Origin: Sinohyriopsis cumingii
Taxonomy: Eukaryota > Mollusca > Bivalvia > Unionida > Unionidae
Reading direction: 5' to 3'
Length of the DNA: 64,000 bases
Assembly: GCA_028554795.2 (NCBI GenBank)
Contig: CM068826.1
Coordinates: forward strand, 106,857,602-106,921,601
Shown here: in pieces, positions 1 through 64,000 of the stretch
Numbering within the stretch: position 1 is the stretch's first letter
How the letters are laid out: every line of letters starts with the position of its first letter
The notes under the pieces: generated by a model
What the model saw: the letters and a program-made list of their open reading frames with translations, nothing else
The model's database searches: none
What the model was told of the DNA's origin: nothing
Program-made: the position numbers and the translations under genes

Positions 1-819
1 AGCATACGTCACCATCATCCATCTTGGATTTTCCATCAGGATTCGAACTTGAAATTATTAGAACATTTATTACAAGGACTTTTGCAGTTTAATTCATGGA
101 TTATTCTTAGATTATTTTTGGATTTAATTCCTGAAACTATAAGTTCTTCTCCTTTTTTCATTTTTACTCTTTCTGTGTTACTGTTTATTCGAGCCTAAAC
201 ACTTAACACAATCCAGTACCAGCGGATTAAGTACAATAAATTTACTTAAATATTAGATGCTTTACATTGATGTAAATCAAGCACACATTAGTAGAACTGT
301 AAAGGGAAACAACTCCTATAATTCAGTTAAATAGAGTTGACCAACCTGTCCCCCAGTGCCTGTGATAGCGATATACTGTACAGTAGCTAGAAAATGGTAT
401 CATTGTATTTCTATTGTAAACAAAGATTAAGTTTTCCATGTACTAATTCCAACTAAAGTTGTTGGTAAGTTCTGTATACTCCCAAGTTTTTATAGTCATA
501 CATGTACCTGCTATTAAGGTCATCTCTATTAAGCAATCAACAACCTAAGACATACATATTTAAGGGTACAGTTTAACATGAGCCCAGCTATTGTACATAT
601 AAGGTTACATTAAGCATTCACCTACTGAGTTTATGCTAGCTTCTAAAACAAATCCCAAACAACAAGAAAGATACCTCTTCCCATCATACGCTGAACAGTT
701 TGAGAAAAAGTAAAGAATTGAAGTGAATCTCCATATTTATCCAGGGGATATGATAGACTTGGCATTTCAGGCAAAGTGACTTCTTCCTGTCTAAATGGGG
801 CAAAGTGACAGCAAAATAG
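1..819. other. intergenic/intronic host DNA
   Basis: No supportable exon. The first ~190 bases resemble the stretch at about 16540-16910 (shared phrases around 'ggattattcttggattt'), so both are probably copies of one dispersed repeat. The remainder is AT-rich and featureless to me. Confidence 0.4.
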
Positions 820-827
820 GAGTAATG

Positions 828-2362
828 TAAAGCTGTGCCGATGTAACTTTTTGCCGATTATGCCGATACCATGTATAGCCAATGATTAAAATGGCCAATA
901 CCGATTATTACAAGAAACTGCCTGTTCTACAGTTAGTGAAAGCACTAGCATTTTACTGACAAGTAAACCATGCCCTATTTTTGTTATAACTAACAATGCC
1001 TAAAATGGGTGCAGATTTATGTTAACAGTTCAAATGTGTCTCAAGCTACCATACATGTGATAACTATTTCCCACATTTTATATCCCACCTTATTTCTTAT
1101 TGTTAACTCATATATGCAAATAAAGCTCTTTACTAAATAACATATTTATTCCGAATTAGTTTTTTTGGGGGCACATATGCTCTGTGATATGTTTCTTCAT
1201 TTCTTCTTTTAATTTAATGATGGTAATCAATGCTTATATATACAGTACAGTAATGCCAGGTCAAGTTGACTCATGTAAGTTTCATTGGTGGGAATGGAGA
1301 TCATAATTTGCTTGTCGAGAAAACATCTACAGCATTCAGTGATCATTCCTGGGAGTTAGGAAGCAATTCACTAACAATCAAAGTATGTAAATCGCCGCAA
1401 AAATAAATTTCTGAATTCCTGGTTGATGGAGATGTACTTTGTGAAGCTATCCATAAAAGAGGAACGGCGGTTAATTCCTGAATGCGTGAAATCGATGGTT
1501 GCATTATACATTACTTATCTTACCTTGCAAAGTACAATCATTGGATTTTAGTATTAAAATGGCATTATCTAAATAAATTTTCTTACAAAACTATTATTTG
1601 GAAAATAATATACATAATGTAGATTTGCTTAATACCTGATGTTTCAATTAAAGAAAGAGAGACTGTAGGAAAGTAGATATTTTACATTTGATAATGCATT
1701 TATTTCAGGTGACAACAGTTAGACCTATGCACTAATGGTGATGTGCAATGCAAAGACCATGGAAGTAGTGCAAAAACAGTCATGTAATGATTTATTTTGT
1801 AATATTATGGCTGTATTGTTTGTTGTCAATAAAGTAATAACTATCCCATCTTCTTCAATTTTCATTGCCCATTAGATTAACAGACTTGGAAAAATATTCA
1901 TTACTTATTTTTTGAAAACTGGCAACAAAATATTGAGATTGGTGATTTTTTTTGGCGACAACTTTTTAAAAGCCAGGACCATCCATGTAATGTGGATGCT
2001 GGAAGTTCAACAGCCACACGAGGCCTCACTGGCTGCTGTGATTGGGATGAGTGCATGTATGGTAATGATAATTTGTTGTGAGCAGACAATCAGTGGTAGT
2101 TTACAGCAAGCGTGTTAAAAAGTATTTACTTTTAAGAATATACTGTCTTTCAATTAACCCCCAAATCAAATGTTTATTCCTTAATTTCCACTATTTAATT
2201 CTGATTAAAATTCAAGCCATGTCAAGATGAATGTTATGATTAAATTTATATTTTGGAAATTTGTTTACATCGGCACTGATTATTTCTGCCAATACCGATT
2301 ATACTGATTGTTCCAATAATTGACCCGATTATGAGTATGGCCAATTAATCGGTACAGCTTTA
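828..2362. mobile_element. hAT-type DNA transposon, non-autonomous, 1535 bp
   Basis: The ends are inverted copies of TAAAGCTGTRCCGAT (14 of 15 match) and are flanked by a perfect 8-bp direct duplication GAGTAATG at 820-827 and 2363-2370, the hallmark of hAT insertion. Both ends continue into further 'CCGAT'-rich sequence. The interior has no intact transposase. It shares about 120 bases around 1240-1380 and another block around 1915-1985 with the copy near 48.5-49.1 kb, which retains a hAT C-terminal dimerisation segment. This supports the hAT assignment. Confidence 0.85.
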
Positions 2363-2370
2363 GAGTAATG

Positions 2371-3628
2371 TTCAAATTTTGTAATGGTAAAAAGTTAGCC
2401 ATCAACTGTTGTTTCATGACTCTGCAAGTTAAATAGTATTACAATACCCAAAAACTCATTTATGCTGTTGGGCTTTATTTAGAATGAAAATATCAGAAAC
2501 TTTCTATCTTACAATACAAATCTGCTGCATAATATTTATTAACAGCATTAGAGACAGTCACCACCAAATTAGGTAAATGATGTTCCCCAAATAGGGTACA
2601 AATACTTCTCAAGGGCAAATCAGCACATCCCACTATCTTTAGAGGTGAAATAAAGGAACAGCCTTTACTTTTTATTTCACTCACTTGGTGGAATTTCACA
2701 CTGTTGGCAGCAAAACTGTAATAAAGTATATATCTGAAGGCACAAAAACTTTAAAAAATTCGCCTAAAAATATTGCTTTTTATGCACATTTCTAATCTTT
2801 GATACCAAATATCTAACTTATACAACTTACAACCACATACAATACACTATTTGAAACAAAATATTAATGGCTTCAATTAGGGAAATAAAGAGGGAAGGGG
2901 GAAGGTGCTAATTCATCAAGAGGCAAAGTTGACTTTGCTTTTCTCATATGTTTCAGTCATACTGTATGGACAAGAGCAAATATTTCAAAGATTGCCCCCA
3001 CCCCCACCCTTTCCAGCATGACATGTTTTTTTGTCGCCACAATCATAAAAGTGATAGTGGTAGCTGGACATGTGACCTGACCTGTCTTAACAGGGCATTT
3101 TTCTCACGTCCCTGAGGTGATTCTTCATAACAGGTTTGACTGCAATTCATGCTTGTTGGAAAGAGTATTTTAAATCATAACATTTCATCCATGAGTTTTA
3201 TTTATGCAAGATGTTCACCAAAATTAAATTTCAAGAATTAATAAATCTCTTAATGTACTACATCCTACAACACAATCCTTACCATGCAAAATATTTTCAT
3301 TCACTCAAAATGTTCGCCAAATAGAATTCACTTAAGTTGACAAGTCACTTAATGTTCCTTCTGCAACTTAGTCATTCCATGTAAAAAAAATTTTACATTT
3401 TAGTTTCCATGCTAAATTTGTGAAAATTTTAAAACAGTGCAAATTTCAAAATTTACAATTGACAAATATTTCAATTAAATACTTATATACCACCCATTAC
3501 CATTCAAAGATGATAACAAAAATTATGATACTATAGATTTCTTTATTCCATTGTTTTGTTCATCATACTAAGATGTAAGATGATAATGGAAAATAATGTC
3601 ATTTATATAAAAAAAAACACTAACTTAC
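2371..3628. other. host noncoding DNA, 3' side of RGS exon 5
   Basis: No convincing exon. I looked for the next RGS coding exon (end of the DEP-helical extension) on the minus strand and did not find one. A 68-codon minus ORF at 2493-2699 has no recognisable similarity. Confidence 0.4.
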
Positions 3629-3693
3629 TTCTTCAAAGTCTTCTAGTGCATGTTTCTGTTTGTTTCGCATGCTGCGCTTGAGAAGATAGATGA
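3629..3693 (-). CDS. R7-family RGS protein, exon 5 (DEP helical extension)
   Basis: A 65-nt exon on the minus strand bounded by a polypyrimidine-CAG acceptor and a GTAAGT donor. It completes a split valine codon from exon 4 and then encodes IYLLKRSMRNKQKHALEDF and a short acidic end, closing in phase 0. This matches the segment after the DEP domain of R7 regulators of G-protein signalling, where a Y-x-x-Y-L-x-K-R pattern begins the DEP helical extension. R7 RGS proteins accelerate GTP hydrolysis on Gi/o alpha subunits as complexes with Gbeta5. The remaining domains (GGL, RGS) must lie beyond the left edge of the window. Confidence 0.85.
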
Positions 3694-6600
3694 CTGAAAA
3701 AGAATAATTTTTTTGCTGTATTGTCAAATTCTTCTAGTAAAAATGTATGTGCAATCTTTCTCCTGGAAGAAAATTTTAAAAATATCCTAGCAATACAGCT
3801 TCAAAGACAAAATAAAGCTTGTCATGCAAAGTCAGTTAATATCTTTGCTGTGTACAGTTTTCCACCAGTAGATGTGGGCATCTTCATGTCCCCTTAACAA
3901 GGCCCAAATCTATCTAACGAGAGTCTGGATGTTACGAATATAAAATATGCATTAAAATAAAATTTCATCATTAATTTTGTTTCTCTATAAATACTTACCC
4001 GATCACACTAATGTTAGGCAAATAACATCCCCTACCTTCCAAAGTGGCCCGGTCGGAGAAGAAGCCACTTAGTCTCCCTAGTTTCATATCATATCAACTT
4101 TCCAAAAATAGTATTTAAGGAAAATAAATCTTCTGGGATACTAAATAATTAACCCTACACCACTACCCTTTTACTGGATTTTTTTTAATGTAAGCTTAAG
4201 CAAAACATCAATGAGAATGCATGCATTTCTCAGGTGGGGTAGAAGGACGTGAACCGTAACTAGGTAAGTAATCTTGGAGAAATTATTTTGCAATAAAATT
4301 TCCTTTCTCCATTGAATCTATTACCTGATTACAATTAATTAAGAGAATATGTAGTAAGAGGAGTAAATGCTAGAAAATCCAACCCCAATCTAAGTGACCA
4401 TTCAAGGGGCAATATGACTGCATTCTCAAGGAAGGATAAATGACTCTCCTAACACACTGTCAGTACAACTGGGAAATAGAAGATGGACAATACTGTGAAG
4501 TTAACCCCTGATAAGCAAAGGTACATGTATTACCTTAATGTCATGTTTTTCAAGAGAATCCTGCAAAAGCTATAGATCCCATACCTAAAACAAGGTTGTA
4601 TTCTTAAACAGAATCTGGATATTGCCTGGAAAGATGTCTTAGACCCAACAAGATTCAAACTTTCCTCTCAGTGAAGCTAAATCATGTACATGTAGGTAGA
4701 AAATAGTGTATTGTCCAATTGAGAATAAGGTATCATTTCATGTAAGTGTATACTAAATGACTTATAAACTCAAATATGAATAAAAACAATTAACTTGTCT
4801 GTGTTTTTCAAAGCAATTAATACAATTACAAAGAAAGATAAAGTTGGTAGCATTATCCAATATCAATGTCATACGCATACACATATGCAAACACTCACAT
4901 GATCACAGCCATGTCAGATATTAAATAAAAACATAAATAAGTTTTTGTCTCTAAAATCCATTGGATGGCAAAATATATGCTTAATTTGATGCAGCCTTTG
5001 CGGCTTTCAATAGTTCAAGGGGGGAGGGGGTAGAAGATAATGCAAGTGTCATTAGTGCCATCTTTGCACTCACTATAAAGACTGGATGTTGTCCAATCTT
5101 CCTTGCTGGATTCTCAGAGTGAATCCTGGCCAGAACAGAGTTGTTCATAATGTCCATAATGTTAGCATTGCCAGAACTGTATCAGAAGCAGTTTCACCAT
5201 GAAATATGCTTGTCTCTATAGAAAAATAAATATATATCACATTTAGGACTGAATATTTCATTGGGGACAAGGAAGAATATAATATTTTAAAGTTTCATGG
5301 GAGCCTTACAAGTAATACAGCAGTAACGAATGCCTCTATCCAGTATGAGTGTTAACACTTAATCAAAATAAATCAATTGTGGAAACATGAACTTGTGTTT
5401 ATTGTTGTCTTTCAATCAATATATTTCTAAAATCAAAGTGTCGGTCAATTAATAGTTAGTATTTTAACAAGAGTAAGACAACAAATAATAATAAAGGAAT
5501 GAACAATTTAGTGTGTCAAATGTGCAACATACAGAAGGTGTTTCAATTTTGATGGACATTGTATGCTTAATGTCACTATGATGTTTGCAGGATGTCAAAG
5601 AATTAAATGTTCCCCCTTGCTGCTGTACTTGACAAAGTAAACTTCCATCAACCAGGAGAAATTAAATTTATTTTTGCAGGGCTGTGCTGATATGGCTGTA
5701 GGCCAAAAACAGGTGAAATCTTGAGTTGGGAGAAAGGGGAGGGGTCAAGTGTCCACCTTGCCCATGATCTGAAGGGTGGTTGTTTACCTTTGACCACTGT
5801 AACTTCTGGTTGCCCTACATCAGCTCTATGCCCTAAGGATAGGTTTAGTTGAGCTTTGAGCAGGACTGTTTACTGTTCATGCACATACTACCGAATACAT
5901 GCATATATTGTGGTAGTCAAGAACTATCGGGGGGGGGAGATGTTGATAAAAAATGTTGGGGGTAAGATTCCTGAAAATCGCGTTGTTTTTTTATAAAAAC
6001 ACAACCTGGGGGGGGGGAGGGGTTGATTGTCCAAATTCATGTTTTTTGTGTGACACATCATGTTATTGCAGGTATTTTTGCCACCACTGAATTGTTGGAC
6101 TCATCAATATCACCCATCTATGTTGCAGGTCTGTTCATGCACAGGAAGCATGAAGAATGGCCTTCATCTCCAAGATGTTATAAGGTCACTCTCTTCAGAA
6201 TTTCACTTGCCAACTGTCACATAGTGGGGCTTTAAATAAGGTGGTGCTCTACAGTTTCATATTTTGCATAGGATTAGATTTTCAAAGAAAAAGATTTTTT
6301 ACCAGGTTTTCCTCACTGATTACGCAAGCTATTTAAAAAATACCTTGTATTGTTAAAAGACGTTTCAATTCTCTTTATTTTGGTCTATGAGTGATGGGTG
6401 TAATTTGGATTATGGAGTATACAACTTGGCCTTACTTCAGATGTTCACCTATCAAAAAACTGCAAGCTCTACTTGGTCATTTTCACTTCCTGGACTTCAG
6501 AGGTAAATTCTGAAAAGATGAAGAAAGGCAACCAGCAGGTTGCAGGATGATATTTATTTCTTCTGCTGCTATAATAAAACTGAATTATTGAAACAATGAA

Positions 6601-8522
6601 CTCTATTACATCATCAGACTGGAGTGTGGAGACAATTCAAGGCCATCCCAACTCTTGCGAGTGGGGGGGGGCTAGTTATCTTCATCAAAAATGCCATCCA
6701 CATTCAAGTAAAGCATACCCAATTGAAGGGAAGATGCAATACACTCCACATCTTTGGTGTTCTACAACCCTCTGGGTAAGCCATAAATATGGGACCTATC
6801 TTATCCATTGAAGAATAGCTATAAGACAAGGTGTGAAGGGCCATAATGGTCATGAAGACACCAGATTAAACATGCAGAGCTGGTGGACCTAAACAGATAG
6901 ATCACACTAATTTTCCATCAAAAATGGAACTAAAGGAAAGACTGCAACCAAACACTCCAAAACCACTAATTGTTGATCAATAATTATGGAAAAGGGACAG
7001 TTGGCTGGCTGGCTGGGCTGATCAACAGAAGGTACAAGTACTATGAACTTGAGACCAGTGGTTCCTAGGAGATTTTGGCCACAACCCTAAAAAATAGTTT
7101 TTCTGAACTTTATGATACCAATTCCACATTTTTATAAGTTCTGCCTCCCTCAAAAACAAATCCTAGCAACCCTCCAGAATTATCATGTCCTTGCAAACCT
7201 GATTTGGGTCTCAACCTGTGAATTAGGAACCACTGCTCTAGAGGCTGGCAAGACTGGTATGTAAATGCAGATGTCCAGTCTAACTGGCCTAAAGGCAGCC
7301 ATGCAGAAGAACACCTATCCAGTTAGATGTCAAACAAAGGGATTACACTTTCGTGTATTATCAAAATCTGCTGCTGAGAGTCATGAGGGAAGTTGTGGAA
7401 CAAAATCCCCATTCACAAGTTGTTCATAATCGAATATCACAGCTGTGATGCTAACACCAAGTGTGAAGGTTCTGCATCACTGCATATGTGTTGTCTCATC
7501 CATCTTATTCCAGATTTTCTCAAGAGATGGTTTCTGTGGCATGGCTCTGGGAATCTTGACATAGCGGTAAAGAGACATCACAGATTATGCTATGATAATG
7601 GCCACAGATTCTGAGTTTGGATGTGAACTGATGATATTGGTGTTGATTGACTTTGATCTTTACCTTTTCTCTTGCCCCTCATATGTTTACAAAACACTGT
7701 GGACCATGTCTGCTTTTACCACAAGGTGCAGACACTGCAGAACTTTGAAGAGGTACACTTGGTGCATGCCAGACAAACTATATGCATGTCGATGGTGGCC
7801 TCAAACTGCTTACATTTGGTGCACTTGAATGTCAAAGTTTTGTCTTAAATGAGATAAAAATTGACTAAAAACACCAAATGAAATTCCCAAGTGAGGTGGA
7901 ACTCATGATGAATGGATACATCAAGAAGAAAAATGTAAAACATACACAGCATCCTGTAATCAAGCCATAACATGAAACATGTGTAACTAACCAATCAAAT
8001 ACACAGCTAACAGCATGGTAAAAATTAAAGTTTACCAAGAATAATTAAATGTTACCTAATAATGTAATACCGGTAGCACTAAAATGTTTAATCAGCAGAA
8101 ACTTTGGAGACAGATGGTTCAGAATAGTAAAACCAAATAGATTACAGGAGGAAAAATTATATATTGTGCACTGTATCATAGTGAGAGTTAACTCATTAAC
8201 CCCTGGTGCCACATTTATGTGGCAGGAGGTAGTTACCTACTGCCGAGCTCTGTAGCGTCAAGGTCATGTAAGATACACTAAAGTGTGTGGAATGTTTGAA
8301 AGGTAGACAGATGTAGCTCTACAATGATACCAAATAATCTGGACATTCAAGTTGCATTGCAAAATACAGATGGAAAAACAAAATTTTTAGACCAGTTTTT
8401 TTTTCCACTCAAAAATTCTTCTGTGGTCGGAATTTGAATTTGTGTCTGGGTTTTAGACTTTTTGGCCTCAGATCTAAGGCAGACTGGTCTGAACTGCACA
8501 CAGGTAAACCTCTGCAAAAAGT
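3694..8522. other. RGS intron 4 (part), no gene seen
   Basis: AT-rich intronic DNA. Two runs of nine or more G lie near 5931-5940 and 6007-6020. Small ORFs here lack coding character and recognisable domains. Confidence 0.4.
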
Positions 8523-9180
8523 AGGATAATAATAATAATAATATTGAGGACTTGTATAGCGCATAATCTTTAGAAGCTCTAAGCGCTTTACAACATTAGA
8601 CAACACCTATAACATAAAAAACATAATAATATTATTACAAAAACAAACACCATGAAATTAGAAAAACATTAAAAAATAAAAAACATGCTGAGAATATTTC
8701 AGGTAGGAAACATTATTAGGTCTTTAAGTTTGTTCTTGCAGTCGAAATAAGTGAGTTTTGAGAGCACTCTTGAATGTGATCACTGTGTCTTTGTGTCTAA
8801 GTTCAGTTGGCAATTCATTCCATGTTGCGGGGCCCTGGTATGCAAAAGAACGCTGTCCATATGACTTTGTTTTCATAGTGGGAATAATGAGTATATGATT
8901 GTCACAAGAGGAGCATAAGTATCTTGCTGGTGTGTACACATGGGTGAGGTCAGATAGGTATGTTGGACTAGAGACCGAGAACAAATTTTGTGTTTGATTC
9001 TGGATCGAATGGATAGCCAGTGTAGGGTACAGAGCAGCGGGGAGGTGTGCTCTGATCGTGGTACTCTAAGTATGATCCGAGCAGCTGTGTTTTGAACTTT
9101 TTGAAGTTTCTGGAGTAGATAATGAGATGAACCAGACAGAAGTTACAATAGTCCAGTCTTGAAAGAAAGGTGGGCATTTG
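8523..9180 (-). mobile_element. 3' end of a non-LTR retrotransposon (L2/CR1-like LINE)
   Basis: Two overlapping minus-strand frames, 8968-9177 and 8724-8984, encode the end of a LINE reverse transcriptase. The first carries SRLDYCN and following residues typical of the region downstream of the catalytic core. The second carries YLSDL..VYTPAR and the FAYQGPATWNELPTELR pattern. A frameshift separates them, so the copy is dead. The 3' end has a short GCGC/AAGCGCTTT motif and a trinucleotide tail (AAT repeat on the plus strand at about 8527-8543), as in L2/CR1-clade elements of invertebrates. Confidence 0.75.
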
Positions 9181-10652
9181 GAATAGAGTGGTCTCGATAC
9201 GAAAATGATGGATCCATAAAGCAAAATAAAAATAAAAAAGAACTCCAACTTTTACCCTTCTGCTAGTTTGCTAGCGAAATAACCAATAAAAATTGACGTT
9301 TCTAACACAACCAGGCATTAAGCTAATGGAAAATCTCTTGAAAGTCTATGTATTAGGATGTATTAAAAAATAGTCCCCAAAATGTGTTTCCTACTCGCAT
9401 TTCTGACAAAAACCTGCAGGGGGGTAATGAGTTAATGGGTGCATTTTGATGATGTCAGCAAATTTGAATATTTCTTGTGTATTTAATCACTTGTGCATTG
9501 ACATTGCACATAAACTACAAATTTAGCCATTCTTTGGCAATCTGTAAAAAGTTTCCAAAATCCTTGTTAAACTGAACATGGTAGCCACCTATAGGTTAAC
9601 CTGGTATGTTAAATGACACGAAAATCTATTCATTGTAAAATTTTTAAACTTAATTCAAAATAATGGCAAATAAGAATTAATCAAACTTTTATGCAAATAA
9701 AGTGTCTGACACATATGAAGAAGCACAACCATACAATTTTGCGATCTTTTACTGTACACCCCCCAACTCACATATAAAATAGGTGAATATGACAGCACTG
9801 CATAATGACACATTAAAAAAACAACATGTACTTCTTTAATTTACATAGCTGTGGCTTCAACAACAACAACCATAGTGGAGACAGCTGGAAATAACTGGTT
9901 TAGTGCTCTTTCTTTATTGCCAATGCATTTTTGTATTATGTCTGCCATTTTCAATGTATCCACTGTTATCAGCCATTAAAAGGTGTGTGCCTGGCCTCAT
10001 GTGTGGAGCATCATGGGAGGCTAGAGTATCAGGCTACCCAGAGGTGTCCAAAAAAGGTAATTGTATTGCATCCTACAAGATTTACTTCCCTCAGTATTTT
10101 TATGATTCTAGTGGTGGTAGGCCAAAAATACCATTTTAATGCTGGTCTACCACACATACTATTTGATTGCTGAAATCTACTACTTTTGAAAATAACAAGT
10201 ATTTTATAAAATATTATAAAACAAACAAAAAACCCAATCACAGTAATTTTATAAAATTTACCAATACATTTGAGAAACCGGCTAAATCAAGTCAACTGAG
10301 CATGAAAAATGTTCCACCAGTACAACAACTGGTGTGATAAAAGAGCCGCAGATCAATAGGATCAGAACATTTCAAGAATAGCCAACATATGTACACAAAA
10401 AGCTGTTACTGTTGGAATATGGGGAGTTTAAGGCTAAATGTGGGTTGTCATTTGAGGTGCTCTAAGTAATAAAGGAATAAGAGATGGTCATGATGTCTTC
10501 AGAGCCATTGATGAAAATTACCTAAGCCAAGCCAAAAGGGAGATAAAATGAGACTGACCATAATAAATTATTTAGCAGACATACTATACTTAAGCATTTT
10601 GATTTTTTGGTCATATTTCATTGTTACTGTATTGTACAAGATGCTTTAAGAG

Positions 10653-10654
<2 letters not shown>
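9181..10654. other. RGS intron 4 (part), no gene seen
   Basis: AT-rich DNA with no supportable gene. From about 10260 onward it becomes weakly similar to the region starting near 35760. Confidence 0.35.

Positions 10655-10742
<88 letters not shown>
10655..10742. repeat. (AT)n microsatellite, about 44 units
   Basis: Uninterrupted AT dinucleotide run. The long Ile-Tyr 'proteins' read across it are artefacts. Confidence 0.98.
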
Positions 10743-10744
<2 letters not shown>

Positions 10745-10987
10745 GCAGATTTTGTATTTTTTATGAATTCATGGCAAAACATGTGCTAGAAATGCTAAGA
10801 AATCACCAGCCAAGAAATATTGCAAGTTACACTGTGCATGAATATCAGAGTTCAAGTATGTGCAGGCTTGTAACAAATGTTTACATAGTGTGTTTCAAAG
10901 ATATGCATCTTTTGTATTTCAGGCACATAAATTAAGTTCAATCCCTAGATAAAATATATCATTTAACAGTAACTTACAATATAATAG

Positions 10988-11243
10988 GGGGCCCCGAGTG
11001 GCCGAGTGGTCTAAAGCGCTCTTCGTTACGGATCACTGCCATCTCACCTCTGTCTGCGGCGGTTTGAGTCTAAGATTCAGCCAATGTGGGCATGTGAGAA
11101 AGCTTGCCAGTAGCTTCTCGTGGGTCGGTGGTTCTTTCCGGGGTGTTCTGGGTTCTTCCTCCACCATTAATACTGGCCGCCATGTATAGCCTATCGTGTG
11201 CTGAAAAATGGCATTAAACCCCACAAAAACAACAACAACAACA
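10988..11243 (+). mobile_element. tRNA-derived SINE
   Basis: Begins with a pol III A box inside GTGGCCGAGTGGTCTAAAGC and a degenerate B box, GGTTTGAGTCTAAG, about 45 bases on. A SINE body follows with a CCTCCACCATTAATACTGG block and the copy ends in an (AAC)n tail. The head resembles a leucine/serine-type tRNA, but it cannot fold as a working tRNA because the acceptor half is missing. Confidence 0.8.
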
Positions 11244-12274
11244 ATATAATAAATTTTAAAGTTGGCATAAATTATTCATAAAAACATAACTCGATCATGA
11301 ATGTTTCATTGTTTATTTAATCATCCTTTACTTTTTAAATTTACAGTGGTGAAATCTGCCATCAGACTTTTGGAACTGAGCTATTAAGAGAAAAATGTAC
11401 TTCAGGATGAGACTCAGGAACACACTTTAAGTCTACATCAGGAACTTCCTCTGTGGAGTGAACATAATTTGCAGAACTATTGGAAAGCAGTCAGAAACCT
11501 TACACACCCAACAACAGGAAACTAAAGGTAAAAGTTCTTTGCAGGCTGAACAGTTGTCCTGCCATTACAACATTCTAATGCTGATACAAAGTGATTCAGG
11601 GGAGAAATCTGGACCAAAGCATTACTAAGAGCCTGTTAAGTGTAAATGTCATCAGTGGTCAACTAATAATAATCTTGTGAATGAAACAACAAAAAATGTT
11701 ATTGAATGTTTGGTTTTTTTAAAATCTTTGTAGTGAACTATAAACAATTCTTCCTTTTTCAATAATTGAAAATATATTGACTCATATTTATTATTAATTA
11801 GTACTGCAACATCAGAATCCAATTTATTTTCAAAACTTGCTATTTTATTACACTATCAAGAGAATACATATTAATGCAAAAAGTGCACTTATTTTGTTTT
11901 CAATCCCCATTAAGAATGTAAAATTTATGCCAATACAAATTTCTGGATTCAAACCCAAACTAGTGATCAAAATTTGTAAATCAACTGGTTTGAGATCCTG
12001 GTTCTATCTATGCACAGAGATGGTGAAGATATGTTTTTGTCTTCTCTGGAGGGCTGGAGTCAAGCAATAGCAGAAGTTATTTTCCTTATTATACTGTGAC
12101 TGGATAATATATCTGATGGAGAAATATAAGAGTAAAACTTTGAGTATACTAATATTTCAACATCTCAAATTAACCCCCCAAAAATATACTATAATATAAT
12201 GGACATAAGTGGCTCTAGGCAATGTTAGAGTCATGCATAAAAAATACAACTGAGTAACTTGCAAAACTACTCAC
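11244..12274. repeat. segment homologous to 36.2-36.9 kb
   Basis: Several blocks align in the same orientation with 36.2-36.9 kb: around GAGACTCAGGAA, GGGGAAATCTGGACCA, TCAAAACTTGCT and GATCAAAATTTGTAAATC. The blocks keep their order, with diverged spacers. It is either an old segmental duplication or two copies of one long repeat. No gene is evident. Confidence 0.55.
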
Positions 12275-12326
12275 CTAATTCTTGATTTGAAAATTTCATA
12301 TTATTAGAAGGCCAGTATTTTGGTGC
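12275..12326 (-). CDS. R7-family RGS protein, exon 4
   Basis: A 52-nt minus-strand exon between a TTGCAG acceptor and a GTGAGT donor. It encodes APKYWPSNNMKFSNQEL plus one base of the next codon. The Y/F-W-P-S/T pattern immediately after the DEP domain's YRFQ is characteristic of R7 RGS proteins (RGS6/7/9/11). It enters in phase 0 from exon 3 and leaves in phase 1 into exon 5, so all five exon phases agree. Confidence 0.88.
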
Positions 12327-13304
12327 CTGCAATAAATATTTCATGAATTAGTTTAAATACCTGAATACAAATAAAAAGTAAAAAATTTTACTGCTCAAAA
12401 ATAATAATAATGATAATAATAATAATAATAATAGTTAAGTACAACCCTCAAAAAAATTAAATAAAGGCCCCTCATTAAAATACCATTTAGTATGATTCAG
12501 TCCCATATAGTGTATAGGAAATGATTATGGATCCCATCATAATGGATGAATTACATATTTTATTTCATTCACTCTTAGTTCATAGCTTGCTATTACTTAT
12601 TTTCATTGTAACTTCACACACAAATTCCTTATGACATTGTGTTTTTATAATAATAACATATTTTTTAAAACCATTATAATTACATAGCTTTGTTAATAAT
12701 GTACCCAAATATCATGTAGTCCTGCTTTTAATGCCATATACTTTTAGGTTTCATATCATCTATGTTATAAATAGATATCACTGGTTCTGCTTCTGCATGT
12801 GTTCATTTCCTTGTTTGTATGTAACAACAATGAAAAATTATTATCACTTGAATATAAAGATTTCTAATTTTACACACAGATTCTAAAGACTTGTGCGTGA
12901 ATAATTTAAACAAGTGTTTCACATACACTTTACATGCACAACCAGACTGAAAAGACAACAAATAAATGACAGTGTAACATCAGCTAAATCACATTAATTT
13001 TATCTCTGTCCAAAAATCACTTTTAAACAACAAATTATGAGGGAAATATTGCCATTTGAAAAATGGAAAGTGTTTCATCAGATTAACTTTTTTTCATGGC
13101 AACAGTCAGAATCAGATTTACACAGGCAACACCAGTAAAAATATAGCTTTCATAAATCTAGTATGTTTAATTACTCTATTTTGTCTGGGTGTTCAATATG
13201 CAGTTACAAAAATTACAAAATCCACCAGAATTGACACTCTATAAATAAAAAATGTGAATTCACAGTACAGTAATAATTTATGTGTCTATAGTTTACCATC
13301 TTAC
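12327..13304. other. RGS intron 3
   Basis: AT-rich intron with an imperfect (AAT)n microsatellite at about 12401-12434. Nothing else seen. Confidence 0.5.
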
Positions 13305-13465
13305 CTGAAATCTGTATGTGGCAGATTTTTCATTTTTGATGATGAAATTCTTGAGATCAACTGGGAAAATATAACCATAGTTTAGAAGGAACCTGGACAA
13401 ATGGATCGCCTCATTTGTATTGTCCCTGCAGTAATGATACATCAGCCAGGCAATTAGATCATAAC
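13305..13465 (-). CDS. R7-family RGS protein, exon 3 (DEP domain core)
   Basis: A 161-nt minus-strand exon between TTTTCAG and GTAAG. It completes a glycine codon and encodes the DEP domain core: YDLIAWLMYHY, then the EAIHLSRFLLNYGYIFPV block, then KNFIIKN and YRFQ. DEP domains of R7 RGS proteins bind the membrane anchor R7BP or R9AP and set subcellular location. The pattern G-x-D-L-x-x-W-L followed by L-x-x-Y-G-Y-I-F-P fits the RGS9/RGS11 side of the family slightly better than RGS6/7, but I would not name an ortholog. Confidence 0.92.
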
Positions 13466-15070
13466 CTGAAAAATGTGAATTTACAAAATACTCCATGACG
13501 GACTTGACTCTCTACTCAATGAATTTTATTCTGCATATTTTCCATGGTGTATAAGGAAAATTTGATTTTCATGAGATGATAGAAAGGAACAGACAAAAAA
13601 AATTCTATAGCATGGATTCTAAAATATTTTCAGCAATTTTGAAGAATTTTTTTTATAATTTATTTTGCCTCTTTTTTTAATAAAGAAACCAGAGATCACA
13701 GATCACAACTTATCTGATAACAAAGTTTTTGACCATGGCCATGTCTTTTGTGTCAGATGTCGGATTGGAAAAGGTATCTCCTGCTAAGATAGAGTTTTCA
13801 TGAAAACTAGAGATAAGATTATAATATAACCACAAGTTCAGGCAGAAGAAGGTTAACATCAGTTTCTATGCAGCTACCAAACTGCTACATTTGACTGTCA
13901 CATTGGCACACTATTAAGGTGAAAATAAATTTTATAAATGACAGGTACATTGGAAAATCAATATGATACAATTTGGCATTCAAATGAAAATTTAACAATA
14001 TCAGTGCTCAAGATGACTTACTGCAAGAGAGTATAGTTGGGGGTGTGATATGGTTATGTATATCTATAACTTTTTGTAACTCCTTGTACATGATTTTATC
14101 TAATTTTTGTAATTTTTATTCATTGCTGTAAATTGTAGTAATTTTCTATTATCTTTAGTTAGATCTTGCCTATGTGACTAGGGTCTGTTTTAGGAATATT
14201 AAGAGCATAAAAATATATAGGACCTATAAATAGATGCCTACATATGTGGTGACAATTACTAATAACAGCCTTAATAATCAGACTTGTTGGTGATTTGGGG
14301 TTAATTTCTCATTGGCTGGTGAGGATTGAACGGTTCTGGAAGAATTAAGTACTTTTCCAATGGTTGGGTTAGGTCTCATTAATTGGCAATTTTAAAATAA
14401 ACTGAGCAGTAAGATCTGTCATGTGGGGTATGTTGTGAAAAATAGTTGCAATTGAAGGTGTTCATAAGGAGAGAACTGAGCAATCAGATTAATTCCCACT
14501 TTTACGTCATTCTTATTTCTTGTGTTCCTGTTGTAACATCAAGTATGCAAACATATTTTATGTTGTACTTAGATATTAATTGAGAGAAAAAGAGGAAAAA
14601 CATTTGTTTGGACTAATCAGTGGAAATAGAAAGTGCTCATTTATGGACTATAATATTCTTTGAACTAGTGGGAAATATTCAAAGGAGTTCTGGAAAACGC
14701 CATTTTGATGTCACGGTTCATTGCAGTTTTGAAATTTACACAGAACTTATTCTTTTGGATTCACTTTATAATAATGTAAGTTCCTCTCACATTTTAATTT
14801 GTAACTTTGATAACTAAATTATTTGTTAAGTTTTAAAAACATGCTGGTTTTGCTTCTTTGTTACTTTTGTAACAGATAGCTTCCATCAGTAACAAATGTA
14901 TGGACATTCCCAAGTAATTTTGTTATGATACTGATGATATTAACAGCAAGTCTTCAATATTCATGACAAAATATTTCCAAAAACATTTATTTTATACCAT
15001 TAAAGTTGAATTTTTCACAAGCTAATTTTAAATATTGCCAAGACAATTACAATTATGAACATTCTATCAC
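13466..15070. other. RGS intron 2 (part), no gene seen
   Basis: AT-rich DNA without a supportable gene. Confidence 0.4.
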
Positions 15071-15311
15071 TGCTCCAGTGGCTTAAGTAGATAGAGCATA
15101 TGCATCAAATGCAGGAGGTTATAGGTTCAATCCCCAGCTGAGTCATATAAAAGACTTATAAAAATGGTACAACCAGTTGCCTCACTTGGCACTCGGCATT
15201 ATGGGGTTAGTGTTAGGACTGGTCAGACTGGTGTCAGGATAATGTGACTGGTTGGGTCATGATGCTAAATGTTTTCGCATGATGCCCCAGTGTTAGACAT
15301 CACTATGATTG
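15071..15311 (+). mobile_element. tRNA-derived SINE, older copy
   Basis: An A-box-like start (AGTGGCTTAAGTAGATAGAGC) and the B box GGTTCAATCCCC are followed by a body shared with the better copy at 36903-37190 (blocks around GGTGTCAGGA and the ATGATGCC..AGTG phrase). Diverged from that copy at many positions. Confidence 0.7.
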
Positions 15312-17834
15312 GAGATGTTTAACTTTCTGGATGCCTTTTTAGTCTTGGAGACTATAAGCCTGAGGTCAGTAAAGCATTTTGCTCTTCTTATGGACTTCAT
15401 CACTCGATCATCCTGCCTGCCTCTTTTCCTGATGATGATGTAGCTAATAAGATGCATTTGCATTAGTCTGTCAGTTACATTCTTTGGGAGATTAGTGAGC
15501 TAACTGACTAGCTGTGACTTGATAGCAAACTCAACACCAGCTTCATGTCAGTCTTCTTAACTTTGGCCATGCCAGAAAAAGGTGTAGTCAGCTCCTACTT
15601 TGATGGGTTGTTCTTCCTCAACTAGGATAGTTTCACTCTAGGCCACTATCTGGATGCTGAATCTGGCCAGTTTCTACCAACCTGAGCTGATCTTCTCCAT
15701 GGTCAATCTGCTATGTACTGTCCATTAGTGTGCTCATATTCCAGGCACCAATGGTGAGTGGCATCACTTATGTCTTCTTGATAGGTTTTTGACTGCTTCA
15801 ATGGTATCCCCATCAGCTGTGGTATGCTGACCTGAGTTAAGGTGAAGCAGGCAATGTGTAGGGCACATATACTAGCACCTTCCTCATGCTATTTAAGTGA
15901 GAAGTGTGATCCTAAATTGGGCTGCTCAGTACATGTTTCATTACATGGGACCTTCAGCATAGTAATTTTTAAATCTCGTGCAAGACAGTCAATTATGCAT
16001 GAAGTTACGTATATTTAATTGTTTGTAAGGTATTTTTTACATTTTATTTCATTACATAATATTGTAATGTAACATTGTATGCTGGACTTAACCTCGTCCA
16101 AACCTGAGTTCATTTCTGCTTGACCCAATTGACTTGTTTTTAACAAAATTCTTTCATTTCATTTTATTCTCTGTGACTGCGAGCTTAATATCAGAATTAT
16201 TATTAATAAAAGAAGTAAATATGTTTATTTGGATCAGGGTTTTGGACTTTCCTAAGTGAATTTTACAAGGTATAGTTTTGATTTTGTAAACATCAGGATC
16301 ATTCTAGAAGGTTATTTTCCATTAGGTAATGTTTGTTTTCTCGAAAATGCTAATTCTGACCTGAGGTCAAGCAGAGAACTATATAATCTTGTGATTGTGA
16401 GGACCTTGTCATTCGTGCATTAACAGCTAGCACTTTCAAGTTGTATTATGTTGTGACCAGTTTGGGCTTAATTTTATTTTCTTCAAATCATTAAATTCAA
16501 GTGATTATTTTCTCTGGAAATACAAACGTTTTCTGATAAACTTCTTCGATAAAGACTTTCACAGGAATTTATACTGAATTCAAACCTTGTATTATATTAG
16601 TGTGATTCAACAAAAGACTATTTACACATCAGCAGTCCATAAGCTATAACAGACACATCATCACCTTTAGTTTTGGATCTCTCGGGGACTTGTACTGAAT
16701 TTTATTCAGGACTTTATATTATTAGGACTTGTGTCTGTAATTCTTGGATTATTCTTGGATTTAATTTGCAACACCTTAAATTCTTTTTTCTCATTTTCAC
16801 TTTGTATTCTAGGAAAATAAATTATTTGTTGAATTTTACCAAGCTTGTTGTCTTTCACTCTTTTCTGTTACTTATTTCAAGAGCATACACTCATAACAAT
16901 GATCATGCACTCACACAGCCTAGCAGCATCAATGCAATTTAAAAGAAGTCTTAAGTGAAAACACCATGTTGATTTGACCACCCATCTAGGAGAAGTAGCA
17001 ATAACAAGATGTGGCAGCCATATTGGATCTCTCAGAAAGCATGATTTTCATTAGGACAAACTAGACATATGAGTCTTTTAATGAAATGTCATTGTCAAGA
17101 TGACTATATGTTCAGCAGCCAATGCAACAAGATTCAAGATGTCATGGTGGCCACATCTGATGTCTAAAGGTCACCCTTGTATGACCAACTAGACCTTAGA
17201 ATAAATGTGTTTGTAAAGTTTCATGGCAATCTTCCCAGGAGTTATAAGGAGTAATGATAACAAACTTATGCTAACAGATTGACAAAGGATAACAAATACA
17301 TTGGATGACATGCCAAAGGATTAGCTCTTCTGGTCTATAACCAGTAGAGCTAAAAAGTCTCAACTCTACACACACAGAAAGTGAGTATATATCGTAACAG
17401 TGGTCTCAAATGCATGCAGTTAGCTACCATGATATATCACCCTTTTCCGGTCACATTTTAAAGCAAATATTTGACTAATAAGTAGATTATAAAGAAAGAA
17501 TAATTTTAGCAGATTTATAAGTTAGCCTTCGAATTAGTTTATGCTGTATAATGGTACTTGCATGGGATTATCACATGACATCCTGTGTTGAACACACTAC
17601 CAAGCTTCATCTATAGCACTGACACGGTCATAATTAAGTACTCAATCTTCATTCTCTTTCTCATGTAAACTGTTTGGGAATCACCCCAAAAAATGAATGT
17701 TAACCGAACTTTTCAAGAATCTTTTTAAAAAACTTGCAATGCAAAAATTTTAGAAAGAAAGGCAGAAAGTAATTTCATATTATTTTCAAGATTTACTTGA
17801 CAAAATGCATTTATAGCTTTAACTTCTTACCTAC
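15312..17834. other. RGS intron 2 (part) with decayed LINE fragment
   Basis: On the minus strand near 15705-15755 the bases read as IGAWNMSTLMDST before a stop. This is the usual opening of an apurinic-type endonuclease domain in non-LTR retrotransposons, so 15.35-15.9 kb is probably a decayed LINE. The stretch 16540-16910 resembles the first 190 bases of the window (dispersed repeat). No host exon seen before exon 2. Confidence 0.4.
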
Positions 17835-17907
17835 CTGAAAATGTTCCCTTTTTGGTTATTTGAATTCCATTGTTTCTACTCTGCATACGTGAAATAATTG
17901 TTTCCAT
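17835..17907 (-). CDS. R7-family RGS protein, exon 2 (start of DEP domain)
   Basis: A 73-nt minus-strand exon between TTTCAG and GTAGGT. It encodes METIISRMQSRNNGIQITKK and four further residues, ending in a split glycine codon completed by exon 3. The M-E-x-I-I-x-R-M-Q start of the DEP region matches R7 RGS proteins closely. The exon is about eight residues shorter than vertebrate counterparts before the FSG turn. The acceptor is intact even though a 16.8 kb Maverick element ends only 118 bp upstream of it in the intron. Confidence 0.9.
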
Positions 17908-18020
17908 CTGAAACAGAGTAAGTATATTTTATTAATTTTATATCAAACAAAAAGATAATGATCCATATTGACTTGAGTAACATGATACCAGTTTATTAAT
18001 TACTAGTGCTTGTAAAAATA

Positions 18021-18025
18021 CAGGA
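18021..18025. repeat. target site duplication of the Maverick element (left copy)
   Basis: CAGGA here and again at 34837-34841, directly outside the two TIR ends. Because the TIR starts with A, a 6-bp reading CAGGAA that shares that base is equally possible; Maverick/Polinton integrases normally make 6-bp duplications. Confidence 0.8.
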
Positions 18026-18338
18026 AGCAGCAGAGGGGGCGAACAGACCGAAACTATTTTCACAATAAACCCTTTCACGGAAACTTTTCCCGATAGAGGG
18101 CTTATTTCGACAAATAAACCCTTCTATTCAGAATACAGGACAAAAAAAAATGTCCTTGAGAAATGCTTCGCATTTCCGGAAATGCTTTGTATTTCCGCTG
18201 ATATAACGCGAGTTACTTCAATAAATCCGACTCGTATCCGACATAATTTCCACGGTGAGGTATCATCGAAAAATCAGGTGTAGTTTGCGCCCCCTCTGCT
18301 GCTCTACGAAATGAGTTTCCAAGAAAACATTTTTATGT
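18026..18338 (+). repeat. left terminal inverted repeat (313 bp)
   Basis: Matches the reverse complement of 34524-34836 with one difference seen by eye (18116). It contains two GAAATGC-type palindromes (18160-18176, 18178-18196) and an AGGACA-A7-TGTCCT hairpin (18137-18156). The terminal 16 bases AGCAGCAGAGGGGGCG recur inverted at 18288-18303, so 18026-18303 is itself bounded by short inverted ends. Confidence 0.95.
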
Positions 18339-18368
18339 TAACGGAATTAAATCATTGATAAATAAATA

Positions 18369-19688
18369 ATGGCAAATATCGGAGAAGCACTCACAACTAG
18401 ATTGGCACGACAACGACTAGCCGCGATTAAAAAATTTATTCCTGTCCGTGATTCCGTTAAAGAAAAATTAAAAGCAAGACAAGAAGCGCGAGTTGAGTTT
18501 GCAACATCTGCGGAGGAATTATTTAAGCCTATTACAGCAGCTACTGGTGAAGTTAAAACTGCAATTGTAGGAAAACCTGATCCTGCTGACCCTACCAAAA
18601 CAAAACGAGGGTTACTTCAAGCAATAGAAGAACTTAAACAGCAACAGGCAGATGAAGGTGCTGTAGTTGATCCAGGTGCCGCCGGAGTAGTGACAGTTGC
18701 TAAGGAAACATTTATTAATAAATTTACCGAAGATGGTATTACTGATATAAAAAATATTCCACTTACTAGCGTGGATGAGCTTAGGGAGTTTTCTGCTTGG
18801 ATTGTCTTAAATTATCCTAACCGGCAAGAATTTCTAAAACCAGGAGCTGCCTCGGGTATGACCCTGAATGATTGGAGGGATTATGTTTACAAAGTAAACC
18901 GAGGTATTTCTCGAATATCTAAAATTGATGATACCTATAATTTTATAAAAACTGGCGTAATTGGGGTTAATAAGGAACTAAGAGACCAACAAATGAAGGC
19001 AAGGGAAAGGGAAAGGCAGGCAAAAATACAGGAAATGGAAATGAAAAAGCAGGAAAGGGAGGAAGAAAAGAAGAAAAAAATACAGGAAAAAGAAATGAAA
19101 AAACAGTCAAAACTGCAGGAGAAGAGACCACCAGCTCTAAAAATAGACCCCGCAATGACACTGCCTGATCCAGTGCCTGAATTTTCATCGCGTGAACAAA
19201 TGGGGGCTAGTGCTCCCGATGATGATTTTACCACTCCTGTTTCGTCCATCCCCCCAAATATATCAGAAAAAAGAAAAAAATTAGAGGGGGAACTAGCCAA
19301 TTTAAATGATATATTAAGAGAATTAAACGATGAAATAGAAGAACAAAAAACATTGAAGGGTACTTCTGCTAAAATGGTTTTATCAGATAAAATAGCTCAG
19401 AAAAATGATGTAATTTCTGATATTAAAAGGGTACAAAAGGAAATAAGGAAAATAGGAAAAGGTTACACTGGTCGCGGATATAACAACCACATCTGTCCTG
19501 ACAATATCGTCAATGACGTATCACGGCTAGAAGTTCTCATCGGAGGAAAACGTGCCGGAAACAACTCTCCGGAAATTATAAATGAAGCCGCAGATATCTG
19601 TCAGAGACTATTTCAGCGTGGCATTATGGATATCGGCGTTTACCGGGGACTCATTGATGAACTCGCAGACGGTTACCACAGCGACTAG
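18369..19688 (+). CDS. conserved Maverick protein with central coiled coil, function unknown
   Basis: 439 residues starting at the ATG in AAATAAATAATGG just inside the left TIR. The N-terminal 190 residues are mixed and probably globular. Residues about 205-255 are a very highly charged K/E/R/Q/M stretch (repeats of KxxEMKKQ) predicted to be a long helix or coiled coil, with a second coiled coil near 298-355. The last 60 residues hold a compact block with L-x-V-L-I-G-G-K-x-A-G-N-N-S, then I-N-E-A..I and GIMDIGVYR. I recall a similar C-terminal block in unnamed proteins of other invertebrate Polintons (from memory, not searched). As first gene of the virion module it may be structural or scaffolding; this is inference. 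Confidence 0.75.
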   Translation: MANIGEALTTRLARQRLAAIKKFIPVRDSVKEKLKARQEARVEFATSAEELFKPITAATGEVKTAIVGKPDPADPTKTKRGLLQAIEELKQQQADEGAVVDPGAAGVVTVAKETFINKFTEDGITDIKNIPLTSVDELREFSAWIVLNYPNRQEFLKPGAASGMTLNDWRDYVYKVNRGISRISKIDDTYNFIKTGVIGVNKELRDQQMKARERERQAKIQEMEMKKQEREEEKKKKIQEKEMKKQSKLQEKRPPALKIDPAMTLPDPVPEFSSREQMGASAPDDDFTTPVSSIPPNISEKRKKLEGELANLNDILRELNDEIEEQKTLKGTSAKMVLSDKIAQKNDVISDIKRVQKEIRKIGKGYTGRGYNNHICPDNIVNDVSRLEVLIGGKRAGNNSPEIINEAADICQRLFQRGIMDIGVYRGLIDELADGYHSD

Positions 19689-19721
19689 TAAATTTAGTTA
19701 GAGAAACAATAATTAAATAAA

Positions 19722-20180
19722 ATGATACTACACGATTCTTTTCGCAGACCAAGAAGTGTCAGAGTAGTAAACTCACGATTACCAGTATACGAGGTTGTTT
19801 ACGGAGATGGAGTCGGTGATGTTGTTAGGGATTTAGTCACAAGAATCGCTCCGAAAGCTGGACCGTTAGTAAAACAATTCGCGATGAAAGCTGCTGATGT
19901 TGTCAAGGATAAAGCCATTGGCACTGTTGGTAGTCTTGCCGGAAAAGCATTTCAATCAATTAAGGATCGACTAGCACAGCTGATACAAAAAAAAACCCCA
20001 ATTAAGAGGCCCGCGCCAGTAAAACTACCATCCACTGAAGTTATGCCGGCAAATGTTAGTAGCGTAGTAAATAAGGCCGTAAATCAGAAATTAGCTGAGA
20101 TCGCAACAGCGGGAATTACCTCCAAAGCGTTGCAAGATAGTGTAACTGCTAATTTGATAGCTGGTAGTGGTTTCCGGTGA
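19722..20180 (+). CDS. small basic protein, candidate membrane-active minor virion protein
   Basis: 152 residues; the start is the ATG in AATTAAATAAAATGA. It lies 33 bases after the first gene and just before the capsid gene. After YEVVYGDGVGD comes a basic amphipathic stretch (residues about 33-90) rich in A, K, V and L, then a KKTPIKRPAPVK linker and a second helical region ending in a GSGFR tail. Position next to the major capsid gene and the basic/amphipathic composition resemble accessory virion proteins such as adenovirus pVI or pX, but I see no diagnostic motif. Function is inferred only from context. Confidence 0.65.
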   Translation: MILHDSFRRPRSVRVVNSRLPVYEVVYGDGVGDVVRDLVTRIAPKAGPLVKQFAMKAADVVKDKAIGTVGSLAGKAFQSIKDRLAQLIQKKTPIKRPAPVKLPSTEVMPANVSSVVNKAVNQKLAEIATAGITSKALQDSVTANLIAGSGFR

Positions 20181-20217
20181 CGATAACATTTTAATTAGAT
20201 CATCACGAATAATAATA

Positions 20218-21558
20218 ATGTTTGTGCGAAAATCCAATGATGCATTTGATATGTCCAAACCAGTACTTAAAGATGATTCTGTACGTGATTTTCAATATTA
20301 TTCTTATGAAGCACGTAATCCTAACCAACGGGGAAGAATTGAACTACAGGTCCAGGATACAAGCAGATACTTCTTGCCCGCTGAGGCCTTCATCGAAGTT
20401 GAAGGTAGGTTTTTAAAGAATGATAACACTAACTACGGAATCGGCGACCGAGTTGGATTTGTTAACAACGGCATCATGGCGTTATTTAAATCCGCTATTT
20501 ATATGATAGATGGAAAAGAAATTGAAACAATTCATGATAACGTCGATGTTGCCACAACAATTCTCGGGTTGGCGAGATACTCGGATGATTACACCAGATC
20601 AGCCGGACCATCAATGATGTTTGCAAAGGATGTAACCGACAGCCCCGAGAACAGGAATGTAACAATGAATGCTGGTGGTACCGAAGTTGCATCGATGAAC
20701 GAAAATTTTAATTTGGGTTTTGCAACACGTAGATCGATGTTAAGTGGAGATGAAGAGTTCTCAGGTGTGATTCCATTGTCTCACATCTTTGGATTCTGCA
20801 GAGATGTTCAAAAGGTTATATTCGGTGCCAAACACACAGTTATACTTGTGCGAAAACCTGATGATAATGACGCTATCTGGCGAGATGCTGCTGTTGCCGC
20901 TGGTCAGGTAATACTAACTAAACTGTGGTTGTGGATGCCAGTGTTGTCTCCGTCAATCACCGAAGAACAACGACTGTTGTCTTTTATGGACACGGGTGGT
21001 AAATCACTGCTATCCTGGAAAACAACAACCACAGACGTTATTCAGGGTGATCACGGCGGGTTGTTTACATGGCATATATCATCGCAACAAGGAGTATCAG
21101 CACCACGACATATTTTCATTGCATTTCAATACCGTGCTAGAATAAGTGACCAGACAAGAACTCCAATGGTATTTGATACACTTGGAGTTTCTGAAGTTTC
21201 GTTGAGAATAAATGGGCATCAGGAGCCATCTGAGGATATATTAATAGATTTCGAACATCATCGTGTCGCACGCGCGTATCATCGTCTGATGTCATTTATG
21301 GGGCGCGACCTTAATGTAGACACTGGCCTGCAAATATCACAGCGAGACTTTATGAGTTTATATCCGATTTATTACTTTTCGCTGGAACATCTTGATCTGG
21401 TTAAACAATCTGTTGTCGACCTGCATTTCCGAGCTCGTGTAGGTGCTCCTGCTGGTGGTTATAGAGCGATTGCTGTCATACTCTCCGATAAAGCAATGCT
21501 ACTTGAAGGTGTTGGCGGACGAATGAGAGTTATTGACGCTCCAGTAGAAAACATGTAA
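20218..21558 (+). CDS. MCP: probable major capsid protein (double jelly-roll type)
   Basis: 446 residues from the ATG in GAATAATAATAATGT; a longer reading would need a GTG start and is rejected. The protein is beta-rich without signal peptide or membrane segment. Landmarks include FQYYSYEARNPNQRGRIEL near the start, VNNGIMALFKSAIYMIDGKEI around residues 85-105, the IPLSHIFGFCRDVQKVIFG block near 185-205, and a C-terminal LYPIYYFSLE segment. The VNN-I-LF-I-Y-G-IE and PL-HIFGF patterns are those of a capsid-module protein family present in many invertebrate Mavericks (recalled, not searched). It is shorter than typical Polinton capsid proteins. The double jelly-roll fold is inferred from family and context. 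Confidence 0.72.
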   Translation: MFVRKSNDAFDMSKPVLKDDSVRDFQYYSYEARNPNQRGRIELQVQDTSRYFLPAEAFIEVEGRFLKNDNTNYGIGDRVGFVNNGIMALFKSAIYMIDGKEIETIHDNVDVATTILGLARYSDDYTRSAGPSMMFAKDVTDSPENRNVTMNAGGTEVASMNENFNLGFATRRSMLSGDEEFSGVIPLSHIFGFCRDVQKVIFGAKHTVILVRKPDDNDAIWRDAAVAAGQVILTKLWLWMPVLSPSITEEQRLLSFMDTGGKSLLSWKTTTTDVIQGDHGGLFTWHISSQQGVSAPRHIFIAFQYRARISDQTRTPMVFDTLGVSEVSLRINGHQEPSEDILIDFEHHRVARAYHRLMSFMGRDLNVDTGLQISQRDFMSLYPIYYFSLEHLDLVKQSVVDLHFRARVGAPAGGYRAIAVILSDKAMLLEGVGGRMRVIDAPVENM

Positions 21559-21583
21559 CAATTAGATTAGTTTCTGAAATATA

Positions 21584-22042
21584 ATGTCATACAGTCATGT
21601 TAATGTCACCTTGACTTCCGGTCAAACAAAGAAATTGCAATCGAAACACGCAAGCACGTGCGGGACATCAATAACGTTAAAACGAGATCAACTTGGTAGT
21701 GGTCCAAACAAATTGTCATTGACGGCCACTCAGCTTAAACATTTTAATAAGGCGTTAACAGCAAAAACCGGTATCCGCCTTGATTTCTCTGCTGCAGCTA
21801 TCAAGGACATGACTAAAACCGGTGGAATATTTCCCCTCATCCCAATACTAGCTGCTGCAATTCCAGGATTACTCGGCGCAGCGGCAAAAGCTGCAGCGTT
21901 AGGTACAGTTGGAACCGCAGCTGGAATGGCACTAAAGAAAGCAATCGGAAAGGGATACAAGAAAAAAAAGGGGAGATCCACTCGCGGATCAGGTCTAAGA
22001 CTACCAGGAACTCCACCATCATGGTATCCAAAAAAATTCTAA
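21584..22042 (+). CDS. pX-like core/membrane-associated protein
   Basis: 152 residues starting at ATATAATGTC. The N-terminal half has two copies of an L-x-x-x-Q/A-h-K-x-h-x-K-A pattern (LSLTATQLKHFNKAL, then GIRLDFSAAAIKDM). Then GGIFPLIPILAAAIPGLLG and an Ala/Gly-rich hydrophobic run to residue ~122, and a very basic GKGYKKKKGR tail with a GSGLRLPG motif. This layout, repeat then GG-hydrophobic then basic GSG-L tail, is typical of the small pX-like proteins found beside protease and capsid genes in Mavericks and adintoviruses. Such proteins probably bind packaged DNA or the particle's inner surface. Its last 22 bases overlap the protease gene. Confidence 0.75.
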   Translation: MSYSHVNVTLTSGQTKKLQSKHASTCGTSITLKRDQLGSGPNKLSLTATQLKHFNKALTAKTGIRLDFSAAAIKDMTKTGGIFPLIPILAAAIPGLLGAAAKAAALGTVGTAAGMALKKAIGKGYKKKKGRSTRGSGLRLPGTPPSWYPKKF

Positions 22043-22497
22043 CGCCGTTGAGCAATTTTGATTTACTCGATGCTGTTAAAAAATTGCGTATAAAACATTT
22101 CAGAGGAGTATTTATGCGAGATCAATTACCGACGCGGCCGAATAATCCAGAAACTGGCATTATCAATCTCGACAACAAAGATGGTCCGGGAACTCACTGG
22201 GTTGCTTACGCGATCGATCCACGTGGAATTATCTATTTCGATTCGTACGGTTTAGCACCGCCAACTGAGTTTCTCAGGTATGTCCGCGGAGTGCCTCGCA
22301 CTCTCAACAGCAGATTTTCTAAGAAATCCAAAGGATTTTCAATTCCAGTGTGGCAGTCGACGCTACCAACACAAACATTAATTGATCCGCCCATTTGTGG
22401 AAACGAGGTTTTAAATGTTCTTGATGCAATCTCAAGAAATCCAGCAACGTCTCCGCATCGAGTAGTGTATGAATATACCGCATCGAGAAATGCTTAG
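22021..22497 (+). CDS. PRO: adenain-like cysteine protease (maturation protease)
   Basis: 158 residues, C5/Ulp1 fold family. The catalytic set is visible in order: GTHWVAY gives His59, YFDSYG gives Asp74, WQS (Gln112) or TQT (Gln117) is the oxyanion glutamine, and PICGNEV gives Cys126. Spacing is close to adenovirus protease. The residues after the cysteine (CGNEVLNVL) differ from the common CG-Y/F-C pattern. Expected role: cleavage of capsid precursor proteins during particle maturation. It overlaps the pX-like gene by 22 nt and, unlike its neighbours, lacks the AT-rich leader, suggesting coupled expression. Its stop codon TAG lies inside a palindrome (22487-22503), so the last residues SRNA are palindrome-encoded. 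Confidence 0.9.
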   Translation: MVSKKILTPLSNFDLLDAVKKLRIKHFRGVFMRDQLPTRPNNPETGIINLDNKDGPGTHWVAYAIDPRGIIYFDSYGLAPPTEFLRYVRGVPRTLNSRFSKKSKGFSIPVWQSTLPTQTLIDPPICGNEVLNVLDAISRNPATSPHRVVYEYTASRNA

Positions 22498-22536
22498 CAT
22501 TTTCATGCTCGCATTTGAAAAACAGCAATAAGAATA

Positions 22537-23805
22537 ATGGTGGATATTTACGGAAGACCTTTCACAAGAAAAGTCAAACCTGGCACAGATGTTGATCTCT
22601 CAAAATATGCGACACGAGATGAAGTCGATAATCTTTTGAATATAGCTGGAGTTGACCCAGATGAAGTTGCTATTTTCCAAGACAAGCAAGGAAAACTAAG
22701 AACGAGCAACATTAAGTTCAATGACATAATTCGCAGAGTTCTTGGAGCTACCAAGGATAATTTCGTTGCATTTAGTGATGGCGGCCGGATCAAGGACTCG
22801 AACATATCAATCGCAAGCATCAAAGACAGTATTGATAAAGGTGTTGATAAATGTGTGAAAAAAACCGGCGACGTAATGACCGGCGAACTCAGCATGAATG
22901 GAAACAAAATAACCGTACTCAGAGATCCAGCCTCGAACGACGATGCAGCAAACAAACAATACGTCGACGCGCAGTACAAACTCGTTGTTGACCTAGTCAG
23001 CGACAGAGTAATAAAATCCGGCGACGTAATGACCGGCGGACTTGACATGAGCGGCAACAAAATAACCGCGTTAGCAAATCCCGAATCCGACCAGGATGCG
23101 TCAAACAAACAATACGTGGACATCGTCAACGGTAAACTAAATACGCTGCGTGCAGAGTATGATGTTCACGTGGGCGCGTTTACAAGACTTCGAAGAAACT
23201 TCTCAAAAACTGATGAGACCGTGGATAAGTTCTTTGGGGATCCTCCAGTCGTCGACACGAAACTTTCTGAAATCATACCAAATCTTACTAATAACGCCAA
23301 CGATATCAATAAGATTAATACCCGGTTAGGTGTAGTCAGAACGGAAAAAAGTTTTTCAGATCAAGTTCAGATAATAGAAAATAACATTAACACGATCAAA
23401 CAAACACAGCAGAATATAGTATCGGGTATTCCTGAGATCGTTAACAAAACCAGTCTGATTAAAGTCCCCACTGGAGTTACTTCCGGGCATATCACCAACA
23501 TCGTATTCACGGTATCATCGGGATTCGCAACATGGTCACGACAAAATAACAACACTATCAAATATACAGCAACAGCCACCGGTGTTTACAGGTTGTCTGT
23601 GTTTTCAGCCGCTAAATTTGAAATCTTCACAACATATCCTTGGAGACATTCCACCGATAAGTATTCCGGGGTTTGCACTGTAATACTAAACAGCGGAACC
23701 GAGGAAACATTTATGCTTGAAGCCGCCGACGATACTTTAACAGCAACATCTTACTGGTTTTGTTTGGAATTCGTCGCTGCAACGCCTCAATTGGTTACCG
23801 CGTAA
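22537..23805 (+). CDS. fibre/spike protein with phage tail-fibre-type stem repeats
   Basis: 422 residues; start in AAGAATAATGG. The N-terminal part (1-105) could anchor to the capsid. Residues 109-144 and 160-195 are two copies of a stem motif: K-x-G-D-V-M-T-G, then M-x-G-N-K-I-T, then P-x-S-x-x-D-A-x-N-K-Q-Y-V-D. This matches the collar/stem repeats of bacteriophage tail fibres, in which trimers form a beta-rich stem. The two copies are also very similar as DNA. A helical/coiled region (about 200-310) follows, then a beta-rich C-terminal head (320-422) with many S/T and aromatic residues, the likely receptor-binding part. Placement between protease and penton genes fits a vertex spike. Confidence 0.8.
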   Translation: MVDIYGRPFTRKVKPGTDVDLSKYATRDEVDNLLNIAGVDPDEVAIFQDKQGKLRTSNIKFNDIIRRVLGATKDNFVAFSDGGRIKDSNISIASIKDSIDKGVDKCVKKTGDVMTGELSMNGNKITVLRDPASNDDAANKQYVDAQYKLVVDLVSDRVIKSGDVMTGGLDMSGNKITALANPESDQDASNKQYVDIVNGKLNTLRAEYDVHVGAFTRLRRNFSKTDETVDKFFGDPPVVDTKLSEIIPNLTNNANDINKINTRLGVVRTEKSFSDQVQIIENNINTIKQTQQNIVSGIPEIVNKTSLIKVPTGVTSGHITNIVFTVSSGFATWSRQNNNTIKYTATATGVYRLSVFSAAKFEIFTTYPWRHSTDKYSGVCTVILNSGTEETFMLEAADDTLTATSYWFCLEFVAATPQLVTA

Positions 23806-23808
23806 TTA

Positions 23809-23826
23809 AAAATCGCCGGCGATTTT
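23809..23826. promoter_or_regulatory. 18-bp perfect palindrome before the membrane-protein gene
   Basis: AAAATCGCCGGCGATTTT, ending 8 bases before the start codon at 23835 and just after the fibre stop codon. It could be a terminator-like hairpin, an operator, or a member of the element's palindrome family. Confidence 0.6.
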
Positions 23827-23834
23827 AAATAATA

Positions 23835-24440
23835 ATGTCAACGTTGAAATCCGAAGGATTTCCAGATGCTCAACAATATCGATATAATCAAGTCCGTGAG
23901 TGGCAATCTGAGTTAAAAACTGTCATCGAAGTAACCAGTCAAAAAGTAAAAAAATACCGCAGACGCATAACAGTGTTAGACGTTATGGTTTATTCAGTAT
24001 CCGCCGTTGTTGCATCCGCGGGAGTAATACTATCAGCGGTCACTCCAGTGACTGCAGTAGTCGCTGCCACGATCTCTGTTTCCGCTGCTACAGCAACAGC
24101 AGGAGTTTTCGGCATCATAGCAAAAAAAATATCCTCGTGCGCGGTCACAAAATTACACGATTACACGACAAAATTAAATACAGCCACGACCGCATATCAG
24201 AAATTATCATCGCTGATATCATCATCGTTAGACGCGCAATCCAGCGACGCTGCGTTGATATCAGATTCTGAATTCAAACTAATGTCAGATGTGTACAATG
24301 ACTATTTGAAAACTAAACAAATAAATAATGTCACTGATGGCAACGCCACAGGAACTGCTTCAGCAAATAGTCACAAACACAACACCGGTAAGGACCACAA
24401 TGATCTCAGTGTCCTCGACGACACCAGAATTCAGCATTAA
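23835..24440 (+). CDS. two-pass membrane protein of the virion module
   Basis: 201 residues; start in TTAAATAATAATGT. A basic helical N-terminus (about 20-46, with KKYRRR) is followed by two adjoining hydrophobic segments (about 47-69 and 73-95, Ala/Val/Ser/Thr-rich with VTPVTAV as the turn). After this comes IIAKKI and a long helical domain (100-165) with a KLNTATTAYQKLSSLI heptad-like run and an acidic SDSEFKLMSDVYNDYLK segment. This SLATT-like layout of two transmembrane segments followed by a helical tail recurs next to penton genes of invertebrate Mavericks, as I recall. It may be a particle-associated or pore-like membrane protein; the function is unproven. The last 113 bases overlap the penton gene in another frame. 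Confidence 0.7.
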   Translation: MSTLKSEGFPDAQQYRYNQVREWQSELKTVIEVTSQKVKKYRRRITVLDVMVYSVSAVVASAGVILSAVTPVTAVVAATISVSAATATAGVFGIIAKKISSCAVTKLHDYTTKLNTATTAYQKLSSLISSSLDAQSSDAALISDSEFKLMSDVYNDYLKTKQINNVTDGNATGTASANSHKHNTGKDHNDLSVLDDTRIQH

Positions 24441-25815
24441 TTTTCCAACTCCAATTGCCGTGAACGAAATCGCGTTGTCGAAGCTCAGTGCGTATCACAG
24501 CTGGCCTAATGTCAGAGCGGCATCATTTTCCGGTCAGCAGCCAAATAATTCGTTTGTGTTTTCGTGGAAAACCAAAGCCGACTCTGACGAATTCGACTGG
24601 GATACAATTACGCTACCCACTGGGAGTTATCAGATCGAAGAAATCAACGCGGAGATACAACGCCAAATAAAACGAATCACCGGCAAGGAAGCCAAAATAT
24701 CTGTGACCGCGCACGAACCAACGCTGTCTGCGGTCATTGAAATCTCAACACCGGGATACGCCGTGGATATTTATAGCAGCTCAATCCGAACAGTATTAGG
24801 ATGGCCACAAGAACGACCCGAGGTTGAACCGGGTCCACCGCCACCATCGAAGTCGGATTTCGAGACCACGAAGGAAGAACTACACGACCTCGTGTACGGC
24901 GAGTATTTATTATTTTCAGATCGATTACGATCAGGCCAAGCCTGGTTTTCAACATCAGATAAAGTTCCCTTGGATATAATAGGGGCAGCTTTTTTTGAGG
25001 GGTATGGAGGCCGGGATTACCGGCCAGAAGATATAGAAGCTCATTTTTTTAATCCGATCAAACAAGCACATAAACAACAGCTAGACCTGTTGCGGGGACA
25101 TTTCCAAGATTATATCTCTGATATAACAAAACCAGGAACTGGAAACGCTAGCGTTTCTGCAAGCAGTTCTCGGAATGCTTTGCATTCTCGCACGAACATT
25201 ATCACCACCATAGAAAAACTAAACAAACTCGCATCCACGATGGAATTTATGAATCAAAAAGTAATTCAACATCTACTGGATCTCAAGGGCGATTATGGAA
25301 ACCGAAAAAGATCGAATTTTGCAACCCTATTTGGTATTCCCGTGAAGGATATTTCAGATTTTAAACTTCCTGGATATAACGTACACACACTAAGAAAATC
25401 AGTCCAAGATCTCATCGAGGAATCTTTCAAAGATATTTCTGCCGCGTATGCGAAAATAAAACCACAACCTGTTATTTTAAGACACGACAACAGTACAGCA
25501 TCCGATGGCAGACACATCTCACCCGGGATCGTAAATATCACAGATGTTATTGCGGTCAATCTTGTATGTGACGTCATTGACGGTAGCTACAGCGCATCAG
25601 ATAATACTACGGCGATGCAGGGGTTTATCCTGTATACGTTCACACCAAAAGACCCCCCTGGTTTTCTGATTGTGCAAGAACCAATCAATGTGGTCTATCT
25701 GCGGTGTAATAATCCGTGGTTGTCAACGATAAATTTTAAACTCGTCGACCAACGGGGGGGGTTGTTGGACCTGCGTGGCGAGACTGTCTCCGTGAACTTA
25801 CTGGTGAAATCCTGA
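24328..25815 (+). CDS. mCP: penton-like minor capsid protein with a central insertion
   Basis: 495 residues; start in AAATAAATAATGT inside the end of the preceding gene (another ATG lies 12 bases on). The N-terminal third reads as a single jelly roll: SINFPTPIAVNEIALSKL, then ITLPTGSYQIEEINAEI around residue 92-108, then TVLGWP. The C-terminal third has VIDGSYSA, PGFLIVQEPINVVYLRC and WLSTINFKLVDQRGGLLDLRG, the terminal strands seen in Maverick penton proteins. Between them, about 170-375, is a largely helical insertion with no recognised fold. Two palindromes (25142-25157, 25173-25187) encode GNASVS and RNALHS in this insertion. The protein would cap the five-fold vertices that carry the fibre. 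Confidence 0.8.
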   Translation: MSLMATPQELLQQIVTNTTPVRTTMISVSSTTPEFSINFPTPIAVNEIALSKLSAYHSWPNVRAASFSGQQPNNSFVFSWKTKADSDEFDWDTITLPTGSYQIEEINAEIQRQIKRITGKEAKISVTAHEPTLSAVIEISTPGYAVDIYSSSIRTVLGWPQERPEVEPGPPPPSKSDFETTKEELHDLVYGEYLLFSDRLRSGQAWFSTSDKVPLDIIGAAFFEGYGGRDYRPEDIEAHFFNPIKQAHKQQLDLLRGHFQDYISDITKPGTGNASVSASSSRNALHSRTNIITTIEKLNKLASTMEFMNQKVIQHLLDLKGDYGNRKRSNFATLFGIPVKDISDFKLPGYNVHTLRKSVQDLIEESFKDISAAYAKIKPQPVILRHDNSTASDGRHISPGIVNITDVIAVNLVCDVIDGSYSASDNTTAMQGFILYTFTPKDPPGFLIVQEPINVVYLRCNNPWLSTINFKLVDQRGGLLDLRGETVSVNLLVKS

Positions 25816-26027
25816 AACTCTTCGAGGACAAGGACAAGTCAACGGATCCATAATAATAGTTTTTTTTCTGCAGTGGTCCACTTTCGTCATCGCGTGCAAA
25901 TACCCCATCAAAACCGGCATCGTTGGAAATGCAAAGCATTTCTGGAAGAGTTTCTCTGGAAGTCCAAAGGACTTCTCATGCGAGTGCTTAGCACGCAGGC
26001 GCGCATTTAAAAAAACGGTTGTGTATA
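25816..26027. other. spacer made largely of short palindromes
   Basis: Contains GAAATGC-AAA-GCATTTC (25926-25942), GAAGTCC-AAA-GGACTTC (25959-25975) and GTGC-TTA-GCAC (25984-25994), with a partial GAAGAGTTTC between. No gene. It could form a row of hairpins in DNA or RNA downstream of the penton gene. Confidence 0.8.
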
Positions 26028-26309
26028 ATGTGTGAATACATTCACGCACGAGTTCATATTCATGATAAGCAAATTCTTCACGAGGCAATAAAAACCGCAT
26101 TTCAAATACAGACATTCCCAGAACAGTATTTCCCCGTTAAAATAATCGTTGACGTGTACGGCGACGAAGACTTCTTGTTAACGTCGTCACAATTAACACA
26201 GCTACAGCAAAATCATATGATCACAGCTTGGTGTCAACGAGAACAGATTATGAACTATTCTCATTGTTGTATTGATGTTGAAACGCTTAAGCAAATCCTG
26301 GAAGTCTAA
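26028..26309 (+). CDS. small hypothetical protein (93 aa)
   Basis: Starts at the ATG in GTGTATAATGTG; an upstream TTG-started reading is rejected. The sequence has KIIVDVYGDEDFLLTSSQL in the middle and two Cys pairs (CQ near 67 and CC near 80), without a clear motif. I do not recognise it. The stop codon TAA lies inside the palindrome GAAGTC-TAAG-GACTTC (26301-26316), so the last two residues (EV) come from it. It stands between two palindrome-rich spacers at the end of the plus-strand virion cluster. Confidence 0.55.
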   Translation: MCEYIHARVHIHDKQILHEAIKTAFQIQTFPEQYFPVKIIVDVYGDEDFLLTSSQLTQLQQNHMITAWCQREQIMNYSHCCIDVETLKQILEV

Positions 26310-26482
26310 GGACTTCTCATGTAAAACTCGAAGAGTTTCCACGCTCGGGCAAAAAAAATAATACACTTTTTTTTACCGTGGAAATGTGCTTTACACTCGA
26401 GAAACTCTTTGAGTTTCCGGGGGGGGCGCTAGCGTTTCTCAGGTTCTACTTTCACTTTGTGCTGTGAGTCACACGCGGCGGT
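26310..26482. other. spacer with palindromes between convergent genes
   Basis: Carries AAACTC-GAA-GAGTTT (26324-26338), an A8...T8 hairpin (about 26351-26374), GAAACTC-TTT-GAGTTTC (26401-26417) and CGCTAGCG (26427-26434). Lying between the 3' ends of a plus and a minus gene, these hairpins are well placed to act in transcript termination, though this is inference. Confidence 0.75.
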
Positions 26483-26899
26483 TTATACTTCCTTGTCGGC
26501 CTCGTAGTCACAAATACTAGTATTTTCGTCAGAAATGCAAGGCATTTCCGTGTCTAGATTCTTTATATAACCTTTTAACCGTCTCACCCTGGTGCTAATT
26601 AATTTTCGAGTCTCATACTCGCTTGACAATACAAGACGAATCTTCTCAACTGCACGGCACAGTGGAATAAATTCAGATACCTGATTTTCAGTTATCCCGG
26701 CAAGTGATCTGTAAATGCGATCTTGCAAACCCTTAATGAACCTATAACACGCGGGGAGATTGTTCTTCCCCGATTGTGATAGCTCATTCAAGGATTCAAA
26801 ATCTGACATAATTGTTTCAGTGTCTAGTAAAATATTAAAACCTCGCTGTTGTAATTCTTTAATTTCAACAAGTATGGTATTTATATTTTCGTGATTCAT
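26483..26899 (-). CDS. hypothetical helical protein (138 aa)
   Basis: Start chosen at the ATG preceded on the minus strand by ATATATAATAAT (26899), which matches the element's usual start context; a 30-residue longer reading would be encoded by palindrome and spacer DNA and is less likely. Mostly helical: VEIKELQQRGFNILLDTET, ESLNELSQSGKNNL, KGLQDRIYRSLAG, ending in an acidic tail. A GAAATGC-AAG-GCATTTC palindrome (26532-26548) encodes the EMPCIS part near the C-terminus. I do not recognise the family. First of three minus-strand genes in the middle of the element. Confidence 0.6.
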   Translation of the reverse strand: MNHENINTILVEIKELQQRGFNILLDTETIMSDFESLNELSQSGKNNLPACYRFIKGLQDRIYRSLAGITENQVSEFIPLCRAVEKIRLVLSSEYETRKLISTRVRRLKGYIKNLDTEMPCISDENTSICDYEADKEV

Positions 26900-26931
26900 A
26901 TTATTATATATTTTTATATTTTTAAATGCAT

Positions 26932-26963
26932 GAAAAATGCTTTGCATTTCTTGTCCAAGGGAC
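26932..26963. repeat. pair of palindromes upstream of the 138-aa gene
   Basis: AAATGC-TTT-GCATTT at 26935-26949, followed by GTCC-AAG-GGAC at 26953-26963. Same families as elsewhere in the element; sits in the promoter side of the minus-strand gene. Confidence 0.75.
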
Positions 26964-26986
26964 TTCTCTGCTAGCATCACCAAAAA

Positions 26987-27235
26987 CAAAAATAAACAGA
27001 TAGATGATGAGCGGTTATCACTTACTGGGTACTCTTCACCGGCCTACGGTTCTTTCATGAGTCCTTTGTTAGGATTTTTTTTTCTTGGTCTTATATTAGA
27101 CCTTCGTGTTGTGATTTTTCCCTTAGGCACCTCATGTTACCGTTTATTTTTGGCCAACACTCTTTCTGAATGTTTCTATTGGTGGGCACCCAGGTGACGT
27201 AGAGCTTTATGCATCCATCTATCTGTTTATTTTTG
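26987..27235. repeat. inverted-repeat-bounded segment, MITE-like, 249 bp
   Basis: CAAAAATAAACAGATAGATG at 26987-27006 is exactly inverted at 27216-27235 (20 of 20). The arms may continue more weakly inward (TCAC..CTGGGT on both sides). No target duplication visible. No gene inside. Confidence 0.7.
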
Positions 27236-27860
27236 GGGGTCACTCACCCCATGAGGAACTTCTAGATCGTCAAATAACGGTCTAGAAGCTCGGGAGGGAC
27301 GATACAACACAGAACAACCTTTACCTCTGATTCGAGTATGACAGCAAGTAAAGGCACAATGAACATGTAATCTTATCCTAACTTATCCTAAGACCTTATC
27401 CTATGACGACACAAACATGCAGGTGGGTCATTTTCTACGGTCAGCAGCAGAGCAAAACCATCCATTGAATCGACCATTGGATGGTGCACAAAAGACACCC
27501 GCCATTGGCGGATTAAATTTATGGTTTTGCTTGCGCGTGCTGACTTTCGATCGACCCAAAGGTCTTAGGGAGCGATTTCGTATATAACCCAACTGTTACT
27601 TGCGAGTTGGAAATTCGCTCTAGCAGTGGGCGGGACTTGTTTAAAATATTTTAATTGTATGTTTTCTCGAGCGCGGTCATATAACAAGCACAGAAGAGCA
27701 AAACAGTCGGATATATTCAGTAAAACGAGGATATTGTTTGTAAAAAAATATATATTCTACGGTAAATAAATGATTACATGTTATGAACTCGATAAAATAT
27801 TTTATCAAGGTGGCTTTCTCAGGGGAGCAAATCCTCTGACGACGACAACTCTGCAAAGCG
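27236..27860. promoter_or_regulatory. noncoding island with large hairpins, possible origin or control region
   Basis: No gene in this stretch, which is unusual for the compact element. It holds a 12-bp stem hairpin CTTCTAGATCGT/ACGGTCTAGAAG (27259-27288), three CTTATCCTA repeats (27372-27403), a long imperfect hairpin about 27420-27562 (arms meeting at AGCAAAACCAT / ATGGTTTTGCT), and another hairpin 27571-27619 (AGCGATTTC..GAAATTCGCT) that includes TATATAA. A replication, packaging or transcription-control site is possible; nothing here proves it. Confidence 0.5.
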
Positions 27861-28433
27861 TTACACACTCGTGGAGGAGTTATCGTCGTTTGTGTCAGCG
27901 ATAAGAGTTATATAACAGAATGAAATCTTCTGTTTGAGCTTCTTTGAAAATGCTGTTTTGCGGATCCCAGCTGCGACACGCTGTACAGCAGGTGGACAAA
28001 TACCGAAATACCTACCGGCGGAGTATATTGACTGGAATACAATTTCTTCACCTGCGTTTATAGATTTAATAGCTCTTCTTGCAACTGTTTTACAACACCC
28101 TGTGTTACCCAGTAGGCAGTTTTTGCTCTGAGTGACCACACGAAGATTGTTTATAGAGTTATCAAGTATGTTACCGTTAATGTGATCAATGACAAACCCC
28201 TTAGGGATCACTCCGTTAAAAACCTCATAGACGAAACGATGACATAAATACCTCTTTGAGCACGTGGCAGTAAATCTTAAATAACCAGCATTATCAACTG
28301 TACCAACTGGTCGTCTTCGCGTGCAGTGTCGCACCGTGCCATCTCGGTTTGCCTCATAATTTGGAATAGTTGGATGTGCAACAAATTCTTGTTCGGGAAC
28401 AAATTCTTGTTCGGGGACGAATTCTTGATTCAT
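27861..28433 (-). CDS. HNH homing-type endonuclease with NUMOD-like domain
   Basis: 190 residues; start in TAGTATAATGAA. It opens with a tandem octapeptide-like repeat (FVPEQE three times, last diverged), encoded by repeated DNA. Residues ~20-60 resemble the NUMOD4 substrate-binding module. Then RFVYEVFNGVIPKGFVIDHI and NGNILDNSINNLRVVTQSKN give the HNH_3 nuclease core (D-H in the VIDHINGN turn and the NNLR..T..N end). A C-terminal ~40 residues with IYSAGRYFGICPPAVQRVA match a NUMOD1-type helix-turn-helix. Such enzymes cut DNA and promote spread of the sequence that carries them. Free-standing here, beside a second HNH domain fused to the polymerase. Confidence 0.88.
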   Translation of the reverse strand: MNQEFVPEQEFVPEQEFVAHPTIPNYEANRDGTVRHCTRRRPVGTVDNAGYLRFTATCSKRYLCHRFVYEVFNGVIPKGFVIDHINGNILDNSINNLRVVTQSKNCLLGNTGCCKTVARRAIKSINAGEEIVFQSIYSAGRYFGICPPAVQRVAAGIRKTAFSKKLKQKISFCYITLIADTNDDNSSTSV

Positions 28434-28461
28434 TATACTATAAGCAAATCATTTGTCTAAT

Positions 28462-28743
28462 TCATAATTTGTCTGAAAACTTATTTATGTAATCACGCTC
28501 CGAGAACGTGTTCGAGTCTGGATTTTTTTTATCATAATACCATTTTAGTTCTCGATAGCGTTTCCCCCCACACGCTGAACATAATTGCGTTTTTCCTCGT
28601 ACTCCAATGCCGCATCTGATACACGGTATCGGTCCTAGACTCCCACCGCGGACCTGTTGAGCATGTTGTCCACAGTATTCGTGTCTGCATGGTTTGCTAC
28701 ACGGCGCTGATGAATTTAGTTTAATCCACTTGCATTGGTGCAT
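28462..28743 (-). CDS. small Cys-rich zinc-binding protein
   Basis: 93 residues; start in AATATATTATGC. Cysteines fall in pairs: MHQCKWIK, SAPCSKPC, HEYCGQH, IPCIRCGIG and LCSACGG, consistent with at least two zinc-binding knuckles, followed by a basic RYRELKWYYDKK helix. Similar short Cys-rich proteins occur in other invertebrate Mavericks as I recall. Possible roles are nucleic-acid binding or transcription control. It is divergently arranged with the polymerase gene, only 42 bases apart. Confidence 0.7.
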   Translation of the reverse strand: MHQCKWIKLNSSAPCSKPCRHEYCGQHAQQVRGGSLGPIPCIRCGIGVRGKTQLCSACGGKRYRELKWYYDKKNPDSNTFSERDYINKFSDKL

Positions 28744-28785
28744 ATAATATATTTGTCTATTTAAATACTTGTCTTAATTATAATA
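28744..28785. promoter_or_regulatory. divergent promoter between Cys-rich gene and polymerase
   Basis: 42 bases, almost entirely A and T (AATATATTTG, TATTTAAATA, AATTATAAT), separate two divergent start codons. Both starts carry the AT-rich leader, so both promoters must overlap here or lie within the genes. Confidence 0.6.
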
Positions 28786-31700
28786 ATGAGTTTTGAAAGA
28801 CTATCCAGAATAAAACCTGGAAATCTCCAATTTCCCCGAGGTCGATTCGATCTTGACCGGTTAACCGGTGATGTACGACGACGAGAACTCGCAGCGGTAA
28901 TTGGTGTTATCAAGAACGCCAAAGAAGAGTTTCGTCGTGATGGTGCCGCACATGTGTGGTCTTCGTATAAAATCATTTCTGAAAATGCCATCATTGATGG
29001 TACCATCAACGATACAATCGCGTCGAACATAATTGGGTATCTCGATGATAAAAAATATTTCATTCAGATAAAATTTATCGTTGGCGTCGACGACGCCGAA
29101 ACAGGTGAAACAACGTGGATTATCAGAGACAAACTAGACCCTATTCTTGATGCCCGGCGGGGGAAAACCGTCGTCGTAACCAAAGACTCAAACCCGGGAG
29201 TACTTGTTGGGATTGATACACCGTATTATGCCAGAGCGTATCCTGTGACCGCAGTCATTTATGGAATTTATCCGATGAAGAAACCACGCGTTGATAAACT
29301 CGCCCCGATGAAGATGTCAGAGTCATTGATAAAATCCACAGGGTTGAATTGTGTAGCCGAGCGAGTAATGGAACATTTTAAAAATGCAATGCGAGGAAAC
29401 GGCCTAACACCGCTAAGACAGACTAAAATAGCAGCGTGGGCGGCAAAAGTAGTGGATGAAGGAGCGTCAATAAATGATGTTGCCGAGCTCGAACGATTAC
29501 TAAAATTTCCTATAACGGTTTCATCGTTGACCGGTGAGGTATTGTACAAGAGTAAATATGATTCCCGTGGAGCACCAATAACTATTATCGATCATAACAG
29601 TCACGCCTGGACTGACTCGGTTAGGATATTTCCTCGAGATCGTGTTGTAAAGTATTATCCGGAATTGGAAAATGCTAGCATGGGAACCACTAGTGGTGAA
29701 ACTCGAAGAGTTTCTGGAAATGCAAGCATTTCTATGTTTGATTTTATTTATCAGATAAGTAAAACCGATCCAGTGTCGGTGTGGTTATTCCGAAGTGACC
29801 TCGAGGGAGAGTTTGATCAGTTTGTGAAACCCAACGGGGAGGTATACAGAACGGCGGCATTACATCACGAAATGAAAAAACTCGCAGAAAAATATCATGC
29901 GACGAACACTGATACGTTACTGACGCAGTGTTTTACTGTCCCGGGTGTTGTCACGCATATAGCCCGAGAACGAAATTCATGGAGACCAACCCCGAAGAGT
30001 TTTCTCGAGGATATTCAACAGAGCTGTATCGAATACGGACACGGTGGTTTGTGGAATACCCAGTATGATCACCGCGATATGATATCCGTGGATATGACGG
30101 CGTTTTATCCAGGAAGTTTTCTTGGGCGGGGGGAATGTAGTGAGTATTTTAAACGGTTTGGTCATATTACAAGCTCGATGACAAGAGTTGCCATAAACGG
30201 ACCATTGCCTGATTTTGACCTGACCGGGGTTGCTTGTGTGTCGTCGTTTAAACTCGCTACGGGTTTACATCCTGTGTGTTATGCTTGGTTTGGTAAACAT
30301 TTCGTTGAGAAGCGATGGGCACCAATAGTGTTATTGCGATACATGCTTGACAGTCGAATACTGCTGTCGCTGACGGTCAGTACCGCGATTATATGCTACT
30401 GTCGTCAAACCGAAGTTTGGTTGCCAACTCCGCAAGTCATCGAAGAAACTAATAATTTCCAGGAGTATCCAGAATCTTTTATCGACACTATCATCGAAAG
30501 AACTCCTAAAATTTCCCAAACTGATGAAAGCGCCGCAAAAGATCTAGGACGAAGAATAATAGGAAAATTTACTCAAGGTGGAGCGTATGATCATAAACTA
30601 CATCATAGTCGATTAATCATGGACGAGGCCGAATTGGATCTTATTGTCGCTGATGCCGCCACGAATAATACGTTTTGTACCCGCGAAGATGTGTTTCTGT
30701 CAAACGGGGAAAAATTAGGAACTGTTTTTAGTTATATCGACGGAGAATCATCTCAGTACACACATTTGAGATCTTCGATGCTAGCTTATGTATCAATAAA
30801 CCTATTGTCGATGATTAATAGGTTTCCCGTTGACGCAGTGAGAGTTGCAACGGATTCATTCTATATCGATAAAAAACACTTAGCGGTGTTGAATAAGGTT
30901 ATACCGAATGATCCATCGTGGGGTTCATGGAGAATAAAAAATGAAATGTTGCATGGATATTGTGAATCAGCTGATGTTGAAATCGAGGATGAATATCGCG
31001 GCGCAGAAATATCTGGGAAATTTTCAATTTCTACGACAACTTCGCTGCCGCCGGTGCACGATCCTGTTGTGAGACATAGAACAGTTTATCTCAACGGGGC
31101 TGGTGGTTCCGGTAAGACAACTCGCGCGATAGAATTATTTAGAAACTCTGACATGATTGTGCTAACACCCACACATAGACTTGCCAGGGAGATGCGACAA
31201 CGGGATGTTAACGCGTGCACGTATCACAGTTTTTTCAAATACAGCGGCGGCACATGGACTCCTACGCGAATGGGAACGAAATATATCCCTGGAATAATCA
31301 TCTGGGATGAGATAGACACTGTGCCGTTGGATACATTAAAACAGTTTCTGGATTGGTTGCTAAAGAAAAATACCGCAGTTGTTATGTGCGGCGATCATGG
31401 TCAACCACCGCCATTTACAGGTGAATCTCCACACACGTGGCTGAAAACTTTTGTAGATTATTATGAGGAAATAACTAACGATGTTAGAGCACTCGATGAA
31501 ACGCTGAAAGAGTTTAAGGCGTTGATCAGGCTACAAACCAATAAAGTCCAGTGTGAGATAATGCGTGAAATAATTCCAGAGACTTCGCTGAGCGACTTTT
31601 GGGAAACGTGGAAACCAGGTGATTTAATTGTGGCAAGTAGAAAGATAGTCAGGGACACACTTCAGCAGCGGTTATTTCAGTTACATCAGAAGAAATTTCC

Positions 31701-32340
31701 AATGCTGGTAGTGCCGTTGTGTTATAGACCAGCTGATACGCGATTGCAGAATACCGACGTTGATATACCTGGGAGATCGGAAAAACAGAATTTAGTATTA
31801 AATGATATTGTCACAGTTGATATTGATGCTGTTGAACAGGCACTGAAAATGAGCAAATCCCCGTGGACGCTAGGATACGCTATGACCATCCACAGTTCGC
31901 AGGGACTAACTATTTCAGATACAACAGTTTGGATTGTTGATGATCGCATCGAGTGGTCAAATTTAGTTTATTTAGCCGTGTCAAGAGTAAGAAGGATAGG
32001 TCAGTTACGAAGAATTGTATTAGATGATGTTATCAACGACAGCATCAACAGATCAATCGCTGATGATACAATAAGAAAGAAATTAGCCGGTTACAAACAG
32101 AGCGACAAAAAAAATGGCAACGAGTTTGATCTCGACGAAACATTTATTATACAATTACAACAGCAGCAGAATAATCACTGCGCGAGTTGTAATTGTTTAT
32201 TGCTGTGGCAGTATTCGAAAAATAATCCAAGGCAATTTACCGTAGATAGAATAGATAGCAGTCGCGGTCATACGCGTGAAAATGTAATGCTGACCTGTCT
32301 TGAGTGTAATCGACGCAGAGGTGCTGCTGCAGTTATTTAA
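28786..32340 (+). CDS. PolB: fused B-family DNA polymerase - SF1 helicase - HNH nuclease
   Basis: 1184 residues; start in AATTATAATAATGA. Polymerase part: motif A SVDMTAFYPG (Asp436) and motif C RVATDSFYI (Asp690), with KFTQGG and the RSSMLAYVSIN block between. A protein-primed type is inferred from the element class; I could not place a 3'-5' exonuclease with confidence in residues 1-400. Helicase part: Walker A GAGGSGKTTR (771-780), TPTHRLA, Walker B IIIWDEID (837-844), VVMCGDHGQPPP, then TIHSSQGLT and YLAVSRV near 1034-1068, of Pif1/RecD-like SF1 type. The C-terminal 60 residues form a zinc HNH nuclease: CASC (1132-1135), FTVDRID, GHTRENVMLTC and CLEC. Residues about 296-316 are encoded by four consecutive palindromes. 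The 3' end overlaps the integrase gene by 8 bases. Confidence 0.9.
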   Translation: MSFERLSRIKPGNLQFPRGRFDLDRLTGDVRRRELAAVIGVIKNAKEEFRRDGAAHVWSSYKIISENAIIDGTINDTIASNIIGYLDDKKYFIQIKFIVGVDDAETGETTWIIRDKLDPILDARRGKTVVVTKDSNPGVLVGIDTPYYARAYPVTAVIYGIYPMKKPRVDKLAPMKMSESLIKSTGLNCVAERVMEHFKNAMRGNGLTPLRQTKIAAWAAKVVDEGASINDVAELERLLKFPITVSSLTGEVLYKSKYDSRGAPITIIDHNSHAWTDSVRIFPRDRVVKYYPELENASMGTTSGETRRVSGNASISMFDFIYQISKTDPVSVWLFRSDLEGEFDQFVKPNGEVYRTAALHHEMKKLAEKYHATNTDTLLTQCFTVPGVVTHIARERNSWRPTPKSFLEDIQQSCIEYGHGGLWNTQYDHRDMISVDMTAFYPGSFLGRGECSEYFKRFGHITSSMTRVAINGPLPDFDLTGVACVSSFKLATGLHPVCYAWFGKHFVEKRWAPIVLLRYMLDSRILLSLTVSTAIICYCRQTEVWLPTPQVIEETNNFQEYPESFIDTIIERTPKISQTDESAAKDLGRRIIGKFTQGGAYDHKLHHSRLIMDEAELDLIVADAATNNTFCTREDVFLSNGEKLGTVFSYIDGESSQYTHLRSSMLAYVSINLLSMINRFPVDAVRVATDSFYIDKKHLAVLNKVIPNDPSWGSWRIKNEMLHGYCESADVEIEDEYRGAEISGKFSISTTTSLPPVHDPVVRHRTVYLNGAGGSGKTTRAIELFRNSDMIVLTPTHRLAREMRQRDVNACTYHSFFKYSGGTWTPTRMGTKYIPGIIIWDEIDTVPLDTLKQFLDWLLKKNTAVVMCGDHGQPPPFTGESPHTWLKTFVDYYEEITNDVRALDETLKEFKALIRLQTNKVQCEIMREIIPETSLSDFWETWKPGDLIVASRKIVRDTLQQRLFQLHQKKFPMLVVPLCYRPADTRLQNTDVDIPGRSEKQNLVLNDIVTVDIDAVEQALKMSKSPWTLGYAMTIHSSQGLTISDTTVWIVDDRIEWSNLVYLAVSRVRRIGQLRRIVLDDVINDSINRSIADDTIRKKLAGYKQSDKKNGNEFDLDETFIIQLQQQQNNHCASCNCLLLWQYSKNNPRQFTVDRIDSSRGHTRENVMLTCLECNRRRGAAAVI
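29672..29732. repeat. cluster of four palindromes inside the polymerase gene
   Basis: ATGCTAGCAT (29672-29681), ACCACTAGTGGT (29686-29697), GAAACTC-GAA-GAGTTTC (29698-29714) and GAAATGC-AA-GCATTTC (29717-29732) follow one another with 2-4 base gaps. They keep the reading frame and encode the low-complexity stretch ASMGTTSGETRRVSGNASIS. Confidence 0.9.
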
Positions 32341-33316
32341 GTGATCGAGGTGGTAATTGTGTATCCGTGGGAATCACCTGAAGTTGCTCGCGTTTAAATC
32401 CGCGTTGAGGAGCAGTCGAATCTAATCTGTAGATTGCGTTTCTCCCAGTTGATCTGGTTATGCTGGATATCTTGTGTGTGGTAACACTCCATATAGGATC
32501 AGTTGCCCTTTTTTTTCCTCCTTCGAGTTCGCCGGGTTCGTATAAATACCTAACGGTGACATTACCCAGCAACGGGGACGCTAGCGTCGTTGGCTGCGTT
32601 GAAACATGTCCGTGAATCACTTTAGTGATCGGGGGTATATATTTTTTTGTGATTGCATTTACAGGCCTCATGTTTGTTGTTCTGGTAATTTCATTATTCA
32701 GTGCGGCTATCACGTTTGGCAGTCTTGCAACCCATTCACGAGATCTCGTATCGTAAATGAATTCCCTCGCGTACTGGTATCCGAATAATCTCTCAGCGAG
32801 TGTTCTATTAAATCGCTCAACAATTGCCTGATCCCGATGAATTTCAGTATGTCCTCGTCGTATGGTAACGTTATGCTGCTTTGTCAGTGATGACACCGCG
32901 CCCTGAAATTCCTTGCCAGGATCAACTTGTAATAATCGTGGCCAGTTTAGAGGTCCTCGTTGATAAATTCGTTTAAACGCAGAGGCGACTTCGGACGCTG
33001 TTTTAGTCGCTAACGGTTCTGCTTCTTTGTATCTACTAGCAACATCAACTACTGTTAGCGCGTATTTGTATATTTTTCTGCGGACAGTATCATGAGGCAG
33101 GAATAGTATGTCAGCCTGATGAACTTCATTGGGGACGCTAACATCAAAATGTGCAAAGTTGATTTGTCGAGGTGGTGGTAGGTAGATTTGCCATATTGCT
33201 TGTTTTGACAGCCATTTTTTGGCAACCTCGCGTGTTACTGATGCCGCGTTGGCGAGTTTATTAATTGCTGAGTTACCTCTCCAGTATCCGATTGGGGAAT
33301 AATAAATCGCTTGCAT
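32333..33316 (-). CDS. INT: retroviral-type (RVE/DDE) integrase
   Basis: 327 residues; start in TAAATAAAAATGC. The catalytic core shows D69 (VHQADILFLP), D132 (LLQVDPGKEF) and E167 (AIVERFNRTLAERL), a D,D(34-35)E spacing typical of Maverick/retroviral integrases. The N-terminal ~50 residues lack a clear HHCC zinc finger. The C-terminal part (about 245-327) has a basic WSVTTHKISSI..YRLD segment compatible with an SH3-like DNA-binding fold; no chromodomain seen. It would join the TIR ends to target DNA and make the short duplication observed. A GACGCTAGCGTC palindrome (32577-32588) lies in its 3' part. Convergent with the polymerase gene. Confidence 0.93.
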   Translation of the reverse strand: MQAIYYSPIGYWRGNSAINKLANAASVTREVAKKWLSKQAIWQIYLPPPRQINFAHFDVSVPNEVHQADILFLPHDTVRRKIYKYALTVVDVASRYKEAEPLATKTASEVASAFKRIYQRGPLNWPRLLQVDPGKEFQGAVSSLTKQHNVTIRRGHTEIHRDQAIVERFNRTLAERLFGYQYAREFIYDTRSREWVARLPNVIAALNNEITRTTNMRPVNAITKKYIPPITKVIHGHVSTQPTTLASPLLGNVTVRYLYEPGELEGGKKRATDPIWSVTTHKISSITRSTGRNAIYRLDSTAPQRGFKREQLQVIPTDTQLPPRSLK

Positions 33317-33326
33317 TTTTATTTAA

Positions 33327-33835
33327 TTATCCAGCGCCTAATGCTAATTTAGATTTCATCGCTGATCTTATTAACCAATTAGCGAGTGACTCCTTAAATG
33401 ATTTATTTTTTATGGCGCTTAGTGCATGAATTAATTTCACATCCGCGATATGCCTGTCTTGCAGATCTTTACTTCGATAAGCAACATCATGCATGTGACA
33501 CGCTGCGTCGATAGCGTTTATCGGATACTCTCCCGGTTTTGGTTTAGATTGTTCATCAAGTCTGATATCTAGTCGTGTCCCTGGACCGCAGTAATTGTAT
33601 CCTGGGAGATGTTTTTCTCCGGGATATTTAGCCCAAGGGGTACCTGGAAGTCGTCCGAGGGTTGCTGCGATGTCACCTCCGCTGACTTTGTCAGGCTTTT
33701 TTTTTGAAATCTAAATTTTTTTGTGCCACATCGCGCACACTTACCAGAAAGTGCTTGTCTGTTATTTTTTGTTGTAATGGTTGTTAGATCATTCGTAGGG
33801 GTTTGTGCCTTACACTTCACACAATATAGATCCAT
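33327..33835 (-). pseudogene. zinc-ribbon / phospholipase A2 gene split at an A9 tract
   Basis: The first frame (33569-33835, 88 residues) opens with MDLYCVKCKAQT and CARCGTKKFRF, a four-cysteine zinc ribbon (C5, C8, C33, C36). A second frame, -1 relative to it, is open from about 33707 down to its stop at 33327-33329 and encodes a parvovirus-VP1-type phospholipase A2 domain: YNYCGPGTRLD (calcium loop) and IDAACHMHDVAYRS (His-Asp dyad), then a helical basic C-terminus. The frames meet at nine As on the coding strand (plus-strand T run 33697-33705). Fusion of these two domains is usual in invertebrate Mavericks as I recall, so this is one gene disrupted or recoded at the A tract. The PLA2 would help particles cross membranes. 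Confidence 0.75.
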
Positions 33836-33857
33836 AATTATTATTCCTTATATACAA
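33836..33857. promoter_or_regulatory. 22-bp divergent promoter between zinc-ribbon/PLA2 and ATPase
   Basis: AATTATTATTCCTTATATACAA without its ends separates two divergent start codons; TATATA lies inside. As with the other divergent gap, both genes begin directly after AT-only sequence. Confidence 0.6.
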
Positions 33858-34529
33858 ATGGAGATCACTGATTTTTCTGCGACGCGAAGGAAAGAACCAG
33901 TCAAGCATAATTCCGTGCTACCAAATTCTATCAGAATGATCATCATAGGACCGTCAGGATCAGGTAAAACACAGCTGTTGCTGAACATGATAATGAAGTG
34001 GATGAAATGGGACAAACTATACTTGATAGCTCCGTCTGTGGATGATCAACGTTGTTATGATGTTATAAAAGATTTTAATGAGAGTGCAAAAGCGCTGAGT
34101 GAAGACGGCGAGGATGTTGTTGAATTTATAACTGATATTGAAGAAGCTCCGTCCGTGGAAGACCTTAACGGGGAAATAAATAACCTAGTAGTGTATGATG
34201 ATGTGATGCTGGACAAGCAAAAAAATCCTGCAAGAATATTTTCACGAGGTCGTCATAAAAACACTGATGTGATTTATGTTACTCAGCGTTATACACAAAT
34301 TCCAAAAGTAATCAGGGATAACTGTAATCTTCTTGCGGTGTTTAATGGAGTTGATGTTCACACGCTGAGAAATATTCATCAAACCTGGTGTAGCGGCGAT
34401 ATGGATATTAATAAGTTTAAGAATTTCTTTAGTCGCGCTCAAAGAAACCAGCACGGATTTGTGACAATAAATTTACACGACCCGCGGACACGATACCGCG
34501 TCGGCCTTGATACACTATTTGCGACATAA
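33858..34529 (+). CDS. ATP: A32/FtsK-type genome-packaging ATPase
   Basis: 223 residues from the ATG in TATATACAAATGG; the open frame extends 45 codons further upstream into the antisense of the zinc-ribbon gene, which I reject. Walker A is GPSGSGKT (31-38), Walker B LVVYDD (110-115) preceded by a hydrophobic strand, and a TQRYTQIPKVIRDN motif follows (about 142-155) as in A32-like ATPases, where a Q/N senses nucleotide. It would pump the element's DNA into preformed capsids. Last gene before the right TIR; stop codon at 34527-34529 lies just inside the TIR (34524-34836). Confidence 0.92.
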   Translation: MEITDFSATRRKEPVKHNSVLPNSIRMIIIGPSGSGKTQLLLNMIMKWMKWDKLYLIAPSVDDQRCYDVIKDFNESAKALSEDGEDVVEFITDIEEAPSVEDLNGEINNLVVYDDVMLDKQKNPARIFSRGRHKNTDVIYVTQRYTQIPKVIRDNCNLLAVFNGVDVHTLRNIHQTWCSGDMDINKFKNFFSRAQRNQHGFVTINLHDPRTRYRVGLDTLFAT

Positions 34530-34836
34530 AAATGTTTTCTTGGAAACTCATTTCGTAGAGCAGCAGAGGGGGCGCAAACTACACCTGATTTTTCGATGAT
34601 ACCTCACCGTGGAAATTATGTCGGATACGAGTCGGATTTATTGAAGTAACTCGCGTTATATCAGCGGAAATACAAAGCATTTCCGGAAATGCGAAGCATT
34701 TCTCAAGGACATTTTTTTTTGTCCTGTATTCTGAATAGAAGGGTTAATTTGTCGAAATAAGCCCTCTATCGGGAAAAGTTTCCGTGAAAGGGTTTATTGT
34801 GAAAATAGTTTCGGTCTGTTCGCCCCCTCTGCTGCT
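34524..34836 (-). repeat. right terminal inverted repeat (313 bp)
   Basis: Inverted copy of 18026-18338 with one mismatch seen. Carries the same palindromes at 34686-34702 and 34666-34684 and an internal inverted copy of the terminal 16 bases at 34559-34574. The first six bases include the ATPase stop codon. Confidence 0.95.
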
Positions 34837-34841
34837 CAGGA
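34837..34841. repeat. target site duplication of the Maverick element (right copy)
   Basis: CAGGA, identical to 18021-18025. The following base is A, so CAGGAA can be read as a 6-bp copy. Confidence 0.8.
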
Positions 34842-36902
34842 AGACTATTTGCACTTGATGAACTGCCAAGCTGTATCTCTCTACCACCAGTATTAGACTG
34901 CTATAAAACCTTACTGTAGTTGATTTCTGCATGGGCTATGTATAAGTCACTAAGTAATGACACTAAAAACTTTGCATGTCTAATGTGACATGGTTGACTA
35001 ATGGCTGGAAATAAAGTTATTTCTGCCAGAGTAAAACCAGCACAAAATTCTTTAAAAAAAGCCACAAAAAAAAACAAGACAATCATGGTCATGGTAAATT
35101 ATTGTCAATATAAGGCCAAAGTGGACTGGAGAGTGATCACCTGGCTGATATCTAATAACCAAATACAAGAGCAGCTGGCTTTGTAATCAGGGATAGTAGA
35201 ATACTTTCTATCGAAATTTCCAATCTTATTGAATGCATATGTTATGAGAACAACTACTACAAAGTTTCTCTACCTTTTATATCTACACTCATGATCAAAC
35301 ATCAGCATTATTTGTCCACAACTGAAAAGCTCTTACACCAGAATGCTTTGTGTCGGTGTCTCTCTAAATCTGTTCAGCAGTGATAGTCTTGTAACAGGTC
35401 ATATTATTATGTATGCAACATCATGTAAATATCTAACATTAATCAGTGGTTTATCTTACTCATTCACAAATGTGATCATGGATAACATGGGAACCAAATG
35501 AAGGTTGTACTTGGTGCATGAAATGTTGGTGCATGAAATGTTTACATTTTTAAATAGTATTAATTATCATATAAGACAAAATGTGGAAAGGTGCAATACA
35601 TTTGTGTTCATTTGCCCAGCATTTACAGTACTTTATTCATACATGTGATTCTACTGGCAGTAGGGGTAATAAATATACTGTTTTCATGCCATCTACTGTA
35701 CATACCGTTTTATAGTTAAAATCTAATACTATTGAAAACAAAAAATAATGGATTTTTTTAAAATGCTTCTATCCCCACATTACAGAAACAAGCTGAAACC
35801 AGTCAACTGGGAACTGGAAATGTTACAAATGGTGCAGTGATGTGTGGTCAAGTAATCAGCTTAAGAAGGCTCAAGTGTACACAAGAAGCATTGAGTATCT
35901 TACTGTTGTAATCTGAAGACATTAAAGTCAAATGTAGAATGTTTTATAAGGTGTTATAAGCAATCATGGGATCCACATTGGTCCATGGTGGTTTTTGAGT
36001 CTTGGCATAAACACTGACTAACTTTTGGCAGAGGTCAGATAAAAAGTAGAGACCAACCCAAAAATTATCTCAGCATAAACAAGACTTAGTATTTTGAGTT
36101 TTATCTTGTTTAATTGTTATTGCATTGTTCAAGATGATTTTAGATGAATATTTAAGGATACCTCACATATATATTATTATATCTTTTTCAATTCATGTTA
36201 AAATGCTCAAATGTGTGCTTTCTCCCAATGCTACAAAACCACTGGCTAAGAAATATGAGACTCAGGAATACACTGTCCCTGAGTGACCATAGCTTAGAAG
36301 TACTGGAGAATAGTCAGCAGCCATAAAAACCCAGCCACAGGAAAACTGAAGCCTGAACTTCTCTGCAGTCTGAGCATGGTTGTTTGGTCATTGCCACTTC
36401 AAATGCTATTCACAAAATGAATATCGATCCAAGGGGAAATCTGGACCAGAAAACTACTGAGAACCTGATAAGGGGTGAAACTTAATAATCACAATGAATG
36501 TCATCAATGGTCACAAATCAGAGATCTTGTGAAAGAAACAAAATGGAAGTGGATCTTATAAAAAATTCTTTGCAGTGAACTTTAATGCATACAACTTATC
36601 CTTTCTCATTTAAATGACAGTACACTGACTCATTCATTCATTATTATTGTAACAATTTTCATTAGAATCTGTTCCATGTTCAAAACTTGCTGTTTTACTT
36701 TCATATGAAAAGAATACATATTATGTACAAAAATTTACTTGTTTTCTTTTCAATCCCCTTAAAAAATGTAAATTTTATGTCACCCCCAAAAAATCTGCTG
36801 GTTTAGAAACCAATCTACTGATCAAAATTTGTAAATCTACTTGTTTGACATACAGATTCTGTCATGTATGTTTTTAGTCTCTTCTTTGGATCATATTTTC
36901 TA
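34842..36902. other. RGS intron 1 (part); includes segment homologous to 10.3-12.05 kb
   Basis: No gene. From about 35760 to 36870 it shares ordered blocks with 10.3-12.05 kb in the same orientation, strongest at 36.2-36.9 kb. Confidence 0.5.
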
Positions 36903-37190
36903 ACCACTCCAATGGCCTAGTGGTTAGAGCATCTGCCTCAGCTGCGGCAGGTCACGGGTTCAAACCCTGGCAGAGTCATACCAAAGATTTATGAAAATGG
37001 TACTAACAGCTGCCTCGCTTGGCGTTCAGCACTAACAGGTAAGTGTTAGAAATGGTCAGCCTGGTGTCAGGAAAATGTGACTGGGTGATACAGGATGCTA
37101 CATGTCTGTGGTATGATGCCCAGTGCTAGACATCACTATATACTGTCACACTGAGACACTGTAGCGATATGACTAAAAAATGGTTAAACC
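36903..37190 (+). mobile_element. tRNA-derived SINE
   Basis: Good pol III boxes: A box in TGGCCTAGTGGTTAGAGC, B box GGTTCAAACCC, about 35 bases apart. The body is shared with the copy at 15071-15311 and the 3' part (CACTGTAGCGATATGACT..) recurs in a truncated copy at about 45533-45612. The tRNA-like head lacks a paired acceptor stem end, so it is not a host tRNA gene. Confidence 0.8.
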
Positions 37191-40100
37191 TACATTACAA
37201 ATCCAAATCACATAGGATCAGATCTGTGACCAGTGATTAATCTACAATTTACTTCAAAGAATCCCAGGACTTGCATATTTTTAAACAATGAGTCCCATCC
37301 AAAGCTATTGAGCACCAGCAATGTAGAGATCAATCCCATGCAGCATCAACAGTAAATTCTGCTGCTATTAAATGGCAAAATTTAATGGACATACATGTAC
37401 ACATTGAGATAAGACAGAATTATTACAACAAGGACATTAATGACTAAAAGATCAACTCCTGCTGTAATTTAGATTTTAATTCATACATTTGTGTCTTAGA
37501 TCTCCAAGCATATAATACCGAGTTGAATTTAAATATTCAGCATGTTTCTAGACTAAAGCTTGCTGGCAGTCACTAAAGATTCATAATTAATATAACTTTT
37601 TCTGAGAACATCAATATCTTGAACTCCCAACTGATGTAAAAGATTCACAAAAGAATTAAATTTGTTCAAAGAAATGTTTTTGTCAACCATCCATTTAACA
37701 ACCTTCATTAGAGCACTTGATGTTTTAACTTGCTCATACATGAGCTTTGCAATACATTTTTCAAATTTATGTTGTAACTTTGGGGCTAATACACATAATT
37801 TGCATTTACAAGGTCTACATGTCTGGTTAATGCTGAATTTTTAACATTTCTGTTCATACCATTTACCTTTTTACTGTCTGTGCATTTCTCACAATACATC
37901 AAGTCATCATTTTTATTTGTACCACTACTATCAAATCACAGCCATGTGTATGATTTTAGCACCGGTTGAAACTGTTAATTTTGTATGCATTACGCTGGAG
38001 GCTGAGTACATGTTTACATCCTGATTATCTAATGAAGAAACTGCATCTGATATGAGGAACATGAATCATAAAGAAAATAACAAGTGTCCTTTGCTTAGGG
38101 TCAATTTCCATTATCTTCTTTGGTGGCATTTTAAGCAGCAACATGACAGGAACTGATTCCACCCATAATAGTCTACTGTAACAAAGTGAGCCATACCACA
38201 TGAATGATGCAGAAATAATATTTGCCAAGAGAAAAGAAAGGCCTGGTAAACATATAAAAATCACAGTATGATGCTGTTCTTTGAAAATTTCTTGTGTCCA
38301 ATGGAATGCACATATGAACAATTAATGAGTCCCTGCAATCTTCTGTGCTTCCTGGACACAGGACAATGGGGTAAATTAATCACTGTCTTAACACCCTCTC
38401 TCTTGTCATCATCTAATTTCTGCCATTTCAGTTGCAGCTGTGCACCTTGCAAATACATGCATTTCCAAACTGTTTATAATGGCCACTACACAATGCAATG
38501 AATGTTTATCAACAATGATATAAGTATTAAAATACATTGTCCAGTATAATTTTGGATTATTTGTTGAATCAGTGAACACAACCTTTTCCAGTTGGTAAAT
38601 GCAATCCAGATTCCTTATACCTGTTGTTGTTATTATTATTAAAGAAATCAGTTGTTGGGGCCACTATTACTTCATATTGTTTGAATATAACTCCCCCTTT
38701 GTTTGTACCCCACTAATGATTTCAATAATGGAAATCTTTAATGTGATAAAAAGTGCACAGAACTTAATCAATTCATTTACTGATTTATGATTTCTAACCT
38801 GAACTGATCAGAGTGGTCCTAACACTGCCAATCTCTGTGCCTTTCATGCTTAACAGACTTTCCATACTAACATAGTGCCATGTTACGTACACTAGGGTGA
38901 GTCTATTTCCTCAGACAACATTGTGATGTAGTTCATCATGTTCAGTAACTGCTGGATAATTCCGTAAACTATCATAATGATGAGAGTTTAGAGCTATATC
39001 CCTTTGCACACATGTTAATCCAAATGAAAGGCAAATTTGTAGCTGTCAGTCTTTTCCTTTGCTTGATTTGACATTGTAAATATCAGAAGTAGACAACATA
39101 GTATATTTCTACTATGTACATAAATGTGAAGTCATGCATATATCCCTTCACTGAAAACAGACTTGTCCAGGAACTGGAAATGACTGGTGAACGTGGTTGT
39201 CTTTTACACTTAAAACTTCAGTTTGGAATGAAACATGCAGATGATAAGGGGGCTAGGGTCCACCCTGGTCATAATCAGGTTTGAAGAATCAAGTTCTGTG
39301 CATCTTTCATCTCATTTGTGCTTTTAGTTTTTTTTAATCTGTAGGGAGTTACAAACAAACGGGAAGTATATTTAGACTAAAGTTCCATGTGCATGAGGAC
39401 TGTTTTGACAATAATCACACTCATTTACTTGATGAGTGGATGAGTAATTTAACATCTGTAATTTCTGCTGTATTTAAACAAGTGAAGAATACTGGTAGGT
39501 ACTCAATTAAACACAATAAACAAATAAATTAGACTGTAAAAGTAATAAGGATTTGCAACCACTATTATTTTAGTGACCAGCAGTAATTTTCATGGCTGTG
39601 TTACAGTGATCCTTCACCAAAATCACTAACCTCTGATTGTGGATTGGCATTAATTTCAAGCCTTTAATTCATGTCAACTAATTAAAGTTACATATATTGT
39701 GTTATTTGTTATTAAAAAAACTGAAGTGTTAGAAGAAACTCTGACTAATGTGAAAGTGAAATGTTTATGGTGTTAAGTGTCTTTTGGGCATAAATCCATT
39801 GCATACATCTTACAACTCTAGCAAAATGGATCTCACTCGACAGTTAAAAAAAAATTAAATGTTAGATACAACTGTTACTAATGTAAAAGTGACATGTTTA
39901 TGGAGTTAAGTGTCTTCTGGACATAAATCCCTTGCGTACATCTTACATCTCCACCAAAATGGATCTTACTCAACAGTACTCAGTATTCGTACGGTCTCTT
40001 GTGCAACTGTGTTTCTTAGTATAAAAAAAGTGTATTGGTATGGGTATTTTTCTGTTTTTCCTCTTCCTACTGCTTGTTATCTGTATTGATAAGCGGGTTG

Positions 40101-40203
40101 TTACCGAAAAATATAGACTGCCGAGATTCGAAGCAACGTACAATAAAACAGCTGATTTAAAGGGTCAAAGAAGGTGACTTCAAACTATGGTGAATTTACT
40201 TAC
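37191..40203. other. RGS intron 1 (part), no gene seen
   Basis: AT-rich DNA. A minus-strand 62-codon ORF at 37553-37741 and others near 38.0-38.5 kb could be transposon remnants but show no motif. The tandem duplication at ~39722-39975 is listed separately. Confidence 0.4.
39722..39975. repeat. two-copy tandem duplication, unit about 125 bp
   Basis: Both copies carry an 'aatgttta/tgg(t/a)gttaagtgtct' phrase, a 'cataaatcc.ttgc.tacatcttac' phrase and a 'caaaatggatct.actc.acagt' phrase in the same order, moderately diverged. Located 0.3 kb from RGS exon 1. Confidence 0.8.
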
Positions 40204-40251
40204 TCTGGAAAAGACCATATGTCTTGGTTCGGCGTCTTTCTTTGAATCCAT
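40204..40251 (-). CDS. R7-family RGS protein, exon 1 (start codon)
   Basis: A 48-nt exon on the minus strand beginning at an ATG and ending at a GTAAGT donor. It encodes MDSKKDAEPRHMVFSR in phase 0. Joined to exon 2 it places H-M-V-F-x-R immediately before M-E-x-I-I-x-R-M-Q, the arrangement in R7 RGS proteins where a short variable N-terminus precedes the DEP domain. Intron 1 therefore spans 17908-40203 (22.3 kb), of which 16.8 kb is the Maverick element, oriented with its virion genes antisense to this gene. Confidence 0.8.
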
Positions 40252-40694
40252 ACTAACTTGATAAATGGTCATATTTATCAGAATTATTAGTCACATGCAA
40301 ACATAATTTTATGGTGTTCACTTCCTCATCTTTCTTGTTCCACTTCACTGCACAAAGCAGACGGAAGCTGAAGTAGCTAGTAGCCGCTTATATCATTAAA
40401 CAATGCTTTTTATCACGCGTTCTTTGCATTTAAGATCTGTATTTCTCATTCGTTTACAACATTGCTTATTTTTTACAGAAATCTGACATATTTAAACCTT
40501 ACAAAAATAACATGAAAATTATGAATAGACAAAATTGAGATTGGTTTCCAAATTATTTCCTCCTGTTTGATTGTATTACCATAATTTGTATACCAGTCAG
40601 CTTGTAACTCAAGGCCCGCTATTCATCCATTTTTCCTGCCGCACGAGGGTGACGCGGTAAACAGTAACGTCGAGATAAACCACTTTATTAGAAA
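40252..40694. promoter_or_regulatory. probable shared promoter of RGS (minus) and ALYREF (plus)
   Basis: 443 bases between two divergent start codons. It includes 5' UTRs and a locally CpG-containing stretch near 40620-40675 (GCCGCACGAGGGTGACGCGG). No TATA box clearly placed. Bidirectional use is inferred from geometry. Confidence 0.5.
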
Positions 40695-40910
40695 ATGGGT
40701 GACAAAATTGATATGAGCCTTGATGATATCATAAAGTTAAACAAAAAACCTGGTAGAGGACGAGGAGGACAGCGGCGAGGAGGTAATAATCTTAGAGGCG
40801 GACGACGGCCTTTTCAGAACCGAAGCCGCGGTGGAGGTGGTCGGGGAACTTTCAGGGGAGGCGTGCAGAAAAGAAGGCCAATGGGTAACCGATCCCCGTC
40901 TTTTACACGA
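40695..40910 (+). CDS. ALYREF: ALYREF / THO complex subunit 4, exon 1
   Basis: 72 codons in phase 0 from MGDKIDMSLDDIIKLNKK to a GTAAGA donor. The M-S-L-D-D-I-I-K-L-N start is the conserved UAP56-binding motif of Aly/REF export adaptors, and the following RG/RGG-rich segment (GRGRGGQRRGG, RGGGGRGTFRGG) is their RNA- and NXF1-binding N-terminal region. The protein couples transcription and splicing to mRNA export in the TREX complex, in the nucleus. An ORF continuing past the donor reads intron. Confidence 0.95.
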
Positions 40911-42056
40911 GTAAGAATCTTTTTAATGATTTTATTAATTAAACATTCAAACACTTCATCAATTAACCCAACCACTCGTTTCTTTTAGAAAACGCTTAAA
41001 ATGTCTTTAGTCCTACAACGTAAGACACATCACCCGATATTTTTGGTGATGGGTCTTGCAGCCTAACTAACGGCGCTGTGTAGCGTGTTGTGATGTCGAC
41101 TAACAGTGTAACGAAAGTCAAATTTTCAGGAATATCACACATAACTGGCAACCAATAATGACGCTTTTCTACAAAGTAAATTATATTGTTTTCGTCAGGC
41201 TTTGCTTACCCTGACTTTTCTCTAATTGATTCAAATTCTCACAAAAGAAATAGACCTGTTTTCAAATTTCATTGGCCTACATTTCAGTTGGCTTGAAAGC
41301 CAGAATGCCAACATCGGGTTAAGTTGAAATATTCTTTAACAAAATGGATAAAATATATATTATGCCTATTGGAACTGTAAGCAACATTTCATTTCATTCA
41401 AGAGACATATCCCCCCACTTGAACATACATAAGTATGAACATAATTCAGCATACCTCGACTACTGTCTCATTGCAACAAATTCAATTGTATGTCAACGGA
41501 ACATGAAAATATATCCATTTGCTAGTGTCATATTTTGATTCCACCAGGATAAAGACAGTACAGTAAGTATATTAAAGGAGACTAGAAATCAAAATTTTCC
41601 TTTTACGTATGTAATTCTCTACAGATTTTAATCAGACTGTCATGTTTATAAATTAAATAACGTAAGCGGGTAGTGATTTTATTGCATGGAAGATACCACG
41701 ATTCCGTAAATTGCAGAGTTTTGATGAGACGACAGATCACGTGGTACCGTGACGCAATACTAGCCAGTCCACGAATACAAACATAAACATTGGCAAGTTT
41801 GGCAGACGGAAGGAGACCATACTTGGGTTGCACATTCAAAACTTGAATCTGCAGTCTGATATAATAGTTTATGTACCGTATGGGTCAGTGCTTAAAGAAA
41901 TTTATTAGGCACAGGCCCCGGACTGGTGACTTAAATAAACTCAAGCCCTGACTGAAATTCCACAAGCCCGGACAGTTCATACCTGTCAACTCTCAAGCCG
42001 GGAGAAAAACCTCCCAATTTTGGGGGTATTTCATCATCTACAGCCCGATCTCGTAA
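40911..42056. other. ALYREF intron 1 (part), no gene seen
   Basis: Intronic DNA; no supportable exon or complete repeat. Confidence 0.4.
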
Positions 42057-42058
42057 TA

Positions 42059-45000
42059 CAGTGGAACCCCGCTATAACGCGCCCCGCCATAACGCGAATT
42101 CGGATATAACGCAGTCGTAGCATGGCTCCCGAAATTTCGTATATTCATTCACACATGGAGAAAAAAAATTTGAAGAAAAGTAAAAAAAACAAAACAAGAA
42201 ATTAACTTCATTTTGGGCATGAGATTAGTTGTGACTTTTACAATAATATGATCGTGGCATGGTTCCTGAAATTTGAAATTCATTTACGTGTATTTTTATC
42301 AGACCGTGAAAATATTTGTTTAACGTACGAGAAATAGTGTGTAAAACGTTTATTATAATTTGGTGGAAGAATTCGCGTATGACTTTTAATAATAAACGAT
42401 CGGAACTTAACAATTTATCCAGGTTCTTTAAGTGATTTTGGAGAAGTGATCGTGTATGAATTCTAAAATAATACGATATATATAACGTACGAGAAATAGT
42501 GTGTACAACACTTGGCTTCTGAAATTTATCAGTTTGAACAGGTTGTGGTAAAGCTCCGTATTCTACTCTAGAAGAGAAAACTGGTTTCATTAGGTTTTTG
42601 AATTGTTAAGCCGAAGTAAACATTATCGGAAGTGTTACTTATTACGGATCCATGAGTAAAGCCAGTAAATCGTCTTTGTGATTGTCTTCCATGAATTCTG
42701 TATACAGTCGTTGCTCAAACAATAGCCGACATGGGCTTCTTATTTAACTGCAATCACAGCCAAGCAGCAGACAAAGCTCTGGTTGATACAAGAGTCGCAC
42801 AATTTAATAAACATCAAAGGACGAAAGCCGCCAACATGTATGCTGTGCTTGGCGGTGTGATCAAACAACAAACAGTTGAAAGTAAATGATATCCACTTTA
42901 TTATCTGTAAATTAAAAGGGTATGAAATTGTACATCCGTTCAGCTTAATTTTGTTTTATATAAAAAGTGATTCGTAACCATTGCAGGCCTTCATTACTTA
43001 GTTATTGAGCTTTATCTGTGTACGTTGTTTGCTTATATAAAAAAATATTTTACTGTTATGGAAAAGCAAGTTCAAAAACGCAAGTCGTTTTCTGCTAAAG
43101 AGAAACTGTATGGCCTAGATCAACTAAAGAAGGGCAAACAACAAACTCAGCTTGCCAGAGATCTAGGAATCAGCAAGTCCACTTTGCGAGGGTGGAAAAC
43201 AGATGAAGGAAAGCTCCGTAGTCTACCCAACATTCTTGAAGAGGAAACTGGTTTACAGCGTAAAAGGGTTACGTTAGCTAATGACAATGTCCTAGATTCA
43301 GCTTTGTACCAATGGTTTGTACAAGCTCGCTCAGAAGGTGTTCCAATTTCTGGCCCAATTCTGGCCGTATCAATGGAGATGATTCCAAATTTAAGGCGAG
43401 TAATGGCTGGCTAGACAGATTCAAGAAAAGGCACGCTATCAGCCAAGTTCTTGTGTCTGGGGAAATCTGCTCCGCTGACAAAGAGGCTGCCAATTCCTAC
43501 CCGATTGGGCTTAAAAAGTTGCTGGAGGACGATTGCTACACAGCCGACCAAGTTTACAACTGCGATGAGACTGGTTTATGTTATAAAATGTTACCCGATC
43601 GCACCCTTGCAACCAAGACTGACAGTCACAAACGAGAAGGTTTCAAGAAGAGGAAGGACAGAGTGACTCTCTTATTTTGTGTTAACAAGTCTGGCAGCCA
43701 CAAAGTCAGACCTGATGATTGGAAAATCGAAAGTTCCCAGATGTTTTCATCATGTAAATATGAAGGCACTTCCATTTCAGTACACTAACAGCAAGAATGC
43801 TTGGATGAATAGCTCCATATTTGACGACTGGTTTCACAAAACATTCATTCCAGATGTTCGGGCTCATTTACGAAAACTCAAGCTGGAGGAAAAAGCTCTC
43901 CTCCTGCTGGATAATTGCCCTGCCCACCCCCCAGCGGAAAATCTTGTCAGCAGTGATGGCAAGATCAAAGTTTCGTACCTCACGAAAAACACTACGTCAG
44001 AAATCCAGTCACTTGACCAAGGCATAATTTCCGTATTTAAACAAAATTATCGCCGTGAAAAGATAAAGGGAATGGTAGCAGATAATAATGCATCCGTCGA
44101 CACATCATTGGCATTACTCAACTTAAAAGAAGTATGTCACCTTGCAGGTAAAGACTGGGATGCTATCACTGCACGCTGCATTGAACGATGCTGGATAAAG
44201 GGTCTTGGGCCAGCTTTTACGCCCTCGACACAAAATGATAGCGACAATGAGCTTGAATTTACAGGATTCACTGAGGACAACGTACGTTTAGCAGAAGAAG
44301 CACTCAAAAAATACGAGCACAGTCATCATGATATCCTTAACTGGTATTCAGTAGATGACATCTGCCCTATATACGAACACATATCAGATGACGAAATTGT
44401 TACAAATGTCCGCAGGAAGAATCAAGCTGCATAATCAGAACCTGAAACCAGTGACGATAATGATAACGATGACGATGGCACCCCAACTCCCCCACCAAAA
44501 GTGTCTGAAGCAGTAGTACATTTAGAAGCAAGTTTAAGGTGGCTGGAAACACAAGATGTTGACAGCGTCAAAGTCCTTCAATTAAGAAACATTCTTGACT
44601 TTGCTAGAACCCAACAGTTCGCGGCAAAGAAGCAAACGTCATTGGATATATTTTTCAAGAAATGATGAAATTTAAATTTGGAACCACACTGACTTTGCAC
44701 TTTGCGCAACGATTAATTTAGCAGTTTTCACGTGTTTCTTTTGATGTTCACAAAATCTGAAATAAAAGTTATTTGCACGCTGAAATCATGCGTTGATTGT
44801 TAATTATTCTTGCAGTTGTTGCATATGATAAAATCTTAGCAGTATGAAATTTGTACAGACACCGTATGTAGACCCGGGAATAGCTGCATGCAATGACCAT
44901 ACGATATCAGACGGCAAGTAAATGATTTCAATATTTTGTTCATCCTATATTTTACACGACGAATTCAGACTATTACAAAATTATTGAATATTTTAAATCT

Positions 45001-45402
45001 GTACGATTTTCAATGAAATTACATCCATTATGGATGAACTGCATGCCACGACGGCACGGTAGCATACGGTGTTGATACACTTTTCATGATATAGCGATAG
45101 TCTGGTATTATCGGTCAATCTCTATTATCGTTCAAACAAATAAAAATTAGTAAATGTTTTTAATGCACAGTAATAACCTATAAATATATTAGCCATCGAT
45201 TATTTTGAATATATCTTAATTAATGCATTCCAGTTAATATTCATCTGATGATAAGCCGACTTTTGATCATTGTACATGTATACACGTATATGTTCTCGGA
45301 AAAAAAGTTAAATATTGTAAAACCCCGCATTAACGCGACCCCGCTTTTAACGCGATCCGATTTTATGGACCCCGATCATCGCGTTTTAGCGGGGTTCCAC
45401 TG
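42059..45402 (+). mobile_element. Tigger/pogo-type DNA transposon, 3.3 kb
   Basis: Terminal inverted repeats start CAGTGGAACCCCGCTATAACGC (left) and end with GCGGGGTTCCACTG (right), flanked by TA on both sides (42057-42058, 45403-45404), as in Tc1/mariner-pogo elements. Inside is a broken transposase on the plus strand (43058-44664). Near the left end a short block around CGTACGAGAAATAGTGTGTA occurs twice (about 42320 and 42484). Confidence 0.92.
43058..44664 (+). pseudogene. Tigger/pogo transposase, frameshifted
   Basis: The N-terminal frame starts MEKQVQKRKSFSAKEKLYGL and carries the psq-type helix-turn-helix (QLARDLGISKSTLRGW). The reading then moves to the frame with ASNGWLDRFKKRH (CENP-B DNA-binding end) and YNCDETGLCYKMLP (first catalytic Asp), then to a third frame with LLLLDNCPAHP (second Asp) and SEIQSLDQGI (third Asp), a DD~30D layout. 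An in-frame stop at 44432-44434 precedes a further open stretch ending in QTSLDIFFKK at 44664. At least two frameshifts and one stop make it inactive. The final QxxLxxFF is a PCNA-binding (PIP-box) motif, known from pogo transposase. Confidence 0.9.
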
Positions 45403-45404
45403 TA

Positions 45405-46213
45405 TCTCTAAATTTTTCGCAGCGAAGTGTCGATTATTACACTACGTCTGTCAATTTTCATTTGTAAGAAGAAAAAAAAAACCAAACCCAAACCATTTAT
45501 AAATAGATATAATGTATGCAATCCACAGTCTAAACTGCCACACTGCAGACATCGTAGTGATATGACTGAAAAATTGTTAAAGCTACATTAAAAATTCAAA
45601 TCACACTCACACAAGTCTAAATCCGGCAGTGGACGAAATAATGTCACACAACAGTTTTTTTCTTTATTTCTTCTTCAGTAAATAGAACGTGAAAATTAAA
45701 CATTATTCAAGTAAATTTCAGATGTTTTTAAACAACTACAACAGTACTATAGTATAAAAAAAATTAAAAGAATAAAATTGTCACCAATTAGCTTCAATGA
45801 ATGATCACTGTGAAATTTTCTCTGCAAACAAAATCGCATCTCCATTTCCGCCGAAGAAACACCTGACATTCCTCTACCGTATATGTAAAGTTTAATTACC
45901 ATGATTAAATTACAAGGAATAAAACAAAATATACCATGCGGTATATGTGGCCCTAAAGAACTAATTCTGAATAAATATTTTGTTCAGCAAACAGTGTTAC
46001 ATGCATTAAGACTTAAACCTGAAGTCCATGGCATCGTAAGTAACAACAAAATAGGCATCGTTTATTTTGGCAATCAATTCCTGGTGCTTACACATACACA
46101 CACTGTCGAACATGGTTTCTTTGAAGTATGTCCGAAGGGCAGTCCTTTTCACAAGATCAATGCAAGGATAAGGAGTCTGTTCATTAGCCACAACGGCTTT
46201 AATGTTTGCATAC
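45405..46213. other. ALYREF intron 1 (part)
   Basis: No gene. About 45533-45612 is a 3'-truncated copy of the SINE seen at 36903-37190. Confidence 0.45.
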
Positions 46214-46217
46214 TTAA

Positions 46218-47566
46218 AGGAGAACAGAAACCAATGGAAATATAGAATAATAATAAAAGTACTATAGCAGAAAACCTTATTCTGAAGTATCATCTGCAAC
46301 CGTAATGCCAATATTAAAATATTTGCCTATCTTCTAGGAGCTGAATTTCAGTGACCTCGTATGCAAAATTTCCGTGCCTATTCGGTTACTTTCGGGATGT
46401 GACGTCATAGTAGCGACTCCAGCAGCCCAAGTGGGAGTTGCCAGAGTAATAGACAATACCATTTTGCGTTGCTTACGGGTGTAATGGAACATTAAGAAAA
46501 GCCTGTGGACAACATTTTTCTTTTCTTTTCCGAAAGATAAAGGCATAATGAAAGAATGAATACTTTATTACAAACGAGTCGATTTCAAAGCAACACCATA
46601 CAGCACTATGTGCTCGTTACATTTCTCAAAGTACTGTTACAAGAGGGATTCTGAAAAAATGGCAGCTCAATAATACGCAAATGCTAGGCCTAGACTAAAA
46701 GTTGGCGCTGTTCCAGACATAACGTTGAATATTTTAAATCCTGGGAAAAGTGTTAAACGTGCGAGTTACAAAAATAGGCAGAAGGCCGAGTAAATGACCA
46801 CAAAATGCAACAATCAATTCACAGATCTTTTATCTACACCAGCAGTGCTAAAAATAAATCTGATAGCCCGACGCCCTGGGCCCCTCTGGTTTTAGTTCCG
46901 GCCCATCTTGTATTCAAAGTGAGGTACCCATCAGGCATGTCGAAACAAAAATTGTTTGCCTGAGGAAACTTTGATCGCGCTGGTGAAATGAGTAAATGTA
47001 TTTTCAAGATGTTGACATACATGCCTTAACACGGCACAATCTATATCAAATCACTACTGTCCAAGGTGAAATTTAGATTTGATTTTAATCAAATGGAGGC
47101 TTTGCCAAAAATAATATTCTAAACCTGTCGTGTTTCGAGAAAACACAATTTTCAGTAATCTTATAAAAATTACAAATTTAAAAAAAAGATCATTGTATAC
47201 ATGTAGTATGTATAAACGGTAATCTATAATGATTGGAACTGATATAAAACTATTCATTGGGCAGCTTAAATAGCGATTAAAAGAAAAGAGGTCAAAGTTT
47301 CACATTAAATGTTCTGTTACACCCGTAAGCAACGCAGAACGGTATTGTCTTTTACTCTGGCAACTCCCACTTGGGCTGCTGGAGTCAACTACTATGACGT
47401 CACACCCCGAAAGTAACCGAATAGGCAGGAAATTTTGCATACGAAGTCACGGAAATTCAGCTCCTAGAAGATAGGTCAATACGGTCGCAGATGATACTTC
47501 ATAATAAAGTTTTCTGCTATAGTACTTTTATTATTATTCTATATTTCCATTGGTTTCTGGTCTCCT
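46218..47566. mobile_element. foldback/MITE-type element with ~265-bp inverted repeats
   Basis: The segment 46218-46490 is repeated inverted at 47307-47566 (for example CCAATGGAAATATAGAATAATAATAAAAGTACTATAGCAGAAAACC and TGACGTCA-containing blocks in both). Ends are AGGAGA..TCTCCT and the flanks are TTAA on both sides (46214-46217, 47567-47570), suggesting a piggyBac-like target duplication. No transposase inside. Apparent ORFs read across the arms are not genes. Confidence 0.78.
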
Positions 47567-47570
47567 TTAA

Positions 47571-48480
47571 TTACAAATAAATTATTGGAGAGTATCAGTA
47601 TAGACTGTCAAGTGAGTGAGATATTCCTGAAACTGACTACTCGTTCTGATGTCAACCGACATCAGATCACGCTATACAAGGCCGTTATTTGGGTAGTAAG
47701 ACATAGCAACAAAACAAAACAAAAACAACATGTACTGTCTTACATTGTAGGACTAGTCCTACAATGCAAGACATCTACATTGATATGCAGGGATCGTCCT
47801 GGGCTTCACCAATGTCGCAAATTGCGATTTTTTTTCCTTATTGGCGACAAAAATATCCCATCTGGCGAATTTTTTGGTGACAGACTTTTTGGTTATTTAA
47901 TTTGTACATACAATCATGGATTTGGACTGGATAAATTAAAAGGTAGAATGAAAGGAAGCCACAAACTTGACTAAGCAATGCATTGGAATCAATCTGTTAC
48001 ACAAATGATCCTTCGTTCGTATTGACAACCCCATCTTTACAGTGCATTGTTACATCATAATCTGCTTATGCTGACATCTGGGCTGAGTACTGTATGCTGT
48101 GATACAGTCAATCATGCTACCAAACTATACCTACAACTGACCGACTTCTGAAGACACGAATAGAACAGATACAATTAATTGAATGGCTAATCCTTCTGTT
48201 GTTTTTTTTTTTTTTTACATATACCAATACAATAGTTTTGCTGAATCTTCATAGAAAGCTTATAACCTTTGAAGTACCGACTACTGTGTATAAATACAAA
48301 GCAAATGGAAAAAATCTCAATCACAATTATATCTGTCGCCAGTACAGCATTTTACTCATTGATCTTTTCCTTTTGCCATCAATCCGTGTTACCGCTGCAG
48401 AGACTTAAACTCCACAACAAGAAATAGCAACAAAAAAAAAAGAGTTTTGCATAATTAATAATAATTATTTATTTCTCAAA
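47571..48480. other. ALYREF intron 1 (part), repeat fragments
   Basis: No gene. The part at about 48240-48350 is similar, inverted, to 53.98-54.10 kb (shared CCTTTGAAG.ACCGACT and ATGGAAAAAAT phrases), so both derive from one repeat. Around 47790-47880 a fragment resembles the GGCGAC-rich tail of the hAT copies. Confidence 0.4.
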
Positions 48481-48499
48481 ATACAGGAGTGAAAGAAAC

Positions 48500-49130
48500 C
48501 CTAAATTGGGTGTGAATTTATGCTTATATATATGGTCCAATATTGCCAGGTGTTGACTCGTGTAAGTTTCATTCGTGGGAATGGAGATCCTATTTTGCTT
48601 GTCGAGAAAATTTATAGAACATTCAGTGATCATTCTTGGGATTTTAGGAAGCAATTCACTACAAGCTTTGTGAAGTTAGCCATAAAGGGGAGGGGGGGCT
48701 GCTGAGAGACTACTGATGTCACCTGTCAGCACTGTAGACTGTGAACATGGATTCAGTAAGATGAACCTCATAAAAACGGACATCAGAAATAAACTCTGCA
48801 TCTCATCTCTCGAGAATTTAATGAGAATCAGCAGAATCAGCATGTACAGATGTGAAAAATTAGACTTTGAAACTACATTCAGCAAGTGGGCAGCCCTAAA
48901 ATCGCAACAGATATTCATGTAACACTTTGTAACAATTTGTTAATGCTTGTTGTAATTAGAGTATTAACTAACCCGTCTTTTGTAATTTTCATTGCCTGTT
49001 AAATTAATAGACTAAATTAACACTTGAAAAAATGTACACTACTTGTTCTGGCGACACTTGAAAATTGGCACAAAATATTGAGGTTGGCGATTTTTTTTTG
49101 GCAACAGCTTTTTAAAAGCCAGGACCATCC
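48500..49130 (+). pseudogene. hAT transposon remnant with C-terminal dimerisation segment
   Basis: DNA at 48540-48665 matches 1250-1375 of the first hAT element, and 49060-49130 matches 1915-1985. The plus-strand frame at 48716-48922 encodes MSPVSTVDCEHGFSKMN, a run ending in CISSLENLMRISRI, and TFSKWAALK. The V-x-x-E-x-x-F-S-x-M-N and S-L-x-x-L-M-R-I pattern is the hAT C-terminal dimerisation region. Termini not found; truncated copy. Confidence 0.72.
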
Positions 49131-52100
49131 CTGGATATGTATGCTCTTTGCGTCAACATCATACTGCCTAAATAAACCACATTGTTTGGCGTGTTCACAA
49201 TCTCTCAATTTTGTTGAATTCAGTTTCAGTTTGATAGCAGTCTAGACATTGTGACACAATGCAAGTGTTTCAAACATCACAGAAGGAATTAAAGAATGAT
49301 GGATTAATGTATGCTGAAAGATGTATATTGTGTATTGAGATATTAATGCTCATAGATGCTGCCAGGATGTGGGAATTGAGCAAAATTTGTTCGAATTCAC
49401 ACACTTTGATGTGTGAAAACTCACAAATTTGTTGAAAGTCATAACAATCTACAGATTAATGCTTATGCAGCTAGATGCAATACTTGTGAAAGACTTAGAT
49501 CTCAAAAGAGCTAACAGATTGGAACAGAAAAAGAGAAGAATATTGATATATTAGGTATATATTGAACTAGAGTTTCCTTTTCCCCATCCCCACCCCTTCA
49601 GTAACTCGTGAACTCTTATAACATGGGGTCAGGCGTGGATCTCATTTTTTTTAAAGCAGATAAACATTAATCCCTATTTCCTGAACTTGAAGAAAATCGT
49701 GATCAAAATTGGTAACTGTAACATTGATATGTCACTCATTTTATGGTTGAAAACGGTGGATAGAACCTGGAAAGTTTAATCAACATTTTGAAATTATCAT
49801 CTTTTAATAAGAAATCGTATAATAGTTACATTTTATTTCCAAACAACATTCTTAGTACACCATAATTAAAGATATTCAAGAAAATTTTTATCAATGAAAA
49901 TGTAACTTATGCCAGCGTATGCAGTACATTAATATTTAAATGCCAATTAAATAAATTTCATTAAGTGGCGACCATGTTTTGATAACTGACTTGTGAAAGT
50001 ATTTGTTGTATTGTTGCACTGAATTAAAAGCTGGCCTCCTTTGTATTATCATGTTAATTATATCTTTTGAATCAAATAAAGAAGGTGGAATACAAGACTT
50101 ATAGTGCAATCTATGTTTGTGAACCCCATTGTGTAAGAGTTATCGGGGGAAAAGTGTATTTGTAACAAGGGGGATCGGCCCCATTAAATAAAATCCCTGG
50201 CAACATCTCAGAATGCAGACTTGGGTGTGGCATTAGTCCTTGATGAAACAATGATAAGGCAGTGACAATCAATTTAAAAGGTGTCCTAATCTCCTTATAT
50301 ACTAAGATCTGGCCAGTGCCACTTTGCCTAATCCTTTTACAATCTCCTTGAAATTGATTGATAACATGCATGCTACTTGATTGATATTAAATTCATAGAA
50401 ACAGATCACATAAAAGATAAGTTTGCCTATAAAAAAACGTTGAATACAAAGGACTTGGCAGTTGGAATTTGCACAAGTCCAGGATTAAAAAAATAAGGTT
50501 ATTTTTGCATGCAATTCCATATCGTGGAGAGCTCTGAAAGCTGTTGTTCTATTTTTTTCTCACAGACGTTTTCAGAGTTCTTACATCCAAAGCAGTCCAA
50601 CCTGAAACAGTGCAACAAAAATTCACCTAAAGTAATGACATTTTGAACTCATTTGATGTTTCTCGCCATTCACATGATCATAGATACAAATTGTTTGAAA
50701 TCAGTTTGCATCATTATTTATTGGTTGCTTGTAAAATTTTGCTATTTATTGGCAGGTAATTATTAGTTTCTGAATAAAATTGTTTGAACCATGCATTCAG
50801 TTTTGCAACAGCTTGCACAACATATAATATTATACATGTTATACACACAATCACGTGACCAGTCTTGTCTGTGGTCAGAGTGTTGGCAATTCTGATAAAT
50901 ATTCTATTTATGCTGTTTCAGTTCATGATTTAACTGCCAAGATAATATAGATGCAACCAAATAATTTATCCCCATAGCCAAAACGGGGGTGGTGGGGGTG
51001 GTGGTGCATGGGCAGTATTGCTTTGTTTGATCTGCTTTTCTAGAGAAATGAATGTCAGCAGGGTTCCAGTGCAGGTCTTGAATTCTGGGAAAAGTCTTAA
51101 ATTTGAAAACTGCTTTTCTGAGCCATGAAATGGTCTGGAAAAATAAAAAAATGACTTAAAAGTCTGGAAAAAGTCTAAATGTTTTGTTGTTCCCATTCAC
51201 ATGATGTCATTAACGCTCTTTCCCTTCACTAAGTTTAATTGTCATATTTGGTCCTGGACAAGACATTCTGTCATAGTTTGAACCATGCATGGAGGAAGGT
51301 TTACAAATGCATGTTTAACATAAGAGCTACCTACACAATCCTAAAGGCCAAATCCTTGTGCAGTTAATATTAGACAATTCAGTTCAGCAAATAGGCCTAC
51401 TGGCTGATTATAGTGATGGCAATTTACTTTAAAGCTATGAATTACATCAAATTATTGGAGCCAGAAAAGTGTTATAAGTGAGCACTTTAGCTGATTGCTT
51501 GATTGAAATTGAGCTTTGAACTGAGTGGATCATGCATGTAATCAGAACTGGAACTAACTTCATTTTGAAAGCTCGAAAATATACTACACTGCAAATGTCT
51601 GTCAATTGTTTGACCAAACACACCATATAACAAATTCATAACTTTCAAGCATTAGATATGTAATTTTAATAGGTCTGATCACCAGCATAAGAGGTGTAAA
51701 TTTCTGGACTATGATTTGGCAATTGTTAGCAAAAATCTCACACAGATTAACTCCATATTTTTTTAGGCATGTCTTAATGTATTGCATGGATATTTTATTT
51801 ACTACTCAGTTTACCGGTAGAAGAACAAGTGCAATTTAAAAAATAGTAACAGATTTATATTCTTTGATTCACATGGATTGTGTTTTTTTTCCCCAAAGTA
51901 AATCAATGCAAGGTGAATTCTAATGTCCAATCAGGGATGATTTACCACCAAATTTCCTTGATAGGAATAACATGGGGATACCACCATGTAAGCCAATTCT
52001 GCACAACGATACGTCAGTTCTGTAAACATTGGATCACATGTTATTTTGGGTCAAAAATTTTGTATTAAGAAAGAACAATCAAACTTCAGTTAAGAAAAGT

Positions 52101-53200
52101 GATATTCATATAGTGTACAAAAATATCCATTTTAATTCTAAATGTCAACATGAAGACCCACTCAATGACCTTCAGTCTGTAACCCAGAAAATCCTATTTA
52201 CTATGTATTTTTTAGAATCATACAAATAAATACATTATATTAAAGATGGAACTGTGTACCTTAACAAAATTCTGCATCTTAATCCAAGTTTCCAAGTTGT
52301 TCCACATGTACAAAATCACCTACTACCCAATGTATCAACTTGCCCCTAGAACAGGATTCTCAAGAAATTCCTTGGCACATAGTCCATTTCTAAATTCTAT
52401 AGTAATTTTTCCCCATAAACAAAATTTAAACACATTACATCTATTTCTTGTTGTTTCTTTTCCACATAATAGCTTATTTTTTTATAAACCATTAAACTTT
52501 TTTACAAGATCAGTCTAGTTTGCTTAATATCTCTTGTCATTTATTGGCATTGCTGTGTTGAATTTGGTAAAACTAGCTATAAACTTGACCTAATTACTTG
52601 ATTGAACTGCTGACAAACAGTCCCAAGTAATGTATTTCATTTCTTTAGCCCAATGGACAAACATTACATCTTTTCAAAGTTGTGCAGAATAGACAGACTT
52701 TTCGCGTGTCATGAACACTCTGGGTGGTCTCCCATGTGTCACCAAAATTAATATTATTTTGAACAGAATATTCTGGTGACAATTGCCTCTTTTCAAATGG
52801 TAAGCATTGCAGTATTTTATTTTCGTCAATTGGTCAAATTTGGTATGCATTTTGCTTCAGTAATGGAGACAGAAACCTTATGTGCGCAGAAATGCCCACC
52901 AGCATTGTATATGTTTTCACTGTTTTCTAAATTCACTTGAAGAAATGCAGGGATGTCACAAAGTTATAAAAAGTCCAAAAAATTGTGATTTCAATTTGTA
53001 ATCGCTTTTGGCGTAATTTCTTAAGGTTTATGAGTGGAATGAGAAAACAAAAACTTTAATATGTAATAATGAGGGTAAATCCAAAAATGTTTACTGTTCT
53101 CCTTAAAAATACATAATTCAGAATACCTTGACCTAGCTACATATATCCTTATAAGGGTCCAGATCAATTTCACAAATAATCTAAAAATTAATTTACGAAG
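49131..53200. other. ALYREF intron 1 (part), no gene seen
   Basis: 4 kb of AT-rich DNA. ORFs at 50111-50371 and 52246-52518 show no motif. A GGTGG-rich patch lies at 50982-51006. Confidence 0.4.
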
Positions 53201-53202
53201 TA

Positions 53203-55126
53203 CAGTGTGACCCCGCTATAACACGGTAGTTGGGAGCCATAAAACCTGACCATGTTATATACCGAACTGTGTTATATGCAACCAAGTCAGTTTGCTGAAG
53301 AAAATGTACCACCCCCACAAAAAAAAAATTGTGGGGGGTGGGGGACGTGTAGGTAATAAATGGGGGTGGTAAAATACGTGCTTCGTTGGCACAGTTACCA
53401 TCTTGAATTGATGCATATTAAATGAGAAATACACCTGTAGTGAATATTTAGAGAACCATGAATTGGTACATATACGTGAATCCTGTTTATATATAAATGT
53501 CTAATGTATAGCATAAATAGAGTATCAACACCATTACTCACCTGCAAACCTCATCATATACATTGAATCCACAATACAATTCCATCGAAAACATGCACAC
53601 ACAGCTTTAAAATATTAATTAATTTTGTAACAGGTCATATTGGTCTGAATTCAGTGGAAAAACATAACACAATCACGTAACGAATATGAAGCACATTTAC
53701 TTTAAAGTATGTTCCAAGTCGGTAAAAGTTATTTGCATTTTACGCCGCCATTAGCATAAACTTTTTCCCTACGAAAAGGAAGCTTTCAGAGCAGAGTTAA
53801 CGTGTTCCAGTCATGCAAATCCATCAGATTACATCACTTTTATTTAAGTTTGATACTGACTTTCTTTGAAGAAAAGTTCTTTGCTGTTATTGAAAGATTG
53901 TAGTCGCCTTTCTCTGATGAAGGGTGCATGCGCTATTGAAGTCACCGCTAAAGGACAGCTTTGGAGAACCAAACGAATGTCCATTTCTTGTTGTGGCAGC
54001 AACATCAAATAATTGTATTGCATGATTGAGACTGCTATTTTTTCCATCTGCTGAGCATGTTTTCATAACAGTCGGTGCTTCAAAGGTAATGATCTGTTTC
54101 CTTTGAAATTTCAACAAACTATTTTATCTGGGTACATTTTTAAAAAGGAATTGGCCATCATTTTAACTATTCTAGTTACTGTCCCTCCATGCCTACTGAA
54201 TAAACCAATAAGTAAGATGTATTTTTTTTTTTTTACATTTGTGGTAGCAGCGTGATGCTGCCTTCCACGCATGCATCTGAAAATTAACAAAGGGTCAACA
54301 GACAATAGAGACACAGGTGTTCTTCTGACAGGGATTATTACAGAAAACGTGAAGAATTTAATTCTGAGTGAAACAAAGAGTAATTTTACCTACCATCCAC
54401 ATACAAATGCCAGTCTTTGTAAATATATTAATTACTAGCGAGCGGCAGAAAATCCGATGAAAGATAGATTAAGAGACAATGCCTCGTCCGGTTGATCTCA
54501 GTTACCAGAAATGTCAACAACAAAAAATAGGATATTTCACAACTTGCAGAACTCATGCTGGACGTCAGGATAAGCGGATTATGATATAACAATGCACTGT
54601 TTAGATGGTTTTTCAGTATGGACAAAGAATTTGTTTATGTAACAATAGATAAATTTCAGTTAATTTTATATCCATTTTGCAGCTTCCTTTCATGGGGCCT
54701 CTGAATTTCTGCACTCCAAACCAATGGATGTATATAAACGGTTAAACAGCCAACAATGTGGCCAAAAAATAAAAAAGCCACATGGTATGTTTTGCAGCCA
54801 ATAAGGAAAAACAATCCAAGTTTGTGACATTGGCGAAGACCTACGTGATCCCAGAATAAACTTTTTATGTGTTTTGTCTTATTCTTACTTTTAAGAAGAA
54901 AAATATACTTTTTCGTCTACGTGAAAAATACATATAAAATTTCGGGAGCCATGCCACGATCCTCTTGTATTATTCGTACGCGATCTCTTCCCCAAAATGA
55001 TAAGCAACTTTTTGTTTTTTTGTACACAGGAAAAATCCATGTATATGAAATTTCGGGAGCCATGCCACGCCTGCGTTATATCCAAATTCAATTTATAATG
55101 GAGTGTGCTATAGCGGGGTCACACTG
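53203..55126. mobile_element. non-autonomous pogo/Tigger-type element, 1.9 kb
   Basis: Ends CAGTGTGACCCCGCTATAACAC and GCTATAGCGGGGTCACACTG are inverted copies, flanked by TA (53201-53202, 55127-55128). The termini resemble those of the 42-45 kb Tigger (CAGTGGAACCCCGCTATAACGC), and 'tttcgggagccatgccacg' occurs twice near the right end. No transposase seen inside; the interior holds an inverted fragment shared with ~48.3 kb. Confidence 0.85.
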
Positions 55127-55128
55127 TA

Positions 55129-56801
55129 AATATATTTATTTGATCAAAATACCACTATCAGAACAAGTAGTTTAAGAAAGAGGAATGTATGCAGAGCTTA
55201 TGTTAGTAAACAGTCTTATTTTGAAGCTAAAGTATCGAAAAGGCATTACCCATTAGCAGTGAAATAATGTACATAATAAACAAGTTTCCAAAACTTGTTC
55301 CAGCTGGCTAAGCTAGCTATGTATGTGCTCCATCAGCAGAGGTGTCTCGGCATAGAACAGTAGTCATACACTGGTGAGAAACAGATTAAGCTTAGAAAAA
55401 ACAGATAAATGCTTATGCAGCTTGAGGTGACATCTTTTAAAGATTTTGATTTCATAAGGACTCTGTTAGAGTGTAGCTAGAAGAAAGATAGATATCGTAG
55501 TGTTAGGTATATAGTGAACTATGGCCATTTCGTTCTCTCCCTCCTTTTTGTTCTATTCCCCCCCCCCCCATTTTTGTAACAAGTGGGTATTAAATAAAAC
55601 ATTAGATAAAATCCAGGCAGCATTTCTGAAGTGAAAGCACTGGAGTTGCAACTGGAGAAGAAAGTATAGAATCTAACGGTTCTACATATATCCTTATGGT
55701 TAACATCTGGGTTACAATGACGTTCTTTTTTAATATCATTTCCCTTTCATATTACATTTATTTATTTCTGTATTGGTTTTGTATTTGTTTCGTGTATTTA
55801 AATAAGTAACTGAAGTAAAACACTCAATACCGTGAATAGTCAATGAAAAGTCATTGAATATCAGCTCTCTTGGTCTGTATTAGCCCTGTTTCATGGATTA
55901 GTTCATTAAGTTTGTCTTGTGCTATTTAGTTTTCATTTTAATTTTGTTGATTTTATTTGATGTCACATTCTTGGACCAATCTTTTTGTGTGCCAGTGTGA
56001 ACCTGTTTTTTTTTTTTTAAAAGAATGCCTGGACATTGTGTTTATAATCCTTGTGGGAAGAAGCTGATAACTTCAAAGCCTGGATAGGGCATTCCAAACT
56101 TAAGACTAAAGCACTATGAGGATAAATTATTCACTATTAGGTCTGAAATTTTTTATTTTTGGTCTGGAAAAGGTATGAATTTTTTTTCTAAATTTGTGGC
56201 AGGTACCCTGTGTCAGTTTTCAAGAATGTCTTGCGGCGTTGGCTGCCCATATTGACACTTGCACAGCTTAGTGAATTGATAGTTGTACTGTGTACTTCAT
56301 CTGATGCCTTTTTCCTAACCAATATAAATCCCAGCACAAAAAAGTGGTAGCCAAGGAATGCCATGTCAGTTGAACTACTTAACTTTTTTTTAGTGAAGCA
56401 AAAATGGCTAATAATATTTAGCATAGTTTATATTTATTGCTATCATGTAACATGGACTATACTTACAGCAAGAGCACCGCACTGATAACTTTGGACAAAT
56501 TGCTCAAAAACTTTTAAAACTATGTAAAATATACAAATATTCTTCATAACCTGAGCTATGAGTAATTTTTATTTTTAAAAAAAGACTGAAGGTCCACAAC
56601 CAGAATTACAAATAATTCTGGTTATTAGATATTTTCCATGACACATTTTGAATTGTTTTCATTTGTAGGTAACTTAATAGAACTTAAACATCTATACAAA
56701 AGTTTGTGATGGTGATAGAGGCTTTGTTTTCATCAACATTTTTAATTTGTATGCATGCCAGACATAGTACTAACCATTAGCCATGCCTTTTATCTTTCTA
56801 G
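55129..56801. other. ALYREF intron 1 (part), no gene seen
   Basis: AT-rich with a C10 run near 55560. No gene. Ends in the polypyrimidine-CTAG acceptor of ALYREF exon 2. Confidence 0.45.
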
Positions 56802-56972
56802 ACTAAACAAGTACCAGATGTTTGGAAGCATGACCTGTTTGATGGTGGAGTCAGTACCGGTAGAAGAGGTGGTTTTTCCTCAGGTGGAGGTGGTTTGACC
56901 ACAGGTGGAGGAGGCACTGGAAAGCTGCATATCTCAAACTTAGATTTTGGTGTCAGCGATTCTGATATCCAG
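56802..56972 (+). CDS. ALYREF: ALYREF / THO complex subunit 4, exon 2 (start of RRM)
   Basis: 57 codons in phase 0 between TTTCTAG and GTTTGA. It starts [16 protein letters not shown], continues through a glycine-rich linker, and ends in [18 protein letters not shown], the first strand and helix of the RNA-recognition motif (RNP2-like L-x-I-S-N-L-D). W-x-H-D-L-F-D and [10 protein letters not shown] are highly conserved in Aly/REF. Intron 1 is 15.9 kb, swollen by transposons. The next exon (rest of RRM) was not found before 64000. The antisense 73-codon ORF here is a shadow. Confidence 0.95.
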
Positions 56973-58483
56973 GTTTGATATAATGAAATTTTGGTGTTTA
57001 GTATATGTAAAAAAAACATAAATCAGCATTGTTAAAGTTGCTAGGGAACAAATGTCAACTAGCCACTGTCTGGCAACTGTTAGAATGTAATGTGGCATGT
57101 CTGAAATTTCATCATCAGTTTCTTCTTGCAAGTTTTGCATCAGAAACTGTCATCACATACAGTTTAATGCACAGTCTGATCCCTCTTCTGACTGACACCA
57201 CCCATTCTTATATTGTTGGCTATCTGTTTGACAATAATGGTTCACAGGCTGTGAAAACAGCCTTAGTGACAGACATATATAGCAGGGTTCATATGGTCAT
57301 TAAAGGTCATTGACAAGTTTTATAATTCAATAAATTGGTTGTCATTATGCATTTGGTGTGCATGATATGAGACCCATATCATTCTGCTCTCAGAAAGTTA
57401 TGCAAACATATGATGATGAAAAGCTCAGAGTCTTTATCAAGCAATATGGTAAAGTCAAACAGTCATTACCTACCTCAGAGTAGCCCAAGATGACAAGTGA
57501 ACCCATAATTGATGCAGAGTCCATCAGAAAAGCATGGTCACTTGTGAAACCCCTGGTTGTGAATGCAGGATATCCAAGGGGCAGCACAAGTGCTCTTTGG
57601 GGTTTAATTAACAAGTACCAAAAAAAACCCGATCTCCAAATTTTCTGACATTAGCAGCATGGGGACTTACTGCACTGATTCATACTGCTGATGGTGTCCA
57701 TGTGTTTAGTGGCCATTAAAATCAGGTGAACATTTTGATTTTATGTTGGTTTTGAGCACTGGAGAAATTCTAAGGACACTAAGCATTGTTTTTTTTTTAA
57801 TTAAAAAAACAAACAAGATATGATTGATTTGGACAGATCAAATTCTTGTCACTTTTAGTTGCAGTTGGTCTGTGGGACTGATACAATTCTATCTCATTAG
57901 ATTTATGTCTATCTCATTAGATTTATGTTCAGTATGTTATACACAAGTTTAGACAAATTAGAACCATCAATCATTATGTACTTTACTTTCTTAAATTCAA
58001 GTTGAAGTTCATTTCTGGTACGAAACCACCTGGACTTGTTAAGTTACATTGACTTTATATTTGATTTTTAAAATGTATATGGTGTGTGATCAGTGATTGT
58101 GATGATATGAAAGAGACCCTGAAAATCATGTCATTCAGCACAGTGCACAGATTAAAGGTACCATATTAACCATATATTTTGGGATACTGTATTGCTAATT
58201 ATGTCAGAAAATGCACACAAACTTTAATTTTATTTTATGAAAATTATTTAAACCTCTTTAATAACTGCAGTATCATTTCATCAACGTAACATTTTTCCAG
58301 CACACATCTTTTCGGTGCATGAAGGCCCCCTTGTGCTGTGAAATATTATCATTGGGGGCAACACATTTCCTACTGCTGAAACTGCAAGGACTAAAGTTAG
58401 ATTCTTTTATCTGCACCAGTTGTGCAAATTCTCCCACTTTTGACCCTGTTCTTATAGACAGTCCATCCAGAGATGAGATCATA
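56973..58483. other. ALYREF intron 2 (part), no gene seen
   Basis: No exon found. A short direct repeat (ATCTCATTAGATTTATGT twice) lies at about 57891-57928. Confidence 0.45.
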
Positions 58484-58491
58484 GTACACTC

Positions 58492-59705
58492 ATAGCTGCC
58501 AACCCTCACGAATTTGGTGTGAATTTCACGACTTTTTCAGCGATTCACAGATTCACACCGTAAGACAAAAATTCACGAATTTTCCGATCCTCAATTATTT
58601 TAAATCTTTAATAAAATATCCGATTTCCCATTAAGCGCTAGTCGTGATATTCGCAGTTGCCGAAACGGTCCGGTACCGCTGGTCACGATATTAGTAGATC
58701 TACAGCTGATTAGTACAGTTGGCCCGGTCGCAAACATTTTAGCCTATTTTAATCTATATATATAAGAGCAGTTTTACAAGTGCTTTTGAGAGAAACTGGG
58801 GCCTAACCGGAAATTTGATCCGCGCATGCGTCAAAACACTGATTCGAGTTACCGTTCAGCATCGCATGTAAGATTTTGAAAACGTCTTCACCACCAAGGA
58901 AAAAGAAATGTATTACTCAAAAAGTGAAGTTTAATTTGGAATATATCAAAAATTGGCCGTGCATTCTGCCATTAAACATTGATATTCATTCATGCTTTTT
59001 GCACTCAGTGTGCCATCGCAGAGACGATGTAAGGAAGAATGTCGGTTGAAAAAAACACGTAGAAGTTGGGAAAATTAAGAATTCGCAGATTTCAGCTCTG
59101 GAATATTTTAAACCATTGCCGGAAGACCCGCAGGCTACCAACGCTTAAGCATTATTTGTGAGTTTTCTTGTGTCGAACACGATCTACCTTTATCAGCTGG
59201 AGACCATGCTAAACATTTGTTCTGACATGTTCCTGGACTCGAAAATCGCTTCCAAATTTTCATGTGGAAGAACAAAAAATGCTGCAGCTCCTGTGCATTC
59301 CTCACAGCAACAGTGACAGCGAAAGAGTATTTTCTTTAGTGAGGAAAAATAAGACAGACTTTAGGGTCTCCTTAGCTGCAGAAAATTTGCCAGCAATTTT
59401 AGTCCCCAAGATCAACCAGCAGGCAAGAAGTCGGAACTGTTTTTAGTGTTTAGAAAACAAATTTACGATCAAGCAGTTGAGGAAGTTCAAGTCTGCCATA
59501 GTATCATGTCTTGATAAATAAATATTTCTGCATATATGTAGTGTTTTATTTTTATTTTGCGAACTTGATATAGTGTAGTATTGACGGTCGGAGTAGTCAG
59601 AGTGGATGGAGTTATTGTCGTGGTATTTTTCACGAATTCATGTCCAAATTCACGACTTTTTATCCCTATTTTCACTAATTGTGAGCCTGGAAGGTTGGCA
59701 GCTAT
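58492..59705 (+). mobile_element. hAT-type element, 1.2 kb
   Basis: Ends ATAGCTGCCAACC and GGTTGGCAGCTAT are inverted, with flanking GTACACT(C/A) (58484-58491, 59706-59713) as an 8-bp duplication with one mismatch. The frame at 59264-59446 encodes LLCIPHSNSDSERVFSLVRK and NKTDFRVSLAAENL, the hAT C-terminal dimerisation motif (S-x-x-x-E-R-V-F-S). The upstream transposase is largely deleted, so it is non-autonomous. Sub-terminal TTCACGA repeats occur at both ends. Confidence 0.85.
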
Positions 59706-59713
59706 GTACACTA

Positions 59714-60209
59714 CAGTTTCAGGCATGTTAATGATCATATTGTCATTGAAATAAACTTCTTTTCTGGCTCACGAATTCACTGAATGGTATGATTTTCTCT
59801 TTACTTCTTCTGGGAGACACTTGGTCATCAATGTCGTATGAAGCATTAGCTTTTATTGCTTTAAAAACTGTTTCCCTGTTTCAATTTATTTTAAAAATTC
59901 CCATGAATACCAGTAAAAAGGAACAAAAGATGGCTTCCCTATGTTGGGTGGCTTTATATCTTAAAAACAAAATTGGTGCACTTAAAAGAATCCGAAGTCA
60001 GCTTCCAGAATTGGCTTTCATTGTAGTAAAACAACCTTTGTATTTGATATCCTGCTATTAAATTAAAAAACAATGCGTTTATTGCTTGCTACCAGTTGTG
60101 TTTATTCACCACCTGGACTTCTATTTCTTTGCTATGGGCAATCATAATTGATACAAACATGCGTTGATGTTTGCGTAAATAGTATACACTGCATTAACTT
60201 GCTTTAATA
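59714..60209. other. ALYREF intron 2 (part)
   Basis: No gene. A 90-codon plus ORF at 59789-60061 has no recognisable motif. Confidence 0.4.
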
Positions 60210-61950
60210 CAGTAAAACCTGTAATGAGCAACCTCTGCTATGAGTGACCACCTGTCATTTCCGACCACAATCATAATGCACGGATCGATTTTACTATATA
60301 AACGCTTTGTTATGAACGACCACCTGCTGAATGCGACCAGCGACCGCGATTTCTTGGCAAAATATGCATTTTGACACTGCTATGAGCGACCGCATCGCCA
60401 AAAAAAGCAAAAACAGATTGACACCACTGACCGTAACTTAATCCTTTGTAAACACTAGAGCTCGGGATAAATGTAGTATGCAAACAAAGTGCACATTAAA
60501 TAACACTATAGTTGAACAACCATATATCAAGATAAACACCTCTAACCATCATTTAATCCTTTGTAACAAAGACTGCATAAATAGTAAAGATTGCTCTAAT
60601 AAAGTATTTAAAAAGAATTTGTCTTGCTACAGTACCAGTTTTGTGAAATTTACAACTCCAGCATACGGTGTCATAAACTGCAGTAAACCAGACTACAGTA
60701 CATGTCACTAACCGCCATTGTAGTGCCAAAGTCATGTGAATAGTCAGTAAGAGTAACATCAAAGGGAGTAATGATGGATATACACAGTCATACACAGTCA
60801 ATTTAGAGGTTTGTATTATCTTTATGAAAACTCACAAAACGCCAGCAGTCCTTATATCCCAGTGAGAAATCGTTTGAAAGGGCTTCAGTGTACGTTTGAG
60901 TGCATCGTTTCTTTTCAGTTAATCCATGATGCCTGGAGGGTGAATGAGCTCATTGTCTTTAATACTAGTAAGTGAGAATCATTTCCGGATTTTTTTAAAA
61001 TTATTTTTTTGTTTCTTTTGTTAGTGTTTCACCAAGCCACCATCTGTTTACCTGGGTGCAGATGGTCGCAACCTATGTTTATCGAACTAAACGGCTGTTG
61101 ATTTAAACTTCGTCTCAGAATAAATGTATTGTTTCTTGATGAGTTAATTAGGTCTTTTGGTTTCATTCATTGGTACATAATATATATTCCACATTTCCCC
61201 AAAACCTGATCAAAACCGATAGTCTTTATAACATCAACACTAATAACAATGGCAGAACCTCCGCTGAAAAAAAGAAAAGTTTTAACACTGGAAGAAAGGA
61301 TTAATGTCATTGAAAGAAATGAAAAAGGGGAGACTGCTCGCAAAATAGCAGTCAGCTTAAGCGTCGGTAAAACGCAAGTTCAAAATGTAATGAAAGACAA
61401 GGAGTCCATTAGAAACAAATGGCAGATAGGTGCACAAGCACAGATGAAATATGCCATGGCACGACAAACAGTTTACAGAGATCTGAACGAGCGAGTATGG
61501 GAGTGGTTTTGTGTTGCAAGAAGTAAAAACATACGAGTAAGTGGAAAGTTGATTCAGGAAAAGGCAATAATTGAGATACATGTTCCGACCAAACAGCTGA
61601 GTAAAACATGTCAACAAAGAAGTATAATGGCTTTATTATAAAACAAGTGAAAAAGTGTATGGAATAAGATATATACATCATATCTAACTGTTCATTTTTT
61701 GTACATATTAATGTGATGCTGAAATATAAATTTTATTCTCGTTGTTTGATAGATGTATATCTTTATTATATAAAGATATTTTGAGAGGAATGCATGCAAT
61801 ATTTAACAAGATTTATGAATAAAGGATATGATACATGTACAGTGAGTATGGGTATTATTTATTTTTCAACAATGCTAACTATTGACCCTGAAAACCAGTC
61901 CATTTTCGCACACCTCTTATGAGAGACCACCTGTCTTGAGAGACCGCTTT
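60210..61950 (+). mobile_element. truncated Tigger/pogo-type element
   Basis: Left end TA-CAGTAAAACCTGTAATGAGC followed by repeated 'gagcgaccacctg'-type subterminal sequence, similar to other Tigger families. Related GAGAGACCACCTGT sequence appears near 61920-61950, but I found no clean inverted right terminus, so the right boundary is approximate. Confidence 0.65.
61249..61641 (+). pseudogene. Tigger/pogo transposase, N-terminal part only
   Basis: 130 codons starting MAEPPLKKRKVLTLEERIN, with an SV40-like basic nuclear-localisation string (PPLKKRKV), a psq-type helix-turn-helix (TARKIAVSLSVGKTQVQNVM) and the beginning of the CENP-B DNA-binding domain (VWEWFCVARSKNIRVSGKLI). The DDD catalytic part is missing and the last ~20 residues are unrelated, so an internal deletion has removed it. 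It could in principle encode a DNA-binding-only protein, but nothing shows that it is expressed. Confidence 0.8.
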
Positions 61951-62110
61951 TGGTAATACTTTTTGTAACCAATGCCAGTGAAAATATTGTTATTTGCACT
62001 CACATTGAATGTATTTTCAAATGATTTTTATATGCAAGACATTGCGATATAGTTAACCTGGATATAAGTCATGAATGAATGGCAGGTACTTCCAGGCAGT
62101 CCATTGGTAT

Positions 62111-62184
<74 letters not shown>

Positions 62185-64000
62185 GGTGAGTTTTTGTTGG
62201 ATCCTGTTTTCAGTCTGACAGGATATTTAAACCATTGAGTAAAACCAAACATAATTAAGTTTCTTTATATTCACATCAGTGGACATTGTGATGTGTGTTA
62301 CCTGACATAAGTGATACACACTACAGTATGGATGCATATGCTATATATATGGGGTTATTGGATGTATTCTTTCTTTAATAAATTGCTTGTGATGGGGGGG
62401 GGGGAGTGGAAAAAATGGAAACAATACAAGGTGTGTTCCTTTCATTTTATTTTCCAATAATTTTTTGCCTATTTGATTTGTTATAACATGCAGTGTGTGT
62501 TGGGAGGAGGTGCCAGTTCAACACAATTTTCATAGATGCCAACCATTACACTTTTGGCTTAATCAGTACACTTTTTTTCTGTCACTAATTTACGTGTATC
62601 TGTGTTCAGATTACGCATTTTCGGTATATTCCCCTCCCTCCAAAAATTAATTTGTTTTCTCATGCAAGTGCCTTTGGACACCTACTCCATTCGCATACAG
62701 GCACTTTTTGACGTCTCTACACCATTCTCATGCAAGTGCCTTTTGACACCTGCTGTAAACATCAGCCATTTTGAGCGGGTTTTCATAGTGCTACCTTTGG
62801 GGGAAACCCCTGTTACATACTACATTCATTACTGTGAATGACCAATACGTCAGATCACGTGGTCGCTGTTTATGCTCTGGTTGAAATCTGCTATTTAAAA
62901 TAACTGGGTCATATTCTCCACTCTCCAAATAACGTAGGTAAAGGCTCTGATATTGATGTAGGCAGCAATTAGTTTTTATAAATTATCAAATTCAGATGAC
63001 TTATTGATGTAGACGCAGACAAAAAACTTGTAAATTTTGAGTATGAGAAATGGCAGCTATGGTTGGTCACACGGCTTCACTGACTTGACGGTGACTGAAT
63101 TCTTCCAAGATTTTAAAGCACATAAAAAATCTTCCGTGATAAAATAATTTCACATCTATAGCGATCGGACTTTACTCTTAAATTTTTCCATACATAATAG
63201 ATACGTACCACAAAGGTAAAATGGTTAAAATTGCTGTTAAACATAATATACACTGCACTGCTTAACAGTTAACAGGCAGGCCTATGTGTATGGAGTTGAA
63301 TAGGTAACAGTTTTCTATTTATAATGCACTGCAATGGGTAACATTGCTACATGTGTTTTGAAGAGCTAAAAAGCCATACACTCTTTTTAGAGTCTGTGTA
63401 AGAAATACTGACAATAAAAAGGGCAGAGTTAGAGTGCTCTTCTTTTATTACCAGAATTAACAGTAGATTCCACTGGAGAAAACATTTTTTTACTTGCTTG
63501 ATAATGCTTTGAATTAATATAACTGTGAGAGATTGTTTGTTTTGTTAACAAAAATATAACTGAATTCAGATCCAGGCTCTGTAACCGAGCACTTAGTGCT
63601 CTACTAGTACAGCTGGTACAAAGTGTTTTGAAATGCAATACAAGAGTCTATTGCTTTTTAAAACTCGTATTGTTATATACAAAAACGTGAAGCACTAATT
63701 GATATCAAAAGTCCAGAGGGATAAATAAATCATTTTGTACGTATGCTCATTGAATTTTTATCATGTTATATGTGGATTACTCTTTTTCTGCTTGGATTAC
63801 TCTTTTTGTCCACTTGAATTATACTTTTTCCTCGCCAAGGGTTGGCATGTATGAATTTATTTTATTTCTTAAGTCTTGGGACATGTGACTATGTGTAAAA
63901 AAGTTTCAACTAAGTTCTGCAACAGAAAAAAATCATTTATTTTATTGTGTTCAAAGATATATAGTAAAACACGGTAATTGTTCAAATGAAAACTAACACG
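61951..64000. other. ALYREF intron 2 (part), microsatellite, no gene seen
   Basis: Contains the (CT)n run at 62113-62180 and a G run at about 62394-62403. The Arg-Glu repeat ORF on the minus strand is the microsatellite. No ALYREF exon 3 found. Confidence 0.45.
62113..62180. repeat. (CT)n microsatellite, about 34 units
   Basis: Uninterrupted CT dinucleotide run. Confidence 0.98.

Follow-up and report, generated by a model that had tools for sequence, protein, structure and literature searches.

Why does a single transposon of the bivalve Sinohyriopsis cumingii carry a whole series of short palindromes that share a GAA...TTC frame and differ in their stems? The window, i.e. the 64,000 nucleotides of contig CM068826.1 analysed here, contains a Maverick/Polinton-type element. 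Its left and right terminal inverted repeats (TIRs) are 99.7% identical over 313 bp, and 5-bp direct repeats (CAGGA, 18021-18025 and 34837-34841) bracket it. TIRs and a short target duplication on both sides are Maverick/Polinton features; Polinton target duplications are usually about 6 bp long. A Pfam scan of the 13 element ORFs gave matches over the cut-off to a double-jelly-roll (DJR) capsid (PF21738, 1e-18), an A32-type ATPase (PF04665, 6e-14) and a retroviral-type rve integrase (PF00665, 2e-8); the adenovirus-type cysteine protease family PF00770 scored 16.5 bits, under its cut-off of 21.3. For the 1184-aa ORF the scan gave helicase-type ATPase families alone, with no PF03175 match at E 0.01, and by our own reading by eye the ORF may hold PolB-like motifs. 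A search of viral contigs found no relatives of the element's helicase and capsid proteins. The element family is large, with roughly 1,100 tagged copies, and its best-matching 40 copies are 95-100% identical over an 800-bp stretch of the polymerase gene. The features of the locus, with their states in aligned rows of sibling copies, are:

18026-34836, plus strand: Maverick/Polinton-type element, 16,811 bp (from sequence, TIRs and Pfam matches)
18160-18195, minus strand: left-TIR hairpin pair, GAAATGC-TTC-GCATTTC, then GAAATGC-TTT-GTATTTC with one mismatch
22284-22307, minus strand: 24-bp in-frame hairpin insert GAGTGC-CTC-GCACTC in the protease-like gene; 7 of 11 rows
22323-22342, plus strand: 20-bp in-frame hairpin insert GAAATCC-AAA-GGATTTTC in the protease-like gene; 2 of 11 rows
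22483-22513, no strand assigned: variable cluster of hairpins where the protease-like gene ends; several sibling forms
23809-23826, no strand assigned: intergenic palindrome AAAATCGCCGGCGATTTT; sibling variants
23846-23862, plus strand: GAAATCC-GAA-GGATTTC; 7 of 11 rows
25142-25190, no strand assigned: gene 24328-25815 holds hairpins both nested and stacked; copies with none, one or three of them
25926-25942, plus strand: hairpin GAAATGC-AAA-GCATTTC; 4 of 9 rows
25957-25977, plus strand: exact 21-bp module TGGAAGTCCAAAGGACTTCTC; its pattern has 357 exact places, this one included
26301-26316, plus strand: constant hairpin GAAGTC-TAAG-GACTTC; 9 of 9 rows
26324-26338, plus strand: hairpin AAACTC-GAA-GAGTTT; 8 of 9 rows
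26401-26417, minus strand: hairpin GAAACTC-TTT-GAGTTTC; 4 of 9 rows
26532-26548, plus strand: constant hairpin GAAATGC-AAG-GCATTTC in the minus-strand ORF 26483-26989; 8 of 8 covering rows
26935-26949, minus strand: hairpin AAATGC-TTT-GCATTT in the same ORF; from sequence only
29675-29732, plus strand: hypervariable cluster of hairpins within the polymerase-helicase gene; 21 rows show five lengths, each in frame
30498-30520, plus strand: truncated hairpin; full TGGAAATAAAATTTCC in 2 siblings, site empty in 6
34667-34702, plus strand: right-TIR hairpin pair; second hairpin optional among siblings

The original prediction of dispersed GAA...TTC palindromes with differing stems was borne out. Perfect palindromes (GAA-N4-N3-N4'-TTC, i.e. 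7-bp arms and a 3-base loop within the frame) start at eight positions of the element (18137-34702), namely 18160, 23846, 25926, 25959, 26401, 26532, 29698 and 34686, versus none in 47,170 bp of flanks; 200 dinucleotide shuffles of the element gave a mean of 0.02 and a maximum of 1. The host flanks, where none had been noticed, are free of this class; the 2-base-loop version occurs twice in the element (25142, 29717) and once in the right flank (35008, GAAATAA-AG-TTATTTC). For a loosened class (stems of 6 bp or more closed by C-G, loops of 2-3 bases) we counted 26 in the 16.8-kb element. The 47 kb of window flank contain 4, nine 10-kb stretches from arbitrary places of the host genome contain 15, and eleven 10-kb stretches assigned to another Polinton family contain 17; ten of these eleven had been chosen via a PF03175 match and one (L084) was an arbitrary stretch moved there for shared motifs. 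None of the loosened-class hairpins in the flanks, host stretches or other-Polinton stretches is GAA-framed. Density was thus equal neither in shuffles nor in host stretches, which had been named as evidence to the contrary, and by the shuffles and the density comparison chance or composition is ruled out as the cause of the palindromes.

The palindrome list proposed with that prediction needs some corrections. The hairpin at 26301 has a 6-bp stem and a 4-base loop, the stems at 26324 and 26935 are 6 bp long, and further palindromes lie at 25173, 22289, 22324 and 22488. Presence in both TIRs, where pairs are seen, and in six coding regions was confirmed: hairpins lie in or overlap the ORFs 22021-22497, 23835-24440, 24328-25815, 26483-26989 (minus strand), 28786-32340 and 32333-33316 (minus strand). 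The last is counted through the palindrome at 32577, whose mobility is unsupported and which need not belong to the family. Single-strand folding of nine stretches gave z values of -0.2 to -5.1 with DNA parameters and of 0.0 to -4.1 with RNA parameters. A GGAAATGCNNNGCATTTC scan of viral contigs returned 58 stretches, among them one (L025), taken for an unrelated phage contig, with nine GAA-framed hairpins.

Sibling copies, 95-99% alike over the 800-bp polymerase-gene stretch, show hairpins that are present, absent, stacked, nested or replaced by hairpins with other stems. The second right-TIR hairpin, insert [CCGGAAATGCGAAGCATTTC], is present in 4 siblings and absent from 6 with the same flanks (10 of the 20 TIR siblings, which have a different TIR type, were left out). 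At 25142, GAAACGC-TA-GCGTTTC is nested in a GAACTGC hairpin and followed by GAATGC-TTT-GCATTC. The palindrome at 23809 is changed on both sides, AAAATTAC...GTAATTTT, in one sibling (L128) and half-changed in another (L124). At 23846, the rows without the palindrome have near-palindromes at that position (GAAATCCGAAACATTTC in 2 of 11 rows, GAAATCTGAAACATTTC in 2 of 11), and the differences are substitutions only, in groups. Fixed stems at invariant positions had been named as speaking against the prediction; most tested sites vary and stems are swapped at one site, but the hairpins at 26301 and 26532 are constant, which we count against a mobile module. Four siblings carry an extra 21-bp module right after the former, and in one sibling another hairpin adjoins the latter. 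Of the propagating hairpin and the selection on structure that were originally offered as explanations, presence and absence among close copies favours the former. In the polymerase gene, gain is suggested because the protein homologues are empty there; the homologues of the protein of gene 24328 (n=12) align poorly at the hairpin site and served as weak support. At individual sites the data fit gain as well as loss, which we count against the propagation reading.

We also selected indel alleles of 12-60 bp by alignment alone, blind to palindromes, which gave 39 distinct, left-normalised alleles. They should not be counted as 39 independent events, and hairpins in the window were the ground for picking most source stretches. 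A stem of at least 6 bp is found in 36 of them, and one of at least 5 bp in 38. When 200 length-matched pieces were drawn from hairpin-poor parts of the window's element, at most 2.5% matched the stem for 38 alleles, and 89% for the remaining one. By hand count, lengths are multiples of three in 17/17 coding alleles versus 5/22 non-coding ones. Two stretches were chosen for having few or no hairpins in the window: in one, the sole indel of at least 12 bp is a hairpin, and in the other so are all three, at one site. Between 26973 and 28700, none of four indels of this size belongs to the hairpin family, most being tandem-repeat steps. The capsid stretch, with 73 distinct gaps of at least 12 bp that are mostly not hairpins, was excluded from the counts, three of its four siblings being just 80-84% identical.

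The commonest unit is 21 bp long, TGGAA-N3-C-RAA-G-N3-TTCTC (R = A/G); looser relatives measure about 15-24 bp, and the orientation of the loop relative to the flanks is not always the usual one. With N3 free, the pattern occurs at 1,189 places genome-wide versus 8 for the reversed control. The N3 triplets are complementary in 93 of the 100 copies listed (1 in 64 expected), and six of the seven non-complementary listed copies are hybrids with arms from two stem types. Eleven pairs of module places are spaced by exactly 21 bp, i.e. stacked head to tail. Among the 118 places of the module listed from C1 and from C2 up to 41.6 Mb, 33 have an exact polymerase tag no more than 13 kb away, and some modules may therefore sit outside the window's element family. 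We put aside the idea of a protein-binding site whose half-site is fixed, as the N3 triplets differ between copies yet remain complementary. The encoded peptides vary as well (GNASIS, SRNALHS, ETRRVS, SGESARHS). Sibling variation together with the complementary free N3 points to mobile self-complementary mini-elements in this Maverick/Polinton family.

How would such a unit move? Judging from the end products, we consider it somewhat more likely than not that the palindromes derive from one kind of very short, mobile hairpin, a module that propagates in an expanding element family via template switching. Movement would occur during element replication, with single strands exposed. The polymerase may stall at a hairpin, the growing end may pair with a like short sequence (TTCTC, TTTC) at another hairpin of the same or another copy, and the polymerase would copy that module and then return. 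Fold-back copying within a hairpin would rewrite one arm from the other, keeping it perfect while new stems arise. Selection would purge out-of-frame insertions in genes, copies would travel with the element and also be passed on when element copies recombine, and a dedicated enzyme would be unnecessary. In favour of template switching we count the TTCTC- or TTTC-like repeats that border several inserts (e.g. TTCTC[TGGAAATGCAAAGCAT]TTCTC), the hybrid arms, the grouped substitutions at 23846, the both-sided and half-changed states at 23809, and the finding that the 39 alleles share no target duplication of fixed length, as a MITE would leave. Several inserts have zero or one base of microhomology (e.g. 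[CCGCGGAGTGCCTCGCACTCTCAA] and [GACGTGGTTCACCACGCT]) and several stems were found at a single site only, so that a visible donor is missing for some inserts.

The modules might instead be true transposons, moved like bacterial REP/IS200-type elements by a hairpin-recognising enzyme (an HUH or other single-strand transposase, or a nuclease) supplied by the host or another element. A recurrent, high-copy 21-bp unit with conserved ends (TGGAA, TTCTC) and a C(RAA)G loop would suit such an enzyme, as would the HNH ORF within the element (27861-28433). The alleles, however, show neither a target duplication of fixed length nor a constant target site, the Pfam scan of the 13 ORFs returned no HUH, Y1 or IS200-type match, stems are variable, and many inserts are unlike in length and flank; we regard this explanation as unlikely. 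We put at a similarly low level the proposal that the hairpins serve as functional sites, for RNA 3' ends or RNA processing, for packaging or for replication initiation, and are selected for structure and re-acquired by recombination, their variation being turnover. Several do lie at gene ends, two hold stop codons (in the 22483 region and at 26301, the latter that of ORF 26028-26309), each TIR has a pair, structure is conserved over sequence, and the constancy of 26301 and 26532 in the siblings examined fits this proposal, but many hairpins lie inside coding sequence, some siblings have none at most tested sites, and position and number per gene are not fixed. Nor did we retain terminator or polyadenylation hairpins as the only cause, many hairpins being intragenic and optional.

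Excision or internal loss of inverted-repeat transposons can leave palindromic remnants at variable sites, and the hairpins could be scars, i.e. end fragments, of several ordinary elements of this kind (MITEs). This is improbable: the sibling pieces showed no longer element that ends in this way, hairpin-bearing alleles in the 12-60 bp range examined reach at most 54 bp, and neither stacked 21-bp units nor stem variation would be expected from scars. Chance palindromes or assembly errors have practically no probability in view of the shuffles, background pieces, frame controls and reversed-pattern control, and of element copies with different host flanks that are spread over many contigs.

Returning to the mobile module, short template-switch mutation and quasipalindrome correction form a known class (PMC8604942; see also PMC7202029 and PMC3820800), and in yeast template switching is reported to homogenise arms (PMC8604942). 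Correction would account for arm homogenisation and loop inversion, but as a mutation of a resident inverted repeat it does not on its own spread one module to 1,189 places. Among mobile hairpins, the plastid palindromic repeats of Volvox carteri (14-79 nt, stems of 5-29, loops of 3-5) are, in the parts of the account used here, like the volvocine organelle repeats in general, short selfish hairpins of related classes, in both orientations and genome-wide, with an unsettled mechanism; they reside in organelle DNA, in intergenic or intronic sequence with a single rRNA module as the exception, and are regarded as inert in the nucleus (PMC2670323). Unlike these, the Maverick hairpins reside in a virus-like transposon of the nucleus, also in frame within genes, are mostly 21 bp long and are polymorphic among copies of one element family. 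The double-hairpin elements (DHEs) of Allomyces and the sponge RHEs are similarly often paired, optional between relatives and in some cases genic, and the former likewise lack flanking duplications. They differ in being mitochondrial, sponge RHEs lie mostly in intergenic or rRNA regions and less often in protein genes, and in the cited parts we found no 21-bp head-to-tail stacking described for either (PMC2800124, PMC7218506, PMC10085805). The Maverick hairpins share with organelle-type elements short length, many dispersed copies and optional presence between relatives. Those in the window are not organellar: the transposon that carries them belongs to a 155-Mb contig, in a genome of 2.9 Gb; we suggest that they may work like organelle mobile hairpins and do not class them as members. 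The predicted likeness to Rickettsia palindromic elements stands in so far as both are palindromic inserts that add in-frame peptides to unrelated genes; by the part of the account cited, the Rickettsia elements are bacterial, about 150 bp long and each with a conserved peptide (PMC10969869), whereas the Maverick units measure about 15-24 bp with differing peptides and do not belong to that group. As anticipated, our literature search found no mobile hairpins described in Polintons.

Mobile mini-hairpins are known, in the literature as far as cited, from organelles (mitochondria, chloroplasts) and bacteria, and their movement in organelles is unsettled. Here, a nuclear polymorphic family offers insertion, stacking, hybrid and near-palindrome states side by side among copies that are 95-100% identical, which makes the mechanism of movement directly testable. 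It is conceivable, and we propose it tentatively, that the hairpin is a minimal selfish replicon: a non-coding 21-bp unit inside an animal nuclear virus-like transposon that is copied to new sites by its parent's strand-displacement replication, has a stem that mutates freely as fold-back copying restores self-complementarity, and keeps adding in-frame peptides to its parent's protease-like, polymerase-helicase and other genes. The hairpins also provide a fast-changing marker for tracing Polinton recombination, and they show a route by which short new in-frame peptides enter virus-like polymerase and protease genes.

The contig that holds the window is 155 Mb long, in a 2.9-Gb genome, and the element within the window is Maverick/Polinton-like:

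18026-34836, Maverick/Polinton-like element, CAGGA adjoining both ends

Its inverted repeats are 99.7% identical across 313 bp. The ORFs encode a double-jelly-roll capsid protein, an rve integrase (minus strand), an A32-type ATPase and an HNH protein, together with an adenovirus-type protease (weak match), and one long ORF contains helicase-type ATPase domains; Pfam gave no confirmation of a family B polymerase in these ORFs. In the long ORF (28786-32340), N-terminal polymerase-like motifs, recognised by eye and without a Pfam match, are joined to the helicase-type domain, and the C-terminal end carries a cysteine/histidine stretch that is HNH-like by eye; proteins of Elysia crispata and Gigaspora margarita are among its 46 homologues. 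In ORF 22537-23805 of this Polinton-like element, PF03906 scored 28.5 bits (cut-off 25.2), a T7 tail-fibre N-terminal-like match, and gene 24328 has named protein matches in Potamilus streckersoni and Sinanodonta woodiana. The HNH endonuclease ORF 27861-28433 carries on its N-terminal side an 18-bp tandem repeat (EQEFVP) whose copy number differs among siblings, i.e. other genomic copies of the element. Three of four siblings (L167-L169) share only 80-84% identity with the window on the capsid side (19400-20880) and 98-99% on the polymerase side; these copies therefore look like mosaics.

The palindromes are real and not a matter of chance. Perfect palindromes with 7-bp arms, a 3-base loop and the GAA...TTC frame described in the original prediction occur eight times in the element versus a mean of 0.02 in 200 shuffles, and their loops are C-G closed and read GAA, AAA or AAG, or the complement thereof. 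The original prediction had noticed none in the flanks, which held for this 3-base-loop form (0 in 47 kb) but not for the 2-base-loop version, which is found twice in the element and once in the flank. When the outer frame GAA-N3-C-N3-G-N3-TTC was scored without requiring complementarity of the free arm bases (N3), these were complementary in 8 of the 10 matches in the element, with four different stems, so that the stems indeed vary yet remain self-complementary. The window flanks yielded zero matches to this frame, and complementary N3 were seen in 0/1 matches in host DNA (90 kb) and 0/10 in a different Polinton family from the same genome (110 kb). A looser palindrome class has a density of 15.5 per 10 kb inside the element, compared with 0.6 and 1.0 for the window flanks and about 1.6 for the other stretches. 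Ten of the eleven 10-kb stretches from the other Polinton family (L067-L075, L084) have a TGTCAC-TT-GTGACA palindrome, absent from L076; the family has no GAA-framed hairpins. An IMG/VR contig (L025) contains nine GAA-framed 3-base-loop hairpins, several adjoining A- or T-rich runs, and appears to come from an unrelated phage in which hairpins are repeated.

Among 4,636 candidates from a search with window 29300-30100, the best 40 comprise the window itself plus 39 copies that are 95-99% identical; 20 of these 39 were compared at the polymerase-gene site, and 4 to 20 elsewhere. Alignment of related copies, the check that the original prediction had proposed, revealed filled and empty siblings with the same flanks at several sites. 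Across 21 rows (aligned copies), the polymerase-gene site 29675-29732 has nearly invariant flanks and five lengths (80, 83, 92, 101 and 104 in the measured interval), all equal modulo 3. The hairpin GGAAATGC(A/C)AGCATTTC is present in 14 rows, missing from 5 and replaced by GAGTGC-AAG-GCACTC in 2. Among the 46 protein homologues, 4 end short of the site and another 2 have alignment gaps about it; GNASIS occupies the site in P0001, P0003 and P0004 carry different inserts, P0002 has RNASIS elsewhere, and the remaining homologues reaching the site have no insert. Given these rows without hairpin and homologues without insert, the sequence is an optional insertion.

In gene 24328-25815, L117 has no hairpin and L116 the single hairpin TGGAACTGCAAGCAGTTCTC, while the window has the L116-type hairpin with a second nested inside and a third stacked behind; L110 and L112 have a divergent form with no hairpin at all. 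Hairpins also vary in the 25.8-26.5 kb stretch, covered by 8 of the 12 siblings compared, including a clean 21-bp difference, TTCTC[TGGAAATGCAAAGCATTTCTC]ATG. Hairpin 25926 is present in 4/9 rows, 26324 in 8/9, 26401 in 4/9 and 26301 in 9/9, and 26532 in 8/8 rows reaching the site, i.e. the last two are constant. Invariant positions had been named as evidence against mobility; this applies to 26301 and 26532, but most tested sites are variable. In the protease-like gene, hairpin 22284 occurs in 7/11 rows and 22323 in 2/11. The right TIR insert [CCGGAAATGCGAAGCATTTC] is shared by the window and 4 siblings and lacking in 6 siblings with the same flanks; the TIR of ten siblings is of another type. 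A second TIR site is either empty or filled, with a GGAATC hairpin in 7 siblings and a GCGCGTTAACGCGC palindrome in 5.

Indels of 12-60 bp were also collected from left-normalised pairwise alignments of sibling pieces, regardless of palindromes, in stretches mostly chosen for window hairpins; the too divergent capsid stretch was left out. Of 39 distinct alleles, which are not independent events, 36 contain a perfect stem of 6 bp or more, and with a threshold of 5 bp the count rises to 38. When each allele was compared with 200 background pieces of matched length, no more than 2.5% of the pieces reached the same stem in 38 cases; the exception is a 40-bp TIR allele, whose stem 89% reached. Further stretches were selected for having few or no hairpins in the window. 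At 30140-31660 (9 rows) the single indel of at least 12 bp is a hairpin, empty in 6 siblings, filled in 2 and truncated in the window; at 32335-34369 (7 rows) all three such indels are hairpins, and all share one site, at the integrase gene start; at 26973-28700 (5 rows, two partial) the four are mostly tandem-repeat steps, with module-family hairpins in 0/4. By hand count, lengths are multiples of three in 17/17 coding alleles (7 in the protease-like gene, its end included, 5 in the polymerase-helicase gene, and 5 in gene 24328, ORF 26028-26309 and ORF 26483-26989(-) together) versus 5/22 non-coding ones. The original prediction had noted in-frame hairpins in coding regions; this keeping of the frame suggests that selection was still acting on the genes at the time of the insertions.

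Across the genome, 357 exact matches to TGGAARTCCAARGGAYTTCTC were counted, as against 0 for its reversed control, and TGGAANNNCRAAGNNNTTCTC has 1,189 places, as against 8. Among the 100 TGGAANNNCRAAGNNNTTCTC places listed, which cover one contig (C1) and another (C2) up to 41.6 Mb, N3 are complementary in 93 (stems ACT, GTC, ATG and ATT); the other seven include six hybrids that join an ACT arm to an ATG arm. Eleven pairs among the places listed for both patterns are exactly 21 bp apart, which sets the unit length of this hairpin module at 21 bp. A 24-base polymerase tag (window 29761-29784, at most 2 mismatches) has 1,122 places (control 0). Counting exact tags only, 14/16 in the listed range lie no more than 5 kb from a module, and 31/118 listed modules lie equally close to a tag (0.08 expected in each case); the remaining modules may adjoin divergent copies or belong to other elements or to host DNA. 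Of 34 isolated modules among those listed on C1 and C2 (more than 17 kb from any other listed one), 25 are of the single type TGGAAACTCAAAGAGTTTCTC, which could be part of a second family of elements.

In full-text searches of mainly open-access literature, judged by titles and the opening lines of abstracts, none of the papers listed dealt with mobile hairpins in Polintons, in line with the original prediction. The nearest known systems are the hairpin mini-elements of organelles (PMC2670323, PMC2800124), which the modules resemble in their way of working, whether or not they share descent, and the Rickettsia palindromic elements (PMC10969869), already named in the original prediction.

Site 23846 reads GAAATCTGAAACATTTC in 2 rows, GAAATCCGAAACATTTC in 2 and perfect GAAATCCGAAGGATTTC in 7, and site 23809 has a both-sided change in L128 and a half-changed form in L124. 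Such patterns, whose direction is unrooted, would be expected from template switching that corrects quasipalindromes. The main rival is a hairpin-recognising enzyme that moves the modules; beside it, the hairpins could be functional signals, which best fits the constant 26301 and 26532. We infer polymerase template switching as the mechanism: modules would be copied during strand-displacement replication of the element, and their arms would be corrected by fold-back copying.
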